From: Tannerella serpentiformis
Lineage (GTDB): Bacteria > Bacteroidota > Bacteroidia > Bacteroidales > Tannerellaceae
Direction of reading: 5' to 3'
Length of the DNA stretch: 64,000 nt
Assembly: GCF_003033925.1 (NCBI RefSeq)
Contig: NZ_CP028365.1
Span: forward strand, 2,790,001-2,854,000
The notes under the pieces: model-generated
What the model saw: only the letters and a program-made list of their open reading frames with translations
Told to the model about the DNA's origin: nothing
Databases searched by the model: none
Program-made: the position numbers and the translations under genes
In this document: positions 1 to 64,000 of the stretch, in pieces
Numbering within the stretch: the first letter of the stretch is position 1
Layout: each line of letters opens with the position of its first letter

Positions 1-1221
1 AGCTGCTCGACCATCCGGCGGTACCTGAAAAACGTGGTCAACGAGACGGCCGTCTATGCCGACCGCAACGGCCAGTTCGACTACGCCAACTCGCAGCGCC
101 CGAAGCATGTGCGACACAATGGCAGGTTTGCCCTCTCCAAAATCTCGATGGACGACGCCGTCCTGTCCCGAAAAAGCACCCGCGGCTGGGTGGCCAAATA
201 CCTCTGCGTGGACGTCGTCTCGGGCTACTGGTTCCGCCCGGCCTACACCGTGGGCACACCGACGTTGGACACCGTGATGGAGGCCTTCCGCAACGTCTTT
301 TGCGAGCTCACGGAGCTGGGTCTGCCCATGCCGGCCGAGCTGGAAGTGGAGCATCACCTGATGCAAAACATCGAATGGCTGCCCGAGGCCTTCCAATTCG
401 TCCGATTCTGTTCGTCGCCCACCGAGAAACGGGCCGAGCACAACATCCGGTCGCTCAAATGGGGCACATCGAAGAAGCAAGGGCACATGCGCGGCCGTTG
501 GTACGGCAAGGCGGAGGCCTTCAAAAGCGTGCGCAACAAGGTGCATGGTGATTTCATCGATCCCACCTTTCAACCGCAAACGATCATTGCCGACGATTTG
601 GCAGACATTGAGTTGCATAATAACGCCTTGCATCCACGGCAGAAAGAGTTCCCCGGGCTGACTCGCCGCGAGGTGCTTTTGAAGCACGCCAACCCGACGC
701 TGCGGCCAATCGCGCCGGAAAGGCTGTATAAACACATCGGCAACATAACCGAAACGACCATCCGCAACAACGACTACGTGCGGGTGGCCAATGCCGAGTT
801 CGCCCTTGCGGACTTCGATATGCTCAGCCGCCTCCAGCCGAACGATCGGCGCGTGACGGCCTACTGGCTGCCCCTCGAGGATGGCTCGGTGCCGTGCGTC
901 TACCTCTATCAGGGCGACGCCTACATCGGTCAGGCGACAGCTCGGGCGGAGATGGCCTACAACGAATGCGCCGCGGAACGCACTGAGGCGGACGAGGCGC
1001 GGATGCTCACGCAACATAAGCGTGCGGCGCGCTTCGACCGGATGATCCGCGAGCGGCGCCGAGAGATCCCCCAGGTGGGCCGGATCAGTAAAGAGACGGC
1101 TGAGGCCACGGCCGCGGCGCCCGTCCAAATCGTCGAAACCCGTCAGCCGATCGGCTATGAGGAAGACGAACTGACGGCCTCGATGGAGGATTGGGCCGCC
1201 CGCGCGATCGATCAATTATGA
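1..1221 (+). CDS. Mu-type transposase (MuA-like), 5' end outside window
   Basis: This is the C-terminal part of a DDE transposase that would catalyse integration and replicative transposition of the prophage. The frame is open from base 1, so the gene begins upstream; the GTG at 34 is only the first start-like codon. An acidic pair in ISMDDAVL, a VEHHLM segment and an EKRAEH segment near residues 135-145 look like the catalytic acidic residues of the Bacteroidales Mu-type transposases. The second position appears to be Glu rather than Asp. The C-terminal third (about residues 250-395) fits the Mu C-terminal beta-barrel plus a charged tail that would contact MuB. A MuB-like gene follows at 1550. 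Family call is by motif and context. Confidence 0.85.
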   Translation, partial: SCSTIRRYLKNVVNETAVYADRNGQFDYANSQRPKHVRHNGRFALSKISMDDAVLSRKSTRGWVAKYLCVDVVSGYWFRPAYTVGTPTLDTVMEAFRNVFCELTELGLPMPAELEVEHHLMQNIEWLPEAFQFVRFCSSPTEKRAEHNIRSLKWGTSKKQGHMRGRWYGKAEAFKSVRNKVHGDFIDPTFQPQTIIADDLADIELHNNALHPRQKEFPGLTRREVLLKHANPTLRPIAPERLYKHIGNITETTIRNNDYVRVANAEFALADFDMLSRLQPNDRRVTAYWLPLEDGSVPCVYLYQGDAYIGQATARAEMAYNECAAERTEADEARMLTQHKRAARFDRMIRERRREIPQVGRISKETAEATAAAPVQIVETRQPIGYEEDELTASMEDWAARAIDQL

Positions 1222-1237
1222 ACCAACAAAATAGAAA

Positions 1238-1513
1238 CTACTTAACACGAATAGGACATGTTTCGACAGGATAATATTGTAGAGAATGAGCAATCTGATA
1301 AAGTGGACAAAACGCCTCAAACGCATTTATCGCCTCGCAGAAAGCATATGGGTCAGCCGGCAATTCAACTAACCAATAGTTTTCCCCTTGCACCTGCCGG
1401 CAAGGGCATTTCATCAGCCGGGAAAACGACAAAAGAGCTTTGGTACTCTCGACGAACTGCTTGTCGGGCAGCTCGTCAGGGATCATGCATTCAAGCAAAT
1501 AATACTCAGTCAT
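1238..1513 (-). CDS. small hypothetical protein, antisense in the MuA-MuB gap
   Basis: This 91-residue frame runs against the flanking phage genes and fills the 330-bp gap between the transposase and the ATPase. The composition is protein-like (YYLLEC, a Cys-rich middle CPCRQ, aromatic residues). The DNA is clearly more AT-rich than its neighbours, which hints at separate acquisition. An in-frame TTG lies two codons upstream at 1519, but ATG at 1513 is preferred. No family was recognised and no Shine-Dalgarno is visible. It could be spurious, although no strong + strand frame competes in the gap. Confidence 0.45.
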   Translation of the reverse strand: MTEYYLLECMIPDELPDKQFVESTKALLSFSRLMKCPCRQVQGENYWLVELPADPYAFCEAINAFEAFCPLYQIAHSLQYYPVETCPIRVK

Positions 1514-1549
1514 AAGCAAGTAAGAATAACGTTAAAAACACGCGAATAT

Positions 1550-2443
1550 ATGAGCCTCACGAACGAATACAAAGAGAAAATCCGGGCCGCGCTGGCGGCG
1601 CGTCGGGGCAATTTCGACGGCTCGGACGCCCGCTTTGCCGCCACGCTTGGCATAGGCAGCGCGCAATACAGCCGCATCAAGCGGGGCGAGACGGTCGGGG
1701 TGCTGGCCGACGAAAAGTGGATCAGCATTGCCCGCCGCTTGGGCGTCGGCCTGACCGATGCGCCGGCATGGCAGACGGCCGAAACACCCGTCTTCAAATA
1801 CATCACGGCGCAGCTCGAAATGTGCCAGCAGAACGGCCTCTCGGCCATGCTCTGCGACCTGACCGACATCGGAAAGACCTACACCGCCCGGCAATATGTC
1901 AAAACGCACCGCAATGCCGTCTATGTGGATTGCTCGCAGGTCAAAACGCGGCAAAAGCTGCTACGGGGCATCGCCCGAGAGTTTGGCGTGGGTAGCACGG
2001 GGCGGCTGGCGGACGTCTACAACGACCTCGTGTTCTACCTCAAAACGCTCGATCGGCCGCTGGTCATCCTCGACGAGGCGGGCGACCTCAGCTATGAGGC
2101 TTTCCTCGAGATCAAAGCCCTATGGAACGCCACGGAGCACTGCTGCGGGTATTACATGATGGGCGCGGATGGCCTCAGCGAAAAGATCCGCCGGGCCATC
2201 GACAACAAGAAGGTGGGCTACGCCGAAATCTTCGGCCGCTTTGGCAAGCGCTACGGCAAGGTCGTGCCCACGGCCCGCGAAGAGGCCGAGCGCTTCCTGC
2301 AACTGACGGCCGCGATGATCATCAAAGCCAACGCCGGAGCGGATACGGATGTGAATCGCCTGCTGCGCCGCCTGATGGGCGAAGACAACACGCCATCCCT
2401 CCGACGGATAAACATCGAACTCTCGAAGGGAACTAACAACTAA
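1550..2443 (+). CDS. MuB-like transposition ATPase
   Basis: This 297-residue AAA+ ATPase probably captures target DNA and activates the transposase. Residues 1-75 resemble a helix-turn-helix (DARFAATLGIGSAQYSRIKRG) like the N-terminal domain of MuB. The P-loop is CDLTDIGKTYTA near residues 103-114, keeping GKT but lacking the usual first Gly. Walker B is LVILDEAGDL near residue 165. The frame is open upstream to 1388, but ATG at 1550 begins the recognisable domain and agrees with MuB length. It follows the transposase and precedes a second ATPase, the normal early order of Mu-type phages. Confidence 0.85.
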   Translation: MSLTNEYKEKIRAALAARRGNFDGSDARFAATLGIGSAQYSRIKRGETVGVLADEKWISIARRLGVGLTDAPAWQTAETPVFKYITAQLEMCQQNGLSAMLCDLTDIGKTYTARQYVKTHRNAVYVDCSQVKTRQKLLRGIAREFGVGSTGRLADVYNDLVFYLKTLDRPLVILDEAGDLSYEAFLEIKALWNATEHCCGYYMMGADGLSEKIRRAIDNKKVGYAEIFGRFGKRYGKVVPTAREEAERFLQLTAAMIIKANAGADTDVNRLLRRLMGEDNTPSLRRINIELSKGTNN

Positions 2444-2537
2444 AAACGAAAAACGAAAAGTCCTGCCGGCAGGAGCGGTGAATCTCATCCGGCTATACCC
2501 TGGCAGTTTTTACCTTTTCACTTTTAGATTTTAGCTT
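2440..2537. repeat. AT-rich palindromic intergenic element, copy 1
   Basis: The gap holds purine-rich AAACGAAAAACGAAAAG on the left, the palindrome TCCTGCCGGCAGGA in the middle, and pyrimidine-rich CTTTTCACTTTTAGATTTTAG on the right. Together they form a long imperfect inverted repeat directly before the next start codon. Related elements occur at 3158-3256 and 9876-9986, with a half-copy at 23581-23605. Confidence 0.7.
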
Positions 2538-3173
2538 ATGAAAAGAGCATTGACGGCGCGCAATGTGCTGACCACAAAGTTCAACACCCTCGGGTTCGAC
2601 GGTGTATGGCGCGATGCGGTGGGTGAGCCCGAACTGACGGGCAGCTGGATCATCTATGGCGACACGAAGAATGGCAAAACGACCTTCGCCATGATGCTAT
2701 CCAAGTATCTGACCGCCTTCGGCCGCGTGGCCTACAACAGCGTCGAGGAGGGCAATTCGCGGACGATCCAGATGGCTGTCGACCGCGCCGGCCTGCTCGA
2801 GGCGGGCGCCCGCTGGATACTGCTCGACCGCGAAAGCAAGGACGAGCTTTGCGAAAGGCTGCGGCGGCAACGCAGTGCGGACATCGTCTTTATCGATTCC
2901 GTGCAATTCATGGATCTGAAGTTTTCAGAATACAAAGACCTCAAACGACGCTTCCCCACGAAGCTGTTCGTCTACATCAGTCACGTGGACGGCCGTCGCC
3001 CCTCGACGCCCACGGCCCTGCGCATCCTGCGCGATGCCAACGTGGCCTTCCGCATCGAGGGGTTCAAAGCCTTCCCCACGAGCCGTTACGGCGGCGGTCG
3101 CCCGGTGGTGATCTGGGATAAAGGCGCGGATGAATACTGGGGGCGGGAGGTAAACGGAAAAACGAAAAGCTAA
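2538..3173 (+). CDS. RecA-fold ATPase of the early phage region
   Basis: This 211-residue P-loop protein has Walker A GDTKNGKTTF near residues 41-50 and a Walker B-like hydrophobic strand ADIVFIDSVQF near residue 112. VYISHVDG near residue 150 could carry a sensor residue. The layout resembles RecA/DnaB-type ATPases that accompany MuB in Bacteroidales Mu-type prophages. The exact role (replication restart, loading or target choice) cannot be read from the sequence. It starts right after palindromic element 1, and element 2 follows its stop. Confidence 0.65.
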   Translation: MKRALTARNVLTTKFNTLGFDGVWRDAVGEPELTGSWIIYGDTKNGKTTFAMMLSKYLTAFGRVAYNSVEEGNSRTIQMAVDRAGLLEAGARWILLDRESKDELCERLRRQRSADIVFIDSVQFMDLKFSEYKDLKRRFPTKLFVYISHVDGRRPSTPTALRILRDANVAFRIEGFKAFPTSRYGGGRPVVIWDKGADEYWGREVNGKTKS

Positions 3174-3256
3174 AAATGAAAAGTTGCCGGGTACCCGACC
3201 GGCCCCCTCCTGCCGGTAGGACTTTTAGTTTTTACCTTTTAGATTTTAGTTCAAAG
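3158..3256. repeat. AT-rich palindromic intergenic element, copy 2
   Basis: Same design as the element at 2440: an AAAACGAAAAGC-type left arm overlapping the end of the upstream gene, a centre with TGCCGGGTACCCGACCGG and TCCTGCCGGTAGGA, and a right arm CTTTTAGATTTTAG that ends just before the next ATG. The centre also contains the GGGTACCC joint seen in head-to-head copies of the GC-rich element. Confidence 0.65.
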
Positions 3257-3257
3257 A

Positions 3258-3758
3258 ATGATGAAAACAATAGACAACGATCACCGGAAGCGGCAACTAC
3301 TGAAGCGCTTCCACATGCTGCTGAACAGGGCGCGGATCGATGAGGACGGTAAGCGCGAGATCCTCGCCTCGTATGGCGTAGAGCATTCCTCGGAAATGGA
3401 TTGCGCAGGGCTGGCCGACGTGTGCAGTAAACTGGCCGTGGCGATGACCCCGCGGGCGTCCGAGGCTGACCGCTGGCGCAAGCGGGTGATGGCCGCCGTG
3501 TTCGGCTACTGCCAAGCAATGGACTATGAGGCGGATGTAAATCGGGTAAAGGCTATTGCCTGCCGAGCGGCCGGGGCAACGAACTTCAACCGCATTCCGC
3601 TGGATCGTTTACGCAGCCTTTACAACGCCTTTATGCAGCGTGTAAAAGACATTGAAAAGGTCGGCCGAATGGCGGATACACCTCAGGGCGGCGGGGGCTT
3701 CCTCTATGTGATGTTCCCCGACGGACGGAAAGAGATCCCTGGGCGCATAAACAGATAA
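3258..3758 (+). CDS. GemA/Gp16-like phage regulatory protein
   Basis: This basic, helical 166-residue protein resembles the Mu Gp16/GemA family, which modulates host gene expression and DNA topology early in infection. The supporting pattern is an N-terminal KRQLLKRFHMLL helix, a central WRKRVMAAVFGYCQAM segment, and LDRLRSLYNAFMQRVKDIEK near residues 118-138. ATG at 3258 or 3261 would serve. The C-terminal glycine-rich piece (TPQGGGGFLYVMFPDG) is unusual and its role is unknown. Position in the early operon supports the call. Confidence 0.6.
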   Translation: MMKTIDNDHRKRQLLKRFHMLLNRARIDEDGKREILASYGVEHSSEMDCAGLADVCSKLAVAMTPRASEADRWRKRVMAAVFGYCQAMDYEADVNRVKAIACRAAGATNFNRIPLDRLRSLYNAFMQRVKDIEKVGRMADTPQGGGGFLYVMFPDGRKEIPGRINR

Positions 3759-3780
3759 ACACCTAAACGCATAAACAGAA

Positions 3781-4428
3781 ATGACAACAGTAGAAATGAC
3801 GGCCGAGGAGCGCCAAGAGTTTGAGGCCTACAAACTGGCTAAAGAGAAAAAAGCGGCGGAGGCCAAACGGAAGTCCGATCGCGAAGCCTACACGGAATTG
3901 GTGGATGAGACGATCGCGGCCGTAATGCCCGAGCTGACGAATATCAGCGAGGCTATCGCCCAGAAAAAGACGGCCGCGGCGGAGGCCTTCCGCGGGGCAT
4001 TAGAGATGAAGGCGGAGCTGTTCGGCGTCAAAGACGATCAGCAGTCGCACACGTTCACCAACTCCGAGGGCACGATGCGCATCACCATCGGGCACTACAT
4101 GCTCGACAATTACCGCGACACGGTGAACGAGGGTATCGCGATGGTCAAAACGTACATCGAATCGCAGGCCCGCGACGATGCCAGCCGCGCGCTGGTCAAG
4201 GCCATCCTGCGGCTGCTGTCGCGCGACGAGGCGGGCAATCTGAAGGCCTCCCGCGTGCTACAACTGCAAAAGATGGCCGAGGAAACGGGTGACGAACGCT
4301 TTATAGAGGGCGTGCGCATCATCCAAGAGAGCTACCAACCCACGCCCTCGAAAGACTACATCCGCGCGGCGGTACGCGACGAGTCGGGCGCCTGGGTGGC
4401 CATCCCCTTAAGCATGACGGACGTATGA
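3781..4428 (+). CDS. DUF3164-family early phage protein
   Basis: This 215-residue protein has an acidic/basic helical N-terminus (AEERQEFEAYKLAKEKKAAE) predicted as coiled coil to about residue 60. A conserved middle follows (SEGTMRITIGHYMLDNYRDT near residues 103-122), then a C-terminal helix bundle ending SYQPTPSKDYI. This fits DUF3164, a family found almost only in Mu-type phages beside GemA; no activity is established. The stop overlaps the start of the next gene (ATGA at 4425), which implies translational coupling. Confidence 0.7.
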   Translation: MTTVEMTAEERQEFEAYKLAKEKKAAEAKRKSDREAYTELVDETIAAVMPELTNISEAIAQKKTAAAEAFRGALEMKAELFGVKDDQQSHTFTNSEGTMRITIGHYMLDNYRDTVNEGIAMVKTYIESQARDDASRALVKAILRLLSRDEAGNLKASRVLQLQKMAEETGDERFIEGVRIIQESYQPTPSKDYIRAAVRDESGAWVAIPLSMTDV

Positions 4429-4919
4429 TCATCGCAGTAGACTTTGACGGAACGATCCACGACGGCCAGTGGCCGAGGATCGGCGAGGCGATGCCTGGGG
4501 CGCGTGAGGCGATCAACGCTCTGCGCGCCGAAGGGCACTACATCATTATCTGGACATGCCGCGAAGGGCGCCAGCAAACGGAGATGGTGAACTGGCTGCT
4601 TGAAAAGGGCATTGGTTTCGATCGAATCAATGATCATCAGCCGGATCAGGTGGTGACCTATGGCAGCGACGCGCGCAAGGTGTATGCGCATTGCTACGTG
4701 GACGATAAGAACGTAGGCGGGATGCTCCCGTGGAAAGATATTGCCGCGTGGATCCGCCGCCAGGAAGAGGCCTACCGGGCGGCGGCCTCTACCGAGGCAG
4801 GGAAGTTTGGCCGGGGGGATCTCAAGGCCACCAGTGAACCTTGCCGGGTACATGCCTGCGAAGTTTGTCGGACGCATGCCACCGAGAATAACACATCGGA
4901 AACGGTCAGCGAGGAGTAA
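4425..4919 (+). CDS. HAD-like hydrolase with a repeat-derived C-terminal tail
   Basis: This small HAD-superfamily protein starts with the nucleophile motif AVDFDGT at residues 4-10. Motif II is WTCR near residue 43, and a late acidic motif YVDDKN lies near residue 95. It is probably a phosphatase without a large cap domain, of the type seen in Bacteroidales phages. The recognisable domain ends near residue 118. The rest of the 164 residues is translated from three partial copies of the GC-rich element (4777-4880), so the original C-terminus is altered, though the catalytic part looks intact. Confidence 0.75.
   Translation: MIIAVDFDGTIHDGQWPRIGEAMPGAREAINALRAEGHYIIIWTCREGRQQTEMVNWLLEKGIGFDRINDHQPDQVVTYGSDARKVYAHCYVDDKNVGGMLPWKDIAAWIRRQEEAYRAAASTEAGKFGRGDLKATSEPCRVHACEVCRTHATENNTSETVSEE
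4777..4880 (+). repeat. GC-rich hairpin element, three partial copies
   Basis: Three pieces of the same element run in tandem inside the HAD frame: a hairpin with AAGTTTGGCCGGGG (4777-4817), GAACCTTGCCGGGTACATG (4835-4853), and TGCGAAGTTTGTCGGACGC (4857-4875). They diverge from each other, so they are older or partly degraded copies. Confidence 0.75.
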
Positions 4920-4949
4920 AACAGGATGGCGGCGGGGATGATTCATATC

Positions 4950-4987
4950 GGGGCGGCTGCGGCCGCCTGCGAAGTTTGGCCGGGTAC
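4950..4987 (+). repeat. GC-rich hairpin element, full copy
   Basis: A 38-bp unit: the perfect palindrome GGCGGCTGCGGCCGCC-type head followed by TGCGAAGTTTGGCCGGGTAC. It replaces motif I of the methyltransferase. This copy and that at 14289-14326 are good type members. Confidence 0.85.
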
Positions 4988-5190
4988 GCGCGGGGGCGGC
5001 ATCGAGACGGTCGTATCGTGTGAGATCGGCGCATTTGGTTCCGACGTGTTGGCCTCCCTGTTCCCCGCCGCCTATCATCATAAAGACATCCGTACACTGA
5101 CAAAAACGATCATCGATGAAAGACTTATTCCACGATTCGGCACCGACTATGGCCGCCGTACGATACTCACCGGGGGCAGCCATCGGGCCT

Positions 5191-5227
5191 GTACCCGGCA
5201 GACTTCGCCGGCGCCCGCAGGCGCCCC
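5191..5227 (-). repeat. GC-rich hairpin element, inverted copy
   Basis: Reads GTACCCGGCAGACTTCGCCG then GCGCCCGCAGGCGCC on the + strand, so it is the element in reverse. It sits at the junction where methyltransferase motif IV to IX has been lost and the frame changes. Confidence 0.85.
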
Positions 5228-5379
5228 GCCGTGCCGATAAACGATTCAACGAAGAAGCCCTAAGAGCGGCCGGCAACGCGATTGTCCCGCAAGTGGCTTA
5301 TGAGATTATACGGGGGATCGTAGAGATAGAGCGGGGGGAGCATTTTCCTGACGTCAGGAAAGAAGTAGACAAGGTATAA

Positions 5380-5547
5380 GAGTAAGATGTTATAAATTTC
5401 TTTTGATAGGGGCGGCCGGAGTCCGGGATGGATAGGCCGCCTTTGCTGTATATAGGCGGGTGACATTGTGTCTATCTTTTCACCTGCCAAATCGTCGCCC
5501 TTTCCCTCCGCTTTTGCTTCCTTTGCAAAAGCAAGGACAAGCAATCA
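5380..5547. other. short intergenic stretch with hairpin
   Basis: There is no gene here. A hairpin CTTTTGCTTCCTTTGCAAAAG lies at about 5509-5530, and a similar TTTTCTTGC/GCAAGAAAA hairpin lies inside the tape measure insertion near 14450. TAGGGGCGGCCGGAG near 5408 resembles the head of the GC-rich element. Confidence 0.4.
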
Positions 5548-5853
5548 ATGATGACCGGACAGAACCAGACGAAAGAGACGGAGGGAAATCCTTCCATGTG
5601 TTTGACACGGGTGGAGCGTCGCGAGGCGCGCCGCCGGCTGCTGGCAGCGCGTTTCTATTACTGGACAGAGGTACGCCGTCGCCGCTTCGATGATGTGATG
5701 CACATTCTGTCCGAGCATGAGTTTTTCGTAGACGAACGGTCTATTATGGACGTGCTGCGTGGGGTCAGCCACTACCTGTCCGACCTACATACCCGCCGCG
5801 AAACAGCCGCCGCCCTCCGTCGTGCCTACCCCTCGTGGAACTGGGAGGGGTAA
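5548..5853 (+). CDS. small conserved-looking phage protein, unknown function
   Basis: A basic 101-residue protein with RREARRRLLAARFYYWTEV followed by a helical core (DDVMHILSEHEFFVDERSI) that looks like a small HTH-type fold. It ends in aromatic WNWEG. It lies downstream of the early operon and converges with the terminase remnant, with only 9 bp between the two stops. Similar short proteins with a YYYWSE-like opening are common at this place in Bacteroidales Mu-type phages, but no function is known to me. Second ATG at 5551. Confidence 0.6.
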   Translation: MMTGQNQTKETEGNPSMCLTRVERREARRRLLAARFYYWTEVRRRRFDDVMHILSEHEFFVDERSIMDVLRGVSHYLSDLHTRRETAAALRRAYPSWNWEG

Positions 5854-5862
5854 AAAACGCTT

Positions 5863-7161
5863 TCAATACCTTTTCTTATTCACCGGCCGCGTGCCGATCG
5901 ACCACGCCGTGGGGGTGATGGCGGCAACCTTACGCTGAGCCACGAAGTAACCCCCTTCCACTGCGTCTGGGCCGTCGGCTGGGGCGGGGAGTCCATCATC
6001 GAAGAGCTTAAACTGTTCCTCGAGTCGCTGCATGTGGGGATTCTCTTTTTCGGCAATGTTGAAAATCAGGTTGCCCGCCCGATTGAGCGGCTCAAGGTTG
6101 CCTTCAATTCGGGCGAACTTATCCGGTTTGGCTCGTTCGTCGGGTGCGATAGAGATGATGAATTTCCGTTCGATGGCCTTTTGCAGGAAAAGCGGCTTGA
6201 AAACCTGTTCGTAGAAGGGATCCTGTAGCTTGTTATTCTCGATGTAGTTGTAAATCGTCGTACGGTCGCGGACGTAATCCTTTTGGTAGTAGTACCAATT
6301 GACGAACTCATCATTGGTGACGTGGTCGAGGAAGGCCGTAATGACATACAGACGGCCATCCAAAATGCCCAAAAGCACGTTCGACTTAAACGATCCGAGC
6401 GCTTTCACGCCTTTGCGGTGCGTCGTACGATTGGAGGGCGCCGGGTCGCCATAACTAATGAGGAAAGGAAACTTATTAAGCGGGGGCACGGCGCCCCATG
6501 TGATCTCTTTGAAGTACGTCCCTTCAACCACTGGGTTGTTGAAGCATTCCTTTTGCGCCGAGGCGGCCGACACCTGAGCGAGTACTTCGTCGATCATCGC
6601 CTCCGTATTCTTTTCCGGCCAGACCGAAACGCCCTCAGCAAAGTCTCGCTTGGGGTCGGGGCGGCGGATGTCTACCATTCGGATATTGATGATGTCCCAA
6701 TTTCCCAGCGGCTTATTCCGCCCGGCCAGCTCACGGGCACGCGCACCGGCTCGGGCAATACAGCAATCGCGGGCGATGATGTTGCCGCACCAAATAACCA
6801 ACAGGGGCTCGCTGAATGAGCGTGTAAAGTAGAGGGCTTGCTCTGGTCCAGTTCCATTTGTCGGCGATGATTTCAGGATTGCGGCATTCTTCATCCGTGT
6901 CGAAATCGTCGGGGGCGGCTGCGGCCGCCGGCGAAGTTTGGCCGGGGGCGGCTGCTGCCGCCAGCGAAGTTGGCCGGGTACATGAGGGAGGGGAGTGGGA
7001 ACAGCTCTTTGATCCATTCTGGGCGGGATGCGCCTCAGGGGCCATTGGCGGCGCTTTTCGCGTTCGGCCACGGGCATGGCGCGATCGATGGCCGTTTCTT
7101 CGCGGATGGATTGCAGGTATTGCTCCCATTCCTGTAAAGCCTGTTTGTCCGTCAGCTTCAT
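5863..7161 (-). pseudogene. large terminase, ATPase domain replaced by repeats
   Basis: From LYFTRSFSEPLLVIWCGN onward this is a phage large terminase: the end of the ATPase domain, then a nuclease domain with LISYGDPAPS, FVNWYYYQ and a C-terminal acidic region. The first 45 residues (IREETAIDRAMPVAEREKRR) also look native. Between them the Walker A half is gone and two tandem GC-rich elements (6911-6981) stand in its place. The Walker B-like segment DDFDTDEECRNPEII is present only in a different frame (near 6870-6905). A native PEWIKELFPL-like piece is in the third frame. At least two frame changes plus loss of the P-loop mean DNA packaging by this gene is not expected. Confidence 0.85.
6911..6981 (+). 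repeat. two tandem GC-rich hairpin elements inside terminase
   Basis: GGCGGCTGCGGCCGCC plus GGCGAAGTTTGGCCGGG (6911-6946) is followed directly by GGCGGCTGCTGCCGCC plus AGCGAAGTTGGCCGGGTAC (to 6981). They are the only adjacent head-to-tail pair of nearly complete copies in the window. Confidence 0.85.
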
Positions 7162-7162
7162 C

Positions 7163-7350
7163 GGAGCATCTCTTTAATGTATTGATCGAATAGGGCGCTG
7201 ACCTCGATGGCCTTTGTGGGATCGAAGGCGCGCAGCGAGGGTTCAGTAAGGCCTGCGATACATTGATCACATCGCGGACACCACTACCGGGCCCGGTGCG
7301 CCGGGCGGCGAAGTTTGACCTGTTACCTGCATATCGGTTCCGCTCCGAGC
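7163..7350 (-). pseudogene. remnant of a gene upstream of terminase (small terminase position)
   Basis: Read on the minus strand, the piece ending SALFDQYIKEMLR overlaps the terminase start (CGATGA at the junction), as expected for a coupled upstream gene. Its preceding residues are TEPSLRAFDPTKAIEV. A further possible native piece, VRDVINVSQALL, is in another frame. An inverted GC-rich element (7287-7328) interrupts the 5' end. The position suggests a small terminase subunit or similar packaging protein; too little is left for a family call. Confidence 0.45.
7287..7328 (+). repeat. GC-rich hairpin element
   Basis: Head GGGCCCGGTGCGCCGGGC followed by GGCGAAGTTTGACCTGTTAC. The tail is a variant of the usual GGCCGGGTAC. 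It interrupts the packaging-gene remnant. Confidence 0.75.
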
Positions 7351-7616
7351 CTCTTTTCACCCCCTTCCTACACCGCTAATTGTCGGAAAAACAAGTGCCG
7401 ACTGCCCGGATCCCCACGGCAAAGAGCCGCCGATTTTAACCGTTAAAACCGCCTGAATCCGCAGTTCTTTACACGCCGATTTGCGGGGCGTCTGAGCGCC
7501 CTTCACCTTTGCCGCCGAATCAACAAACCAACGAACCAACTAACAACTAACAACTAACAACTAACAACGAACAACTAAACACCTAAACAAACCAACAACC
7601 AACAACAAACATCAGT
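7351..7616 (+). promoter_or_regulatory. divergent intergenic region with A/C-rich leader
   Basis: No gene is seen. A weak promoter match (TTTG near 7473 and CACCTTTG near 7505) could serve the downstream gene. It is followed by a long A/C-rich leader with many AACTAACAAC and AACAACCAAC tracts running to the ATG at 7617. Such unstructured A-rich leaders precede several genes in this prophage. Confidence 0.3.
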
Positions 7617-8594
7617 ATGGACAAAGATTTAGAGATTAAGACCGTCGGGCAGACGAAGCTCGACAACGCGATGCACGTGACCTATCACACCGAAATGCAC
7701 GGCATCCTGAAATCGGCCGATCAGGCCAAGACCGGTATCCCGGCCGAGATCATGACCGACTACAACGGCGGCATCACCGAAGAGACCGAACTCAACCGCG
7801 AGGCCCAAGCCGACGCCCTCACGGCCGAGCTCGTGAAGGCTGACACGGCCCGCGATCGCGCCGTGCAGTACTTCTTCGCCTCCGTCCGCGCCGCCCGACT
7901 CTCGCCCGACGAGGCCGTACAGAAAGCTGCCGCCGCGCTCATGCCCACCGTCAGCGTCTACAGCGGCGCCCCCACCGAGGCGGCTGACCGTGAGACGGCC
8001 CTCATCTCCGGCCTCGTGGTCGACCTGAAGAAGGCGGAGCTCACGGCCCACCTCACCACGCTTCACCTCGCCGACCTGCCGGCCAAACTCGAGGCCCTCA
8101 ACAAGGCCTTCTCCGACTTGGCCACCAAGCGCTCAGACGGACGCGCGGCCACGAAGCTGCCGCTGGCCTCCAAAGTCCGCCCGCGGACCGACGCGGCCTA
8201 CGAGCGCATCCTCTTCACCCTCCGCTCCAACTACCTCTTCGGCTCCACGCCCATCGAGAAGCCGGCCATCGAGGCCCTCGCCGCCCGCCTCAATCAGCGC
8301 GCCGCCGAGCTGGACGCCGCCTGGAAGCAGTCCGCCGCCCAGAAGAAGCGCACGCCCCGCAAGCCATCCGTCCCCAAGGAACCCAAGCAGCCGAAGGAGC
8401 CCAAGGAGCCTAAAGACCCGAAGCAACCCAAGGATCCGAAGAAGCCGGGCGGCAGTGATCCCAAGGATCCCAAAGATCCCAAAGACCCCAAGAAGCCGGG
8501 CGGTGGCTCCGGCGAACAGCCCCAGCCGGGCGGCGAGAAACCGAAGAAGCCGGGCGGCGACGGCAATCCGGACATCACCCTGCCGGAGGAATAG
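7617..8594 (+). CDS. DUF6261-like protein with a Lys-Pro-rich tail
   Basis: Residues 1-245 form an alpha-helical domain (KLDNAMHVTYHTEMH near the start, LFTLRSNYLFG near residue 200) resembling the Bacteroidota-specific DUF6261 family, whose function is unknown. Residues 250-325 are low complexity, with PKEPK, PKDPK and KKPGG repeats, a flexible charged tail. It stands alone between the divergent terminase and the repeat-rich gap at 8.6-9.26 kb, with its own leader. It may be a cargo gene rather than a virion gene. Family assignment is moderate. Confidence 0.55.
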   Translation: MDKDLEIKTVGQTKLDNAMHVTYHTEMHGILKSADQAKTGIPAEIMTDYNGGITEETELNREAQADALTAELVKADTARDRAVQYFFASVRAARLSPDEAVQKAAAALMPTVSVYSGAPTEAADRETALISGLVVDLKKAELTAHLTTLHLADLPAKLEALNKAFSDLATKRSDGRAATKLPLASKVRPRTDAAYERILFTLRSNYLFGSTPIEKPAIEALAARLNQRAAELDAAWKQSAAQKKRTPRKPSVPKEPKQPKEPKEPKDPKQPKDPKKPGGSDPKDPKDPKDPKKPGGGSGEQPQPGGEKPKKPGGDGNPDITLPEE

Positions 8595-8763
8595 GCGTTT
8601 ATGTGTTGGGGCCTAACGGCCCTGTTTAGATGTTTAGGTGTTTAGTCGTTGAGATGTTGAACTGCTTGTCAAGCCAACGAACAAACGCCTCAACAACTCA
8701 ACGGGCCGGAGGCCTCAACAACTCAACAGGCCGGAGGCCTCAACACCTAACAATGACCATGTA
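8595..8763. repeat. intergenic direct repeats
   Basis: No gene. Two direct copies of CTCAACAACTCAAC plus GGCCGGAGGC occur at 8692-8740, preceded by TTTAGRTGTTTAGGTGTTTAG-like tracts and GGCCTAACGGCC. A similar mixture of TTTAG/CTAAA tracts and GC hairpins recurs at 24034-24150. Confidence 0.45.
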
Positions 8764-8770
8764 CCCGTGT

Positions 8771-8937
8771 AGGGGCGGCCTCTGCCGAGGCAGGGAAGTC
8801 TGCAGGGTACCCGTGTAGGGGCGTATTGCATACGCCCCACAGACGTCCCGGCAGGGACGGGCAGCGGACATATTTATTCGGCCCTACGGGGGCCGTCTAA
8901 TGGGGGCGAATGCAATTCGCCCCTACACGGGTACTGT
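8771..8937 (+). repeat. GC-rich element followed by a TAGGGGCG composite palindrome
   Basis: 8771-8810 is a GC-rich element (GGCCTCTGCCGAGGC head, AAGTCTGCAGGGTAC tail). It runs straight into a second family: CCGTGTAGGGGCGTATTGCA with TACGCCCCAC, then GTCCCGGCAGGGAC, then an inverted CGCCCCTACACGGGTAC. The composite ends are inverted repeats of each other. The same composite occurs in opposite orientation at 14944-15071. Confidence 0.8.
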
Positions 8938-8942
8938 GAAAT

Positions 8943-9225
8943 GACCCTCGCCGCGGGCTCCAAATCGGTTTTTAGCCCAATCCTCGGCGGGTTTTAGGCT
9001 TCAAATCGGTTTTTGGCGCAATCCTCGGCGGGTTTTGGGCTCCGAATCGGTTTTTGGTGCAATCCTCGGCGGGTTTTGGGCTTCAAATTGATTTTTGGCC
9101 CAATCCTCGCCGGGTTTTGGGCTTCAAATTGATTTTTGGCCCAATCCTCGCCGGGTTTGGGGCTCCGAATCGGTTTTTTGTGCAATCCTCGGCGGGTTTG
9201 GGGGCCGCGGGTGAGGGTCGCCGGC
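8943..9225 (-). repeat. tandem array A, 41-bp period, about 6 units
   Basis: CAATCCTCG recurs at 8978, 9019, 9060, 9101, 9142 and 9183, exactly 41 bp apart. Units share GGGTTTTGGGCT and CGGTTTTTGG. GACCCTCGCCGCGGGC on the left and GCCGCGGGTGAGGGTC on the right form an inverted repeat around the array. It lies between two genes in the prophage and mirrors array B at 15078. Confidence 0.95.
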
Positions 9226-9266
9226 AGCGAGTAGCCTAAAAGTGACAATACAATAACAATTAAACG

Positions 9267-9785
9267 ATGATGTACAGAAATGAGACCACGGGGCGGCGGT
9301 ACACGTTCGTTGCCCCGGACAGTTTAGAGGGGCCGGATGTGGTCATGGTACCTTTCCCGGCCGCGGCGCTGCGCCGGCCTACGGCGGACGGCATCATCGG
9401 TCACGATTGCAATCCTTGCATCGTACCGGTGACTGCCAATGACCCGACCGAGCTGCGCGCCTTCCCGCAGGGCATTCAGCCTGCCTCCATGCTGATCGTG
9501 GAAAACGAGACCGATAAACCGGTGACCGTTTCGGGCATTCCGTGCTACCCCGGGGATACGGTGATGATGTACACCGGCGGCGCGGACAGGTACGTCCGTC
9601 TGGGTGGCCCGGCCCCGTGGGTGAGCCCCACGGAAGCGGCGCCAAAGCCGGAAGAATCTACGGCGGTGAAAGCCTCCGAGGCCGCGAAGGCGCCCGAGAC
9701 GGTGGGACCTTCCGAGGCTACGAAGGCGGAACCATCCACGGAGGCAAAGGCCCCAAAGGCCGACCCCGCAAAAACGAATAAGTAA
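9267..9785 (+). CDS. hypothetical prophage protein
   Basis: A 172-residue protein opening MMYRNETTGRRYTF, with a compact beta-rich first 115 residues (VVMVPFPAAAL, SMLIVENETDKPVTV). An Ala/Glu/Lys/Pro-rich tail from residue 120 is probably unstructured. ATG at 9267 or 9270. It heads the tail gene cluster and is preceded by array A and an 80-bp leader that is duplicated before 15442. I do not recognise a family; a small virion protein is possible. Confidence 0.55.
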   Translation: MMYRNETTGRRYTFVAPDSLEGPDVVMVPFPAAALRRPTADGIIGHDCNPCIVPVTANDPTELRAFPQGIQPASMLIVENETDKPVTVSGIPCYPGDTVMMYTGGADRYVRLGGPAPWVSPTEAAPKPEESTAVKASEAAKAPETVGPSEATKAEPSTEAKAPKADPAKTNK

Positions 9786-9795
9786 CCCTGCCAAG

Positions 9796-10473
9796 GTGTT
9801 TCCCCTCACTTTTTTGTTCGTTCCGAGGCTGCGCGCACTGGCCGACCTCTCTCCCGGCCGTGCGCGCGCCTTCTTTGGGGAACTAAAAACGAAAAGTGAA
9901 AAGCTAGAAACAAAAAGTCCTACCGGTAGGAGAGGCACCCGGCCGCGGGTCGTTTTTCACTTTTCACTTTTCGTTTTTAGTTCCCTGCTCTGCCTGACCA
10001 GCTGCCGCCTGTTGCGCATGCCGTACACGGAGCGCGAGATGACGCAAAGGGAAGTGGCCGAGACGGTGCGCGATACGCTCGTGGTCATCGAACCCGATTC
10101 GGCCCTGATCCGTGCCTATCTGGAATGCCAGTCGGGCAGGGTGGCACTCTCGCGGCTGATCGCCGTGCCCGGCACGCGCATCGTGCCGAACGTGACGCTG
10201 ACGGACGTCCTGACCGATACGGGCTACCGCGGTGCCCTGCTCGATGTGCACTGCCACGAAGACAGCCTCCGCCGGGTGATCGCCCTGCGCGACCGCACCA
10301 TCCGCGAGCTGACTGACCGTGTCCGCACGGAGTATGTCACCGTGGAACGCCCCTTCCGGTGGCATCACCGGGCGCTGATGGGCGGCGGATACGCCTTCCT
10401 GGCCCTTGTGCTCGGTATGGCCGCGTGGCTCATCGTGCGGCTCTACATCAGAGGCCGCGGGGGTATCCCCTAA
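9796..10473 (+). CDS. predicted lipoprotein with C-terminal membrane segment, start uncertain
   Basis: The reliable part begins near 10003: SCRLLRMPYTEREMTQREV and a coiled region to about 10340. A membrane helix (GGYAFLALVLGMAAWLIV) and a basic end follow. This resembles the small lipoprotein/transmembrane proteins found near tail or lysis genes of Bacteroidales phages. Just before it, SSLLCLTSC is a convincing lipobox, but the hydrophobic stretch leading to it is translated from palindromic element 3 (9876-9986). The only upstream start in frame is GTG 9796; ATG 10018 lies after the lipobox. The native N-terminus was probably lost to the element. Confidence 0.5.
   Translation: MFPLTFLFVPRLRALADLSPGRARAFFGELKTKSEKLETKSPTGRRGTRPRVVFHFSLFVFSSLLCLTSCRLLRMPYTEREMTQREVAETVRDTLVVIEPDSALIRAYLECQSGRVALSRLIAVPGTRIVPNVTLTDVLTDTGYRGALLDVHCHEDSLRRVIALRDRTIRELTDRVRTEYVTVERPFRWHHRALMGGGYAFLALVLGMAAWLIVRLYIRGRGGIP
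9876..9986. repeat. AT-rich palindromic element, copy 3
   Basis: GGAACTAAAAACGAAAAGTG at about 9880 is matched by its reverse complement ending at about 9985, with TCCTACCGGTAGGA in between. This is the longest and best-paired member of the family at 2440 and 3158. Confidence 0.8.
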
Positions 10474-10512
10474 TTATTACAACCAACAACCATTAACAAT
10501 TAAAGAAAAGAC

Positions 10513-11064
10513 ATGGCATTAGGAAAGAAAATCCGATCTGTCGGACTGAGCGCCATCCTGTTCGGCGACGTGACAGACGGCGGCGCTAAGATGCCGGAAG
10601 AGATGAAGCAGCTGGCCCGCACCCTGAAGGGCACGGCCACCTTTACCACCGAACAGGATCAGACACAAGAGTTCTTTTGCGAGGAAGAGCCGGATGCCCC
10701 GGTGGAATCCGTGATCTCGGAAAAGGGATTGAAGAACCTCACGTTTAACATTCTCGAATGGGATAACGCAGTGCTGAAAACCCTGTTTGGTGGCAAAGAG
10801 GTGGATGGCAAAATCAAGGATCAGTCTGGCACGGAGCATAACGTGAAAAAGTTCATCCCTCCGAAGGACTACGTGGAAGTGGAAAAGGCGCTTCGTGTGC
10901 TTACGCCTTACAAGGTGGGCTTCGACATTCCCCGCGCAAAGATCCTCGCCCTCTTCCAGTGGAACCTGACCCGTACGGAGATCGCGCAGATCGAAGTCAC
11001 GGCGCGCTGTATGAATCCCGATGGGGACGATAGTGGCACCTACGAGCCATTCAGCTGGACATAA
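10513..11064 (+). CDS. probable tail tube protein
   Basis: A 183-residue, beta-rich acidic protein (MALGKKIRSVGLSAILFG start; TATFTTEQDQTQEFFCEEE; LTFNILEWDNAVLKTLFGG). It sits directly upstream of the tail chaperone pair and the tape measure, the standard position of the tube or major tail protein in long-tailed phages. Its stop overlaps the next start (ATAATGG at 11062). No motif proves the call, which is by size, composition and order. Confidence 0.5.
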   Translation: MALGKKIRSVGLSAILFGDVTDGGAKMPEEMKQLARTLKGTATFTTEQDQTQEFFCEEEPDAPVESVISEKGLKNLTFNILEWDNAVLKTLFGGKEVDGKIKDQSGTEHNVKKFIPPKDYVEVEKALRVLTPYKVGFDIPRAKILALFQWNLTRTEIAQIEVTARCMNPDGDDSGTYEPFSWT

Positions 11065-11558
11065 TGGAAGAGACGGAAAACAAGCGGGCGGTCGAGATCG
11101 ATGTGGCCGACGCGCTGTTGGATACGGGGCTGCTGGTCAAGGTGCCGGCGCCCCGCCCACTGCGCATGTTGGGGATAAAGGTGTTCCCGATGCGCTTTCG
11201 GCGCCCCGTCTACGCCCAACTGTTGCGCATTAGTCGGATGTATGTGCGTATGCACGTCGACCTCGAAACGCTCGAAACGGGCGAGGCTGCCGCGGTGCTC
11301 ACCTCAGCAGCCAAAAACGGCGTCCGTGCCAGTCGGCTGATCGCCCTCGGGCTGATCCGTTCGGGGCTGATGAGTGCGCTGTTTCATCGTGCCGTGGCGG
11401 CCTACCTACGCCGACGGATGGATGCCCAAACGATGGCCGAGCTGGCCAAAGTGATCGTCCTGCTAAGTGGCGCGGGCCATTTTACGACTATTATCAGATC
11501 GATTGCTCATCTACAGGTGACGACTCCGAATCTGAGCCGGGAAGCGACGGGGAGTTAA
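11064..11558 (+). CDS. tail assembly chaperone, short (G-type) product
   Basis: A 164-residue, mostly helical protein between the tube candidate and the tape measure, matching the gpG-type chaperone that coats the tape measure during tail assembly. The frame ends at 11558, but a second conserved-looking frame in -1 register runs past it to 11767. That is the usual arrangement for a G/GT pair made by programmed ribosomal frameshifting. The last about 25 residues of this frame (IIRSIAHLQVTTPNLSREA) overlap that second frame. Confidence 0.55.
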   Translation: MEETENKRAVEIDVADALLDTGLLVKVPAPRPLRMLGIKVFPMRFRRPVYAQLLRISRMYVRMHVDLETLETGEAAAVLTSAAKNGVRASRLIALGLIRSGLMSALFHRAVAAYLRRRMDAQTMAELAKVIVLLSGAGHFTTIIRSIAHLQVTTPNLSREATGS

Positions 11559-11767
11559 GGGACGAAGGCCCCCATAGCCCTTTCGGCGCACTGTTCCAGA
11601 TCGCCTCGCAAGGCGTTTGGACGTGGCGCGAACTGATGTATAAAGTGCCGTGGAGCGTTGTGCTGGCGGCCATCAATGACCAACCCAAATACGGAAAGAA
11701 GAAGCCGGCTGATGAGGGTGAAATCACCTCTGAGGCCGAAGCCAAGAAGTTTTTCAATCTGGCTTAA
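11480..11767 (+). CDS. tail chaperone extension (T part), read by -1 frameshift
   Basis: There is no start codon at its head; it should be read as a fusion to the preceding frame. From GHF, a shift back by one base at CATTTTACG (11478-11486) gives YDYYQIDCSSTGDD and then a well-formed domain. That domain contains FGALFQIASQGVWTWRELMY, VPWSVVLAAIND and EAEAKKFFNLA, ending at 11765-11767. The T-rich run CATTTT lets a Phe tRNA re-pair one base back. The exact slip site is inferred; the good protein content and the register are seen directly. Confidence 0.6.
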   Translation, partial: FYDYYQIDCSSTGDDSESEPGSDGELRDEGPHSPFGALFQIASQGVWTWRELMYKVPWSVVLAAINDQPKYGKKKPADEGEITSEAEAKKFFNLA

Positions 11768-11892
11768 AACGGCGGGACAGCCTCCGCCCCCATAACCCAC
11801 CAACAACTAACGAGAAAAGGCCGTGGCCGACGAAAAAAACGATATACGTAACATTCGAGTTTCAGGGCAATCTGGATAAGGATGTCGACGGC

Positions 11893-14436
11893 GTGACGAA
11901 CAGTCTCGACCGATTAGAGATAGAGGCCTCCAAAGTCCTAAAAAAGATGGCTGAGGGGAGCAATCTCGTGTCGCGGGGCTTTCGTGTGCAAGCCGATGTC
12001 ATCAATAAGCTGCCTGGGCCACTGAATACAGCCGCCTCGGGAGTTGGATCCCTCTCTAAAGCCTTTGGGGCCCTCAAAGCCTCTGGGATTGTTTTTCTCC
12101 TCGACGCCATCGTCGTTGCCCTGCGATCCTTGGTGATGTGGTTCAACTCGTCTGTTGAGGGACAGATGGAGTTTGCCCGTACGTCTGGCTATCTTTCTGG
12201 TGTGATGGGGCAGCTTAGGGAATCGCTCATTAAGCTCGGCGAAACGATCTATAACGCCGTCCGCGATCCGATAAAGGCTGTAAACGATGTGTGTGGAGCC
12301 ATTTTGTCGAATCTCGCCAACCGCTTATTGGCTTTGGGGGATATGTTCAAAGGGCTGAGCAAAATCATTTTCTCGGGCTTTACGGAGGGTTTTGACGAGC
12401 TTAGTGCAGGTTTTTCAAAATTCTACTGGGGAATAGATCGTGCCAATGAGCGCGTGTCTGATTATCTCACGTCTATACATGAAGCAGCCAAAAAAACGGC
12501 TGAGTTGGGTGTAGCTGGGGAAAAGCTGTCGCGTGACCGTAGCGAATGGCGGGTGGAAGAAGCGGAAAAAGAGGCCAAAGCGGAGAAGCTGCGCGAGCAG
12601 ATGGAAAGCGCCAAAGGCAAAAGGCGGATCCAATTAGCCAACGAATACAAGGCCGTCGTCAATGAGATTTACGACGAGCGGAAGCGACAACTTACTGAGG
12701 AACTACGCATACAGGAGGGCCAAAACAAACTAACGACAAACAGTCTGGAAGACATCGACAAGGTGAACCAGCTGAAGGCCTCTCTGATCAAATTGGACAC
12801 GGATCGGGAAAAGGAACTGGGCGCTATAGACAAGGCGGCGCGTTCCAGCTCCGGAAGAGGGAACAAGGATGCAGAAAAGGCGCTTCGCGAACAACAGGAA
12901 CGGCTCAAACTGCAAAAGGCCTACCAGCGGGAATGGGAGAATAACCAACTCGAGTTTGCGCAAAAGCAGATCGACCTGCTGAATGACAGCTACTACAAAC
13001 AACGCCAGCAGGCCGAACTGAATAAGAAGAAGGAACTGGCTGCCATCAAACAGCAGGAGGAGGATATGCTGAAGGCCAAACGAGAGGCCTACGGCAAAAA
13101 TGCCACCCTATCGGAGGAAGAAACGACCTACTTCAAAAACCTCGTCGATCTGGCCGAAAAGTCTTATAAGAAGTCCGCGGCTGAGATTGATGAAGCCGTC
13201 AACGGCGCATTCAAGGAAGGGCGCTTGCGCTTCGCCGATGAGTTGGCCGTGCAGCTGGATGACATCGAAAGCTACTACAAAGAGCGGCTGCGGATGGCGG
13301 AAAACAATGAGAAACTGATCGCCGAACTCACCGTCGCCAAAGAGAAAGAGATCACGCTGGCCAAAAACAGCTACACCGCGGAGATGCTCAATTATGACAT
13401 TGAGATCACCCGTAAGCAGATGGCCAATGCGGAATCTTTCTATCGCTGGGAAGCGGATCGTCGCAAAAAGCAACTCGAGGAAGAGCGCCGGGTGCAAAAG
13501 GAACGTATCCGGCTGATGGAAGAGCGGTACAAGCTCGCCCCGACGGATAAGCTGGCTAAGGAAATAGCCCTTGCCCGCGAGGAACTCGAAGCCCTGAATA
13601 AGGAACTCGGACGTATCCCGACGCAAAAGCTGTCCGAGGTGCTCGGCGCCTTCGGGCAGATGGCCGCGGCGCTGGGCGGACTGAGCGGCAGCGTGGGTCA
13701 GGCCTTCGCGGCAATCGGTTCGAGCCTCGCCGCCGCCAGTGAGATGCTTTCCCGCGACATGGATACGACACGGGGCAAGGTGGGCGCCATCAGTACGGCC
13801 ATCTCGGGCACGGCCACGCTGATCAATATGATCACCGCGGCGGCCGAAAAACGCCGTGCCGTGGAAAAAGAGTTCTACAAAAACTCAATCGCCTTTGCCC
13901 ATGAATATGCCCTGTCGCTGAATGAGCAATTGCGCCTGCAAAGCAAGTCGGGCGCCTTTGTGCGCAACTACGCCGGCGAGATCAAAGACAGCTTCAAAGC
14001 GCTGAATAACGCAATGGACGGTTATTCCAAGGCCATCGGCAAGCTGCATGAGGGGCAGGCCAACGTCGACCTGCGCAACGTAGTCGACGGCAACAACGTA
14101 GTCAAAGGGGCGGCCACGGGGGCACTGGCCGGCGCGGCCGTGGGCTCGATGATCGTCCCTGGCATCGGTACGGCCATCGGCGCCGTGGTGGGGACGATCG
14201 GCGGACTGCTTGCGGGCATATTCAGCAAGAAGAAAGACAAGGTCACGGATGATCTGATGAAGGTCTTCCCGGGGCTTGTGGACGAGGCGGGGGCGTCTGC
14301 GGACGCCGGCGAACCTTGCCGGGTACATGCAGAGTGTGGAGTATGCTGCCGGCTGTCAGGCCTCCCCGGACCTATACGCGGTGAGCTGCCCCGCCGCAGC
14401 GCCCTCAACGTCGAGCGAAGCGCGCCCAGCCCTTGA
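11893..14436 (+). CDS. tail tape measure protein, damaged at both ends
   Basis: This 847-residue protein has a hydrophobic segment near residues 60-85 and a very long coiled-coil middle (about residues 200-570, KEAKAEKLREQMESAKGK and similar). A Gly/Ala-rich membrane-like region lies near 740-800. It fixes tail length and helps eject DNA. The true start is probably GTG 11823: MADEK then TIYVTFEFQGNLDKDVDG. An A7 run at 11833-11839 leaves the two pieces out of frame; one more A would join them. At the other end, from 14289, an inserted GC-rich element and a hairpin bring an early stop. The natural C-terminus is at 14562-14805. Confidence 0.75.
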   Translation: MTNSLDRLEIEASKVLKKMAEGSNLVSRGFRVQADVINKLPGPLNTAASGVGSLSKAFGALKASGIVFLLDAIVVALRSLVMWFNSSVEGQMEFARTSGYLSGVMGQLRESLIKLGETIYNAVRDPIKAVNDVCGAILSNLANRLLALGDMFKGLSKIIFSGFTEGFDELSAGFSKFYWGIDRANERVSDYLTSIHEAAKKTAELGVAGEKLSRDRSEWRVEEAEKEAKAEKLREQMESAKGKRRIQLANEYKAVVNEIYDERKRQLTEELRIQEGQNKLTTNSLEDIDKVNQLKASLIKLDTDREKELGAIDKAARSSSGRGNKDAEKALREQQERLKLQKAYQREWENNQLEFAQKQIDLLNDSYYKQRQQAELNKKKELAAIKQQEEDMLKAKREAYGKNATLSEEETTYFKNLVDLAEKSYKKSAAEIDEAVNGAFKEGRLRFADELAVQLDDIESYYKERLRMAENNEKLIAELTVAKEKEITLAKNSYTAEMLNYDIEITRKQMANAESFYRWEADRRKKQLEEERRVQKERIRLMEERYKLAPTDKLAKEIALAREELEALNKELGRIPTQKLSEVLGAFGQMAAALGGLSGSVGQAFAAIGSSLAAASEMLSRDMDTTRGKVGAISTAISGTATLINMITAAAEKRRAVEKEFYKNSIAFAHEYALSLNEQLRLQSKSGAFVRNYAGEIKDSFKALNNAMDGYSKAIGKLHEGQANVDLRNVVDGNNVVKGAATGALAGAAVGSMIVPGIGTAIGAVVGTIGGLLAGIFSKKKDKVTDDLMKVFPGLVDEAGASADAGEPCRVHAECGVCCRLSGLPGPIRGELPRRSALNVERSAPSP

Positions 14437-14560
14437 TTTTCTTTTGCTCCTTTTCTTGCATCAAGGCAAGAAAAGGGGGGCAGCAAAGCAGGTTAGCCGG
14501 CAAAGAGGCGCTGCCGCTGTGAAGAGGGAGAATCCGCAAGATCCCCCCCTCTCTGCCGAC
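14289..14560 (+). repeat. insertion in tape measure: GC-rich element plus hairpin
   Basis: 14289-14326 is a full GC-rich element (GGGGGCGTCTGCGGACGCC head, GGCGAACCTTGCCGGGTAC tail). It is followed by unrelated sequence with an in-frame TGA at 14434 and a long hairpin TTTTCTTGC / GCAAGAAAAG (14449-14480). The native coding sequence resumes near 14562. Confidence 0.7.
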
Positions 14561-14561
14561 A

Positions 14562-14805
14562 GGTATCGATCACGGCTACGGCCATCGAGGGACGGCTGAC
14601 GGCGCTGCTGATCTATCAAGACGCCATCAAACTATCCGTAGGGGGGATCAATCAGACCCTCGTGGTAGGTGTAGCCATACTGACAGAGATACGTGACAAT
14701 ACGGCCTACTGTCGACGCCTCGAGCAGATCGAAAGCGGCATCGGCAGTATGAAACGCGAACTGGAGACAATCAATTCCCGCGGGGTCATCCTGCGAACAG
14801 CATAA
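14562..14805 (+). pseudogene. detached C-terminus of the tape measure protein
   Basis: An open frame in the same register as the tape measure gene, reading ATAIEGRLTALLIYQDAIKL, then VVGVAILTEIRDNTAYCRRL and ending INSRGVILRTA. The IRDNTAYCRRLE-type ending is typical for Bacteroidales phage tape measure proteins. It is cut from the body of the gene by the 14289-14560 insertion. Confidence 0.65.
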
Positions 14806-14888
14806 CGGATAAGACGGAAATGAAAACGAATATCTACATCGATGGCGTGGACGCCCGGGCGGCCTTTGGCGTGTGGGTGGTACGGGGC

Positions 14889-15071
14889 GGGGGGCCTGCG
14901 GGCCCCGGCGGCCTCTGCCGAGGCTGGGAAGTCTGCCGGGTACCCGTGTGTAGGGGCGAACCCTGCATTCGCCCCCATGAGACGCCCCCCGTAGGGCCGA
15001 ATAAATATGTCCGGCACCCGTCCCTGTCGGGACGTTTGTGGGGTGTATGCTGTTGCGCCCCTACACGGATA
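14889..15071. repeat. GC-rich element plus inverted TAGGGGCG composite
   Basis: 14889-14943 is a GC-rich element with a doubled head (GGGCCTGCGGGCCC then GGCCTCTGCCGAGGC) and tail AAGTCTGCCGGGTAC. 14944-15071 is the 8811-8937 composite in reverse complement, from GTGTAGGGGCGAACC through CCGAATAAATATGTCC to GCGCCCCTACACGGATACC. Confidence 0.8.
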
Positions 15072-15077
15072 CCTTAA

Positions 15078-15375
15078 AACTCGCCGAGGATTGCACCAAA
15101 AACCGTTTTGAAGCCCGAAACGTGCCAAGGATTGCACCAAAAACCGTTTTGGAGCCCGAAACGTGCCAAGGATTGCACCAAAAACCGTTTTGGAGCCCGA
15201 AACGTGCCAAGGATTGCACCAAAAACCGTTTTGAAGCCCAAAACGTGCCAAGGATTGCACCAAAAACCGTTTTGGAGCCCGAAACGTGCCAAGGATTGCA
15301 CCAAAAACTGATTTGAAGCCCGCGGCGACCCTCTTTTTGCACCAAAAACCGATTTGGAGCCTGCGGCGAGGGTCG
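15078..15375 (+). repeat. tandem array B, 41-bp period, mirror of array A
   Basis: GGATTGCACC recurs at 15088, 15129, 15170, 15211, 15252 and 15293, exactly 41 bp apart. Units carry AAAAACCGTTTTGAAGCCC and GAAACGTGCCAA. The reverse complement of array A reads GCACCAAAAACCGATT..., so the two arrays are the same family in opposite orientation. The right end has GCGGCGACCCTC and GAGGGTCGCC as an inverted pair. Confidence 0.95.
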
Positions 15376-15462
15376 CCTGGGAGGGAACTTAAAAGAGACA
15401 ATACAATAACGATTAAACAATAGAGAAATAGCCATGTACAGAAATAAGACTTTACCGGGGCC
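15363..15462 (+). repeat. duplicate of the leader found at 9206-9290
   Basis: Both places read GAGGGTCGCC, then CTAAAA / CTTAAAA, then GACAATACAATAACRATTAA, and end in ATGTACAGAAAT. The second copy therefore carries the first codons of the 9267 gene with no gene behind them. Confidence 0.8.
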
Positions 15463-15464
15463 CG

Positions 15465-15507
15465 CCCCCCCGGCTGTAGCTTCGCTGCCCGGCGCACCGG
15501 GCCCCGG
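15465..15507 (-). repeat. GC-rich hairpin element, inverted copy
   Basis: Reverse complement reads GGGGCCCGGTGCGCCGGGC, AGCGAAGCTACAGCCGGGG: the element head and a diverged tail. It joins the duplicated leader to the native 3' end of the distal tail gene. Confidence 0.65.
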
Positions 15508-15549
15508 CTTCATCCTGTATGAGTTTGAACTGAATTTGACGGTGATCCG

Positions 15550-15920
15550 ATGAAAATCTACGATAAAAAGGATGCGCTAATCCTCGACGTCGAGCCGGAC
15601 GATAGCAGCTATGCCGAGGATCGGATCCATCAGACAAAGCTGCTGACGCTCTACTATTCCCTGCCTGAATATGTGGAGATCCCGGAAGGGGCCTACACCG
15701 ATTTCCGAGGTACGCGCTACCGGCTGGAAAGCGCGCAAAAATTCATCTGCCACGGCGACCGCAACTTCGAATACACCGTGACGATGGAAGGCCCAGAGGC
15801 TGCCCTGCGTAAGTACAAAGTGCGCGACACGACGATTCAAAACCTGCTGAAGTTTGCCTACACGGCCAAACCGCGGGCACACTTGGAGCTGATCGTGAAG
15901 GCACTCAGGGTCGCAGGGAT
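15550..15920 (+). pseudogene. N-terminal part of the tail hub/fibre gene, before a frameshift
   Basis: MKIYDKKDALILDVEPDDSS, then LTLYYSLPEYVEIPEGAYTDF and FEYTVTMEGPEAALRKYKVR: the usual first about 120 residues of the large Bacteroidales phage tail hub protein. After HLELIVKALR at about 15905 the frame goes off. The continuation RDSGWTVGGCIEATEKTLSY is in the -1/+2 register and opens into the next entry. One base lost or gained between 15900 and 15920 explains it; there is no homopolymer there. The frame itself runs on to 16125 with non-native sequence. Confidence 0.7.
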
Positions 15921-15932
15921 AGCGGCTGGACG

Positions 15933-18680
15933 GTGGGCGGCTGCATTGAGGCGACGGAAAAGACGCTTTCATACAGCCACACCTCCTGCGCCGATGCCCT
16001 GCAAATGCTGGCCGATGAGTTCAAAACGGAATGGGAGATCCGGGGTAAAGCCATCTACCTGCGCCGTGTGGAATACAACAAAGCCAACCCGCTGCGCTTG
16101 CGTTACGGGCGCGATTGCGGGCTGAAGCCGGGCGTGTCGCGTGACAATTTCGGGTCAAAGAAGCCCTGCGAGATCCTGCTTGTACAGGGCGGGCGGAAGA
16201 ATATCGACGCCTCGACCTATGGCAGTGTGGAACTGCTGCTTCCAAAGTCGCAAACGATCGCTTTCGATGGGACGAAGTTCGCCGATGAAGCGGGCTTCAA
16301 CGCCGCCACGGCGCGCAGCTACAAAACGGATGCGACAGGTACGGAGATCACCCGTGCCGACCGGCCGCTTCTGACCTTTGTCGAGGATAGCATCGACCTG
16401 TCGCAGATCTACCCCAAACGCGTGGGCACGGTCTCGTCCGTCGAGATGATTGCCGGTAAAGATGGCCATGTGAATTACGACATTATCGACAGTTCCATCC
16501 CTGAGGCCCTCGACTACAATAAGGCGCTGATCAAAGGCCAGACGATGAAAGTCATTTTCCAAAGCGGCAACCTGACGGGGGCCGGTGCGCCGGCCGGCGA
16601 GTATGGCCGGGTACCCGGTCAAACTTCGCAGGGGCCCGCAGGCCCCCCCGGCGGCACGGTCTACATCCCGAAGGTGGGTGACACCTATGCCGTATTCGGT
16701 TGCTCGCTGCCCGACGCTTATGTGTGCGACAATACCACACGGACGGGCGCCTCGTGGGAGATGTTCCGGGAGGCCGTGCGGGTGAAATATGAAAACGAAG
16801 TAGAGCGATACACCTTTTCCGCCGAGCTGGATGAGCTGTATGCCGACCGTCACTGGATAGAGATCGGCAGCCGCATCGTCAAAGGTGGATTCGTGTTGCT
16901 CGAGTCAGATAAGTACGCCCCCACGGACGGCCTGCTGATCCGTATCACTGGGGTACGCACGCCGGTGAACACCCCGCGCCGCCCCCAGTTCGAGCTCTCG
17001 AATGTGGCATCGCCGGGCAGCGTGTCGGGGCAGCTGGGTAAGATCGATCGCAACGAGGTAACAACGGAAGAGGGCTTCCGACAGCTGCGTCACGAGACGG
17101 CGCGCACCTATGAGCATGCCAAAGAGGCGCAGGATATGCTGGAAAAGGCGCTGGACAATTTTTCGGCTGGCGTCAATCCCATCTGGGTGCGCACGATGTC
17201 CGTATTGGTGGGCAACGAGTATCAGCAATTCATGTTCGTCGACAACCGGACGGAGACGCAGCGCGAAATCATCCCGCTGTTCGAGATGAATAATGAGACG
17301 AAGGTGTTCACGGCTCCGGCTGCCATCCTGAAGCATATGACGATGGGCATCAATAAGACCTCATCAGCACACAAAGCGACGGATTATAAGTATTGGGACG
17401 TGGCGGGCTACACCTCGCCCTTCCTCGGGGGCGAAAAATCGGCCTTTTACCTCGTGGCTAAATGTGCCAAAGGGGGCACGTCGGGCGAGTTCTTGTTGCA
17501 AGAGGTATACAAGTATGACCCGGGCGATGGCTTTTATTACTTCCTCGTGGGGCTGCTTTCGTCTGAATCGGGCGGGGAACGCAGCTTCGCCACGGCCTAC
17601 GGCTACACGGAAATCCTACCCGGGCAAATGCGCATCCGCAACATCATCAGCCCCGACGGCCGGACGTATTTCAACGTGGCCGAGGGGGTGATCGGCGGGA
17701 ATATTCGCATCGAATCGGGCTCCGTGGGATACAGCAACCTGACGGACAAACCGGATCTCTCGATCTATGAGACGCGTTCGGAGTTCAAGGTCTTTGCCGA
17801 TCAGATCCGCGGTGAGGTGGGGCGTATCAATGTCACGGCCGGGGGAACAAAGGATCAGCTCGCGGCGCTGCAAACGTGGTCGCAAAATCAGGTGAACAGC
17901 CTGCTGAATCGGCAAGCAACGTCCGAGGATAAGATCTACCGACTGCAAACGGCGGGCTTTATAACCACCGCACAAGGTAATGCGCTCTACGCCTCCGCGC
18001 AGCTGGCCAACGGGGACACGATCGCCTCGTACATCACCCAAAGCCCGACGGCGATTAATCTCATATCGCAAAACATCTCCCTCACTGGTCGCGCTGAGTT
18101 CAAGAGCCTGCAATCACAACTCAATACGCAGCGGGAAAAGATCGATAACAAGCCAGACAGCAGCAGTCTGGGTAGCCTCGCCTGGAGAAACAAAATCGGG
18201 AAGGCAATGATGGATGAAACGATCATTGATGGGGGGTATATCAAAACGAGTCTGATCGACACGAACAATTTGATCGTAAAGAAGGCTGCACAAATTGGTG
18301 ATTTTATAGTGAGGGGTGGTTCTCTCACGGTGGAACACTATGGGGATTATGAACGATCAAAAGGAGTAAGTATTAGTCCGAACGGCGGTGTCGATGTCAG
18401 AGATGGGAATTACGGATATACGAGAATCAGAGGCGGTGAGATCAGCGTAAAGCGGACGAATGGCGGGGGAACGGTATCCATGGGCGGCGACGGCTTTAGC
18501 TATGAGAAAGGGGACGCAGGGTTTTATGTCAAGATCTCCCCATTCCTCGGAGAGTGGCAGCCACGCCTCCGCCTCAATATGGGGCCACTACCCCATGTGA
18601 ACACGGTAAAGAAGGAAGGTGGAAACACCTTCAGGCAGCTAATGATCGAAGAAAACAAGTGGATCGTTTGCTGGGAATGA
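15933..18680 (+). CDS. large tail hub / fibre protein, main part
   Basis: This 915-residue body of a tail tip protein has a baseplate hub-like first part (CADALQMLADEFKTEWEIRG, GLKPGVSRDNFGSKKPCEIL, YPKRVGTVSSVEMI). A middle is followed by a coiled region (AKEAQDMLEKALDNF, near residue 395) and a fibre-like C-terminus with heptads and glycine turns. It probably contacts the cell surface. It begins in the middle of a domain because of the frameshift described for 15550-15920. At 16577-16649 a head-to-head pair of GC-rich elements lies in frame, after IFQSGNLTG and before GGTVYIPKVGDTYAVF, where a native loop seems to be missing. The last 230 residues are more AT-rich. Confidence 0.7.
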   Translation: MGGCIEATEKTLSYSHTSCADALQMLADEFKTEWEIRGKAIYLRRVEYNKANPLRLRYGRDCGLKPGVSRDNFGSKKPCEILLVQGGRKNIDASTYGSVELLLPKSQTIAFDGTKFADEAGFNAATARSYKTDATGTEITRADRPLLTFVEDSIDLSQIYPKRVGTVSSVEMIAGKDGHVNYDIIDSSIPEALDYNKALIKGQTMKVIFQSGNLTGAGAPAGEYGRVPGQTSQGPAGPPGGTVYIPKVGDTYAVFGCSLPDAYVCDNTTRTGASWEMFREAVRVKYENEVERYTFSAELDELYADRHWIEIGSRIVKGGFVLLESDKYAPTDGLLIRITGVRTPVNTPRRPQFELSNVASPGSVSGQLGKIDRNEVTTEEGFRQLRHETARTYEHAKEAQDMLEKALDNFSAGVNPIWVRTMSVLVGNEYQQFMFVDNRTETQREIIPLFEMNNETKVFTAPAAILKHMTMGINKTSSAHKATDYKYWDVAGYTSPFLGGEKSAFYLVAKCAKGGTSGEFLLQEVYKYDPGDGFYYFLVGLLSSESGGERSFATAYGYTEILPGQMRIRNIISPDGRTYFNVAEGVIGGNIRIESGSVGYSNLTDKPDLSIYETRSEFKVFADQIRGEVGRINVTAGGTKDQLAALQTWSQNQVNSLLNRQATSEDKIYRLQTAGFITTAQGNALYASAQLANGDTIASYITQSPTAINLISQNISLTGRAEFKSLQSQLNTQREKIDNKPDSSSLGSLAWRNKIGKAMMDETIIDGGYIKTSLIDTNNLIVKKAAQIGDFIVRGGSLTVEHYGDYERSKGVSISPNGGVDVRDGNYGYTRIRGGEISVKRTNGGGTVSMGGDGFSYEKGDAGFYVKISPFLGEWQPRLRLNMGPLPHVNTVKKEGGNTFRQLMIEENKWIVCWE
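16577..16649. repeat. head-to-head dimer of the GC-rich element
   Basis: A forward copy (GGCCGGTGCGCCGGCC head, GGCGAGTATGGCCGGGTAC) and a reverse copy share the GGGTACCC joint, giving a 73-bp near-palindrome with a hairpin at each end. It is in frame within the tail hub gene. Confidence 0.9.
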
Positions 18681-18709
18681 CACAAACGAACAATCAAACA
18701 ATAGACAAT

Positions 18710-18988
18710 ATGAAAAGAATCGATTTCAGCAGAATCAAATTGGAAGTAGAGCCCGGGCGCTTCGAGGTGCTCGACCAGCGGCGGGCGTTCGGCAATGCCA
18801 TCTACGCGGAGTCGTTTACCCTCGATGTCGATGCGCTGGCACGTAAGGTGTACTTTGCCCCCGCGGGCAAGGAAGAAACGTTTTCAGACGATGAATTTGC
18901 ACTGCTTATTCAGCGCCTCACCGGGAAATTCATTTACTCGATTATTCGAGATGTCAAAAACGCGGCGATCGACGTAAAAGAGGGATGA
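18710..18988 (+). CDS. small tail-region protein, unknown
   Basis: A 92-residue protein (MKRIDFSRIKLEVEPGRFEV..., LDVDALARKVYFAPAGKEETF, FALLIQRLTGKFIYSIIRDV). ATG 18710 is chosen because the sequence becomes protein-like there; the frame is open further back inside the fibre gene. The stop overlaps the next start (18985). It may be a fibre or baseplate accessory protein by position only. Confidence 0.55.
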   Translation: MKRIDFSRIKLEVEPGRFEVLDQRRAFGNAIYAESFTLDVDALARKVYFAPAGKEETFSDDEFALLIQRLTGKFIYSIIRDVKNAAIDVKEG

Positions 18989-19293
18989 CGGCTATGGAAC
19001 TGCAACGAATTATCAGACAGGGCGTGACAAAGATCGACGAGGCTGGCACGCTGTCGATCCGGTACAACATCACGGAAGAAGGCGGACGAACGATAGAATT
19101 GAATGACTCGATCGAACGTGAGGTTCGGAACCTCGGCAGTGTTTCGGCCTTTCCGGACGGGTGGATCAGCTTTTACATCGATAAAGGGAGCAATCTGTCC
19201 GACGCGGAAAAGAAGGCTGTGTTTGCCGCTATCGTGGACGAGGTGGCCAGTGCGTTCCGACCCGCGAGTGGTACGTCTGAAAAGAAGGCGTAA
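18985..19293 (+). CDS. small tail-region protein, unknown
   Basis: A 102-residue acidic protein with alternating beta-type segments (TLSIRYNITEEGGRTIEL, GWISFYIDKGSNLSDAEKKA) and a helical end. Overlaps the previous gene by 4 bp, so it is probably coupled to it. No family recognised. Confidence 0.5.
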   Translation: MTAMELQRIIRQGVTKIDEAGTLSIRYNITEEGGRTIELNDSIEREVRNLGSVSAFPDGWISFYIDKGSNLSDAEKKAVFAAIVDEVASAFRPASGTSEKKA

Positions 19294-19296
19294 GGC

Positions 19297-19626
19297 ATGA
19301 AAGTGATCTACAACGGCCTCGTGCCTTTCCGTGGCTTTACGGCCATCAATCTGCTGGGCGTCGTATTCGCTCGGCGGGAGTATCGGCCGCTATCCGAAGC
19401 CATCCTACGGCATGAGGCCATCCACACGGCGCAGATGCGCGAAACGGGTTACCTCGGATTCTACCTCATCTATATGCTGGAATGGCTATGGGGAATGCTG
19501 CGTCTCCGCGATGCTCACACGGCTTACCGGGCTATCCGATTCGAGCGTGAAGCATACCGCAATATGGCCGATCCGAACTACCTCACTCAGCGCCGCCCCT
19601 ATGCGTGGACGCGGCCGGAAGTATAG
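19297..19626 (+). CDS. HEXXH-motif small membrane-associated phage protein
   Basis: This 109-residue protein contains RHEAIHTAQM near residue 46, a HEXXH zinc-binding motif. A hydrophobic helix LGFYLIYMLEWLWGML follows, then FEREAY near residue 85, where Glu could be a third ligand. The arrangement resembles a minimal zinc-peptidase fold. Similar HEAIH proteins occur beside tail genes in Bacteroidales prophages; substrate and role are unknown. Starts 3 bp after the previous stop. Confidence 0.55.
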   Translation: MKVIYNGLVPFRGFTAINLLGVVFARREYRPLSEAILRHEAIHTAQMRETGYLGFYLIYMLEWLWGMLRLRDAHTAYRAIRFEREAYRNMADPNYLTQRRPYAWTRPEV

Positions 19627-19655
19627 ACAATGAACCATTAACGATTATACGAAGT

Positions 19656-20000
19656 ATGGACAGACAGTATTTGCAAAAGCAATCGGATGCAAAGTTTCGC
19701 ATCGACATTACGGACCGAATGGGTAACCCCGTCGATCCAACGAAGTGCGACCTGCAATTTGAGTTTTACACGTCGCGGTCGCGGCGTATCGTCGTCGGGC
19801 GAAAGCTCGGCGAAGCGTTCCCCCCGGGATTGAAGGTGGATAATGGGCAGGTGGTCGTAGGCCTCGACAACCCCCGATTCACCGAGGGCCCCCTCTTTGC
19901 ACGTTTTCGGACGCGCATCTATGATGCCACCTTTCCGGATGGATTCTATGACATCGCCTCGGGCGAAGTGAACACAGGTATTGAAGTAGTAGACAATTAA
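19656..20000 (+). CDS. tail-region beta-sandwich-like protein
   Basis: A 114-residue protein (start ATG 19656 after an untranslated A/T leader; the frame is open 17 codons earlier). The content is beta-type: AKFRIDITDRMGNPVDPTKC, LQFEFYTSRSRRIVVG, FARFRTRIYDATFPDGFYD. It sits immediately before the repeat-containing fibre, so a fibre attachment or baseplate role is plausible. No family recognised. Confidence 0.5.
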   Translation: MDRQYLQKQSDAKFRIDITDRMGNPVDPTKCDLQFEFYTSRSRRIVVGRKLGEAFPPGLKVDNGQVVVGLDNPRFTEGPLFARFRTRIYDATFPDGFYDIASGEVNTGIEVVDN

Positions 20001-20012
20001 ACAACGTAAGAC

Positions 20013-20876
20013 ATGGAAGGAAAAGAGTTTAACGTAACAGTAGCGCTCGACCAGCGGCTCGGGCAGGATGGCAAATCGGCCTATGAGCTTTGGAAAGAGC
20101 AGGGCAACGAAGGCAGCGTGGCCGACTTTCTGGCTAAGCTGAAAGGCGAACCGGGAAAGGCTGGCAAAAGTGCCTACGAGCTTTGGGTAGAGCAGGGCAA
20201 CACGGGCAGCGTGGCAGACTATCTGGCTAAGCAGAAAGGCGAACAAGGCGACGCCGGTAAATCGACGTACGACCTTTGGAAAGAGGCTGGCAACGAGGGC
20301 AGCATGTCCGACTTCCTGGCTAAGCAGAAAGGCGAACAAGGCGACGCCGGTAAATCGACGTACGACCTTTGGAAAGAGGCAGGCAACGAGGGCAGCATGT
20401 CCGACTTCCTGGCTAAGCAGAAAGGCGAACAGGGCGACGCCGGTAAATCGACGTACGACCTTTGGAAAGAAGCAGGCAACGAGGGCAGTATGTCCGACTT
20501 CCTGGCGAAGCAGAAAGGTGAAAAGGGTGACGCCGGTAAATCGACGTACGACCTTTGGAAAGAGGCAGGCAACGAGGGCAGCATGTCCGACTTCCTTGCT
20601 GCCCAGAAAGGTGAAAAGGGTGACACCGGCAAGGTGACCACACGAACGATCACACTCGAGTCCACGGGTTGGGATCCCGCCGGTATGGGTCGTATCTCAG
20701 TGGCCGTAGACGGCGTGACAGCTGAGAGCACGATCATCGTGAGCCCTGCACCAGATTCGGTTACGACGTATGGGAAATGCGGCGTATATGCTGCCGCGCA
20801 GGAAGAAGGCCGCTTGACGTTTGCGTGCGCCATGCAGCCACAAGAATCGCTCACCGTTAACATCGTCATCTTATGA
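20013..20876 (+). CDS. repeat-containing tail fibre protein
   Basis: This 287-residue protein has about six repeats of 31 residues (residues 12-205), each with a short collagen-like Gly-X-Y start (KGEQGDAGK) and the module YDLWKEAGNEGSMSDFLAKQ. This module is common in Bacteroidota phage fibres. Residues 210-287 (TRTITLESTGWDPAGMGRIS to SLTVNIVIL) form a separate beta-rich tip, the likely receptor-binding end. The central units are almost identical at the DNA level every 93 bp (20250, 20343, 20436, 20529), which invites length change by recombination. Overlaps the next gene by 4 bp. Confidence 0.75.
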   Translation: MEGKEFNVTVALDQRLGQDGKSAYELWKEQGNEGSVADFLAKLKGEPGKAGKSAYELWVEQGNTGSVADYLAKQKGEQGDAGKSTYDLWKEAGNEGSMSDFLAKQKGEQGDAGKSTYDLWKEAGNEGSMSDFLAKQKGEQGDAGKSTYDLWKEAGNEGSMSDFLAKQKGEKGDAGKSTYDLWKEAGNEGSMSDFLAAQKGEKGDTGKVTTRTITLESTGWDPAGMGRISVAVDGVTAESTIIVSPAPDSVTTYGKCGVYAAAQEEGRLTFACAMQPQESLTVNIVIL

Positions 20877-21223
20877 TACTGAACACATCCATTACAGGGG
20901 TGCCTGCCTTTACGGGTATCGTGCACAAGTACAAGGTGACGAATAAGAGTCTGGCCGGCCCGGCAGAGGTCGCCGCTGGAATGCCGGGGCGTGACATTGT
21001 TCCAACAGTGAATGGGGTATCTATGCCGCTTTCGGCTACGATTACGCCGGGCGGTGAGGGCGTCATCTGTTCCCCCGTCGCTAAGTTTGAGCTGAATACT
21101 CCGATCGGAGGGGGTGAGCTGAATGCTCCTAACAATCGGATTCATTTGGGTGAGGCGGTTACGCTTTCTCGCACCTCCGAGGGGTATTTGCTGATTGAAC
21201 GGGAGGTCGTGGCTGAGATTTAG
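20873..21223 (+). CDS. fibre-associated small protein
   Basis: This 116-residue protein is translationally coupled to the fibre gene (start 20873 inside its end). Gly/Thr-rich, beta-type sequence (TSITGVPAFTGIVHKYKVTN, LSATITPGGEGVICSP). It could be a fibre tip or fibre chaperone. No family recognised. Confidence 0.5.
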   Translation: MILNTSITGVPAFTGIVHKYKVTNKSLAGPAEVAAGMPGRDIVPTVNGVSMPLSATITPGGEGVICSPVAKFELNTPIGGGELNAPNNRIHLGEAVTLSRTSEGYLLIEREVVAEI

Positions 21224-21258
21224 CCGCTTCCCTTGGGGCGCCCTGCCTTAACCACATT

Positions 21259-21283
21259 ACAGGATGGGGCGCCCTGTCTTTTC
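21259..21283 (+). terminator. possible terminator after the fibre genes
   Basis: ACAGG and CCTGT pair around GGGGCGC, followed by CTTTTC. GGGGCGCCCTG also occurs 30 bp upstream as a direct repeat. Weak stem. Confidence 0.3.
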
Positions 21284-21306
21284 GACACAAACAACGACTA
21301 ACAACA

Positions 21307-21792
21307 ATGAAAGTACTCTTTGAAGGAACCGGTGCCATGTTTCCCGTGGCCACCGCGTGTTTCCTATTCGTTTTAATCGCCATCATCGTAGACCTCATCA
21401 GCGGCATACGGAAGGCCAAAGAGAGCAAGCAAGAGATCCGCTCGAAACCACTCAGCCGGACGGTCACGAAGTTCGTCATCTATGAGGGCGCCGTGGTCAT
21501 TGCGACCATGATCGACTACATGCTGCATTTCTCGCATCTGTTTGTATTGATGAAGCTGCACCCCATCGTAGGGTTGCCCGTCATTACCTGTCTGATGAGT
21601 GTCTTTCTCTGCATCATCGAGATTCTCAGCGTACGCGAAAAGGCCGACGAAAAGACTCGCCGCCGCTCTGAGGCTATCGTGCAAGCCGTGATTGAAGCCC
21701 TTGGAACGGATAACCTCGCCGAGATTCTACGGAAGAAGGCAGATGACACCTTGCACGGCCATCAACCGCCCCCTCAACAACCCAACAAATAA
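21307..21792 (+). CDS. phage holin family protein
   Basis: This 161-residue protein has a first membrane helix (MFPVATACFLFVLIAIIVDLI), then a positively charged loop (GIRKAKESKQEIRSKPLS). Two or three further hydrophobic segments lie at residues 58-110 and a charged C-terminal tail ends PPPQQPNK. The helix-DLISGIRKA-KxxxxxxSxxLxRT pattern is that of the toxin-secretion/phage-lysis holin family. It would open the inner membrane for the lysin encoded next. Confidence 0.8.
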   Translation: MKVLFEGTGAMFPVATACFLFVLIAIIVDLISGIRKAKESKQEIRSKPLSRTVTKFVIYEGAVVIATMIDYMLHFSHLFVLMKLHPIVGLPVITCLMSVFLCIIEILSVREKADEKTRRRSEAIVQAVIEALGTDNLAEILRKKADDTLHGHQPPPQQPNK

Positions 21793-21806
21793 ACGATTCA
21801 ACAACA

Positions 21807-22781
21807 ATGAACACTCCAACCAAAACCACCATACCGCCGGAGTTTACCCCGGCCTACGTCCCCTACAGCTACAAGGGCCAACCCGTCAAGGGCGCCTTTG
21901 GAGCCAATACCCGGCCGTCCTTTGTCAAGGCCAGCGACCGCGCCTATTTCGAGGCTGACAATACGCTCAGCAACGCGATGCGCCAGCTGATGATTGCGAT
22001 GGACGTGCTGGATACCGGCGCAGGCATGAGACCCGTAGGCGACTTCAATTACTGCAATATCAAAGCACGTCGCGGGCAAAGCGGCCGCTTGGGAGATGAC
22101 AAAGTAGAGGGCAGCCTCGATCCGTATGCCAACTATGCCAATCACATAGACTTTGCCCGGGCCAAATTGCAGCTCATTCAGCACCCCCGTTGGGGCGTGA
22201 ACCTCAAGACGGACACCCCCTCGGAGGTGATTGACAAAATCGAAGGCACGCCCATTGTTTGGGGCACCCTTTTCAGCCCCGCCGCGCAGCGTGCACTTGA
22301 GAGGGGCGAAGGCATCGATGACTTGAAGCTCGACTATGAGAAGGCCATCGTGAAGCGTTACCGCGCCCTCGGGATCACCGACATCCAGAGCGCCCGCAAG
22401 AAGTATTACTGCGAAAAGATGACCGCCATCGGCCGGCAGGTGGCCCTTTACATGGCCGGCGGCGATCCAAACGTGACCTACACGCCCGACTTCGAGCGCA
22501 AAGCAACACCCATCGAACCGCCGGTGGTGCCTCCCATTCGGCCAGCCGCTCCGGGCGCCCCGGCCGTACCGCCCCAGCCTACGTTGGTGCAAGGCCCCAC
22601 GCCGATCACCCCCGCAGCCTTCGACGCTCTCGCTTTCACGCGAAAGACCAGGGCGCGGCTGATGGATGGGCGGGAGGTCTACGTAACTGCCGTCGACTTC
22701 GAGCGCCGACAAGTGAAGTTTTACAACGAGAAAGACGCCCCCTACTGGGTGAATCTGGACAAGGTGGCGGCGATCATTTGA
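21807..22781 (+). CDS. candidate endolysin (glucosaminidase-like)
   Basis: A 324-residue protein directly after the holin. Residues 45-150 contain LSNAMRQLMIAMDVL, then GDFNYCNIKARRG, then YANYANHIDFARAKLQLIQHP. The order helix, N-Y-x-x-I-K-A, aromatic-rich helix resembles N-acetylglucosaminidase lysins, but a catalytic Glu is not obvious. A Pro-rich linker (residues 232-265) leads to a C-terminal SH3-like domain (ARLMDGREVYVTAVDFERRQ). Lysin function rests on position plus this weak similarity. Confidence 0.45.
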   Translation: MNTPTKTTIPPEFTPAYVPYSYKGQPVKGAFGANTRPSFVKASDRAYFEADNTLSNAMRQLMIAMDVLDTGAGMRPVGDFNYCNIKARRGQSGRLGDDKVEGSLDPYANYANHIDFARAKLQLIQHPRWGVNLKTDTPSEVIDKIEGTPIVWGTLFSPAAQRALERGEGIDDLKLDYEKAIVKRYRALGITDIQSARKKYYCEKMTAIGRQVALYMAGGDPNVTYTPDFERKATPIEPPVVPPIRPAAPGAPAVPPQPTLVQGPTPITPAAFDALAFTRKTRARLMDGREVYVTAVDFERRQVKFYNEKDAPYWVNLDKVAAII

Positions 22782-22795
22782 AGGGGGGCGGACAG

Positions 22796-23581
22796 ATGAA
22801 AAAGAGGCAAGACGATTACGAGGCTTTCGTGGCCAAATTTGAGCGCAAACGCACCTCCGACGATTGCTACACGCCACCCGAGGTGTACGACATCGTGCGC
22901 GGCTGGCTCAGCGAACAGGTCGACCTCGCCGACGCCCAGATCGTACGCCCCTTTTGGCCGGATATGGATTACCGCGAAGTGGAATATCCCGATGGGTGCG
23001 TCGTGGTGGACAACCCGCCGTTTTCGATTTTCGCCGAGATCGTACGGTGGTACTTAGAGCGCGGCGTACGCTTCTTCCTGTTCGCTCAGCATAAGACGAT
23101 TTTGGGTCTCGATGCGCCCTACACGCGTCTCGTTTGCGGCGCGGATGTGATTTATGAGAACGGCGCCGCGGTGCGCACCTCTTTTGCCAGCAACTTATTC
23201 GGTGACGTGCTGGCTATGTCCGTGCCCGATCTTTATGAGCGCCTCACCGCGGCTGCGCGCAGCAAGGATCCTTTGCCGTGCTATAGCTACCCCTCGCATG
23301 TACTGACATTCTCCGATCTGGCCCGCTGCGCCAGCCACGGCGTAGCGCTCTCAATCCCTCGCGGCGAGGCCACGTTTGTCCGCCGTTTGGACAGCCAGCA
23401 AGCGGTGAAAAAAGCTATCTACGGCGGTGGCTTTTTGCTGTCTGATAGGCAGGCCGCCCGCATGGAAGCCGCTCTCCTCGAGGCCGACCGCCTTAAAGCC
23501 GAAAAGGCTGCCAGCGTGACGTGGGCGATCTCCGACCGCGAGCGCGAAATCATCGCCCAGCTGAGCGCCGGGCAGGCTTAG
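22796..23581 (+). CDS. phage DNA adenine methyltransferase-like protein
   Basis: This protein has VVVDNPPFSIFAEIVRWYLE near residues 66-85, a DNPPF form of the D/NPPY/F motif IV of N6-adenine or N4-cytosine methyltransferases. An N-terminal SDDCYTPPEVYDIVRGWL precedes it. A Gly-rich SAM-binding motif is not clear, so the order may be permuted or the enzyme inactive. The start ATG 22796 has GGGGGG upstream. Likely role: modify phage DNA against restriction. Confidence 0.55.
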   Translation: MKKRQDDYEAFVAKFERKRTSDDCYTPPEVYDIVRGWLSEQVDLADAQIVRPFWPDMDYREVEYPDGCVVVDNPPFSIFAEIVRWYLERGVRFFLFAQHKTILGLDAPYTRLVCGADVIYENGAAVRTSFASNLFGDVLAMSVPDLYERLTAAARSKDPLPCYSYPSHVLTFSDLARCASHGVALSIPRGEATFVRRLDSQQAVKKAIYGGGFLLSDRQAARMEAALLEADRLKAEKAASVTWAISDREREIIAQLSAGQA

Positions 23582-23613
23582 TTTTTCACTTTTCGTTTTT
23601 CATTTCTTCCCCC

Positions 23614-24033
23614 ATGTTTCTGACAGTCGACGAACTTTATACCCACCTGCATGACGAGACGGTGGCCGTCATTAGCCGCGACACGGAGGCCATACCCGTG
23701 GCCGCCATCGACGCCGCCATTGCCGAGGCCAAAAGCTACTTGCATGACTTCGATACGGCTGCCATTTTCTCAGCCGAAGGTGAGGCGCGCAATGCCTTGC
23801 TGCTGCTATTTGTCAAAGACATTGCCGTGTGGCACTTTGTGAACCTCGGAAATGCCTGTATCGATATGGAACTGCGCGAAAAGCGCTACGACAGCGCCAT
23901 CGCGTGGCTACGGCTTGTGCAAAAGGGCGATCTCTCGCCAGACCTACCCCCGCGCACCGCTGAGCCCGGTAATGAGTCGCCGATCGGAAAGATCCACTTT
24001 GGCAGCAACCCCAAACGCGGCCAGCATTTTTAA
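23614..24033 (+). CDS. Mu gp36-like (DUF1320-type) protein
   Basis: This 139-residue helical protein (MFLTVDELYTHLHDETVAVI, AIDAAIAEAKSYLHDF, NALLLLFVKDIAVWHFVNL, then LREKRYDSAIAWLRLVQKGD) matches the gp36 family of Mu-type phages, thought to act at the head-tail connection. Start ATG 23614 follows TTTCGTTTTTCATTT, part of the AT-rich element. The C-terminus IHFGSNPKRGQHF is typical. Confidence 0.65.
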   Translation: MFLTVDELYTHLHDETVAVISRDTEAIPVAAIDAAIAEAKSYLHDFDTAAIFSAEGEARNALLLLFVKDIAVWHFVNLGNACIDMELREKRYDSAIAWLRLVQKGDLSPDLPPRTAEPGNESPIGKIHFGSNPKRGQHF

Positions 24034-24173
24034 GCTGTTTAGGCCTTGCGGCCTGTTTAGTTGTTGGGGGCTTCGCCCCGTTTATTCGTTGAATTGTTCA
24101 ACAACTAAACAACTAAACAGGGCGAAGCCCTAAACAATTCAACACTGATTAAACACCGATTAAACGCCATTTA
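24034..24173. repeat. intergenic palindromic repeats
   Basis: No gene. TTTAGTTGTT pairs with AACAACTAAA, GGGGCTTCGCCCC forms a hairpin, and CAGGGCGAAGCCCT is its relative on the far side. The whole 24035-24145 stretch folds as nested inverted repeats before the portal gene. Confidence 0.55.
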
Positions 24174-24264
24174 ATGAGCAATAAAACGAAGCATAAACAG
24201 GCCGCCGCTGGCCCCATCTCTACGCAGATCATCGTGCAGCCCGCGACAGCGCACTGTCCACGAT

Positions 24265-26799
24265 GTGGCCGCGTGGCGCTCCGCACTGCGTATGGCCGAC
24301 AACGGTAACCGTACAAAGCTCTACGACCTCTATAGCGACATCCTGCTGGATGGCGTGCTTGCCGACGCCATCGATAAACGTATCGACGCCGTCAAAGACG
24401 CCGATCTGTCGTTCACTATCGACAACAAAGACGTGGATGTGATGTATGATCTGATGGATACGGTCGAGTTCGAGGAACTGATCGGCGAGATTATGATGGC
24501 CAAATTCTGGGGTATCTCCGTCGATGAGTTCGATTTTGATGAGGATCGAACCTTTCGCTTTACGTCTATCAATCGGAAGCACATCCGCCCGAAGTTGAAA
24601 GAGATCGTAAGGCAGCAGACGGATGACCGCGGCATTTCCTACGCCGGTGATGATCGGGTCATTCAGTGGGGCAAAGACGACGATCTCGGGCTACTGCTGA
24701 AGGTCTCGCCATTGGTCATCTACAAACGCGGCGGATTTGGCGACTGGGCGCAGTTTGTCGAGCTGTTCGGCATGCCGCTTCGCATCGGCAAATACAGCGC
24801 AATGGATGAAGCCAGCCGCCGCGAATTGATCCGTGCTTTTGAGACGGCCGGATCGGCGCCTTATCTCGTTATCCCCAAAGAGACGGAGGCCACGCAGGAA
24901 GCCAACGCTGCGTCTGGCAACGGGCTTCTATATAAAGAGTTCCGGCAGGCTTGCACGGAGGAAATCCTGATCACCATTTTGGGGCAAACGATGACCACCG
25001 TAGACGGCAGTTCGCTGGCGCAGGGACAGGTGCACATGGCTGTTCAAGAAAAGAAGTACCGTGCCGATAGGCGGTTCGTGGAGCGCATGCTCAATCGCTA
25101 TTTCGTGCCCATGCTCATCCGCCGCGGCTATCCGATCACCGGCGGAAAGTTCCGCTACATGGATGCCAAACGCGAGCTCGAGGTGCCCGAGATCATCCAA
25201 CTCTCGGACATCCTACCCATCCCGCAGAGCTACCTGCATGAAAAGTACAACATTCCTCTACCCGAGCCCGGCGAGCCTATTGCCCGCCGGCAGGCGCAGC
25301 CACTCTTTAGCGTGCCTGAAGGGGACAGTGAGGAAGAAGAAACGGACGAGGAAGCCAGCCTCGACGAAGGCAAGGCAGACGCGCCAGAGCCTGACAAAAA
25401 GGCAGCGGAGGAAGATGCGCCGACAAGTCGCAAAGTGAAACATGCGGATCGCGACCGCAGCAATTTCTTTACCCGGTTATTCGATTTTTTCGTCCCCGCC
25501 CGGTCATACGGCCGGGCGACATCCGACATCCTCACACTCTCGGAAGCCACGCTTGCGGATGCCCTGATCCGACAGACGATTGAGACAAAGGGCCGCGCTT
25601 ATTTCAGCGCCGACCTGTTTGCCTACACCCACACGGAGCTCATCCGCGGACTGCGAAAGGGCTATCGCCGCGCGGACGTCCGTCTGGCTGATAGTGGCTT
25701 TGTCTACAATGCCAACGATGATGCTTACATCACCGCCTTGGAGCAAAACCTGTTTCATTTCTCAGCCGCCAAAACACTGGCCGAGGTGAGTGAGTTGAAC
25801 CGTCTGTTCCGCGAGAGCAAGGGATACAGCGATTTCAGGAAGAAGGCCAGAGCGCTGCTAAAGGTCTACAATGAGCAATGGCTGCGCACGGAGTACAATA
25901 CGGCCGTATCTGTGGGAGAATCGGTAAGCACTTATCGGCGCCTTATGGCACAAACGAACGTATTCCCGTTTTGGGAGTACCGCACCGTGGGTGACGATCG
26001 TGTCCGACAGGAGCACCAAGCGTTGGAGGGGCTGATTCTACCAATAGAAGACCCGCGCTGGCAAAAGATTATGCCGCCAAACGGATGGAACTGTCGCTGC
26101 TACATTACCCCCAGAATGAGGCATGAAGGGGCTGATTTGGATATGGAAGCTATGCGCGCGCAGTGCGACGGATACCTCGAATCACCCGAATGGAAACGGT
26201 GCGAGACACAGGGATTCGGTATCAATCGGGCTAATGAGGCCGAAGTATTTACAGCTAATCAAATGTATATCCAAAACTTCATGGATATGCCGGATAAGAC
26301 GATCGAGCAGATCACCCCAGACGAATGGGGCGTTGAGGGATCGATCGATGTGCTAAAAGAGGAAGCAAAAAAAGAGGTGCCCAAATACAAGGGATCACCG
26401 GAAGAATGGTTTGATGCGAATAAAGTCATTGAGGCCGGCATGGAACTATTGAAGGTGAAAGACTATGTCGGCCGTGTGTGGCAGATGACAAAGAAGGCGT
26501 TTAGGGTGCACTCTACGGACATAGTAAAGAAACGGGCTTTCCGTACTGAGTTTTTGAATGCCATCCGGGAAGTAGCTGATGCACCTGATGAAGTGTGGCT
26601 TGGTCGAGATCGAAAAGATAGGAACACCCATGTGAGGGCAGTTAACAATTACATAATGATCAAATACTACAAAGATGAGGCGATCGCCGTGATTGGAAAA
26701 GTTGAACGAGCGAAGCTGATGCTAAAATCGTGGTATGTACTAAGGGATAAGAATGTGCGTCGCGGGTTGCTGATTAAGAAAGCCCCGAAAACAAAATAA
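24265..26799 (+). CDS. portal (DUF935) - MuF - nuclease-like fusion protein
   Basis: Residues 1-345 are a Mu gp29-type portal (DLYSDILLDGVLADAIDKRI, VIQWGKDDDLGLLLKVSPLV, FGMPLRIGKYSAMD). Residues 350-410 are an acidic linker. Residues 415-625 are a MuF-type head protein with LRTEYNTAVSVGE, RQEHQALEGLILP and PPNGWNCRCYITP. The last about 100 residues (REVADAPDEVWLGRDRKDRN, HVRAVNNYIMIKYY, AIAVIGKVERAKLMLKSWY) resemble barnase/EndoU/colicin-like nuclease domains found as MuF cargo. The native start is probably ATG 24174 (MSNKTKHKQAAAGPISTQII), out of frame by one base near 24240-24260; GTG 24265 is only a fallback. Separate portal and MuF genes are the rule in Mu itself. Confidence 0.75.
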   Translation: MAAWRSALRMADNGNRTKLYDLYSDILLDGVLADAIDKRIDAVKDADLSFTIDNKDVDVMYDLMDTVEFEELIGEIMMAKFWGISVDEFDFDEDRTFRFTSINRKHIRPKLKEIVRQQTDDRGISYAGDDRVIQWGKDDDLGLLLKVSPLVIYKRGGFGDWAQFVELFGMPLRIGKYSAMDEASRRELIRAFETAGSAPYLVIPKETEATQEANAASGNGLLYKEFRQACTEEILITILGQTMTTVDGSSLAQGQVHMAVQEKKYRADRRFVERMLNRYFVPMLIRRGYPITGGKFRYMDAKRELEVPEIIQLSDILPIPQSYLHEKYNIPLPEPGEPIARRQAQPLFSVPEGDSEEEETDEEASLDEGKADAPEPDKKAAEEDAPTSRKVKHADRDRSNFFTRLFDFFVPARSYGRATSDILTLSEATLADALIRQTIETKGRAYFSADLFAYTHTELIRGLRKGYRRADVRLADSGFVYNANDDAYITALEQNLFHFSAAKTLAEVSELNRLFRESKGYSDFRKKARALLKVYNEQWLRTEYNTAVSVGESVSTYRRLMAQTNVFPFWEYRTVGDDRVRQEHQALEGLILPIEDPRWQKIMPPNGWNCRCYITPRMRHEGADLDMEAMRAQCDGYLESPEWKRCETQGFGINRANEAEVFTANQMYIQNFMDMPDKTIEQITPDEWGVEGSIDVLKEEAKKEVPKYKGSPEEWFDANKVIEAGMELLKVKDYVGRVWQMTKKAFRVHSTDIVKKRAFRTEFLNAIREVADAPDEVWLGRDRKDRNTHVRAVNNYIMIKYYKDEAIAVIGKVERAKLMLKSWYVLRDKNVRRGLLIKKAPKTK

Positions 26800-26821
26800 G
26801 CCGGAGCGATCCGGCTTATTG
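26794..26821 (+). terminator. hairpin after the portal fusion gene
   Basis: AATAAGCCGGA and TCCGGCTTATT are a perfect 11-bp stem around GCGA, starting at the stop codon. The T-run after it is short. Confidence 0.65.
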
Positions 26822-26957
26822 TATGGGGATTAATCAGCAATCCACGCTGTAGCTGTTACAGACGCTTCTCCCCCCATCATCCCCGAGGTGTTGACGATAT
26901 TGCTTAACCGTGATTGCAGACTTCAATGCAAATATACAACGAAACAGGGAACAGAAT

Positions 26958-27458
26958 ATGGATATAGATGAGTTCAAGAATTATTTGAAGGCGTTACCGG
27001 AAAAGATTTTGAGCACTGCGCCTGCCATTGTGTCAGAGACAGCCGTAGAGTATTACAAAGAGCGCTTTGCGGTGAAAGGGTTCGATGGATCTCCGTGGAT
27101 ACCAGGCAGACCGAAAAAGAGCGGCTCCCTATTGGTGCAAAGCGGTAATCTGATGAATAGTATCCGCCCCGCCTACGTGGGGCCAGATAAGGTCGTCATC
27201 TCAGCTGGTAACGCCCAAGTGCCCTATGCAGAGGTGCACAACGAGGGCTTCGAGGGGGATGTGGCCATACAGTCCTACGTGCGCAGCACGAAGGGCAAAG
27301 CGAATAAGAAAAAGGCGGATGCCGGCGACGCCCCGGGCACGGTAAAGGCGCACACGCGTCACATGAATATCCCCAAGCGGCAATTCATGGGCTATTCTCG
27401 AGACATGGCCGACCGCATCAAAAAGCGTCTCGATGAGGCCATCGATGGCATACTGTAA
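26958..27458 (+). CDS. phage virion morphogenesis (Mu gpG-like) protein
   Basis: A 166-residue protein: MDIDEFKNYLKALPEKILST, ETAVEYYKERFAVKGFDGSP, LLVQSGNLMNSIRPAYVG, then VPYAEVHNEGFEGD and HMNIPKRQFMGYS. The order F..GFDG..W, L..SG.L..SI, YA.iHNeG, iP.RqFmG is the signature of the virion morphogenesis/tail completion family. ATG 26958 follows an AT-rich leader. It is downstream of the hairpin at 26794, so it may have its own promoter. Confidence 0.75.
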   Translation: MDIDEFKNYLKALPEKILSTAPAIVSETAVEYYKERFAVKGFDGSPWIPGRPKKSGSLLVQSGNLMNSIRPAYVGPDKVVISAGNAQVPYAEVHNEGFEGDVAIQSYVRSTKGKANKKKADAGDAPGTVKAHTRHMNIPKRQFMGYSRDMADRIKKRLDEAIDGIL

Positions 27459-27476
27459 TCAAATAGAATAGAGGCA

Positions 27477-27923
27477 ATGAATAAGGAACTGTTTATCGCT
27501 TTATGCGACCGGATCGGGCAGTGTGTACCCGAGATTCGTTTTATAGACTTCGACCGCGGGCAGCTGAGCGCATCCGGCGAACGCCCGCCCGTGGAATGGC
27601 CTTGCTGTCTGCTGAGCATCGACTACACGAATTGCCGTGACCTCGCCGTGGAAGTGAATACGCAATTGGTGATGGCTGACATCACCCTACGCGTGGCCTT
27701 TCCGCCGGCTGGCGAAACGCACAACCACGCCCCTGAAAAGGTGCGCGACATGGCCCTGCAAATGCTCGACACGGTGGAAAAGCTACACGATGCCCTCCAA
27801 GGTGAGACGCTGGGCGATACGGTTTCCACCCTCAGCCGCAGCCGTGCCACAATGCAGACACGCAGCAATAAGATCGTCGTGTTCAATCTGACCTACTCGA
27901 CGACCTTCCAAGAAGTAAAGTAG
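27477..27923 (+). CDS. tail terminator-type protein (Mu gp37-like position)
   Basis: This 148-residue protein has an N-terminal helix (LFIALCDRIGQCVPEIRFID), a beta-rich core (CCLLSIDYTNCRDLAV, ADITLRVAFPP) and a helix DMALQMLDTVEKLHDALQG. A C-terminal strand VVFNLTYSTTFQEV follows. That is the fold layout of tail terminator proteins. It follows gpG-like as in Mu-type phages and is the last gene before the prophage end. Family call is by layout, not motif. Confidence 0.45.
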   Translation: MNKELFIALCDRIGQCVPEIRFIDFDRGQLSASGERPPVEWPCCLLSIDYTNCRDLAVEVNTQLVMADITLRVAFPPAGETHNHAPEKVRDMALQMLDTVEKLHDALQGETLGDTVSTLSRSRATMQTRSNKIVVFNLTYSTTFQEVK

Positions 27924-27930
27924 ACGATCA

Positions 27931-27953
27931 AAAGGGGCGAAAATGCCCCCTTT
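27931..27953 (+). terminator. intrinsic terminator of the last phage gene
   Basis: AAAGGGGC and GCCCCCTTT pair around GAAAAT, 8 bp after the stop at 27923. A second hairpin follows at 27972. Confidence 0.6.
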
Positions 27954-27971
27954 CGAAGTGTGAAAGGGATA

Positions 27972-28009
27972 CAAAAAACGGGGCGCGAAAAACACGTCCC
28001 GTTTTTGTA
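27972..28009. terminator. second terminator-like hairpin near the prophage end
   Basis: AAAAAACGGGGCG and CGTCCCGTTTTT pair with one mismatch around CGAAAAACA. The flanking A and T runs make it bidirectional. Confidence 0.65.
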
Positions 28010-28043
28010 CTTTTTGATTGGAAACCTTGTACTTTTTGATTGG
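28005..28043. mobile_element. prophage right-end transposase-binding sites
   Basis: Two perfect copies of TTGTACTTTTTGATTGG at 28005-28021 and 28027-28043, exactly 22 bp apart. Mu-type phages carry short directly repeated transposase sites of about 22-bp spacing at their ends. The sites lie after the last phage gene and before htpG, so the outer end should be between 28,044 and 28,084. The exact terminal base could not be fixed, because the left end is outside the window. Confidence 0.65.
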
Positions 28044-28084
28044 CGGATTATAATTCGGGGGCTGTTCTTACGAATGGGGCCGTT

Positions 28085-30145
28085 TTAGCCGATCAATTCC
28101 ACGCTGCGGCGGATGAAGCGGCTCAGCGGCTCACCCTTCAGCAGACCGTTGGCCAAGAGGGCGAGGTCGATCAGCTGACCGACCACCTTGTTGCCGGCGG
28201 CGTACTCCGTGAGGATGGCGTCACGACGGCCACACAGCTCGTCGAGCGTGCGGTTCGTGTTCGTCATATCCTCCTTCTCGGCCTCGGTCAGTTCGTCTTC
28301 CTTCTTCTTGCTCTGCGCCTCGCGGAGATCGTGTTGGCGTGCCTCCCAGCCCTTGATGTCGGAGAGGATGGGCTGCAGCTTGTCGGTGCAGGCCTTCTCC
28401 TCGTCGCTGAGGACGGAGAGGATGAGCGGGTGATCGGTGTTGAGCACGAGGTTGTAGCTCTCGGGCATCTCGCCGTAGAACGACATGCCGGGTTGCATGG
28501 CCGACATCTCACGCATGCGGCGCATGAACTCGCCTTGGGTCAACATGACTGGGTTGGCCGACGGACCGAGCGCCTCGAAAGTGACCACAAAGTCCGTCTT
28601 GTCCATCTTCGGCAAGCGGCTACGGAAGACTTGTTGCAGCGCCTGACGCTGATCGTCGGTGAGGCTTACCGTGGGGGCGTCGGCCTTAAGGATGAGGCGG
28701 TCGATCGTGTCGCTATCCACGCGGACGAAGCGCGTCTTCTCGATCTTCTGCTCCAGCTGTCCGATGGCGTGGACGTCGAGCTGTCCGTCCATGACGAGGA
28801 CGTTGTAGCCGCGATCCTTAGCTGCTTGGATGTAGCTGTACTGCTCGTCCGGGTTGGTGGTGTAGAGGTAGATGACATTGCCCTCCTTATCGGTCTGCTC
28901 GGAGGCGATCAGCTTGCGATACTCCTCTAGGGTGTAATAGGTGCCGTCGACGTCCTTGAGCAGGGCAAACTTCGCGGCGCGGTCGTAGAACTTCTCGTCG
29001 CTGAGCATGCCGTATTGGATGAAGAGCTTCAGGCTGTCCCACTTCTCTTCGAAGGCTTTGCGGTCGTTCTTGAAGATCTCCTCCAGGCGATCGGCCACCT
29101 TCTTGGTGATGTGCGCGGAGATCTTCTTCACGTTCTGGTCGCTCTGCAGGTAGGAGCGGGAGACGTTGAGCGGGATGTCGGGCGAGTCGAGCACGCCGTG
29201 CAGCAGGGTGAGGAACTCGGGGACGATGCCCTCGACGGAGTCCGTGACGAACACTTGGTTGCTGTAGAGCCGGATCTTGTTGCGCTGCAAATCCATGTTG
29301 CTTTTGATGCGCGGGAAGTAGAGGATACCGGTCAGGTTGAAGGGATAATCCACATTGAGGTGGATCCAGAAGAGCGGCTCGTCGGCCATCGGGTAGAGCT
29401 CGCGGTAGAACGCCTTGTAGTCCTCATCCTTCAGCTCCGAGGGCTTGCGCACCCAGGCGGGGTGGGTGTTGTTGACGATGTTGTCCTCGTCGGTGTCGAC
29501 ATACTTGCCGTCCTTCCACTCCTGCTTCTTGCCGAAGGCGATGGGGATGGGCAGGTAGCGGCAGTATTTCTCGAGCAGCGAGGTGATCTTGTCCTTTTCG
29601 AGGAAATCCTTGTTGTCGTCGTCGATGTGAAGGATGATGTCCGTGCCGCGGTCGTCCTTCTTCGTCTCGGTCATTTCGTATTCCGGCGTGCCCTCGCAGC
29701 TCCACCGCACGGCCGTGGCGCCCTCTTGATACGAGCGGGTGACGATCTCCACCTTTTTCGACACCATGAACGAGGAGTAGAAGCCGAGCCCGAAGTGGCC
29801 GATGATGGCGGCCGCGTTGTCCTTGTATTTCTTGACGAACTCCTCGGCGCCGGAGAAGGCGATTTGGTTAATGTAGCGATCGATCTCGTCGGCCGTCATG
29901 CCCACGCCGCGGTCGGAGATGATGAGCTTGCCTTTCTCCGTGCGGATGCGGATCGTGAGGTCGCCCAGCTCGCCCTTGAACTCGCCGACGGAGGCCAGCG
30001 TCTTGAGCTTCTGCGTGGCGTCGATGGCGTTTGAGACCAGCTCGCGGAGGAAGATCTCGTGGTCGCTGTAGAGGAATTTTTTGATGACGGGGAAGATGTT
30101 TTCACTGGTTACGCCAATGTTCCCCTTGGTTTCTTGTTTTGCCAT
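28085..30145 (-). CDS. htpG: Hsp90-family chaperone HtpG
   Basis: This 686-residue full-length bacterial Hsp90 is an ATP-dependent cytosolic chaperone for late-folding clients. The GHKL ATPase domain has ELVSNAIDATQKL near residue 36, IISDRGVGMTADEI near residue 75, and GHFGLGFYSSFMVSKKVE near residue 115. The middle domain has ILYFPRIKSNMDLQRNKIRLY and the catalytic-loop-like LNVSRSYLQSD. The C-terminal dimerisation domain is present, and there is no MEEVD tail, as normal in bacteria. The stop is within about 45 bp of the prophage end sites. Tandem array C lies upstream of its start. Confidence 0.97.
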   Translation of the reverse strand: MAKQETKGNIGVTSENIFPVIKKFLYSDHEIFLRELVSNAIDATQKLKTLASVGEFKGELGDLTIRIRTEKGKLIISDRGVGMTADEIDRYINQIAFSGAEEFVKKYKDNAAAIIGHFGLGFYSSFMVSKKVEIVTRSYQEGATAVRWSCEGTPEYEMTETKKDDRGTDIILHIDDDNKDFLEKDKITSLLEKYCRYLPIPIAFGKKQEWKDGKYVDTDEDNIVNNTHPAWVRKPSELKDEDYKAFYRELYPMADEPLFWIHLNVDYPFNLTGILYFPRIKSNMDLQRNKIRLYSNQVFVTDSVEGIVPEFLTLLHGVLDSPDIPLNVSRSYLQSDQNVKKISAHITKKVADRLEEIFKNDRKAFEEKWDSLKLFIQYGMLSDEKFYDRAAKFALLKDVDGTYYTLEEYRKLIASEQTDKEGNVIYLYTTNPDEQYSYIQAAKDRGYNVLVMDGQLDVHAIGQLEQKIEKTRFVRVDSDTIDRLILKADAPTVSLTDDQRQALQQVFRSRLPKMDKTDFVVTFEALGPSANPVMLTQGEFMRRMREMSAMQPGMSFYGEMPESYNLVLNTDHPLILSVLSDEEKACTDKLQPILSDIKGWEARQHDLREAQSKKKEDELTEAEKEDMTNTNRTLDELCGRRDAILTEYAAGNKVVGQLIDLALLANGLLKGEPLSRFIRRSVELIG

Positions 30146-30274
30146 AGTGGTCTTCTGTCTATTTGTTGTTTATGAATGGATCTATTGGATAGTTGGTGGT
30201 GATCTTTCGGATCACGCGCCGGCCCCTTGGGTCAAAAAAAATGCCAGTCGCCACCGGACTGACATTTTGACGGA

Positions 30275-30705
30275 GTCGTGGGTATTTGTGGAACTTCCGC
30301 AAGTCTCTCGAGAAACCTTTTGGTGTTTGCGGGAGTCCCGCAAGCCTCTCGGAAAACTTTTTGGCGTTTGCGGGAGTCCCGCAAGTCTCTCGGAAAACTT
30401 TTTGGCGTTTGCGGGAGTCCCGCAAGTCTTTCGGAAAATTTTTTGGCGTTTGCGGGAGTCCCGCAAACACCTCGGTAAATGCGGCGGAACTTGCGCGACC
30501 TGCGCAAACGTCTCGGTAAATGCCGTGGTACTTGCGCGGCTTGCACAAACGTCTCGGTGAATGCCGCGGTACTTGCGCGGCTTGCGTAAACGTCTCGGTA
30601 AATGCCGCGGAACTTGCGCAGCTTGCGCAAACGTCTCGGTGAATGCCGCGGAACTTGCGTGGCCTGCGCAAACGTCTCAGTAAATGCGGCGGAACTTGCG
30701 CGGAT
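30275..30705. repeat. tandem array C, 41-bp period, about 10 units in two subfamilies
   Basis: CTCG recurs at 30307, 30348, 30389, 30430, 30471, 30512, 30553, 30594, 30635 and 30676, always 41 bp apart. The first half of the array has the palindrome TTGCGGGAGTCCCGCAA and GGAAAACTTTTTGG. The second half has AACTTGCGCAGCTTGCGCAA and GGTAAATGCCGCGG. Sequence changes mid-array while the phase does not. It lies upstream of htpG. Confidence 0.95.
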
Positions 30706-30785
30706 CCATTTTCCGGCCGGCAGGGCAAGGGAATTATACGCCCACTAAATACTTAATGAGGAGTCGAATAAGCGACGCTTTTTTG
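30706..30785. other. AT-rich spacer, nothing recognised
   Basis: Contains CCGGCCGGCAGGG and then AT-rich DNA up to the long inverted repeat. No gene or clear promoter. Confidence 0.3.
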
Positions 30786-30844
30786 TTCAGTTATAATAAT
30801 CGCGGTAACCTCATACGAAGGTTACCGCGATTATTATAACTGAA
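30786..30844. repeat. perfect 26-bp inverted repeat
   Basis: Arm TTCAGTTATAATAATCGCGG continuing TAACCT is matched without mismatch by AGGTTACCGCG continuing to AACTGAA, with the 7-nt loop CATACGA. TTTTTT precedes it. It may be a strong bidirectional terminator, a small non-autonomous insertion, or a binding site. Confidence 0.9.
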
Positions 30845-31078
30845 ACTATATCGATTTCCTTTCTTCCGTGTCGATTATTCTTTATTCAATAGAGATTGAT
30901 ACAGTATAATCTCCATTCATTATATCTGAATTCCCTGCAATTGTGAGTTTTCTATCTTTTCTATTGTATTTACAGGTCTGGTATCTTGTACTAAAATCAG
31001 TATGTGCGACAAGAAGTCGTGTAAGTAATTGTTTAACAATTAAATGAAGTAACAAATGTCATTAAAGTCAGATTAAAC
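30845..31078. other. low-GC intergenic DNA
   Basis: Markedly AT-rich compared with the chromosome around it. No gene, tRNA or clear terminator. The short 3' exon of the intron-interrupted gene begins at 31079. Confidence 0.4.
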
Positions 31079-31110
31079 CTATTGTTCCGTCAATAGTAGC
31101 CTACGGTCAC
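31079..31110 (-). pseudogene. 3' piece of a small gene split by the group II intron
   Basis: On the minus strand this reads GT GAC CGT AGG CTA CTA TTG ACG GAA CAA TAG. Joined to the 33408-33609 piece by removal of 31111-33407, it gives a continuous 78-codon frame ending RDRRLLLTEQ. The join is exact in frame (202 + 32 = 234 bases). Confidence 0.55.
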
Positions 31111-33407
31111 GTGCGTCGCTCAAAAGGCGGGGTGCGAAGCTGGCCGGACAAAGTAGCCCTTCCGCAAGGAGGAGCCTGAACCGCGAGGGAACGGCAACTG
31201 CTCTTAGCACAAAAGAGCTGGGGAGCGAGGCTGGGCGGTATGGTTAGCACAAGCGAACTGTTATAAGCGTCGTAATGTATGAACAAGCCAAAGTTGCTGA
31301 TAGGCTTGAACCAAAAAGGTAACGCAGTCGGATAACCCCTTGTATTGTGGGGTTACACGGACAAAGCACTGCCGGCGCAATGGACAGAACCTAACCCGCT
31401 CATTTGTTACTTACACGAAACTTGGTAAGCCCGTATCTCTCCTGCCTATGGGCAGGTAAGCCGACCGCAAGGAAGACCGAATGGGGTGCGGGTATGGGAA
31501 CGCAGAAAAAGCGAATGCCGTCCTGTAACGGGGCGGATAGGAGTTTCAACGTTACTCCGCCGCGAAAGCGGGCAGACTTCTGCAAAGTAACTCTTTACAA
31601 GAAACTATGTAGAACTTTCAAAAAGAAGGAATGCAAATGAACGAGATTAACTTATCGTGTGCACCTGCTGACCGTAGGCAGTGGAACAACTGGACCGACA
31701 TTGATTGGGTCAGATGCGAAACTGCGGTTCAGAAGCTGCAAGGACGTATTGTAAAGGCTCAGAAAGAAGGTCGTCCGGGCAAGGTTAAAGCCTTGCAATG
31801 GACACTGACCCATTCGTTTTACGCCAAAGCATTGGCAGTCAAGCGAGTTACCTCTAACAAAGGTAAGAACACTGCGGGAGTGGATAAAGTTCTCTGGACT
31901 ACTCCCAACGCAAAAATGGGTGCAATCGCCAACCTGAAAAGGCGTGGCTACAACCCGCAACCGTTACGAAGGGTACATATCAAGAAGAGTAACGGCAAAC
32001 TCCGTCCGTTAGGAATACCCACGATGAAAGACAGGGCTATGCAGGCGTTATACCTGATGGCACTAAACCCAGTGGCAGAAACTACCGCCGACAGGCACTC
32101 TTACGGTTTCCGTAAGGAAAGGTGTACGGTCGATGCGATAGAACAATGCTTTACGGTACTTTCAAAAGGGGTGTCTCCGCAATGGATACTCGAAGGGGAC
32201 ATCAAAGGTTGTTTCGATCACATCAGTCATGAATGGTTGCTCGACAATATCCCTATGGATAAGGTCATGCTTCGCAAATGGCTGGAAAGTGGATTTGTAT
32301 TCAACCGACAACTATTCCCCACCGAGGAAGGAACGCCGCAGGGCGGTATTATATCGCCTACTCTCGCTAATATGGCACTTGACGGCCTGCAAGCTATGCT
32401 TGCGGAAAAGTTCAAGCTAAGACGTATCAACAAGGGGCATTTCAACCCTATGGTAAATCTTGTGCGTTACGCAGACGATTTCATTATTACCTGTTCCGAC
32501 AGGGAAACATTGGAATCGCTAATCAAACCCGCAGTAAGCGAGTTTCTTCAAGCAAGGGGGCTTACCCTATCAGAAGAAAAGACGAAGGTTACTCACATCG
32601 AGGTAGGATTTGATTTTCTGGGTTTCAATATCAGGAAATACAAAGGTACGCTGCTTATTAAGCCGTCAAAGAAGAATGTTAAGGAGTTTCTTGCCAAAAT
32701 TAAAGGCATTATTCGTAAGAATCAAGCTATTAGGCAGGACAAACTTATCGGACTTCTAAATCCTTTCATAACTGGTTGGGGCAACTATTACAAAGGTTGC
32801 GTAGCCGCCAAAACATTCAAGAACGCAGACGCACAAATCTTCTACAAACTGTGGGCGTGGGCATTACGCCGCCACCGCCACAAGGGAAAGAACTGGGTTT
32901 ACAACAAGTATTTTCTGTCGAAGAAAGGCCGGGCGTGGACATTCGGTACGACACTGAAGAACAACGGGAAGACATTCCCGTACACACTGAAGTATCTATC
33001 CGACATTGACATGAAGACCAAGCCTATCAAAATCCGCAGTAAAGCCAACCCATTCGACCCGGAATGGCGTCCATACTTTGAGATGCGTAACAGAATGAAA
33101 ATGTTAAGCACTTTCAAAGGAAGACAGGGCTTCCTCAGAATGTGGGAAAAACAAAACCAGCGTTGTCCGTTGTGCGGTGAGATTATCGAACCGGATAAAA
33201 TCTGGACTATCAAGGAATTATCCGACAAGTCCGGCAGATACAAGTTTATCGCCCACGATAGATGCAGTCGTACACTTACCCGTAAAATTAGAGCTTATGA
33301 GCCGGTTTCATAATAGAAACTTTGAGTTGCTTGAGCCGTATGAGGGGAAACTCTCACGTACGGTTCTTAGAGGGGTCGGGAGCAGTAATGCTCCCGACCT
33401 ACTCGAC
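31111..33407 (+). mobile_element. group II intron with encoded maturase
   Basis: The 5' end GTGCGTCGCTC fits the GUGYG consensus, followed by about 510 nt of structured RNA (domains I-III). The reverse transcriptase frame follows at 31637-33313. Domain V GAGCCGTATGAGGGGAAACT continuing to ACGTACGGTTC is at about 33332-33366. Domain VI GGTCGGGAGCA/TGCTCCCGACC is at 33376-33400. The 3' boundary is put at 33407 (CTACTCGAC) because this restores an interrupted frame on the opposite strand. The RNA self-splices and retrohomes with its maturase. Confidence 0.9.
31637..33313 (+). CDS. ltrA: group II intron reverse transcriptase/maturase with HNH endonuclease
   Basis: This multi-domain intron-encoded protein has an N-terminal RT0 region (NLSCAPADRRQWNNW) and RT fingers and palm with KLRPLGIPTMKDRAMQALYL, GDIKGCFDHI, GTPQGGIISPTLANM and the active-site RYADDFII near residue 275. 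LGFNIRKY follows. The maturase X domain (IRKNQAIRQDKLIGLLNPFI, GWGNYYKGCV) comes next. A C-terminal HNH domain has CPLCGEII and FIAHDRCSRT near residues 510-550. AGAAGGA 6 bp before ATG 31637 favours this start over ATG 31631. All key residues are present, so it should be active. Confidence 0.95.
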   Translation: MNEINLSCAPADRRQWNNWTDIDWVRCETAVQKLQGRIVKAQKEGRPGKVKALQWTLTHSFYAKALAVKRVTSNKGKNTAGVDKVLWTTPNAKMGAIANLKRRGYNPQPLRRVHIKKSNGKLRPLGIPTMKDRAMQALYLMALNPVAETTADRHSYGFRKERCTVDAIEQCFTVLSKGVSPQWILEGDIKGCFDHISHEWLLDNIPMDKVMLRKWLESGFVFNRQLFPTEEGTPQGGIISPTLANMALDGLQAMLAEKFKLRRINKGHFNPMVNLVRYADDFIITCSDRETLESLIKPAVSEFLQARGLTLSEEKTKVTHIEVGFDFLGFNIRKYKGTLLIKPSKKNVKEFLAKIKGIIRKNQAIRQDKLIGLLNPFITGWGNYYKGCVAAKTFKNADAQIFYKLWAWALRRHRHKGKNWVYNKYFLSKKGRAWTFGTTLKNNGKTFPYTLKYLSDIDMKTKPIKIRSKANPFDPEWRPYFEMRNRMKMLSTFKGRQGFLRMWEKQNQRCPLCGEIIEPDKIWTIKELSDKSGRYKFIAHDRCSRTLTRKIRAYEPVS

Positions 33408-33609
33408 GAATACCTGCTATATCAAACTTTTCTCCAACAATGCTAATGCGTCCTTTTTCTGTAATTTGAACTGTGGTCATCCCGTGTAGAGATATTTTAG
33501 GACATTGGTATTCAACCCATGCTTCAAAAGAACTCATAGGGAATTTATGAACTTCTTGATCCTGGAGGAAAGTCAGAACTTCTATATAATTTCTCTGTTC
33601 ACTAGTCAT
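33408..33609 (-). pseudogene. 5' piece of a small gene interrupted by the intron
   Basis: Starts MTSEQRNYIEVLTFLQDQEV and continues to EKGRISIVGEKFDIAGI, where the intron begins on the other strand. The reconstructed product is 77 residues, possibly a small winged-helix-like protein; no family recognised. The intron is oriented against this gene, so it cannot be spliced from this gene's own mRNA. The gene is therefore disrupted. Confidence 0.6.
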
Positions 33610-33637
33610 GAAACCGTTTTATTGTTATTGCAGACTT

Positions 33638-33682
33638 AGAAATCGCAGCCTGCACCGTATTACTGGGCCGACTGCGATTTCT
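33638..33682. terminator. dnaK terminator hairpin
   Basis: AGAAATCGCAG and CTGCGATTTCT are an 11-bp perfect stem, 54 bp beyond the dnaK stop. No strong T-run. Confidence 0.55.
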
Positions 33683-33735
33683 TCACACTTGTATGATGGT
33701 ACGAATAACGCTCTCTAAGAGATGGATCGCGCAGA

Positions 33736-35643
33736 TTACTTCACTTCTTCAAAGTCTACATCCGTTACGCCGCCGTCGTTGTTCGAGGCATTGCCCGCGG
33801 AGGCGTTGCCTGAGGGCTGACCGGCGCCACCAGCTTGCGCGTTCTGCGCATTGTAGAGATCCTGGCTGGCGGCCTGGAAGACGTTGTTCAACTCGGCGAT
33901 GGCCGTGTCGATGGCAGCCAGATCCTGTGCCTTGTGTGCATCCTTGAGCTTGCCCAGCGCAGCCTCGATCTGCGAACGCTTGTCGGCCGGCAACTTGTCG
34001 CCGAGGTCCTTCAGCTGCTTCTCCGTTTGGAAGATCATGCTGTCCGCCTGGTTGATCTTGTCGATGCGCTCCTTCTCCTTCTTGTCCGCCTCGGCGTTGG
34101 CTGCGGCCTCGTCCTTCATGCGGCGGATCTCGTCGTCGCTCAGACCGCTGGAGGCCTCGATGCGGATACTCTGCACCTTGCCTGTGCCCTTGTCCTTGGC
34201 CGAGACGTTGAGGATACCGTTGGCGTCAATGTCGAACGTCACCTCGATCTGCGGCACACCGCGCATGGCGGCCGGGATACCGTCGAGGTGGAAGCGGCCG
34301 ATCGACTTGTTGTCTTTGGCCAGCGAACGCTCGCCCTGCAAGACGTGGATCTCAACCGAGGGCTGATTGTCGACAGCCGTAGTGAAGACTTCCGACTTCT
34401 TCGTGGGGATCGTTGTGTTGGCCTCGATCAGCTTCGTCATCACGCCGCCCATCGTTTCGATACCGAGCGACAGCGGAGTTACGTCGAGCAGCACCACATC
34501 CTTCACGTCGCCCGAGAGGACACCGCCCTGGATGGCTGCGCCGATGGCCACGACTTCGTCCGGGTTCACGCCCTTCGACGGTGCTTTGCCGAAGAACTTC
34601 TCCACCAGCTGCTGCACGGCCGGGATACGTGTCGAACCGCCCACGAGGATCACCTCGTCGATGTCTGACGTCGACATGCCAGCGTCGGACAGGGCGCGCT
34701 TACACGGCTCCAGACAGGCGTTGATCAACGTGTCGGCCAGCTGCTCGAACTTAGCGCGGGTCAGCGTACGAACGAGGTGTTTGGGCACACCGTCCACGGG
34801 CATGATGTAGGGCAGGTTGATCTCCGTGCTCGTCGAGCTGGAGAGCTCGATCTTGGCCTTCTCTGCAGCCTCCTTCAGGCGTTGCAGCGCCATCGGATCT
34901 TTGCGCAGGTCGACGCCTTCGTCCTTGAGGAACTCCTCGGCCAGCCAGTCGATGATGACGTGGTCGAAATCGTCGCCGCCGAGGTGCGTATCGCCGTTGG
35001 TCGACTTTACCTCAAAGACGCCGCCGCCGAGCTCCAGAATGGAGATATCAAACGTACCGCCACCGAGGTCGAAGACGGCGATCTTCATGTCCTTGTTTGC
35101 CTTGTCGAGACCGTAAGCCAGCGATGCGGCCGTAGGCTCGTTGACGATTCGGCGCACCTTCAAGCCAGCGATCTCGCCGGCCTCCTTGGTGGCCTGACGT
35201 TGTGCGTCGCTGAAGTAAGCCGGTACCGTGATCACAGCCTCCGATACCTCCTGACCCAGATAATCCTCGGCCGTCTTCTTCATCTTTTGCAAGATCATGG
35301 CCGAGATTTCCTGCGGCGTGTAGAGCCGTCCGTCGATGTCGACGCGCGGCGTATTGTTGTCGCCCCGCACTACCTTATACGGCACGCGGGCAATTTCTTT
35401 TTGTACCTGATCGAACGTCTCGCCCATGAAACGCTTGATCGAGAAAATCGTTTTCTGCGGGTTAGTGATGGCCTGTCGTTTGGCCGGATCGCCCACTTTC
35501 CGTTCGCCACCTTCTACGAAAGCTACCACGGAAGGCGTGGTGCGTTTACCCTCACTGTTCGCAATCACTACCGGCTCGTTACCTTCCAATACGGCGACAC
35601 ACGAGTTGGTTGTTCCTAAGTCTATACCAATAATCTTTCCCAT
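33736..35643 (-). CDS. dnaK: Hsp70 chaperone DnaK
   Basis: This 635-residue complete Hsp70 has a nucleotide-binding domain with [18 protein letters not shown] at the start, [20 protein letters not shown] near residue 140, [16 protein letters not shown] near 190 and [15 protein letters not shown] near 335. The substrate-binding domain begins after the [11 protein letters not shown] linker. A helical lid and a Gly/Asn/Ala-rich tail ending DVDFEEVK complete it. It folds nascent and stress-denatured proteins with DnaJ/GrpE, neither of which is nearby. Transcribed alone here. Confidence 0.98.
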
Positions 35644-35798
35644 GTTCTATATCTGTTTTTACTATTTGAAATTCTGGTTGGTTGGATGCCCTTTCGGGCG
35701 ATTCGCCGTCCCATTCTCCAAACGGCGTGCCAAAGCGCGGCGTAGGGTGACGAGTGTTTACGACTGACATTTTGTCGTAGTGGGGGAGGGGAGTAGAC
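35644..35798 (-). promoter_or_regulatory. dnaK upstream region
   Basis: About 155 bp between the Abi-side terminator and dnaK. No perfect TAnnTTTG box or CIRCE-type inverted repeat was found, so the dnaK promoter is not identified. A CTTTCGGGCG stretch with weak pairing is present. Confidence 0.3.
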
Positions 35799-35842
35799 AA
35801 AAAAAACGGGACTGCACCGACTAAGTGTGCAGCCCCTTTTTC
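35799..35842 (-). terminator. intrinsic terminator, minus strand
   Basis: GGGCTGCAC / GTGCAGTCCC stem followed by TTTTTTTT on the minus strand. It ends the Abi gene transcript and/or the small RNA candidate. Confidence 0.8.
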
Positions 35843-35897
35843 GCCCTTTTAGAGTGTCAGTAAAGCGACTAAAGTCTTTACCGGCACTGTTCTTTTG
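35799..35897 (-). ncRNA. candidate small RNA with own promoter and terminator
   Basis: On the minus strand a perfect -7 box TACCTTTG (35912-35905) is followed by about 100 nt without a reading frame. Within it, GTAAAG...CTTTAC makes a first hairpin. CTGCAC...GTGCAG, extended by a GGG(G)/CCC pairing, makes a second hairpin that runs directly into TTTTTTTT. Promoter plus isolated Rho-independent terminator is the layout of a small RNA. It may alternatively be just the terminator of the Abi gene with a chance promoter match. Confidence 0.4.
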
Positions 35898-35904
35898 TGC
35901 GCGA

Positions 35905-35912
35905 CAAAGGTA
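35905..35912 (-). promoter_or_regulatory. Bacteroidota -7 box
   Basis: CAAAGGTA on the + strand is TACCTTTG on the minus strand, an exact match to TAnnTTTG. It lies between the Abi stop and the terminator at 35842-35799. Confidence 0.5.
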
Positions 35913-35950
35913 TAGCCATTCTTGAAAAATGAAATTCAGGAGGAAGTTTT

Positions 35951-36859
35951 TCAGTCTTCTAAGAAGGTGTCGATATCCCTTATTCCTGTAGTCAATGTCA
36001 GTATTTCACGGACGTCAGTATTTTGCTCGAACAGCTCTCTCAGTTCGTTCTTCAAATCTTGTTGCCTATTCTTGGATACGTTTCCAATCATATAAAGGAC
36101 AACGCGTAAGGCTCCATAGAGGCCTTGGTAATCTGCTGGCTCCATGTCTTTTTTCCCTGCGGGTCCTTTCTTGATCGGTCGAGGTAGGGCAAGATCATAA
36201 AGGACGCCTCCATGGGCGCAATGATTCCTGATATCCAGAAGGACTTTCATATAGCTGTCAAAGATCTTTTGCTGTCTTATCCCAAAATGCCCACAGATCG
36301 TGATTCGAGTTGATTGATCCAAGAGCGCTTGGAAGAGGTGGATGACAGCTCCAAAGGTCATGTATTCGATCGTTTTCCATGCCGGTGCATACCTGTCATT
36401 TTTATGGATTTGATGGTGGCGCTTAATGACGGGATGACTCTTTTTGAACTTCTCGGTATACACGCTCCTGTCGAACTCCTGGATGTATTCGCTACTTATG
36501 ATCGCTGGGTCTGCAAACCATGTGGGAGAGTCAGGATGGAGGGTTGAGACGTGGTACGTCAGGAAAGTCTTGAAGTTGATTTCTATCCGGTTGAGGTACT
36601 TCATCAACATATTCCTCAGGTTGAAGTCGAAGTAGTAGAGCTTTACTACGTGGTCGAATCGGGCTCCCTCGCGAAACTCGTGTGTTCGCAGACCTTTCTG
36701 AGGATGTACTTTTTCGTAAGGGAACCAGTAGAAGCCCAGTCGGTAATAGCCAATGTCGAGCAAGACCTCTTTTGCCTTACGCTCATCATCTATTGTCATT
36801 CCTCGCTGCCTCAATAAGGCGATTTGTTCCGACAGGGTGGTTGCTCTTTTGCTACTCAT
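35951..36859 (-). CDS. Abi_2-family abortive infection protein (HEPN)
   Basis: This 302-residue protein begins with the Abi_2/AbiD/AbiF signature (ALLRQRGMTIDDERKAKEVL, IGYYRLGFYWFPYE). FDFNLRNMLMKYLNRIEINF and WKTIEYMTFGAVIHLFQAL follow. A late RNHCAHGG near residue 217 fits the RX4H HEPN active site of RNA-cutting enzymes. Family members stop phage growth by killing or arresting the infected cell. No antitoxin gene is adjacent. Base composition is lower in GC than its neighbours, consistent with transfer. The mannosidase gene ends 26 bp upstream, so it may be read through from there. Confidence 0.85.
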   Translation of the reverse strand: MSSKRATTLSEQIALLRQRGMTIDDERKAKEVLLDIGYYRLGFYWFPYEKVHPQKGLRTHEFREGARFDHVVKLYYFDFNLRNMLMKYLNRIEINFKTFLTYHVSTLHPDSPTWFADPAIISSEYIQEFDRSVYTEKFKKSHPVIKRHHQIHKNDRYAPAWKTIEYMTFGAVIHLFQALLDQSTRITICGHFGIRQQKIFDSYMKVLLDIRNHCAHGGVLYDLALPRPIKKGPAGKKDMEPADYQGLYGALRVVLYMIGNVSKNRQQDLKNELRELFEQNTDVREILTLTTGIRDIDTFLED

Positions 36860-36885
36860 ACTTCATCCTTTCGTCCTTTCTCCCC

Positions 36886-38292
36886 CTACAAATCGTTGAG
36901 CAGCTCGATCTTCTTGTCGAGGACGAGTTTGACGATTAGCTCGCCGAAGAGGCTGTTCTGGCGGGCAAACCAGGAGCGGGTGTAACGCTTGGGGTCGTTT
37001 TTATAGAAGGACTCGTGGATGAAACCGGTCTCGGCGTCGGTGGTGATCAGCATGCGGAGGCAGGCGGCGATCTCGTTGTCGTCGGTGGAGGTGAGGGCGC
37101 GGACGAGGAGGGACATGGGGCGGATCATGTCGTTGCCGGTGCGCGAGCTGCCGATGCCTTCGCCGGAATTGCCGTGGAAGAAGTAGGGGTTGTCTTCGCT
37201 CCAGACGAAGCGCCGCGTGTTGAGGTAGACGGGATCGTCGGCGGGCACGTCGCCGAGGTAAGTCATGGCCAGAAGGCTGGGCACATCGGCGTCGTCCATC
37301 ATCAGGCGGTTGCCGAAGCCGTCCACCTCGTAGGCGTAGATGCGGCCGTAGACGGGGTGCTCCACGGTGGCGTAGCGGCGCAGTGCCTCCTCCACCTCGT
37401 TGGCCAGGGCCTTGCAGGCGTCGGCCGTCTTCGCGTCCTTATTCACTTTGCTCAAGATCTCGGCTGCCTTACGGAGCGAACTGACGGCGAAGAAATTCGA
37501 GGGGACGATGAAGGGCAGTGTCACCGGGTCGTCCGAGGGGCGGAAGGCGGAGGCGATCAGTCCGACGGGGCGCACGGGGCGGAGGCTGTGATGGTCCATG
37601 AGCGAGTCGGCGGCGTAGGGATCCGGGTCGTCCTTGCGCTGCTGTTCGCGGAGGGTGCGGAGGACGAGCTGCATGACTTTCTGCCATCTCCCGTCGGTGA
37701 AGACGCTCTTGTCGCCCGTCTCCTTCCAGTAGGCATAAGCTAAGCGCAGGCAGTGGCAGAGGGAGTCGAGCTCCCAACGGCGTTCGTAGACCTCGCCGTT
37801 TTCGGCGCCGTCGCTGAAGGCGTTGGCGTAGGGGTCGAGGAGGATGCACTTGAACTGGCGGAGGATGACGCCGCGGATCATCTGCCGCAGCTCGTCGTCT
37901 TTGCTGACAAAAGCCAGGTAGGGCCAGACCTCGGAGGCGGAATCGCGGAGCCACATGGCGTGGATGTCGCCGGTGTAGACGAAGGTGTCGTCGTCGCCAT
38001 CGATGGCGCTAAAGTGGACGGCGGTGTCGAGCGTGTTGGGGAAGCAGTTTTCGAACATCCAAGCCAACTTCTCGTTCGTGATCATCCGTTTGATGCGCAC
38101 GATTTCTTTCTCGATGGCTTTGGAGATGAAGAGACGTTCGGAGACGGCCGGGCGGAGCGACAGCGTGTAGTCCGTTTCGTCGCGGACGGCGGTGTTGTCG
38201 TCTGTCACGATGGGCGTGGCGCTGGCCGATGTGTAAATAAGGAAGCAGGCCGCGGTGAGGGTGGCCAGGCGGAGGGGGTAGTAGTGTGTCAT
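36886..38292 (-). CDS. GH125 exo-alpha-1,6-mannosidase
   Basis: This 468-residue secreted glycosidase has a signal peptide (LATLTAACFLIYTSASATP) and an (alpha/alpha)6 domain. It carries GDIHAMWLRDSASEVWPYL near residue 110, ENGEVYERRWELDSLCHCL near 165 and SNFFAVSSLRKAAEIL near 260. GNSGEGIGSSRTGNDMIRPM near 380 and FIHESFYKNDPKRYTRSWF near 425 follow. These are the metal-independent GH125 motifs, with the acid/base Asp in WLRDSASE and a Glu late in the fold. It trims alpha-1,6-linked mannose from host or yeast-type glycans in the periplasm. Array D separates it from glycogen synthase upstream. Confidence 0.92.
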   Translation of the reverse strand: MTHYYPLRLATLTAACFLIYTSASATPIVTDDNTAVRDETDYTLSLRPAVSERLFISKAIEKEIVRIKRMITNEKLAWMFENCFPNTLDTAVHFSAIDGDDDTFVYTGDIHAMWLRDSASEVWPYLAFVSKDDELRQMIRGVILRQFKCILLDPYANAFSDGAENGEVYERRWELDSLCHCLRLAYAYWKETGDKSVFTDGRWQKVMQLVLRTLREQQRKDDPDPYAADSLMDHHSLRPVRPVGLIASAFRPSDDPVTLPFIVPSNFFAVSSLRKAAEILSKVNKDAKTADACKALANEVEEALRRYATVEHPVYGRIYAYEVDGFGNRLMMDDADVPSLLAMTYLGDVPADDPVYLNTRRFVWSEDNPYFFHGNSGEGIGSSRTGNDMIRPMSLLVRALTSTDDNEIAACLRMLITTDAETGFIHESFYKNDPKRYTRSWFARQNSLFGELIVKLVLDKKIELLNDL

Positions 38293-38385
38293 TGAAACGA
38301 AAAGTGAAGTGTGAAAAACGAAAACGAGGAGGAGGAAGACGAGGTAGGGGCCTTAGAAATGGCCTCGTACCCTCGGGCGACGTCT

Positions 38386-38612
38386 GGCAGGCCGCCTGCC
38401 AAAACTACCCGACCCTTAGGTGAGGCTGGCAGGCCGCCTGCCGGGACTATCGGAGTCTTTGGTGAAGGTGTCAGGCCGCCTGCCGGGACTATCGGAGTCT
38501 TTGGTGAAGGTGGCAGGCCGCCTGCCAGGGCTGCCGGAGTCTTTGGTGATGGTGTCAGGCCGCCTGCCAGAGCCACCGGACTCTCAGGCGATGTTGGCAG
38601 GCGGCCTGCCAA
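38386..38612. repeat. tandem array D, 42-bp period, 6 units
   Basis: The palindrome GGCAGGCCGCCTGCC (or its GTCAGGC variant) starts at 38386, 38428, 38470, 38512, 38554 and 38596, exactly 42 bp apart. The spacer is GACTATCGGAGTCTTTGGTGA in the central units. It lies between the glycogen synthase stop and the mannosidase start. Six frames are largely open, but no start or family supports coding. Confidence 0.95.
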
Positions 38613-38655
38613 CGTGATACGCCCATCGAGTGGCGCCTCTGGCGATCCAGTCGCC

Positions 38656-40305
38656 CTATGCGTCGGCCCGGCGGGCGGCAGCGGTGAGGGCGTGATCGAA
38701 GGCGGTGTAGTAATACGTGATAAAGCGCTCCCACTCAGCGCGGGCGGCGAGGGACTGACAGCGCGCGGCGATCGTGCGGCGATCGGCGTCAGAGCGACGC
38801 ATGAGGGTGAGCAGGGCGTCGGCCGACTCGTTGACCACGGCGGCGTAATTGTCGTCCGTGCGATGGACGACAATTACGCCCTCGGTGATGTCGCGCCCAC
38901 TGACGACGGTCTGCGCCCAACGCCCAAAGCCGGCCAGGTCGGTCGTGACCGTGGGGATGCCAAAGGCCACGCTCTCGAGCGGCGTGTAGCCCCAAGGCTC
39001 GTAGTAGGAGGGGTAGAGCGTGGCGTCCATGCCGATGAGGAGGTCGTAGTAAGGCGTGTCGAAGATCCCGTCGCGGCCGTCGAGGTAGCAGGGTACGAAG
39101 ACGATCTTCAGGCGCTCGCCGTCGATGGTGTTGAAGCCGGCGTGGAGGATGAAGTTCGAGACGCGGTCGTCGTCCATGCGGTGCAGCCAGTGGGTGAGGA
39201 AGGGGGTGGGCAGCGGTGCAGTCGTGGGAGCGCTGTGCTCAAGGATAGCCTTCAGGTCGGCACGCGGGGCATAGACCCAGGCCGGGATGAGCACGAAGGC
39301 CACGACCGCGCGGGGCAGGTCGGCCGATGTGCGCAGGCGGTTCATGGCGTCGATAAAGACGTCGATGCCCTTGTTGCGATACTCGTAGCGGCCGCTGATG
39401 GAGACGAGGAACGTGTTGTCCGAGTCGAACGTCTGGCCGTAGAGCGCTGAGGCAGCGCGGAGCAGTCGCTGGCGGGCGTCGGCGCGTCGGGTGGGGTAGC
39501 GGTCGGGCGTGGGGACGAAGTCGGGCTCGAAGCCGTTTGGCGTGACTACGTCCGGCGCCTTGTCGAGCAGCTGGCGACACTCTACGGCCGTGATCTCGCT
39601 TACTGTCGTGAAGCAATCGGCAAAGTGGGCCGCCTTTTTCTCCACCGAATGCTTCGCCTCGACGTGCAGCTCGGCCGCCATACCGTCGCCGTTGTAGCCA
39701 GACATGTAGCCGTAGAGCGGCTTGTTGTTGCCGGCGATGGAGCGGCCGATGGTGGTGGCGTGTGTGGTGAAGAGGGTGGCAATGCGCGGCGTGTATTTGC
39801 GCAGATGGAGGAGGCCGAAGCCCAGCATCCACTCGTCGAAGTGGGCCACGACGCGTTGGCTCTCCAGGTGGTGGAATCGGTAGAAGCTCTCGATGACGCG
39901 CCCCGTGGCGGCGGCGAAGATGCACGACTCGTCATAGTCGCCATAGGCCTGCGAAGAGTCGACGCCGAACGATTCCCACATCTCGTAGAAGAGTTCGTTT
40001 TTGTGGCTGAAGAGTTGGCGGTAGTCGACGAGCATAACGAGCGGAGCGCCGGGCACGCGCCATCGGCCTATGCGCACGGGGAGTCCGGCCGCGGCGGTGG
40101 TGCGTCGCCAGTCGGCGTAGAGCGTGGTGTCTTCGTCGAACTCGGCGGCTTGGCCGGCATGCCCCAAGTCGGGGCCGATGAAGAGGATGTGGTCGGGGAA
40201 CTGTTGTTGCAGGGTGCGTGCTTTAGTTGATAGGACGGTGTAGATGCCGCCCACTTTGTTGCAGACTTCCCAGCTGCATTCAAAAATGTAATCGGGTTGT
40301 ATCAT
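38656..40305 (-). CDS. glycogen synthase, GT3 type
   Basis: This 549-residue glycosyltransferase of the eukaryote-like GT3 family is used by Bacteroidales for glycogen. It has IFECSWEVCNKVGGIYTVLS at the N-terminus (the sugar-nucleotide loop with GG), then VVAHFDEWMLGFGLLHLRK and TTHATTIGRSIAGN. PDVVTPNGFEPDF and the E-X7-E motif YEPWGYTPLESVAFGIPTVT near residue 455 follow. It elongates alpha-1,4-glucan from UDP-glucose in the cytosol. glgB at 62.4 kb would add the branches. It is transcribed in the same direction as the mannosidase, separated by 363 bp that include array D. Confidence 0.93.
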   Translation of the reverse strand: MIQPDYIFECSWEVCNKVGGIYTVLSTKARTLQQQFPDHILFIGPDLGHAGQAAEFDEDTTLYADWRRTTAAAGLPVRIGRWRVPGAPLVMLVDYRQLFSHKNELFYEMWESFGVDSSQAYGDYDESCIFAAATGRVIESFYRFHHLESQRVVAHFDEWMLGFGLLHLRKYTPRIATLFTTHATTIGRSIAGNNKPLYGYMSGYNGDGMAAELHVEAKHSVEKKAAHFADCFTTVSEITAVECRQLLDKAPDVVTPNGFEPDFVPTPDRYPTRRADARQRLLRAASALYGQTFDSDNTFLVSISGRYEYRNKGIDVFIDAMNRLRTSADLPRAVVAFVLIPAWVYAPRADLKAILEHSAPTTAPLPTPFLTHWLHRMDDDRVSNFILHAGFNTIDGERLKIVFVPCYLDGRDGIFDTPYYDLLIGMDATLYPSYYEPWGYTPLESVAFGIPTVTTDLAGFGRWAQTVVSGRDITEGVIVVHRTDDNYAAVVNESADALLTLMRRSDADRRTIAARCQSLAARAEWERFITYYYTAFDHALTAAARRADA

Positions 40306-40427
40306 ATGGGGATAGTTACGGGCTTTGCCCGGGTAGTTATATTTATATGTGGGGACGGATCGATGTGCCTATTCGTTTTGTTGGGGCGAATGAGGTGTCC
40401 GCTCGTTTTGTGAAGTTGGAGAGTGGC
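40306..40427. other. spacer between antiporter and glycogen synthase
   Basis: The gap is AT-rich at first, with a small CGGGCTTTGCCCGG hairpin near 40318-40331 that could end the antiporter transcript. Nothing else seen. Confidence 0.35.
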
Positions 40428-42722
40428 CTACCGCTGGCGGTGATGGATGATGAGCGTGGAAGGCATTTGTCGGAGGGGCTCTCGGCAGACGTCGGAGATG
40501 ATATTCCAGGTGGCATAACCGACAAGCATAAAGTCTGCTTCGGCAAACGATTCACGGGTGAGTTCGCGCTCGGGAAGCAGGTGGACATTCTCGGTGTGGG
40601 CGATGAAGGACTCCAGCTCATGGGCCACGGTGTCCAGCGCGGGAGAGGCGTCGTCGGACGGTCGACGGTGGAGCAAGGCGGCGGTGCCGTGGGTGGAGCG
40701 TAGCAGGACGCGGGCATAATGCAAAAGCGGGAGGTCAGCCTCGGAATCGATGACGACGATGAGGTGGTCGGCGCGGGTGAAGCCGCGGTTGACGAAGACG
40801 CCCACGGAGCAGCGGCTGTGCTCGATGAAGTAGCGCGTCTTATCGTGGATGAGCGATCCGGGCGAGAGAAGTTCTTGCACTCGGGCGCCACCGAGGAGGG
40901 AGAAAAGCGACTTACGGATGCGGCGTGCCTCAATGTCGGTCGGCAGGTTGCTCATGGCGATGCCGGCACCCACGAGCAGGAAGTCGAACGGCTCGTCGTT
41001 GACCAGACTCACGATCGTATCGCCGGCGTTGTTTGAGACTTCGTAGCGGGTGGAGACGCGTAGGTTGAGGCGTTTGGCTTCGCGGATGAAAGGCTCGAAG
41101 CTGACCTGCTCGAAGCCGGCCGTGTGGAGCGGATTGATGTCCGAACCGACGGTGAGGTGGAGGGCGGTGAGGTCCATCTTCGTGTCGCCACGGCCGAACA
41201 TACGGAAGGCGACGTCGAGCAGGACGGGTCCGCTGCCGGCACGGCCGAAGGAGATGAGTACGCGGAAGGGCCCTTGGCCGACCGTCTCTGTGCGCCGTAG
41301 ACGCAGGCGCTCGCCGGTGCGGAAGCTGAAGTTGATGAGGCTGAGCAGGGGCGTGGTCATGAAGGTCGAGGCCAGTGTCATGAGTACGAGCATGACAAAC
41401 ACCGGAGGCGGCAGGATGTGCATCTCGTAACCGATCGTCAGGGCGATAAGCTCCATCAGGCCGTGCGTGTTCATGAGCGCCCCGAGCAGGAAGCTGTTCT
41501 TCCAACTCTCTTTCTCGATCCGGGCGGAGAGGATGGCGCTGCTGAACTTGCCGATCGTGGAGACGAGGATGAGCCCGAAGCAGACGAGCCACATTTCGGC
41601 CGAATCAATCAGCCCGATCTCCGTGCGCAGGCCTGTTGAGACGAAGAAGAGCGGGAGGAAGATGATCAGCGAGACGTCCTCCACCTTCTCGGTCATGATC
41701 TTGCGGAAGCGCATGTTTTCGGGCATGACCAGCCCCGCCACAAAGGCGCCGAAGAGGGCGTGGAGGCCGGCTATCTCGGTGAGGTAAGACGAGATGAGCA
41801 GCAGGAGGAACATGAGCATGACGAGGGGTTTGCCGATCACCTCGGGGTTGTGGTAGAGGTTGCCGACCATGCGCAGCAGGGGCCTGACGATGGCGAACAT
41901 GATGAGCAGGTAGACGGCTGCGAATAAGATATTGTAGACGGCGCCGAGCATGGTGCCGGCCTGCGAGATGGCGACGACGATGGCCAGGAGGCACCAGGCC
42001 GTGACGTCGCCGTTGGCGGCCGCGGCCAGAGCCACGGTGCCGAGGTGTGTGCGTGTCAGGCGGCGCTCCTGGATGATGCGCGCCAAGACGGGGAAGGCGG
42101 TGATGCTCATCGTTATGGCGATGAAGAGCGCGAAGGGCAGGAAGGGCACCTCGCGGCCATAGCGATCGTAGATGAAGTAGGCGGCCAGGAGCCCACAGAA
42201 GAAGGTGAAGAACATGCAGGTGTAGCTGATCATCACCGTCTCGCGCAGCTTCTTACGGATGGCGTCGACGTCGAGCTCCATACCGATGGTGTACATGAAA
42301 AAGATGAGTCCGAACTGACTCAGGAGGTTGATGTTGCCCAGCGATTCGTGGGGGAAGAGGAACTGGGAGAAGTCGGGCGCGAACCGGCCTAGGACGGACG
42401 GCCCGAGCAGGATGCCGGCCAGAATCTCGCCCACGACCATCGGCTGCCCGATGCGCTTGAAGAGCAGCCCCACGATGCGGCAGGTGATGAGGATGATGAT
42501 GATCTGCAAGAGGAGCAGGCCGAAGGACGAGTGGATGTGCTCGGCCATGAGCGCGAGGAAGACGCTGAAGCCCTCGACGAGGTTCTGCGGCGCGTGGGCC
42601 GAGTCGGCCGAGTCGGAGACGAGTTGGTGCGCCTGACCTTCGCGGATGATGAGGTACATCGATGCGCCGAAGAGCACGATCAACCCGACATAGAGCAAAA
42701 AACCTTTGAATTTCTTCGTCAT
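40428..42722 (-). CDS. CPA2-family cation:proton antiporter with USP-like C-terminus
   Basis: This 764-residue membrane protein has a first helix (FLLYVGLIVLFGASMYLII) and then about 11-12 further membrane segments to residue 440. It includes VGEILAGILLGPSVLGRFAP, FPVLARIIQERRLTRTHLG and HALFGAFVAGLVMPENM, typical of KefB/NhaA-fold monovalent cation/H+ exchangers. The cytosolic C-terminus contains two universal-stress-protein-like modules (FRVLISFGRAGSGPVLLDVA and FTRADHLIVVIDSEADLP). It would balance Na+/K+ and pH. A clear -7 box lies 23 bp before the start. Confidence 0.9.
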   Translation of the reverse strand: MTKKFKGFLLYVGLIVLFGASMYLIIREGQAHQLVSDSADSAHAPQNLVEGFSVFLALMAEHIHSSFGLLLLQIIIILITCRIVGLLFKRIGQPMVVGEILAGILLGPSVLGRFAPDFSQFLFPHESLGNINLLSQFGLIFFMYTIGMELDVDAIRKKLRETVMISYTCMFFTFFCGLLAAYFIYDRYGREVPFLPFALFIAITMSITAFPVLARIIQERRLTRTHLGTVALAAAANGDVTAWCLLAIVVAISQAGTMLGAVYNILFAAVYLLIMFAIVRPLLRMVGNLYHNPEVIGKPLVMLMFLLLLISSYLTEIAGLHALFGAFVAGLVMPENMRFRKIMTEKVEDVSLIIFLPLFFVSTGLRTEIGLIDSAEMWLVCFGLILVSTIGKFSSAILSARIEKESWKNSFLLGALMNTHGLMELIALTIGYEMHILPPPVFVMLVLMTLASTFMTTPLLSLINFSFRTGERLRLRRTETVGQGPFRVLISFGRAGSGPVLLDVAFRMFGRGDTKMDLTALHLTVGSDINPLHTAGFEQVSFEPFIREAKRLNLRVSTRYEVSNNAGDTIVSLVNDEPFDFLLVGAGIAMSNLPTDIEARRIRKSLFSLLGGARVQELLSPGSLIHDKTRYFIEHSRCSVGVFVNRGFTRADHLIVVIDSEADLPLLHYARVLLRSTHGTAALLHRRPSDDASPALDTVAHELESFIAHTENVHLLPERELTRESFAEADFMLVGYATWNIISDVCREPLRQMPSTLIIHHRQR

Positions 42723-42744
42723 TACGTGTGTTGCAAATGCGCCG

Positions 42745-42752
42745 CAAAGGTA
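42745..42752 (-). promoter_or_regulatory. antiporter promoter -7 box
   Basis: TACCTTTG on the minus strand, 23 bp upstream of the start at 42722, with a T-rich stretch where the -33 box would be. Confidence 0.65.
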
Positions 42753-43085
42753 CGAGAGTGAAAAAACATGGCGCGCGAGGTAAGTGGACTTTATGCCTTC
42801 GGCGGAAAGCCAGTTGTGTGATCAAAATTTGATGATGTAAAAAACTATTCGGGAATATCCTCCTGTAAAAGAAGAAGTTGCTCGGTCGTAGGCATTGGAC
42901 GGGTAACGAAGTGGAAACGAGCGAAGCGCTTGAGGTTGCTGGAATCTGCACAAACAAAGGGCGCTTGTCATTTGAGGGCGCAATGTTACTATGGCTATTT
43001 GAATTACAGGCGCTTTTGATGCGATTCTCACGATTCTGCTTTCGACTTGGGAGTATGTGAACGCAGAGCGGATGGGGGCTAAGGC
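42753..43085. other. intergenic region with a singleton of the array F motif
   Basis: No gene supported. GTGATCAAAATTTGATGATG at 42818-42837 matches the unit core of array F (53.1-53.5 kb) and a further singleton at about 50,160. The rest is low-GC DNA with nothing recognised. Confidence 0.5.
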
Positions 43086-43850
43086 TCATATCCCCCTCCC
43101 TCGTTTCTTCTTTTTCACGGCTTGGTTTCTTAGGCGTCGTTGCCATGCGATCTCGGCGTAGTCTGCGCCGTGTGTCTGTAGAGCTGTGACCTCTCCAGTC
43201 TCCGAAAGGAGGCTTCCCGCGGTGTCTAAAGCGGTGTCCACAACGGAGCTTGCGACTTGTGCGATAGGTGTACTATCGTTCGTGGATCTCGTGGAGGAAT
43301 GGCTGGAGGAGATGATGGGCCTCTGCGCATTGCCTGTCTCGAACTGTTTCGGCAGGGTGCAGTAGCCAAAGTCACGACCGATCCCGGAGGCCTTGAAACT
43401 GTGATCGCCGTAGGTGAACTTGAGTCCGTAGACTTCCTGCTTGTTCTTCATGTGCTCGATCGTGACGCCGCTTCGGTGGAGTTCGTAGAGGAACATGGAG
43501 TGACCCGACAGGCCTTTCCCACGGTGCTTCTCGAGCAGGGCGTAGCAGATGCTCCGAACTTGCTGCTTTGTCCGCTCTCTTTCAGGATCGGCTTGGGCTT
43601 TCCGGTGCGGTCGCACGGTAGCGACTTCTTTTGCGATGGTCAGCCCATACTTGTGGCTGAGTTCTTCGGCCACTCTCGCCGCTCGATTGCTCACGAAAGT
43701 GGTGTCGTAGACCTTTCCACCAAGGCTGGTCCAATTGGCGATGATGTGCATGTTGTCGATGTTTTCTGTGGTGCTTATTCTATGGTTAGGGCCGATGAGA
43801 ACAGATGTGATTACGGCCCTCTCCACCGACCGACAGGGCCGGGGGAGCAA
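43086..43850 (-). pseudogene. relaxase (mobilisation nuclease) remnant
   Basis: From about residue 30 on, NIDNMHIIANWTSLGGKVYD, ARVAEELSHKYGLTIAKEV and QVRSICYALLEKHRGKGLSG match the C-terminal half of MobB-type relaxases of Bacteroidota mobilisable elements. HxHIIAN is the end of the metal-binding motif. The N-terminal catalytic Tyr and the first His motif are absent, and the DNA upstream (43851-44100) has stops in all useful frames. It is a leftover of an element that once carried tra or mob functions, possibly related to the integrases at 50-53 kb. Confidence 0.7.
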
Positions 43851-44109
43851 GCGCAGTTTGTGGGAACAAACTGACGTCTTGCATTACCGTCGTCACGCTC
43901 CGGTACAAATCCTACAGTGATTCTTGTGATCACTGCATGCCGTGCATTCAGGCGGTTGCTGATTGCTTGACGTGCATATTGTTCGTGGACTATTTGATGG
44001 ATCCGTGTGCTTGGATTACAGCTTTCGCCATTCCTCGATCTCCCAATCGACGGACAACGAAGTCGGCGCGCTCCTGTGTGTCTCTTCTCAAATAGACAGC
44101 CCGACATTC

Positions 44110-44545
44110 GATCAGCCCCAAGAGACCTCCGTTGAGGTACAGAGATCAAAAACACTTGTCGGGGAGATCTCCGTAGGGGTACGGAGATCAAAAACACTTG
44201 TCGGGGAGATCTCCGTAGGGGTACGGAGATCAAAAACACTTGTCCGGGAGATCTCCGTAGGGGTACGGAGATCAAAAACACTTGTCGGGGGGATCTCCGT
44301 AGGGGTACGGAGATCAAAAACACTTGTCGGGGGGATCTCCGTAGGGGTACGGAGATCAAAAACACTTGTCGGGGAGATCTCTGTAGGGGTACGGAGATCA
44401 AAAACACTTGTCCGAGAGATCTCCGTAGGAGTACGGAGATCAAAAACACTTGTCGGGGAGATCTCTGTAGGAGTACGGAGATCAAAAACACTTGTCCGGG
44501 AGATCTCCATAGGGGTACGGAGATTAAAAGTACCTGCACTTGGAC
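44110..44545. repeat. tandem array E, 42-bp period, 10 units
   Basis: GAGATC in GGAGATCAAAAACACTTGTC recurs from 44142 to 44520 every 42 bp (9 intervals, 378 bp). Each unit has the palindrome GGAGATCTCC and a hairpin CTCCGTA-GGGG-TACGGAG. Both strands are open as 14-residue repeats (RSKTLVGEISVGVR on +), but no start context supports a gene. Located beyond the susD 3' end. Confidence 0.95.
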
Positions 44546-44664
44546 TTATCGCCAATTTGACACGGTTGCCCTGTGCTTCCGCCACGGTCTTCGGCATAGT
44601 CGATCCACAGATCCTCACTGTTTGAAAGGGGAGATGTGAATCGAACGATACCCCGCAAACAAAT

Positions 44665-44694
44665 AGAGACGCCCACACAGAAATGGGCGTCTCT
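44665..44694. terminator. susD terminator hairpin
   Basis: AGAGACGCCCA and TGGGCGTCTCT pair perfectly (11 bp), 45 bp beyond the susD stop. Confidence 0.75.
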
Positions 44695-44738
44695 AACAAT
44701 CAATTAAAAAGAGTATGCAGGGGGATTTCCCCCTTTAT

Positions 44739-46307
44739 TCAGAACGGATTCTGTTCGCAGAGCTTGTTGGCTCGGAGCTCAGCATACGGGATGGCGAACT
44801 GCCATGCGTTGGCGTCGGCTGACTTGGCGACTTGCTTGGCGAAGGATCCCGAGTTACGCGTGACGGCCGTGACGCTGTCCTTGCCGTGCAGGTATTTCGT
44901 GATGTTCGATACGTTGAGGCGATTCGGCACGGCGCTGAGGCGCTTCATGTCGAAGAAGCGTTGGCCTTCGGCCCAGAGGTCGATGCGTCGGTTGCGGAGG
45001 ATCTCCTCGATCAGCTCGTTACCCGTGGCGGTGGTCTTATAGTCCGGGTCGCGGGTCACCATGATCTCTTCCAAGGTCTTCTTCGCCTCGGCGTCTTTGC
45101 CCTGGCGTGCCTCAGCTTCGGCCTTGATGTAATACATCTCGCCGAGGCGCATGATCAGCAAGTCGCCGTGGGTGTCGTTAGCCGATTTCGCGCGGAACTT
45201 GACGTTCTGCCCCGTGATCTCCCATTTCGGCTCCTTGGTGCCGCCTTCGAAGTAGTCTTCATTGGCATCCTCAGGGATAGGATCTTTCCTATCGAGGCAG
45301 ACCCACCAGCCGCGGCGAGCGTCTTTCTCGCCCATCTTGTCGTAGATGTCGCGGTTGACGGCAAACTTGAACCCGCTGATCTTCCCCTTGAAGTTGTAAC
45401 CATAGGTGGCGAAGAAGCTGGCGTAGAAGAAGTCCTGCAGGGAGTTCTGCGTGTAGCCCCACATCCACTCGGAGGCTGAGAGCTTGCAGAAGCCATCGCA
45501 GAGGGCAGCGCCGCTTTGCAGCGTGGCGCCGGACTTTTGGATGGCCAGGTCGGCGTATTTCGCAGCGTCTGCCCACTCTGACTTGGTCAGGGCGATGCGG
45601 GCGGCGATGCCGCAAGCGGTGGAGTAACGGATGGCATTCTTGCGTCCGAGGTCGGGAGCTTTCGCCAGGTTCTCGAGGCCGATCTTCATGTCTTCGTCGA
45701 TCAGGGCGTAGACCTCAGCCACGGTCGAGCGCTTGACAGCGTCGTAGGTGACTTCCTTGCGAATGATGACGCCGAGGTTGTCGTTGGCGGCACCTTTCAC
45801 ATAGCGCTTGCCGAAGAGCTGCACGAGGTTGTAGTAAGCCCAAGCCCGCAGCGTGTGGGCCTCGCCCTTGAGCGATGCCACGTCAGAGGCAGGGGCGTCT
45901 TTGAGCTTCTCGACGCCTGTGATCACCTGGTTCGCATGCTGGATGACCTTGTAATAAAAGTCCCAAGCGCGCTCGTTGATGTCGCCGTACGGATCGGTGT
46001 GATCCTGCCAACGATAGACGGACATGTGGTAAGCGATCATGGTGTTGATGAAGTCGTCGCCCAGCATGTCGTAGTGAATGTTGAAGGCAGGCTGACCGAG
46101 CGTGAAGCTCTGATCAGAGTCAGACGAATAGGAGTAGATCATGTTATGGATACCCTCGATAATGCTTCGAAGTCCCGAAGCACTCTTAGAGGCCATGTCG
46201 TCGGTGATACTCGTCGTCGGGTCGTTATTCAGAAAGTCTTCTGAACATCCGCTCATCAACAGGCCTCCGGCAAGGAGAGCGGCCAAGAAATAATTTGTCT
46301 TTTTCAT
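44739..46307 (-). CDS. SusD/RagB-family nutrient-binding outer membrane lipoprotein
   Basis: This 522-residue protein has a lipoprotein signal (FLAALLAGGLLMSGC) followed by SEDFLNNDPTT, the classical SusD opening. TPR-like helices follow (LRAWAYYNLVQLFGKRYV near residue 150, YIKAEAEARQGKDAEAKKTL near 395). The conserved end has RRIDLWAEGQRFFDMKRL near 455. It caps the SusC pore at the cell surface and binds glycan or peptide ligands. Encoded 13 bp after susC. No enzyme genes flank the pair, so the ligand cannot be told. Confidence 0.95.
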   Translation of the reverse strand: MKKTNYFLAALLAGGLLMSGCSEDFLNNDPTTSITDDMASKSASGLRSIIEGIHNMIYSYSSDSDQSFTLGQPAFNIHYDMLGDDFINTMIAYHMSVYRWQDHTDPYGDINERAWDFYYKVIQHANQVITGVEKLKDAPASDVASLKGEAHTLRAWAYYNLVQLFGKRYVKGAANDNLGVIIRKEVTYDAVKRSTVAEVYALIDEDMKIGLENLAKAPDLGRKNAIRYSTACGIAARIALTKSEWADAAKYADLAIQKSGATLQSGAALCDGFCKLSASEWMWGYTQNSLQDFFYASFFATYGYNFKGKISGFKFAVNRDIYDKMGEKDARRGWWVCLDRKDPIPEDANEDYFEGGTKEPKWEITGQNVKFRAKSANDTHGDLLIMRLGEMYYIKAEAEARQGKDAEAKKTLEEIMVTRDPDYKTTATGNELIEEILRNRRIDLWAEGQRFFDMKRLSAVPNRLNVSNITKYLHGKDSVTAVTRNSGSFAKQVAKSADANAWQFAIPYAELRANKLCEQNPF

Positions 46308-46320
46308 ATCGCAGACAGGA

Positions 46321-49300
46321 TTAGAATTTGATGGAAATGCTTGAGGTTAATGTTTTGGCGTAATCGTAGAAGGCAGTAGCCGTCACACCGCTGTAGTTCA
46401 TCATCGGGTTCAACCCCTTGCGGGCGGAGAGCAGGAAGAGGTTTTCGGCAGCTACGCTCAGGCGCAGTTCGTCAACGCCGAGTTTCTTGACCCACATGCG
46501 GGGGAAGGTATAGCCCACGTTGATGGACTTCAGCATCAGGGCATCGCTGGAGATGAGGAAGCGGTCAGAGCGTTCAGCGTCATACCGACCAGCGTTACCA
46601 GCATCTAAGCGCGGTACATCGGTTTGGTCGCCCGGGTTTTTCCAAGCTCTCTCCATGTCTTTGTGCATGGCGCGTCCACCGTTCAGACTGCGGCCCATGA
46701 GGTCTTGATAGCCGGTGTCGTACGTCTTTCCCCCCAGCTGGTAGGAGAAGAGGATCTCCGCGTCGAAGCCCTTCCACTCGGCGCGTGTGCCGAATCCACC
46801 GTAGATGTCGGGGATGGCAGTGCCACAGAAATGCTTCCGAGCGAAGCGGGCGTCTTTCGTCCATGTAGCGGCTTCGCCTTCCTTACCTACGCCTACAAAG
46901 TTGGGCTTGGAGGGGTCTGCATAGTCGGCATATTTCTCCGTGTCTAAGCGATACATCGCCATGCCGTCTTTCGGGTCTACACCGATCCACTCGTTGAGGT
47001 AGAAATCATAGACACTGCGACCTTCTTCATACTTCTTATACTTGAACTCGATGCCGTCCTTGCGGTTTTCGTCTGGCAGGCGGACAATCTTGTTCTTGAG
47101 AATTGTACCATTCAAGCTGAGGTTCCACTTAAAGTCTTTGGTGGAAACGAGTGTGCCTTGCAGTTCAAACTCCAAGCCGTAGTTACGCACCTTACCGATG
47201 TTGCGGTTGATGGACTTCGCTCCACTCGATTCGGGCAGAGGATAGCCGAAGATCAAGTCCTTGGATTCCTTGTTGAAGAATTCCACCGTACCACGCAGGC
47301 GATTGAAGACGCCAAACTCTACGGCGATATCGGTGCTTGTCTGTGTCTCCCACCTTAAGTTCGAGTTGCCCAGCTCTACGAGGCGCACTCCGGGATAATC
47401 TCCGTTGTTGTATCCCAGTTGGTACAGCGTCCGATAAGCATAATACGAGTCTTCGTCTGAATCGCTAGCCCAAGAGATGAGGTCGTTACCCGTCTGTCCG
47501 ATAGAGGCACGGAGTTTCAGCTCATCGAGCCAATCTTTTTTCGCGAAGGCTTCCTGGGCGAGGTTCCAGCCGGCACCGAAGGACCAGAAGTTACCCCAGC
47601 GTTTGTCCGGAGCCATGCGTGAAGTTCCGTCGCGACGATAGGAGAGCGAGAGGTTGTAGCGGCTGTCAAGGTCGTAGTTCACGCGACCGAAGTAACCCTC
47701 TTTAGAATAGGTGTCCGTGCCTGAGGTTATTCTGACCGGGGTGGAGAGGTTCGGCATTTCATCGATACCCAAGATGCCCATACCTTTTTTACGCATATCG
47801 GTGCTTTGCATTTGCAGCCAATAGATCTCATGTCCCAGCATGGCGTCGAAGTTGTGGAGGCCGAAGCTCTTCTTGTAGCTCAGCAGCTGGTTGAAGGTGA
47901 TGGTAGAGTAGCGATAGTCCGAGATCTGCAAGTAGCCTGCGGGCTGGTCGCCCATGATGTTATTGTAGCGTTTCTTGGAGAGTCCACGAACGAGGTCGTA
48001 AGAGAGGTTGGTGCGCAGCTTCAACTCAGGAATGAAAGTAAACTCTGCAAACGAGCGGCTGGTGATAGCGTCGCGATCGAAAGTAGAGTGGTCGAGTTCA
48101 CCCTCTTGCACGGGGTTGAATCCACCGTTGTAGGGACGCAGGTAATTGTGGTCATAGATCTTGTTGCCTTGTTCGTCAAGCTCGTAGCTGCCGTCGGCTT
48201 TATGGCGGTGGATAGGGTAGATCGGCGCAATGTTCCGTTTGAAGTAGAACGGATTGGATGAATAGCTATCGCTTGCCGTCTTCGGAGCCGTGTTGTGCAC
48301 ACGCGAGAAAGAGACGTTGCTACCGATGGAGAACCACTTATTGACGTCGTAAGAGAGGTTGCCGCGACCAGAGAAACGCTGGAAAGAGGTGTGGCGTTTG
48401 TAGCCCTCTTCGCCCAGGTAGCTGATCGACATGAAGCTCTTCATCTTGTCCGTATTCAAGCCGCCGCTAAGGGAGTACTCGCTGCGATAGCCGGTGCGGA
48501 AGAGCGCCTTCTCCCAGTCCATGTCGTCGCCCCAGAGGAGGCCGTTGATTTCGGGATTCAGCTTGCCGTCGGGGGTTACGATGGCCGGGTAGGTGTCCCA
48601 GCCTTGGTGTGGGTTGTTTGTCATGGTGATCTCGCCGGTCTCCGGGTTCTCTTCGTAGACGGATTTCAGACCAGCATAGGGGTTATAGCGGAGGTCGCGA
48701 TAGACGTAATACGCTGCCAGTTTACCGGCCAAGTCGTCGCTGCGGCCATTGGAGTATTTCTCTTGGTTGAACCACTGCTGCCAGCGCATGGTGTAGTGGT
48801 CCATTGCACCGACCTTCTCATAGTCGGCCTGTCCGCGACGGGTGGCACCTTGATTCATGGTGAAGGTAAACTTGGGCTTACCGTCGCGTGCGCCCATGCC
48901 GCTCTTGGTGGTGATGAGGATCACGCCGTTACCGGCGCTCGAGCCGTAGAGGGCAGTAGATGCGGCGTCTTTGAGGATGCTGATGCTTTGGATGTCTGCC
49001 GGTGCAATGTCGCCCAAGGCGCCGTTGTAGATGGCTCCGTCCACTACGTAGAGCGGGGCAGAGGAGGCATTGATGGAGCCAAAACCACGGATGCGGAGGG
49101 TGCTGGATTCACCCGGTTGACCGGTGGAGGTGGTCACTTGTACGCCGGAGGCGGCACCGCTCAAGGCACTCGTAACGTTTGTGATAGGGCGTTTCTCCAG
49201 GTCCTTAGATGACACGGACGATTGGGCGCCCACGACAGATTGCCGTTTCTGCGTACCGTAGGCTACGACAACCACTTCGTCGATCATCTCCGTGGCGGGC

Positions 49301-49587
49301 TTGAGCACAATGCGCAGCGTGGGAGCTACGGCGACTTCCTGAGTCCTCATACCGATGTATGAGACAACTAACAACTTGGCGGAACTGGGCACATCCGTCA
49401 TGACGAATTTGCCGTCCATGTCGGTGATCGTACCGACGTGCGTTCCCTTCACAAGAACCGAGGCACCGATGACTGGCAATCCGTCTTCTTCCGAGATTAC
49501 CGTACCCGTGACTCTTTGCGTTTGGGCCGAAGCCCACATGATGCCTACAACGAGGCACATCAACAGCAGGGATAATTTCCTTTTCAT
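46321..49587 (-). CDS. SusC/RagA-family TonB-dependent outer membrane transporter
   Basis: This 1,088-residue protein has a signal peptide (LLLMCLVVGIMWASAQ) and an N-terminal carboxypeptidase-regulatory-like domain (VTGTVISEEDGLPVIGASVL, residues 25-100). The TonB box is EMIDEVVVVAYGTQ near residue 105. The plug domain follows (RIRGFGSINASSAPLYVVDG, ILKDAASTALYGSSAGNGVI), then a 22-strand barrel ending in Phe (SSISIKF). It imports ligands bound by the adjacent SusD with TonB energy. No anti-sigma/sigma pair or hybrid sensor regulator lies beside it. Confidence 0.96.
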   Translation of the reverse strand: MKRKLSLLLMCLVVGIMWASAQTQRVTGTVISEEDGLPVIGASVLVKGTHVGTITDMDGKFVMTDVPSSAKLLVVSYIGMRTQEVAVAPTLRIVLKPATEMIDEVVVVAYGTQKRQSVVGAQSSVSSKDLEKRPITNVTSALSGAASGVQVTTSTGQPGESSTLRIRGFGSINASSAPLYVVDGAIYNGALGDIAPADIQSISILKDAASTALYGSSAGNGVILITTKSGMGARDGKPKFTFTMNQGATRRGQADYEKVGAMDHYTMRWQQWFNQEKYSNGRSDDLAGKLAAYYVYRDLRYNPYAGLKSVYEENPETGEITMTNNPHQGWDTYPAIVTPDGKLNPEINGLLWGDDMDWEKALFRTGYRSEYSLSGGLNTDKMKSFMSISYLGEEGYKRHTSFQRFSGRGNLSYDVNKWFSIGSNVSFSRVHNTAPKTASDSYSSNPFYFKRNIAPIYPIHRHKADGSYELDEQGNKIYDHNYLRPYNGGFNPVQEGELDHSTFDRDAITSRSFAEFTFIPELKLRTNLSYDLVRGLSKKRYNNIMGDQPAGYLQISDYRYSTITFNQLLSYKKSFGLHNFDAMLGHEIYWLQMQSTDMRKKGMGILGIDEMPNLSTPVRITSGTDTYSKEGYFGRVNYDLDSRYNLSLSYRRDGTSRMAPDKRWGNFWSFGAGWNLAQEAFAKKDWLDELKLRASIGQTGNDLISWASDSDEDSYYAYRTLYQLGYNNGDYPGVRLVELGNSNLRWETQTSTDIAVEFGVFNRLRGTVEFFNKESKDLIFGYPLPESSGAKSINRNIGKVRNYGLEFELQGTLVSTKDFKWNLSLNGTILKNKIVRLPDENRKDGIEFKYKKYEEGRSVYDFYLNEWIGVDPKDGMAMYRLDTEKYADYADPSKPNFVGVGKEGEAATWTKDARFARKHFCGTAIPDIYGGFGTRAEWKGFDAEILFSYQLGGKTYDTGYQDLMGRSLNGGRAMHKDMERAWKNPGDQTDVPRLDAGNAGRYDAERSDRFLISSDALMLKSINVGYTFPRMWVKKLGVDELRLSVAAENLFLLSARKGLNPMMNYSGVTATAFYDYAKTLTSSISIKF

Positions 49588-50394
49588 ACTTCTCGTTTTT
49601 CAAATGGGTTAATACTATAGTTGTTACTTGAAGTGCGATGGAGTAGACACTTTGCGCTTGCTGTCAGGACACAAGCCAGTGGAAGGGGACTGAGGACACA
49701 TAAGACGACCTCTTTCCTCTCCTTTTTTTGTTGTTCTGCGCAGTTGACGACGTCTACACAGATCAATTTGCAAACTTTTATTGTGCGGGGGGGGTATTTT
49801 TAACGGCTTCCAAAACTGACAGCGCTTGAGGCATACCGATACGATGCAAACGGGCGGACGGGTGGTCCCCCCGGTTCGTATATCGCTTCAATTCGATCAT
49901 CACTTGCGGCATGGCGTCGTAATTTCTGTTTGATTCTGGATCTGTTTTATTGCCTTGAAACCGTAGCAAAGATAAAGATTTAACGTTAAAACAAGTCGGT
50001 TCAGAAAAATCACGGAAGTGACCGGCTGAAAATATGGGAGATGTTACTCTTTCCTTTCACAAGAAAAGATTTCCGGTTCTCCAACATCCTTCTGTAAGAG
50101 TGCCACGAGCGACAGGCGCCATTCCATGAAGAAATTTCGATCGCGGGAGAGGAAAAAAGCGTCTTGCGTGGTCAAAGTTTGATGACGTAACAACAATGTA
50201 GAACATAGTTTTACGGGGAAAAAGAAACTCATATCGTGTTATGTAGTTGGAAGGTAGTATGAAGGGGTTGGGGCTTCTACGACATTCTAACTTCTATTTC
50301 CTCAAGCTGTTATCCCCGTTGTAGCCATGTAGTAAGATCTATTCGATGAAAGGAAAAAAGCATACCGCCTCACGTTGGAACAGCCGTCCGGGGA
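49588..50394 (-). promoter_or_regulatory. long susC upstream region
   Basis: A -7 box TATCTTTG (49974-49967, minus) lies about 380 bp before susC, leaving a long leader if it is the promoter. The leader is AT-rich near its end, with CTCCTTTTTTTGTTG and CCCCCCCGCAC tracts. A 63-codon minus frame at 49778-49969 is not convincing. At about 50,160 GTCAAAGTTTGATGACG is a singleton of the array F motif. No other gene in 49,975-50,394. Confidence 0.4.
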
Positions 50395-51609
50395 TTACGC
50401 TGATGCCGCTTGTTGCTTTCGGATCAGCTTGTCCATGTCTTCCGAGATCTTTTTGTCCGTCACCTGCGCATAGATCTGCGTGCTGGATATGGACGCGTGC
50501 CCCATCATCTTGGCAATGCTCTCTATCGGAATGCCTGCGCTGAGTGACAACGTCCCGAACGTGTGGCGCGCCATATGGAATGACAGGCGTTGTCTGATAC
50601 CACATGCCAACCCCAAGGTGCTCAGTTTGTTATTCATCGTACTGCGGCTGCAACCACGTGGGAAGACAAGGTCGTCACCTTTCTCTTTCACCGTTTGTTC
50701 CTCTTCTTCTCGGAGTCTGTTGAGGATAGTCTCCGCGATCGGATGTAACGGCACGACGGATTCTACTTTCGTCTTCTGCCGTTCCTTGCGGATATACCTC
50801 CGGCCATCTGCCGCCGTTTGAATATGCGAAAATTTCAGACGTTCCATATCCGCAATGGCCAAACCTGTGAAGCAGGAGAAGATGAACATCTGCCGAGCCT
50901 GCTCTGCTTCCTTGTCGTTTACTTTCAGCGCCATGAGCTTGGCTACATCGCTCTTTTGCAAGAAGCGAATCTTCCTTTCCTCCTTTTCATAGGTGGCATC
51001 TTCAAAAGGATTGTAGCGAATGATCCTTTTGCTGACCGCCCGATACATCAATCGGCAGAGCCAACAAAGGTGCCGATTGACCGTCTTCGCTGTAAACCGT
51101 TTCTTCTTGAGATAGAAACGGAACTCCTCAAACAAGTCTCCTGTAACAGCGTCGATGAGTATGTCCTTTCGCCCTTTGTTTTCTATCCAATCGCGAAGCA
51201 TCTTGTCCGAATAGGTGTGATTTCGATAGGTGCCTTCAGACCTTGACCTACCCACGCATGCCTTAACGGATTGCAGTTCGGCCTCGCTCATAGCCAAAAG
51301 GGTGGCAGGAGCAGCGGCAACACCCTGCAAGCGATTCTTGAGTAGTTCAGCACTGACTACTCCGTCCTTCGTAAGCATTTCCGTGTAGGTCTTTTCCACG
51401 AGTTCCCTGAACGCTGCGAGGCGTTGGTTGATCTTCTTGTCGCCAGTTGTCCCCTGCTCACTGTTCCATTCGGCCGGCAGACATTCCTCGCCGGTTGTCA
51501 TGGTCGTGCTTCTGCCATCGATGGTGACACGGCAAAAGATGGCTGTATTACCGTCCGCCTTCGTCTTCTGTCTGTTGATGTAGAATAGAATTTTGAATGT
51601 ACTTCTCAT
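50395..51609 (-). CDS. tyrosine recombinase (integrase), second of a pair
   Basis: This 404-residue Bacteroidota-type integrase has an arm-binding N-terminus (KILFYINRQKTKADGNTAIF) and a SAM-like core-binding domain (residues 110-210). The catalytic domain has FSCFTGLAIADMERLKF (the first Arg position appears as Ala/Glu-Arg nearby), SFHMARHTFGTLSLSAGIPI with H-x-x-R, MMGHASISSTQIYAQV with the Tyr nucleophile near residue 380. It starts 11 bp after the other integrase and is likely co-transcribed. Its target could be an att site or a promoter inversion. Confidence 0.9.
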   Translation of the reverse strand: MRSTFKILFYINRQKTKADGNTAIFCRVTIDGRSTTMTTGEECLPAEWNSEQGTTGDKKINQRLAAFRELVEKTYTEMLTKDGVVSAELLKNRLQGVAAAPATLLAMSEAELQSVKACVGRSRSEGTYRNHTYSDKMLRDWIENKGRKDILIDAVTGDLFEEFRFYLKKKRFTAKTVNRHLCWLCRLMYRAVSKRIIRYNPFEDATYEKEERKIRFLQKSDVAKLMALKVNDKEAEQARQMFIFSCFTGLAIADMERLKFSHIQTAADGRRYIRKERQKTKVESVVPLHPIAETILNRLREEEEQTVKEKGDDLVFPRGCSRSTMNNKLSTLGLACGIRQRLSFHMARHTFGTLSLSAGIPIESIAKMMGHASISSTQIYAQVTDKKISEDMDKLIRKQQAASA

Positions 51610-51620
51610 ATCGGTTTCGG

Positions 51621-52850
51621 TTAAATAGTTAGGTGTAAATCTTCGGTGAAAGAGATTAAGCGATCAAACTCCTCAAACAGCTTTTGGGGAGTGACTTTTG
51701 CATATCGCTCGGTCATGCGCACGGTGCTATGCCCAAGCATCTTGCTGACGGTCTCAATGGGCACGCCCTGCTCCAAGGTGACGAGTGTTGCGAAGGTGTG
51801 TCGGGCCGTGTGCGTGGTGATCGGCAAAGACAGTCCGGCCCTTAGCGAAATCGCCTTCAAGCAAGACAAATAGGTGGCATAGTTCATATAAGGAAGCAGT
51901 GTTTCTCTGGCATCGCTGTGTAGCTGCTCCAACAATCGAAGAGCTTCGGGCAACAGCTTTACGCGGCAGAGGACGCCTGTCTTCTGCCTGCTGAACTTCA
52001 GCCAAAGATTGCCCTCATCGTCGCGAACAAGATGCTCACGGTTCAGTGCCATTAGATCGCAATAGGCCGCGCCGGTGTAACAGGCAAAAAGAAACATATT
52101 GCGGGAGGTTTCCATATCCCCGTCCAAGCTATCAAAACGCAGTGCTTTCAACTTGTCTAACGCATCCTTATCGAGCGCTTTGGGCAGTCGGCTATCCCCC
52201 TTGTCTACATGCACATTGTCGAACAATAAGGTGTCTGCCGCGCCTTCTCGATACGCCAGTTTGCAGACCTTCTTGATAAGGACGATCATGTTGTAGCAAG
52301 TGCTCTGTTTTAGACCAACCTCTCCGGTTACATACTGCTCGAATCGTTTGATAAAGTCCTCCGTAAGCTGCGAAAAGGCCAAGTCTGAAGCGTTATACTT
52401 CGCCCGAATGAACCTCTGCAATTGCGCTCTCGTCTGACGATACGAGGCCAAAGAATTTTCCTTGATGTCTACACCGATGTGCTCTTCCGTTTCCTCGATC
52501 AGGCCATCGAACCGTTCCAAAAGCATCGTTCGACTCTGCACGCTGCCTTGGAAATGCTCCTTGATGTCTGTCGCGTCAAACGGCGAACCCTTGGAAAGCA
52601 GGGATTGATAGGAGGTCTGAACGGCAAGAAGGAGGTTATCCAATCGTCCATTGACTTCGACCGCCTCGCGGCTCTTCCCGTCTACTCGGCTTTCGCGCGG
52701 GTTCCACAAGTCGGGGTTACAAGATAGCTTGCAGCTAAACTGTGCGACGGAACGTCCCAGCGTGATGCGTCCCATGATCGGCGCCTTGCCCGACCTGTCA
52801 CGACTGCTCTTTTTAAGGTAGAGCAACACCTTCATTTTCTTGTCATCCAT
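51621..52850 (-). CDS. tyrosine recombinase (integrase), first of a pair
   Basis: This 409-residue protein has the same architecture as its neighbour but is clearly different in sequence. The N-terminus is MKVLLYLKKSSRDRSGKAPI, the core-binding domain lies near residues 110-200, and the catalytic end has LFACYTGAAYCDLMALNREH, THTARHTFATLVTLEQGVPI and MLGHSTVRMTERYAKVTP with the nucleophile Tyr. Tandem recombinases like these are common in Bacteroidales mobile elements and shufflons. A good promoter box precedes it. No clear att repeat was seen nearby. Confidence 0.92.
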   Translation of the reverse strand: MDDKKMKVLLYLKKSSRDRSGKAPIMGRITLGRSVAQFSCKLSCNPDLWNPRESRVDGKSREAVEVNGRLDNLLLAVQTSYQSLLSKGSPFDATDIKEHFQGSVQSRTMLLERFDGLIEETEEHIGVDIKENSLASYRQTRAQLQRFIRAKYNASDLAFSQLTEDFIKRFEQYVTGEVGLKQSTCYNMIVLIKKVCKLAYREGAADTLLFDNVHVDKGDSRLPKALDKDALDKLKALRFDSLDGDMETSRNMFLFACYTGAAYCDLMALNREHLVRDDEGNLWLKFSRQKTGVLCRVKLLPEALRLLEQLHSDARETLLPYMNYATYLSCLKAISLRAGLSLPITTHTARHTFATLVTLEQGVPIETVSKMLGHSTVRMTERYAKVTPQKLFEEFDRLISFTEDLHLTI

Positions 52851-52869
52851 ACGCTTTGAAAACTGTGGG

Positions 52870-52877
52870 CAAAATTA
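52870..52877 (-). promoter_or_regulatory. integrase promoter -7 box
   Basis: TAATTTTG on the minus strand (CAAAATTA on +), 20 bp before the start at 52850. Confidence 0.6.
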
Positions 52878-53140
52878 CCCGGTCCAAAGCGCCCGTTACC
52901 TGTGCAGATTCCTGTATATCAATGCAAAAGAACCATGTGCAAGATGTATCCAGTTACCAGCTTTTGCACCATCGTTACCTGTTGCGGAGCGGGGTAATGG
53001 TTTGGTAACTGAACTTCTGCTCGGATCCGCACTTTTCAGCCTTTTACGCTCGACGCAATCGGAAGCATATCCACCCCTTTCCACCTAACAATCAGTCCAC
53101 TTACTTCGACATCGGCTCTTCTGCTTTTAAGGGGAATAGT
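52878..53140. other. intergenic DNA, no gene seen
   Basis: Between the integrase promoter and array F. No convincing frame, RNA gene or terminator recognised. Confidence 0.35.
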
Positions 53141-53515
53141 TGATGACACGCGAGCAACAACAAGCTGGCGCGTGATCAAATTTTGATGACGCATGAGCAA
53201 CAAGAAGCTGGTGCGTGATCAAAATTTGATGACACGCGAGCAAGAGGAAGCTGGCACATGATCAAAATTTGATGACTCGCGAGTGTTTTTACCTCTCGTG
53301 CGATCGAATTTTGATGACACGCCAGCTCTTTTATTTCTCGTGTGATCAAATTTTGATGACGCATGATGAAATTTTGATGACGCACGAGCTTTTTTACCTC
53401 TCGCGTGATCGAATTTTGATGACGCACGAGCTTTTTTACCTCTCGCGTGATCGAATTTTGATGACGCACGAGCTCTTTTACCTCTCACGTGATCAAATTT
53501 TGATCACACAGGGTT
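53141..53515. repeat. tandem array F, 42/43-bp period, about 9 units
   Basis: GATCAAA/GATCGAA cores start at 53174, 53217, 53260, 53302, 53344, 53407, 53449 and 53491 (steps 43, 43, 42, 42, 63, 42, 42). The 63 is one and a half units, with an extra core at 53365, 21 bp after the core at 53344. Each core is the palindrome ATCAAAATTTGAT or ATCAAATTTTGAT followed by GACGC. Two spacer subfamilies are present: AGCAAGAGGAAGCTGG-type and AGCTTTTTTACCTCTCG-type. It lies between divergent genes. Confidence 0.95.
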
Positions 53516-53596
53516 GATAGGAGCGCATAGGTGAGGTGAAAACTGTGGCGCAAGAGGGGCGGGGAGTGGCTGCCCAGCCGTATTCGTTCGTCTGGT

Positions 53597-53604
53597 TACA
53601 TTTG
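53597..53604 (+). promoter_or_regulatory. promoter -7 box of the SpoIIM-MoxR operon
   Basis: TACATTTG fits TAnnTTTG, 31 bp before the GTG start at 53635. Confidence 0.6.
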
Positions 53605-53634
53605 CGGCCAATTGATCAAGAAAGATAAATCGCA

Positions 53635-54624
53635 GTGAAAGAGATTGTATTCATTCGGCAGAACATCGAGAAGTGGAAAGACCTGGAGCGGGTGGTCGAT
53701 CAGGCCGCGAAGGAGGATCCCGAGCGACTCTCCGACGCCTACATGGCGATCACCACCGACCTTGCCTTTTCGCGCAGCCATTACCCCACGTCACGCATCA
53801 CGATCTACCTCAACAATCTGGCCTCTGCCCTCCACAACACGCTCTACAAGAACAAACGTGAGGATCGCGGGCGCATCCTCGACTTCTGGCGCACGGAGCT
53901 GCCGATGGCCTTCTACGAATCGCGCCGCGAGCTGTTTTATTCGCTCCTCGTCTTCCTTGTGAGCGTCGCCATCGGCGTCTTTTCGGTCGCTCAAGACACC
54001 GACTTCTCCCGCCTCGTGCTGGGCGACAAATACGTCGACATGACGCTCCGCAACATCGCGGCTGGCCGGCCGATGGACGTCTATGACATCTCGAACGAAT
54101 GGATGATGTTCCTCCGTATCGCCACGAACAATCTCTACGTCTGCTTCCGCATCTTCATCCTCGGCCTTTTTACGGGTGTGGCGACGGGCCTTCATCTCTT
54201 TTACAACGGCATCATGATCGGCACCTTCCAAGCCTTCCTCTTCCGCCACGGCGTGGGGTGGGAGTCTGTGCTGTCGATCTGGCTCCACGGCGTCGTCGAG
54301 ATCGCGTCTATCATCATCGCCGGTGCCGCGGGGTTCGCCTTAGGCAACGGCTGGCTTTTTCCGGGCACCTATCCGCGCGGTTACGCCTTTCGTCAGGGGG
54401 CCAAGCGCGGACTCAAGCTCGCCGTCGGCGTGGCTCCCTTCATCGTCCTGGCCGCCTTCGTGGAGAGCTTCCTCACGCGCCACACGGAGCTGCCCGACGC
54501 GCTCCGTGCCGCCTACATCCTGCTCAGCCTCGTCTTGATGATCTTCTACGTGGTCGTCTATCCGCTCTACGTCCGCCGCCGTGTGGAGGCCGAGGCCGCC
54601 AACGACCCCGACCGGCTGGCCTGA
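53635..54624 (+). CDS. stage II sporulation protein M-like membrane protein (DUF95)
   Basis: This 329-residue protein has a cytosolic helical N-terminus (residues 1-105) and about five membrane segments. Those include FYSLLVFLVSVAIGVFSVAQ, RIFILGLFTGVATGLHLFYN and LHGVVEIASIIIAGAAGFAL. The N..GI..G.f...G and HG..E..ai..aG..Gl patterns are those of the SpoIIM/DUF95 family. The organism does not sporulate; in Bacteroidota this protein opens the MoxR-type operon seen here. Start GTG 53635. First gene of a six-gene operon. Confidence 0.85.
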   Translation: MKEIVFIRQNIEKWKDLERVVDQAAKEDPERLSDAYMAITTDLAFSRSHYPTSRITIYLNNLASALHNTLYKNKREDRGRILDFWRTELPMAFYESRRELFYSLLVFLVSVAIGVFSVAQDTDFSRLVLGDKYVDMTLRNIAAGRPMDVYDISNEWMMFLRIATNNLYVCFRIFILGLFTGVATGLHLFYNGIMIGTFQAFLFRHGVGWESVLSIWLHGVVEIASIIIAGAAGFALGNGWLFPGTYPRGYAFRQGAKRGLKLAVGVAPFIVLAAFVESFLTRHTELPDALRAAYILLSLVLMIFYVVVYPLYVRRRVEAEAANDPDRLA

Positions 54625-54673
54625 TCGCCCTATACCTATTTATATACAGTCGTCACACCTCTTGTACACGCAT

Positions 54674-55612
54674 ATGGAATCCCCCGCACCTAAAATCAAC
54701 TTCTATCGCGAACGCACCTTCGGCGAAAAGCTGAACACCACGTTCGACTACCTGCGTCATAGCTGGCGCCCCCTGCTCCGTTACTCGCTTTACTTCATCC
54801 TGCCGCTCTGTCTCGTTCAGGCCTTCTTCCTGAATCAGCTCATGAGCAACACCTTCATCGATTTTCCCGTGGCTGGCGAATCGAGCTTCAGCAACGTAAT
54901 CAGCCGGGTGCTTGCGCATGCGGTGGGGGTTTACTGCTGTTACATCGCTGGCTACATCCTCCTCTCGGCCCTGCTTTACAGTCTGATGCAGACTTACGAG
55001 CGACGCGAAGGCGGGCTCCGCGGTGTCACGTTCGATGAGTTGCGTGCCCCCTTGGGTCGCCTCGTCGGGCGATCGGTGCGTGTGCTGCTCTTCGGCCTGC
55101 TTCTCTCCCTCCTCGTCGGCGCCTTCATCGGCCTTCCCGCGCTCTTGGGCTCCCTGTGGACACTACTTGCAACCATTCCCGTCACCTTGTTGCTCGTCCT
55201 CCTCTTTATCTCGCCGCTGTGGCTCTTCGCTCCGCTCTATCTCTTGGGAGACCGCCCCTTCTTCGCCTCCTTCCGACAGGCTTTTCGTTGGGGCATGCCC
55301 GCCTGGTTTGAGATCTTCGGACTGATGCTTGTCTTCGGTCTCATCGGTAGCATCGTCAATATGGTGACCTACCTGCCGTGGTACCTCTTCACCTTCATCG
55401 GCCAACTCTTTTCCTACACCGAAGGCAATGGCATGGCGGACACCCTCTGGTTTCAGCTCACGAGCTACATCCTCGGCATCATCCAATCCTACGGTTACTA
55501 CCTCTCGCAGGTCATAGCCATGACCGGCATAGCCTTCGAGTACTTCCACCTCCACGAGAAGCACGAGGGCGTCAGCGCCGCCACCGACATTGCCTCCTTT
55601 TCTAAGCTCTGA
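54674..55612 (+). CDS. multi-span membrane protein of the MoxR operon
   Basis: This 312-residue protein (ATG 54674; the frame is open earlier within the previous gene) begins NFYRERTFGEKLNTTFDYLR, a soluble start. Six to seven hydrophobic helices follow (SLYFILPLCLVQAFFLN, LLFGLLLSLLVGAFIGLPAL, FGLMLVFGLIGSIVNMV). It resembles the membrane proteins that accompany SpoIIM, RDD and DUF4129 proteins in these operons. Role unknown. The stop is 6 bp before the next start. Confidence 0.7.
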   Translation: MESPAPKINFYRERTFGEKLNTTFDYLRHSWRPLLRYSLYFILPLCLVQAFFLNQLMSNTFIDFPVAGESSFSNVISRVLAHAVGVYCCYIAGYILLSALLYSLMQTYERREGGLRGVTFDELRAPLGRLVGRSVRVLLFGLLLSLLVGAFIGLPALLGSLWTLLATIPVTLLLVLLFISPLWLFAPLYLLGDRPFFASFRQAFRWGMPAWFEIFGLMLVFGLIGSIVNMVTYLPWYLFTFIGQLFSYTEGNGMADTLWFQLTSYILGIIQSYGYYLSQVIAMTGIAFEYFHLHEKHEGVSAATDIASFSKL

Positions 55613-55618
55613 CCACCA

Positions 55619-56248
55619 ATGATCGACTCTATCGACACCCTCACCTACGATCTCGACAAGATCGCCCGCTACCAAGCCGATCCGCGCTACGACTACAACA
55701 GCCAGTTGCAGCCCATCGACACCTCGTGGTGGGAGGCCCTGATCAGTCGACTCGCACGCCTGCTGCAACGTCTCTTTCACGGCCTCGACGCGGAGCGAGC
55801 CAGCGGCATTGTGACCTGGTCGCTCGTTGTGCTTTTCGTCCTTGCCCTTATCGTCGTCATCTGGTTTATCTGGAAGAAGAGGCCCAGCCTCTTTCTACGC
55901 AATAAAAAGCTGGGCGTGGATTACGAAGAGGTCACGGAAGAAGAGCTCTACGGCACCGACTTCGATCGTGCCCTCTCCGACGCCCTCGCCCGAGGCGATC
56001 ATCAGGCCGCTGTCCGCCTCATTTACTTGCAAACGCTCCGCCAGATAGCCGACCTCGAGTGGGTCAGCTTTCAGATCTTCAAGACGCCCACCGAATACGT
56101 CTACGAGCTGAAGCCCGAGTCGCTTCGCCCCCCCTTCCGCGACCTGACGAACATCTTCCTGCACGTCCGCTATGGCAACTACCGTGCGACACCCGAACTC
56201 TGCCATCAGATGCACGACCTACAACAACAAATACTGAAAGGAGCCTGA
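55619..56248 (+). CDS. DUF4129-domain membrane protein
   Basis: This 209-residue protein has an N-terminal soluble part, one membrane helix (IVTWSLVVLFVLALIVVIWF, residues 62-82), then a DUF4129-type domain. That domain has DFDRALSDALARGDHQAAVR, LIYLQTLRQIADLEWVSFQ and LTNIFLHVRYGNYRATPEL. DUF4129 proteins accompany MoxR/DUF58 genes across bacteria; some are fused to transglutaminases. No enzyme motif is present in this short form. Confidence 0.8.
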   Translation: MIDSIDTLTYDLDKIARYQADPRYDYNSQLQPIDTSWWEALISRLARLLQRLFHGLDAERASGIVTWSLVVLFVLALIVVIWFIWKKRPSLFLRNKKLGVDYEEVTEEELYGTDFDRALSDALARGDHQAAVRLIYLQTLRQIADLEWVSFQIFKTPTEYVYELKPESLRPPFRDLTNIFLHVRYGNYRATPELCHQMHDLQQQILKGA

Positions 56249-56251
56249 CGA

Positions 56252-57535
56252 ATGAAACGCAGTCGCATTGTCTTTTTCGTGCTCATAGCCGTCTTCTTCG
56301 TTGCGGTCTTCTTGGTGCAGTACAACACACCGCGCCCTTTCATTTGGAAGCCCACCTATCTCCACGACGACCGCCAACCGTTCGGCTGCTACGTCTTTGA
56401 CGACGTACTCGCCAGCTCCTTCGACGACTATCGGGTCGAGCAGAAGTCCCTCTACAAAGTGCGCATGGAATACCCCGACACCGGCATCCTGCCCCGATCC
56501 GAACGGCGCACCTACCTCCTTATCCAAGACGTCTACTCCCCGCCAGACTCGGGGCTCCTCGACATTCGCAGCCTGCTCCGACAGGGTCACAACGTTGTGA
56601 TCTGCGCCTCCGACTTCTCTGAGGAGATGATGGAGACCTTTGGCTTCTCTGTCGAGTATAACGAGCGGGACCTAATCAACGTCTTCGATCAAGCCGTGCG
56701 ACTCGACCCCGTCCGCGACACCATCTACTACGACAATCGCATTGACGACGACTACCACCTCTATCGCGTCTTCCCGCAGCTCCATCCCGTCTACTTGGAG
56801 CTCCAAGAGTGCGAGCTGGATCGCAACATGGCCTTCTTGGCTAGGGATAACCACGACCACCCCCTCGCACTCATCATGTCCCTTTACTCTAATGACGCTG
56901 AGGATGATATGGACGCGGAGTCTCGCTGGGATTACGGTTCCCTCCTCATCGTCTCCACACCGCTGCTCTTCACCAACTACGGCATTTTGGACGGTGACAA
57001 TGCCTCGTACATCTTCCGCCTCCTCTACTTTCCCGATAACTACCCGATCGTGCGGCTTGAGGAGAGCCATAGCGCCGCCAGCCCGAGCTTGCTGAAGGCC
57101 ATCTTCGACAGTCCCGCGCTCAAGGCAGCCTTTTACAGCCTTCTCCTGCTCGTCCTCCTGCTGATGACGAACGCTGCGCAGCGCAAACAGCGCCCCATTC
57201 CCGTCGTCACACCCCCGGCCAACGAGATGCTCCGCTTTACGCGCCTCATCGGCAACCTTTTCTATCAGAAGCGCGACTATCAGGACTTGCTCCGCAAAAA
57301 GTATCTCTATTTCCGCACCGAACTCCGTCGGCGCTACGCCACCGATCCCGAAACTGAGCCCGATCCGAAAGCCGCAGCCGAAAGACTGGCTGCACGCACC
57401 GGGTTACCCGTCGAAGAAGTGACGGCCGACTTCGTCCGTCTCAAGCATCTCCTTAGCGATGGCACGCGCGTCTCCGAAGCTGACATGCGCCGCGCCATAG
57501 ATGGCATCAATCACTGGAAACGTAAGCTCAAATAG
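56252..57535 (+). CDS. DUF4350-domain membrane protein
   Basis: This 427-residue protein has an N-terminal membrane helix (IVFFVLIAVFFVAVFLVQYN). A GATase-like DUF4350 domain follows (PFGCYVFDDVLASSFDDYRV, LLDIRSLLRQGHNVVICASD, SLLIVSTPLLFTNYGILDG). A second membrane helix lies near residue 295 and a cytosolic C-terminal part has FTRLIGNLFYQKRDYQDLLR. It is the fixed partner of DUF4129 and MoxR proteins in Bacteroidota; biochemical role unknown. Starts 3 bp after the previous stop. Confidence 0.8.
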   Translation: MKRSRIVFFVLIAVFFVAVFLVQYNTPRPFIWKPTYLHDDRQPFGCYVFDDVLASSFDDYRVEQKSLYKVRMEYPDTGILPRSERRTYLLIQDVYSPPDSGLLDIRSLLRQGHNVVICASDFSEEMMETFGFSVEYNERDLINVFDQAVRLDPVRDTIYYDNRIDDDYHLYRVFPQLHPVYLELQECELDRNMAFLARDNHDHPLALIMSLYSNDAEDDMDAESRWDYGSLLIVSTPLLFTNYGILDGDNASYIFRLLYFPDNYPIVRLEESHSAASPSLLKAIFDSPALKAAFYSLLLLVLLLMTNAAQRKQRPIPVVTPPANEMLRFTRLIGNLFYQKRDYQDLLRKKYLYFRTELRRRYATDPETEPDPKAAAERLAARTGLPVEEVTADFVRLKHLLSDGTRVSEADMRRAIDGINHWKRKLK

Positions 57536-57596
57536 GTCGCCCCAAAGTGCGCCTACCCCTAACTCACCCCACTAATCCTAACTACTCATCATCCCA

Positions 57597-58568
57597 ATGG
57601 AACAAAGAACCGCATCCCTTGACCTGACCGATTTCACAGAGAAAATCAACCGCATACGTGCTGCCATTTCCGACGTCGTAGTCGGACAAGAGCGCGTGGC
57701 CGATCTCCTACTTGCCGCCATCCTCGCCCGCGGACACATCCTCATCGAGGGAGTGCCCGGTGTAGCCAAAACGCTCACCGCCCGACTCCTCGCTGCACTG
57801 ATCGACGCCGACTTCTCCCGTATCCAGTTCACCCCCGACCTTATGCCCTCGGACGTGCTCGGGACGTCGGTCTTCAACATGAAGACCAGCGAATTTGACT
57901 TCCACCGCGGTCCCATCTTTGCCGACATCGTTCTGGCCGACGAGATCAACCGTGCCCCGGCCAAAACGCAGGCCGCCCTCTTCGAGGTCATGGAGGAGCG
58001 ACAGGCCACGATCGACGGAACCACCTATCCCATGAGTCCCATCTACACCATCCTCGCCACCCAGAACCCCGTCGAGCATGAAGGCACCTACAAGCTCCCC
58101 GAAGCCCAGCTCGACCGCTTCCTGATGAAGATCACCATGCAGTATCCCACTCTGGACGAGGAAGTCCGCATCCTGGAGCGCCACCACGCCAACCGTCGCC
58201 TGACCACCCTGGAGTCCGTTCAGCCCGTCATCACCAAGGACGAGCTGCTCCGACTCATCGACTACGTCGGGCATGTCTATGTCGAGCCCGCCCTGCTGCG
58301 TTACATCGCCCTCATCGTCGCCCGTACCCGTACCGCCCGCACCGTCTACCTCGGCGCCTCCCCGCGCGCCTCTGTCGCCATGATGCAGGTAGCCAAATCC
58401 TTAGCCTTGCTCCATGGCCGCGACTTTATCACCCCCGAAGACGTCAAGTCCGTAGCCATCCCCGTCCTTCAGCACCGCATCACCCTCACGGCCGAGGCTG
58501 AAATGGAGGGGCACAACCCGGTGAAGATCATCGGTCGACTGGTCGAGCAAGTTGAAGTCCCCAAATAA
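57597..58568 (+). CDS. MoxR-family AAA+ ATPase
   Basis: This 323-residue ATPase has Walker A LIEGVPGVAKTLTARLLA near residue 50 and Walker B DIVLADEINRAPAKTQAALF near residue 110. Sensor 1 is in ILATQNPVEHEGTYKLPEAQ and sensor 2 in GASPRASVAMMQVAKSLA. It is thought to act as a chaperone inserting or remodelling partners with vWA domains, such as the DUF58 protein encoded 9 bp downstream. Starts with ATG 57597 after a 61-bp gap. Confidence 0.95.
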   Translation: MEQRTASLDLTDFTEKINRIRAAISDVVVGQERVADLLLAAILARGHILIEGVPGVAKTLTARLLAALIDADFSRIQFTPDLMPSDVLGTSVFNMKTSEFDFHRGPIFADIVLADEINRAPAKTQAALFEVMEERQATIDGTTYPMSPIYTILATQNPVEHEGTYKLPEAQLDRFLMKITMQYPTLDEEVRILERHHANRRLTTLESVQPVITKDELLRLIDYVGHVYVEPALLRYIALIVARTRTARTVYLGASPRASVAMMQVAKSLALLHGRDFITPEDVKSVAIPVLQHRITLTAEAEMEGHNPVKIIGRLVEQVEVPK

Positions 58569-58577
58569 GCCCGCGTT

Positions 58578-60050
58578 ATGTTTTTCACTCGGCGCTTCTT
58601 CGTCGTCCTCGCCGCCGTTTTCCTGCTCTACCTCGCGAGCTATGCCTTCCCCGTCTGTTACGAGGCTGCCCGGTGGTTGGGCTACATCCTTCTTACTCTA
58701 TCATACATAGATACCATGTGGGGGGAGACGTTACAAAGTAAGAAAGGGCGTCTCATGGCCCTTTTTTACCTCATTTTCTGCGGCATTCTGTTTGGCTGTC
58801 TATTCGTTCTTTTAAGTCCATCGAAACTCGGCCCAGTGTTTAGTGTGGTAACCTTGATTTTGGTGTGTTTCCTGTGGCCCTCTAGAAAGCGATTCGGAAC
58901 CATCACGGCGCGCCGCACCTGCGCAGACCGCTTCTCCAACGGCGACGAGAATGAGGTGCGCATCACGGTGGAGAACCGCCATCTCCTCCCCGTTCACATA
59001 GACATCATCGACGAGTTACCCGACATCTTCCAGCGCCGCGATGTCCGCTTCCCCGTGGATCTGAAACGTGGCGAAAAACGAGAAATCGTCTACCGACTAC
59101 GCCCCGTCCGTCGAGGCGTCTACAATTTCGGCCGCATCCGACTCTTTATCACCTCTCCTCTTGGCCTCGTGACAACTCGCATCACCGACGGCCAGCCGCA
59201 AGAGGTAAAGGTCTACCCGTCCTACCTCATGCTCAACCAGTACGAGCTGCTCGCCGCCCATCACAACCTCACCGAGCTCGGGATTAAGCGTGTCCGTCGC
59301 CTGGGGCACCACACCGAGTTCGAGCACATCAAAGAGTACGTCCGCGGCGACGACTATCGCACCATCAATTGGAAAGCCAGTGCCCGCCGCCACCAAATCA
59401 TGGTCAACACCTACCAAGACGAGCGCTCCCAGCAGGTTTACAGCGTCATTGACAAGGGTCGCATCATGCAATCGGCCTTCCGCGGCATGACGCTTCTCGA
59501 TTACGCCATCAACGCCAGCCTCGTCCTCTCCTACGTGGCCCTTCGCCGCGAGGATAAGGTCGGCCTTGCCACCTTTTCCAACCATTTCGAGACCTTCCTG
59601 CCCGCCTCCCAACAGGCTGGGCAAATGCAGCAGCTCCTCGAAAGCCTTTACCGACAGGCCACCGACTTCGGCGAGAGTGATTATAGCGCGCTCTCGGTCC
59701 ATCTCAACAAGCACATCACCAAGCGCAGCCTGCTCATCCTCTATACAAACTTCGACAGCGTCGTCGGCATGGAGCGCCAGCTCGAGGCGCTCAAATTCCT
59801 GTCCAACAGGCACGTCGTCCTCGCCGTTTTTTTCGAAAACGCGTCCCTAACGGCCTTCGCCGAGCGTAAGCCGCGTCATCTCTCGGACTATTTTGATCAA
59901 ACCCTTGCCGATAAATTCATTGCCGAGAAGCAACACGTGGTCAACCTGCTCCAGCGCCACGGCATCTACGCCCTTTTGACCGCTCCCGAGCGTCTATCCG
60001 TCGATGTAATCAACCGTTACCTCGAAATGAAGGCCCGGCATGTGATCTAA
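58578..60050 (+). CDS. DUF58/vWA-like protein
   Basis: This 490-residue protein has two N-terminal membrane helices (FFVVLAAVFLLYLASYAFP and FYLIFCGILFGCLFVLL). A beta-rich extracytoplasmic-type region follows (ARRTCADRFSNGDENEVRIT). The DUF58 signature FEHIKEYVRGDDYRTINWKA lies near residues 247-266. A vWA-like end follows (VYSVIDKGRIMQSA, LLILYTNFDSVVG). It is the substrate or partner of the MoxR ATPase. Last gene of the operon. Confidence 0.92.
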   Translation: MFFTRRFFVVLAAVFLLYLASYAFPVCYEAARWLGYILLTLSYIDTMWGETLQSKKGRLMALFYLIFCGILFGCLFVLLSPSKLGPVFSVVTLILVCFLWPSRKRFGTITARRTCADRFSNGDENEVRITVENRHLLPVHIDIIDELPDIFQRRDVRFPVDLKRGEKREIVYRLRPVRRGVYNFGRIRLFITSPLGLVTTRITDGQPQEVKVYPSYLMLNQYELLAAHHNLTELGIKRVRRLGHHTEFEHIKEYVRGDDYRTINWKASARRHQIMVNTYQDERSQQVYSVIDKGRIMQSAFRGMTLLDYAINASLVLSYVALRREDKVGLATFSNHFETFLPASQQAGQMQQLLESLYRQATDFGESDYSALSVHLNKHITKRSLLILYTNFDSVVGMERQLEALKFLSNRHVVLAVFFENASLTAFAERKPRHLSDYFDQTLADKFIAEKQHVVNLLQRHGIYALLTAPERLSVDVINRYLEMKARHVI

Positions 60051-60120
60051 AAAACGAACGACTACAATCGAACAACCCCAAACGCCCTTCCGGGGATGTC
60101 TATCCATGCTATCCCCGGCC

Positions 60121-61145
60121 ATTTTCCCCTTCTCCGGATAAAAACGAACCAAAAACCAGCCCGGTTTTCGTCTGTCCGTGTAGGGGCGTATTGCATACGC
60201 CCTACAAACGGCCACGGCAGGGGCCGGATGAATCTAATTCCGATTCGATTTTTGATTCTCCGAATAAAAACGAACCAAAACCCCGATAAATTTTCGTCCG
60301 ACAGGGTAGGGGCGTATTGCATACGCCTCACAGACGACCACGCCGGTGGTCGAACGGAAAGAAAAATTGCCATTTTTTTGGGTACCCGTGTAGGGGCGCA
60401 ACAGCATACGCCCCACAGACAGCCACGCCGGTGGTCGAATGGATAGAAAAATCGCCATTTTTCAGGTCGCCCGTGTAGGGGCGTATTGCATACGCCTCAC
60501 AAGCGACCATGCAAATGGTCGAATGGATAGAAAAATCGCCATTTCTCAGGTCGCTCGTGTAGGGGCGTATTGCATACGCCCCACAAACGGCCACACCGGT
60601 GGTCGAATGGATAGAAAAATCGCCATTTTTCAGGTCGCCCGTGTAGGGCGCAACAGCATACGCCCCACAAACGGCCACACCGGTGGTCGAACAGATAGAA
60701 AAATCGCCATTTTTTAGGCCGCTCGTGTAGGGGCGTATTGAATACGCCCCATAGACGGTCACGCCAGAGGCCGGATGAATAGAAAAATCGCCATTTTTCA
60801 GGTCGCCCGTGTAGGGCGCAACAGCATACGCCCCATAGACGACCACGGCAGTGGTCGAACAGATAGAAAAATCGCCATTTTTTAGGTCAACCGTGTAGGG
60901 CGCAACAGCATACGCCCCACAAACGACCACTGCAGTGGTCGAACAGATAGAAAAATCGCCATTTTTCAGGTCGTCCGTGTAGGGCGCAACAGCATACGCC
61001 CCACAGACGGCCACGGCAGGGGCCGGATGAATCTAATTCCGATTCGATTTTTGATTCCCCGAATAAAAACGAACCAAAAACCGGTTTATTTTTCCGTTCA
61101 TTTGTCCATTTGCTTGACCATTTGTGGGGCGTATGCAATACGCCC
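60121..61145. repeat. tandem array G, 84-bp units (2 x 42), about 10 units
   Basis: TAGGG in GTGTAGGGGCG recurs at 60181, 60307, 60391, 60476, 60560, 60644, 60728, 60812, 60896 and 60980, i.e. 126, 84, 85, then 84 each. Units contain the hairpin GGGGCGTATTGCATACGCCCC-type (19-21 bp) or a GGGCGCAACAGCATACGCCC form. The rest of the unit is GAAAAATCGCCATTTTTCAG and TGGTCGAATGG. AAAACGAACC also repeats at 60141 and 60267 (126 bp). The end of the block (61110-61145) carries an inverted half unit. Confidence 0.95.
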
Positions 61146-61800
61146 CTACACGGGTACCCGAAAAAATGGCAATTCTTTTATTCCCCGAACGAAACGTAAC
61201 CTTATTCTTATCAGGTTTTCCAATCCCCGACCGAAAATGAATCTCAGATCCATTGGGTTTTCTAATCCCGGACCGAAAGAGATGGCTGTACCCGGCGCAT
61301 AAGGTATGTTCCCGATATGAAAGGATATGATATGCGTTGCAGATGCGAATCTTTTACACTGAAAAAAGTGATTCTGCATTGCATATTTCGATCTATTGAT
61401 CAGAAAGAAGTGCGTATGCATTGCAGATGGTATCTTCATGGATTAAAAGAAGTCTATCTGCGCCGCATATAGGATCCTAATGGATCGGGAGGATACAATC
61501 TGCGTTGCAAAAGATCTTCTTTTATCCTTATAAGATAAGATCTGCAATGCAAATGGCATTCGTTCCATACGATAGAAACGAATTCGCGCCGCATGTGTTG
61601 TTCTTTTATAGCGGGAGATTTCAATCTGCAACGCATATAGCGTTCTTTTATGCTGGGAATATGCCTTATGCGTCAAGGTTGAGGATGTTTTTCGGTCGGG
61701 GATTGGAAAACCCAGCGGGGATAGGGTTACGTTTTATCCGGGGAATGGAAAACCGGGTGGGGATAAGGCCGCGTTTTATTCAGGGAATGGATTTTTGGGT
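61146..61800. repeat. diverged 42-bp-phased array H (TGCnnnGCA)
   Basis: The dyad TGCnnnGCA (one copy CGCnnnGCA) is centred at 61337, 61379, 61421, 61463, 61505, 61547, 61589 and 61631, exactly 42 bp apart, with poorly conserved DNA between. TTTTC at 61216 and 61258, and GGAAAA at 61705, 61747 (then GGATTT 61789), extend the same 42-bp rhythm on both sides. No gene supported. Confidence 0.9.
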
Positions 61801-62280
61801 GGGGATTAGATTCATTCGACCTCTGGCGTGGCCGTCTGTGGGGCGTATTCAATACGCCCCTACCCTGACGGACGAAATTCTATCCATTTTTTCGCCCATT
61901 CGACCTCTGGCGTGGCCGTCTGTGGGGCGTATGCAATACGCCCCTACCCTGACGGACGAAAATTCATCAGATTTTGGGTTCGTTTTTATCCGGTGCAGAA
62001 GAAAATCGCCATTTTCCCGGGTATCCGTGTAGGGGCGTATTGCATACGCCCCACAGGTGGCCACGGCAGTGGTCGAGTGAACGAAAAAAGGAGCGAGGTT
62101 TTTACCGTTCAGGTAGGACGCAAAGGCATACGCCCCACAGACGACCACGGCAATGGTCGAGCGAACGAAAAAAGGGGCGAGGTTTTTACCATTCAGGTAG
62201 GGTGCAAAGGCATACGCCCCACAAACGACCACACAGGTGGTCGAGTGAACAAAAAACCGGCCGGGAATAGGGTTCGTATT
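61801..62280. repeat. inverted-orientation TAGGGGCG units, 84-bp spacing
   Basis: CGCCCCTACCCTGACGGACG repeats at 84 bp (61861 and 61945), then + orientation units with ACGAAAAAAG at 62081 and 62165 and the ACAAAAAA variant at 62249, again 84 bp. The orientation change sits near 61,990-62,030. No gene. Confidence 0.9.
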
Positions 62281-62363
62281 TTGAGGGGGGGCGGAAAAGG
62301 GGGCGGGGCGTGGGTTGTGCGAAAAGTGGGGTAGGCGCGCTTCCATAATTATACGGCGACTGT

Positions 62364-62371
62364 TACCTTTG
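62364..62371 (+). promoter_or_regulatory. glgB promoter -7 box
   Basis: TACCTTTG, exact TAnnTTTG match, 74 bp before the glgB start. It lies just outside the repeat block. Confidence 0.65.
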
Positions 62372-62444
62372 CGGGCGCGTCGCAGGATGGGACCAATCAT
62401 CGCTTCCGCTCACGCATTCATAATCCCTAACTATGTAGCATAAG

Positions 62445-64000
62445 ATGATGAACAAACTGATGCTGATTCAGAAAGACCCTTGGCTGGAACCCTACGCCGA
62501 AGCCATCGAAGGGCGACATAATGATGTGATTAAGAAGGAACAAGACTTGACGCAGAATGGACGGCTTAGCCTCTCTGACTTTGCATCGGGATACCTCTAT
62601 TTCGGCCTTCAGCGGATGGCCGACGGAGGGTGGGTGTTCCGGGAATGGGCTCCGAATGCCACCGCGATATACCTCGTGGGCGACTTTAACGGTTGGGAAA
62701 AACGCGAGGATTACCGTCTGCGGCGCTTGGAAGGCGCGGCGGGCAACTGGGAAATCGTGCTGCCTGCGGACGCGCTTCACCACGGCGACCTGTATAAGCT
62801 CCGCATGGAGTGGGAGGGAGGCGCTGGCGAACGCATTCCGGCTTGGTGTCGGCGTGTGGTGCAAGACGAGACGACGAAGATCTTTTCGGCCCAGGTTTGG
62901 GATCCGGCGGAGAAATACAAGTTCCGCGTCAACGATTTTCAGCCTGACACTTCGCCGCTGCTCATCTACGAGTGCCATATTGGCATGGCCACGGAGGAAG
63001 AGAAGACCGGAACCTACGAGGAATTTCGTCTCAACGTGCTGCCGCGCGTGGCCCGCGACGGGTATAACGCCATCCAGATCATGGCCATCCAAGAGCACCC
63101 GTATTACGGCTCCTTTGGCTATCATGTGAGCAGTTTCTTCGCGGCCTCGTCTCGCTTTGGCACCCCGGAAGAGCTGAAACGGCTGATCGACGATGCGCAT
63201 GCGCTCGGCTTAGCCGTGATTATGGACATTGTGCATAGCCACGCGGTCAAGAATGAGGCGGAAGGCTTGGGACGCTTTGACGGATCGTACCACCAATATT
63301 TTCACACCGGAGAACGGCGTGAGCACCGCGCCTGGGATTCGCTTTGCTTCGATTACGGGCGTAACGAGGTGCTTCATTTTCTGCTTTCTAACTGCAAATT
63401 CTGGCTCGATGAGTATCGTTTCGATGGATTCCGCTTCGATGGCGTTACCTCCATGCTTTACTATAGCCACGGCCTCGGGGAAGCCTTTAGCAACTACGGC
63501 GACTATTACAACGGCCATCAGGATGGCGATGCAATCGTCTACCTGACCCTCGCCAACAGGCTGATTCACGAGGTCAACCCGCACGCGGTGACGATCGCCG
63601 AGGAGGTGAGCGGTATGCCAGGCTTGGCTGCCCGATTCGAGGACGGGGGCTACGATTTCGACTACCGAATGGCCATGAATATCCCCGATTTTTGGATCAA
63701 AACACTCAAGGAGAAGAAGGACGAGGACTGGCATCCGTCGGCCATTTGGTGGGAGACCACGAATCGGCGCGCGGATGAGAAGACGATCAGCTATGCGGAG
63801 AGCCACGACCAGGCGCTTGTGGGTGACAAGACGATTATCTTCTGGCTCATCGACGCGGATATGTATTGGCACATGCAGACGAACGACAGAAACCTCACCG
63901 TAGAGCGTGGCCTGGCCCTTCATAAGATGATCCGCCTCGTGACGGCGACCACCATGAACGGTGGTTATCTGAACTTTATGGGCAACGAGTTTGGCCATCC
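62445..64000 (+). CDS. glgB: 1,4-alpha-glucan branching enzyme, 3' end outside window
   Basis: A GH13 branching enzyme, 518 residues visible. The N-terminal CBM48 module has WVFREWAPNATAIYLVGDFN near residue 65. The catalytic barrel has LIYECHIGMATEEEKTGTYE, VIMDIVHSHAVKNEAEG, DEYRFDGFRFDGVTSM with the nucleophile Asp, VTIAEEVSGMPGLAARF with the acid Glu, and SYAESHDQALVGD with the third Asp. It adds alpha-1,6 branches to glycogen made by the GT3 synthase at 38.7 kb. ATG 62445 or 62448; still open at base 64000. Confidence 0.96.
   Translation, partial: MMNKLMLIQKDPWLEPYAEAIEGRHNDVIKKEQDLTQNGRLSLSDFASGYLYFGLQRMADGGWVFREWAPNATAIYLVGDFNGWEKREDYRLRRLEGAAGNWEIVLPADALHHGDLYKLRMEWEGGAGERIPAWCRRVVQDETTKIFSAQVWDPAEKYKFRVNDFQPDTSPLLIYECHIGMATEEEKTGTYEEFRLNVLPRVARDGYNAIQIMAIQEHPYYGSFGYHVSSFFAASSRFGTPEELKRLIDDAHALGLAVIMDIVHSHAVKNEAEGLGRFDGSYHQYFHTGERREHRAWDSLCFDYGRNEVLHFLLSNCKFWLDEYRFDGFRFDGVTSMLYYSHGLGEAFSNYGDYYNGHQDGDAIVYLTLANRLIHEVNPHAVTIAEEVSGMPGLAARFEDGGYDFDYRMAMNIPDFWIKTLKEKKDEDWHPSAIWWETTNRRADEKTISYAESHDQALVGDKTIIFWLIDADMYWHMQTNDRNLTVERGLALHKMIRLVTATTMNGGYLNFMGNEFGH

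Follow-up and report, generated by a model that had tools for sequence, protein, structure and literature searches.

A 64,000-nucleotide stretch of the chromosome of the oral bacterium Tannerella serpentiformis (NZ_CP028365.1, positions 2,790,001 to 2,854,000; the window) was predicted to carry at least eight tandem arrays with a period of 41 to 43 bp, or 84 bp, and mostly unrelated unit sequences. The question raised by this locus is why arrays with few letters in common should keep one step. Here, we report the period, symmetry, and placement of such arrays in this and other genomes, and an upstream linkage to DUF6261 genes that is new here. The reading we favor, with some reservation, is that the arrays are phased double-stranded protein-binding sites whose spacing is selected, with DUF6261 as the leading candidate binder and another protein as the alternative.

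Arrays in the window

Every predicted array was recovered with Tandem Repeats Finder (Table 1). The array at 8955..9203 has its orientation relative to the flank flipped in a second prophage copy (L287). In the decayed array, TGCNNNGCA stands at 61333, 61375, 61417, 61459, 61501, 61543, and 61627 (steps of 42 or 84 bp), with hardly any recurrence beyond it; its count in the window is not a clear excess (26 vs 21 in shuffles). Rfam matched only a group II intron in the window. The window's DUF6261 gene (the L278 gene) encodes a K/P-rich tail ending in GNPDITLPEE and has its array on the downstream side, a placement counted against the favored reading.

Table 1. Coordinates of the arrays and the DUF6261 gene in the window
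Feature	Position	Strand	Remarks
DUF6261 gene (PF19775)	7617..8594	+	Pfam E value, 9.2e-37; one of 55 genome matches
41-bp array, 6.1 copies, family 3	8955..9203	.	3' of the DUF6261 gene
41-bp array, 6.8 copies, family 3	15083..15361	.	Reverse orientation vs 8955..9203
41-bp array, 4.1 copies	30297..30466	.	TTGCGGGAGTCCCGCAA dyad
41-bp array, 5.9 copies, family 8	30462..30702	.	Same phase as adjoining array 30297..30466
42-bp array, 5.4 copies, family 12	38385..38611	.	GGCAGGCGGCCTGCC dyad
42-bp array, 9.7 copies, family 6	44122..44529	.	GATCTCCGTA...TACGGAGATC dyad
42/43-bp arrays, family 14	53140..53504	.	
84-bp array (2 x 42), 8.3 copies	60319..61019	.	GGGGCGTATTGCATACGCCCC-type palindromes
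Decayed 42-bp array	61333..61677	.	TGCNNNGCA retained at 42-bp steps
42-bp array, 2.3 copies	61697..61791	.	
84-bp array, 2.6 copies	62042..62256	.	Consensus unit resembles 60319..61019

Period and sequence families across the genome

The period spectrum covers the window and 40 further 20-kb stretches at preset positions (864 kb; 29% of the genome) and includes arrays 75 bp or longer. The fundamental period was 40 to 43 bp in 137/190 arrays (40 bp, 8; 41 bp, 64; 42 bp, 61; 43 bp, 4) and in 137 of the 145 arrays of period 30 to 60 bp, so that the histogram proposed with the original prediction, run on this 29% sample, has a sharp peak at 40 to 43 bp. Units are alike inside one array. The claim that they are unrelated between arrays stood in part: the 137 arrays form 67 sequence families at a similarity score of 18, but 26 of the 67 contain at least two arrays, and partial similarity joins some families (largest cluster, 44/137 at score 16). 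Descent of the whole set in this genome from a single unit appears improbable. The arrays lie mostly in gene gaps, as predicted, with 102/118 blocks not mainly within genes called by our own simple gene caller. By these data, the genome holds hundreds of arrays with a step of about 42 bp and few letters in common. The step accompanies an uncharacterized gene family that related bacteria share (see below), suggesting that the spacing itself is important.

Indel bases per substitution amounted to 0.073 in the 40- to 43-bp arrays. The value was 0.225 for a set of 29 small intergenic arrays of short period, but 0.079 for genes, 0.105 for arrays of 82 to 126 bp, and 0.115 for the remaining long-period intergenic arrays. 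Indel rarity is therefore not a clean argument for the 40- to 43-bp arrays and was set aside.

Dyads and helical phasing

The dyad test was restricted to the 47 families with at least four copies, and 33 of these lay above the 95% shuffle level, which supports the predicted inverted repeats in the units but not their presence in nearly all. A second dyad at exactly the half-period was found in 12/47 families (1.0 expected), and dyad arms co-vary (15 double-change cells; 250/280 paired). Dyad mismatches on the sense strand were 52 G.T and 52 A.C, an equality that points to DNA, not RNA. Phasing of A/T within units at 10.25 to 10.5 bp was stronger than in any of 400 shuffles (z 5.6) or of 300 sets drawn at random from the genome (z 5.5). 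The fourth harmonic was raised for purines too (z 4.3), an observation counted against the favored reading.

Linkage to DUF6261 genes

DUF6261 has 55 matches in this genome; an array lies within 700 bp 5' of the domain in 36/53 DUF6261 genes, and in 34 of these 36, no more than 350 bp separates the end of the linked array from the first ATG. Under a similar rule (350-bp range), 91/546 other genes have an array upstream; against this figure, in the sample alone, an array lay upstream of 9/15 DUF6261 genes (Fisher, 2.6e-4) and downstream of 1/15. The median array-to-domain distance was 335.5 bp here (n = 36) and 334 bp elsewhere (n = 17). The top autocorrelation lag fell in the 42 family in 11 of the 17 array-less DUF6261 upstream regions of this genome and in 20/23 DUF6261 upstream regions of other records; non-DUF upstream regions are enriched too (25/76), which weighs against the favored reading.

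Where a promoter motif is recognized, it sits between array and DUF6261 gene. TAnnTTTG was counted 10 times in sense and once in antisense in the array-gene gap, 3 and 0 times within the array, and 9 and 8 times in the 300 bp before it. Dyads, fixed helical spacing, absence of RNA bias, and, where seen, a promoter-distal position are thus found together, as in an operator or architectural array. Three counts tell against the favored reading: a promoter is recognizable in the gap of just 9/36 genes, only about 9 of the 118 sample array blocks lie upstream of DUF6261, and 6/36 linked arrays have fewer than 2.5 copies. Arrays as a whole face 95 gene starts and 98 gene ends, without preference, which likewise counts against it.

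That all arrays serve as terminators or promoters was rejected, since flanking genes are oriented (codirectional, 49; divergent, 25; convergent, 24; 98 blocks scored, with 4 further blocks at stretch ends) much as they are around array-less gaps of at least 300 bp (54, 18, and 17, respectively).

Other genomes

Arrays precede 16/20 DUF6261 genes elsewhere (9/12 in G281, 5/6 in G002, and 2/2 in G174). In Parabacteroides distasonis, a 42-bp array (4.0 copies) lies upstream of one DUF6261 gene, and five CTTAGGCCTAAG-like dyads spaced 41, 42, 41, and 42 bp lie upstream of another, a site at which the repeat finder reported no tandem repeat. The two P. distasonis arrays are at L345 2590..2756 and L346 2499..2676, with the DUF6261 proteins WP_005857779 and WP_011966849 encoded at the respective loci. 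In other families and genera, 17/31 arrays of period 28 to 140 bp fell at 40 to 44 or 80 to 86 bp (2.6 Mb); four other Bacteroidota genomes had no 40- to 43-bp array in 100 kb apiece. At the genome level, DUF6261 presence went with 6/9 array-bearing stretches vs 7/41 others (Fisher, 0.006), a modest association that shifts to 0.065 without two doubtful arrays. Counted against the favored reading were the 5/6 same-genus genomes without a 40- to 43-bp array in the 18 to 82 kb sampled, a Marinifilum genome with 12 DUF6261 matches yet no 40- to 43-bp array in 100 kb sampled, and arrays of 80, 83, and 86 bp in three genomes that lack DUF6261 matches (L103, L125, and L065).

A near-fixed step in families without detectable similarity and in several genera supports selection on spacing, as had been proposed; the A/T phasing and a step that outlasts sequence decay point the same way. 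The other proposal, a machinery copying DNA in 42-bp steps, found no support, because the P. distasonis dyads hold the step without a detectable tandem repeat.

The DUF6261 protein

Pfam gave DUF6261 as the sole domain above cutoff, with no Rep domain. The predicted helical bundle returned no informative match in a fold search, and sequence searches gave weak matches alone, chiefly to the P-rich tail, to which the best PDB profile hits also belong (V8 protease; E value, 9e-5). One paralog matches two PHROGs without assigned function (E values, 0.0006 and 0.0014). The core is slightly acidic (29 K+R, 33 D+E), a property that, like these uninformative searches, was counted against the favored reading.

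Alternative explanations

An unlikely alternative is a mobile cassette, in which array and DUF6261 gene transpose or gene-convert together, DUF6261 would be the mobility protein, and stand-alone arrays would be MITE-like nonautonomous remnants. In three near-identical copies, similarity runs from the first array dyad to a point within 2 bases of the stop codon, with unrelated sequence on either side; the boundary at the stop codon, in a tail common to the paralogs, equally fits recombination between paralogs, and no target-site duplication was apparent by eye. Stand-alone arrays outnumber linked ones, and 45/107 have a linked relative (score 18). DUF6261-linked families cover no excess of stand-alone arrays (42 to 50%, vs 40 to 49% by random arrays). 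Some arrays lie inside IS982-type MITEs with CGTGAGTTCGAYGTAAG ends, but inverted ends occur in only 9/116 blocks (8 in the direct-orientation control), and searches with DUF6261 gave no standout nuclease or transposase similarity. Mobility alone also leaves the one step in unrelated sequences unexplained.

We give a similarly low probability to a single sequence-tolerant factor (nucleoid or cruciform binding) that would read dyad shape while sequences drift, DUF6261 genes being merely among its targets. Such a factor would fit the persistence of dyads through letter changes, the recurrence of half-period dyads and of 10.5-bp A/T phasing among families with no detectable similarity, and an array number far above that of DUF6261 genes. 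It gives no reason for DUF6261 genes of different genera to be the ones with arrays in front, nor for linked arrays to be more distinct from one another than random stand-alone ones (34 clusters among 36, vs a mean of 24 to 27 and a maximum of 34 to 35 in 500 draws), a difference that may be inflated by a few spreading stand-alone families or by six longer units cut to 42 bases.

Slippage minisatellites, whose shared step would go back to a single ancestral array and whose letters would since have been reshuffled through template switching at palindromes, are disfavored as improbable: similar units within arrays and partial similarity between families would follow, and template switching would likewise yield paired arm changes, but unrelated units in other families and genera have the same step, the P. 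distasonis 41/42-bp dyads could hardly come from slippage alone, and phasing within units is left unaccounted for. Transcribed hairpin arrays acting as leader or attenuator of DUF6261 mRNA are least credible, for although 7-3-7 dyads could conceivably fold and a few arrays end near the first ATG, RNA hairpins were rejected on the equal G.T and A.C counts, and the position of the promoter motif, where recognized, downstream of the array, the lack of a clear preference in flanking-gene orientation, and the lone group II intron in Rfam all speak against them.

Relation to known systems

In iteron/Rep modules, direct repeats with helical-turn spacing lie immediately 5' of a gene that may encode their binder, and the repeat-protein pairs diverge. 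The arrays resemble them in helical-turn spacing directly upstream of a gene; they differ in that DUF6261 lacks a Rep domain and is present in tens of copies per chromosome, and in that units often hold two dyads per 41 to 42 bp. A replication-initiator identity of DUF6261 was rejected, there being no other Pfam domain above cutoff.

REP/BIME elements of enterobacteria are, like these, dispersed intergenic palindrome arrays; they have a single core sequence and are associated with RAYT transposases. This identity was rejected: the 864-kb sample contains 67 families instead of one conserved core, and Y1_Tnp has one match in the genome, a count on which a Y1 transposase was also rejected as array source. 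Reverse transcriptase was likewise rejected as a source by its count (8 matches at seven places in the genome). HU/IHF and HU-HIG nucleoid proteins are candidate binders of phased DNA; HU-HIG was rejected as the paired multicopy family (just 3 PF18291 matches in the genome). The arrays examined repeat complete units rather than identical repeats with unique spacers and so are not CRISPR arrays.

PMC4596501 describes 464/PgRS (41 nt) and BrickBuilt (23 nt, intergenic), MITEs of Porphyromonas gingivalis, a related oral genus, with dispersed tandem repeats like those reported here. Those elements are described as MITE-like with inverted ends, which are exceptional here; the passages considered mention no gene link, dyads, or helical phasing, and the word "helical" occurs nowhere in the paper. 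A general MITE identity was rejected on the counts of inverted ends given above (99% level). The CGTGAGTTCGAYGTAAG-ended arrays do have terminal inverted repeats, and two elements of 1,022 to 1,023 bp with CGTGAGTTCGAYGTAAG ends carry broken IS982-transposase-like frames (NF033520, 128 and 126 bits; cutoff, 130).

Proposed model

Our preferred reading, phased protein-binding sites, builds on the period, the paired-change dyads, the helical phasing, the absence of RNA bias, and an upstream linkage that extends beyond one genus. From these we infer protein binding, a regulatory role, and DUF6261 as the putative binder. Selection would act on the dyads and their four-turn (41 to 42 bp) spacing, not on letters, and the step would be set by a protein multimerizing along one helix face. 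The leading candidate is DUF6261, which would regulate itself through its own array; the alternative is another DNA-binding protein. One home of the arrays would be a two-part module of array and DUF6261 gene, with the array typically ending about 20 to 200 bp 5' of the first ATG and, where a promoter is recognizable, promoter distal. In this Tannerella genome, the module would have been amplified to 55 genes, their arrays diverging, and stand-alone arrays would have reached several hundred sites, most of them intergenic.

More tentatively, DUF6261 may be a new DNA-organizing family in which each paralog polymerizes on its own 41- to 42-bp array, autoregulates, and finds stand-alone copies elsewhere in the chromosome, giving tens of orthogonal pairs per cell in which protein geometry fixes the step and letters diversify. 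Among the best matches listed in the open-access literature, none described DUF6261 arrays or a genome-wide 41- to 42-bp step.

That unrelated sequences keep one spacing is evidence for a physical constraint acting on DNA, which sequence searches do not see. An uncharacterized family with up to 55 matches in one genome offers a natural set of candidate protein-DNA pairs, with which it can now be tested whether one fold fixes the array step while recognition diversifies. For reading part of the intergenic DNA in these bacteria, the 41- to 42-bp step upstream of DUF6261 provides a simple rule.

All of the same-step arrays that the original prediction had listed were recovered with Tandem Repeats Finder in the window (bases 2790001-2854000 of the 3,013,500-bp single-contig genome), which also carries SusC/SusD-like and Arm-DNA-bind_5 integrase genes (Pfam). 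The DnaK gene was 92% identical to that of a Tannerella assembly. Periods were surveyed genome-wide in 20-kb stretches from 40 preset positions, with the window, itself picked for its arrays, added (864 kb, 29% of the genome). A sharp excess was found, as predicted for the period histogram: 137 of the 145 arrays of period 30 to 60 bp, and 137 of all 190 arrays that were 75 bp or longer, had a fundamental period of 40 to 43 bp (40 bp, 8 arrays; 41 bp, 64; 42 bp, 61; 43 bp, 4). Longer units included 84, 126, 168, 210, 252, and 378 bp, and a minority of arrays lay off the step (e.g., 48, 57, 93, 95, and 135 bp). Arrays made up 4.5% of the sampled DNA, in 118 blocks (array loci), extrapolated to about 410 genome-wide. 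Grouped by unit similarity, the 137 arrays formed 67 families at a Smith-Waterman score of 18 (55 at a cutoff of 16 and 79 at 20; top score for 600 shuffled pairs, 14), most of which held a single period. A second repeat class, ATTAAATACCCCTCGGAACGGT-like with a 22-bp step, is close in step to the 22- and 23-nt repeats reported for P. gingivalis (PMC4596501). Further dispersed palindromes occurred in the flanks of arrays.

Dyads (inverted repeats within the unit) were evaluated in the 47 families with at least four copies; the best dyad exceeded the 95% shuffle level in 33, a smaller share than the predicted inverted repeat in almost every unit. The second-best dyad lay exactly half a period from the best one in 12 of 47 families (1.0 expected with the rest of the unit shuffled). 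A/T content about the dyad centre (27 families) had minima at 0, 10 to 11, and 20 bp and maxima near 6 to 8 and 14 bp. The fourth harmonic of the unit (10.25 to 10.5 bp) was the strongest for A/T (z = 5.6 versus shuffles and 5.5 versus random genomic windows) and for AA/TT (z = 7.0 and 6.8, respectively), was raised for purines (z = 4.3), and was not raised for keto bases (z = 0.5); harmonics 2, 3, and 6 were raised to a lesser degree. Paired arm changes were seen between loci of one family (e.g., AAAACCCGGCGGGTTTT and AAAATGAGGGTCATTTT); over 11 families, 250 of 280 cells were paired and 15 were double-change cells. Many printed families had arrays that began and ended on a dyad, with unlike flanks. 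Like dyads four helical turns apart would place their sites on one face, as would the alternating dyads of some families, two turns apart.

The predicted intergenic placement was borne out with a simple gene caller, by which 102 of 118 blocks were not mostly within genes; orientation of the flanking genes was about that at gaps without arrays. Some arrays lay within MITEs with CGTGAGTTCGAYGTAAG ends (56 genome sites at ≤2 mismatches; reversed pattern, 0), and the palindromes inside these MITEs varied between elements. Two IS982-like elements were 1022 to 1023 bp long, with a transposase match just below the family cutoff. Inverted ends were rejected as a general array feature (9 of 116 blocks versus 8 in a direct control).

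Locations of arrays, other repeats, and neighbouring elements
Feature	Location	Remarks
DUF6261 gene	window 7617-8594 (+)	one of the genome's matches
Mu-like prophage genes	window 1388-26799	AAA_22, DUF3164, Portal_Mu with Phage_Mu_F and PBECR2 domain; 3.8-kb part recurs near 111-115 kb (L287)
Array	window 8955-9203	inverted versus its flank in the L287 copy of the prophage part
Group II intron	window 31078-33407	reverse transcriptase gene at 31631-33313; RVT_1 matches at seven genome places
Arm-DNA-bind_5 tyrosine recombinase genes	window 50395-52850	two side by side; adjoin the 53.1-kb array
GTAGGGGCGTATTGCATACGCCCC-type palindromes	window 60130-62280 and genome-wide	369 genome matches to the 60.0-62.4 kb stretch
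Decayed array	window 61333-61677	TGCNNNGCA retained at 42-bp steps (in-phase printout)
22-bp repeat class	L028 4877-5126	
22-bp repeat class	L009 17655-17970	
22-bp repeat class	L020 13464-13777	
IS982-like element	G000:C1:920033-921054 (L192)	broken frame; ends are those of array-bearing MITEs
IS982-like element	G000:C1:2499191-2500213 (L193)	broken frame; ends are those of array-bearing MITEs

The genome held 55 matches to DUF6261 (uncharacterised gene family PF19775), 53 of them with flanks. An array of 40 to 43 bp, or of a two- or threefold multiple, lay in the 700 bp upstream of the domain for 36 of the 53 (<2.5 copies in six of the 36) and within 700 bp downstream in 12, five of these inside the gene's own tail-coding part. 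With one rule for all genes in the sample, an upstream array was found at 9 of 15 DUF6261 genes versus 91 of 546 others (Fisher, 2.6e-4) and a downstream array at 1 of 15 versus 91 of 546; going by array distance, 34 of the 53 genes lay inside the rule's 350-bp upstream limit. The 36 linked arrays (six longer units trimmed to 42 bases) gave 34 clusters, compared with a mean of 24 to 27 and a maximum of 34 to 35 for 36 random stand-alone arrays (500 draws). Three near-identical paralogs shared one array family, and their likeness began at the first dyad and ceased within two bases of the stop codon. A K/P-rich repeat tail and PDIxLPEE end many paralogs and are common to otherwise diverged copies (L255-L284).

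Upstream regions of DUF6261 genes were picked blind to repeats in G281 (another GTDB family) and G174 (the genus of G281); in G002 (the genus of the window's genome), arrays were known, not at these sites. Upstream arrays (minimum score, 40) were present at 9 of 12, 2 of 2, and 5 of 6 genes, respectively, with periods of 40 to 42, 82 to 84, 104, or 122 to 123 bp. Their units were unrelated to the linked units of the window's genome (best score, 14) and nearly all unrelated to one another (best score, 16), and the median distance from array end to domain was 334 bp, versus 335.5 bp here. In Parabacteroides distasonis TSDC17.2-1.1 (genes from records labelled plasmids), a 42-bp array of 4.0 copies stopped 97 bp before a DUF6261 gene start. 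At a second gene, where the repeat finder returned no array, five CTTAGGCCTAAG-like dyads (0 to 3 mismatches; positions 2499, 2540, 2582, 2623, and 2665) were spaced 41, 42, 41, and 42 bp apart; six such matches occurred in the 6.5 kb versus 2.06 expected, and 2 of 200 shuffles reached six. The top autocorrelation lag in 550 bp upstream belonged to the 42 family at 34 of 36 array-positive and 11 of 17 array-negative DUF6261 genes here, 20 of 23 in other records, and 25 of 76 non-DUF regions. DUF6261 was present in 31 of the 41 genus genomes searched and in 40 of 296 from the order, each count including the window's genome; among named relatives, 13 of 50 had it.

Some results ran against the link. 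Arrays of 40 to 43 bp were absent from 100 kb of each of four Bacteroidota genomes, three without a DUF6261 match and one (Marinifilum) with 12. Of six genomes from the same genus as the window's, five had none in the 18 to 82 kb taken; assemblies from short reads are prone to breaks at arrays. Three genomes with 80- to 86-bp arrays had no DUF6261 match. Among the 31 arrays of period 28 to 140 bp in 2.6 Mb from other Bacteroidota, 17 fell at 40 to 44 or 80 to 86 bp (our own count; Tannerella genomes and some arrays within open frames are part of the set). The AlphaFold2 model of DUF6261 (mean pLDDT, 80.7) had a confident all-helical core and a disordered tail; the core was slightly acidic, and the predicted structure gave no informative fold match. 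Given the fold search, the acidic core, and these counterexamples, DUF6261 as a DNA binder is put forward as a hypothesis.

G.T and A.C counts were equal (52 and 52), and TAnnTTTG promoter motifs lay between array and gene at 9 of 36 genes (10 sense, 1 antisense), which together argue that the arrays are DNA elements lying upstream of the promoter. A factor common to the arrays, or else a mobile cassette, could possibly account for the linkage, rather than DUF6261 as the binder. Because the dyads lie four (or two) turns apart on one face, we favour a multimerising protein as candidate binder of the phased dyads, with their spacing under selection; that DUF6261 is this protein would, as a hypothesis, be the simplest account of the linkage. 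The dyads and their spacing, not the letters, would be what selection keeps.
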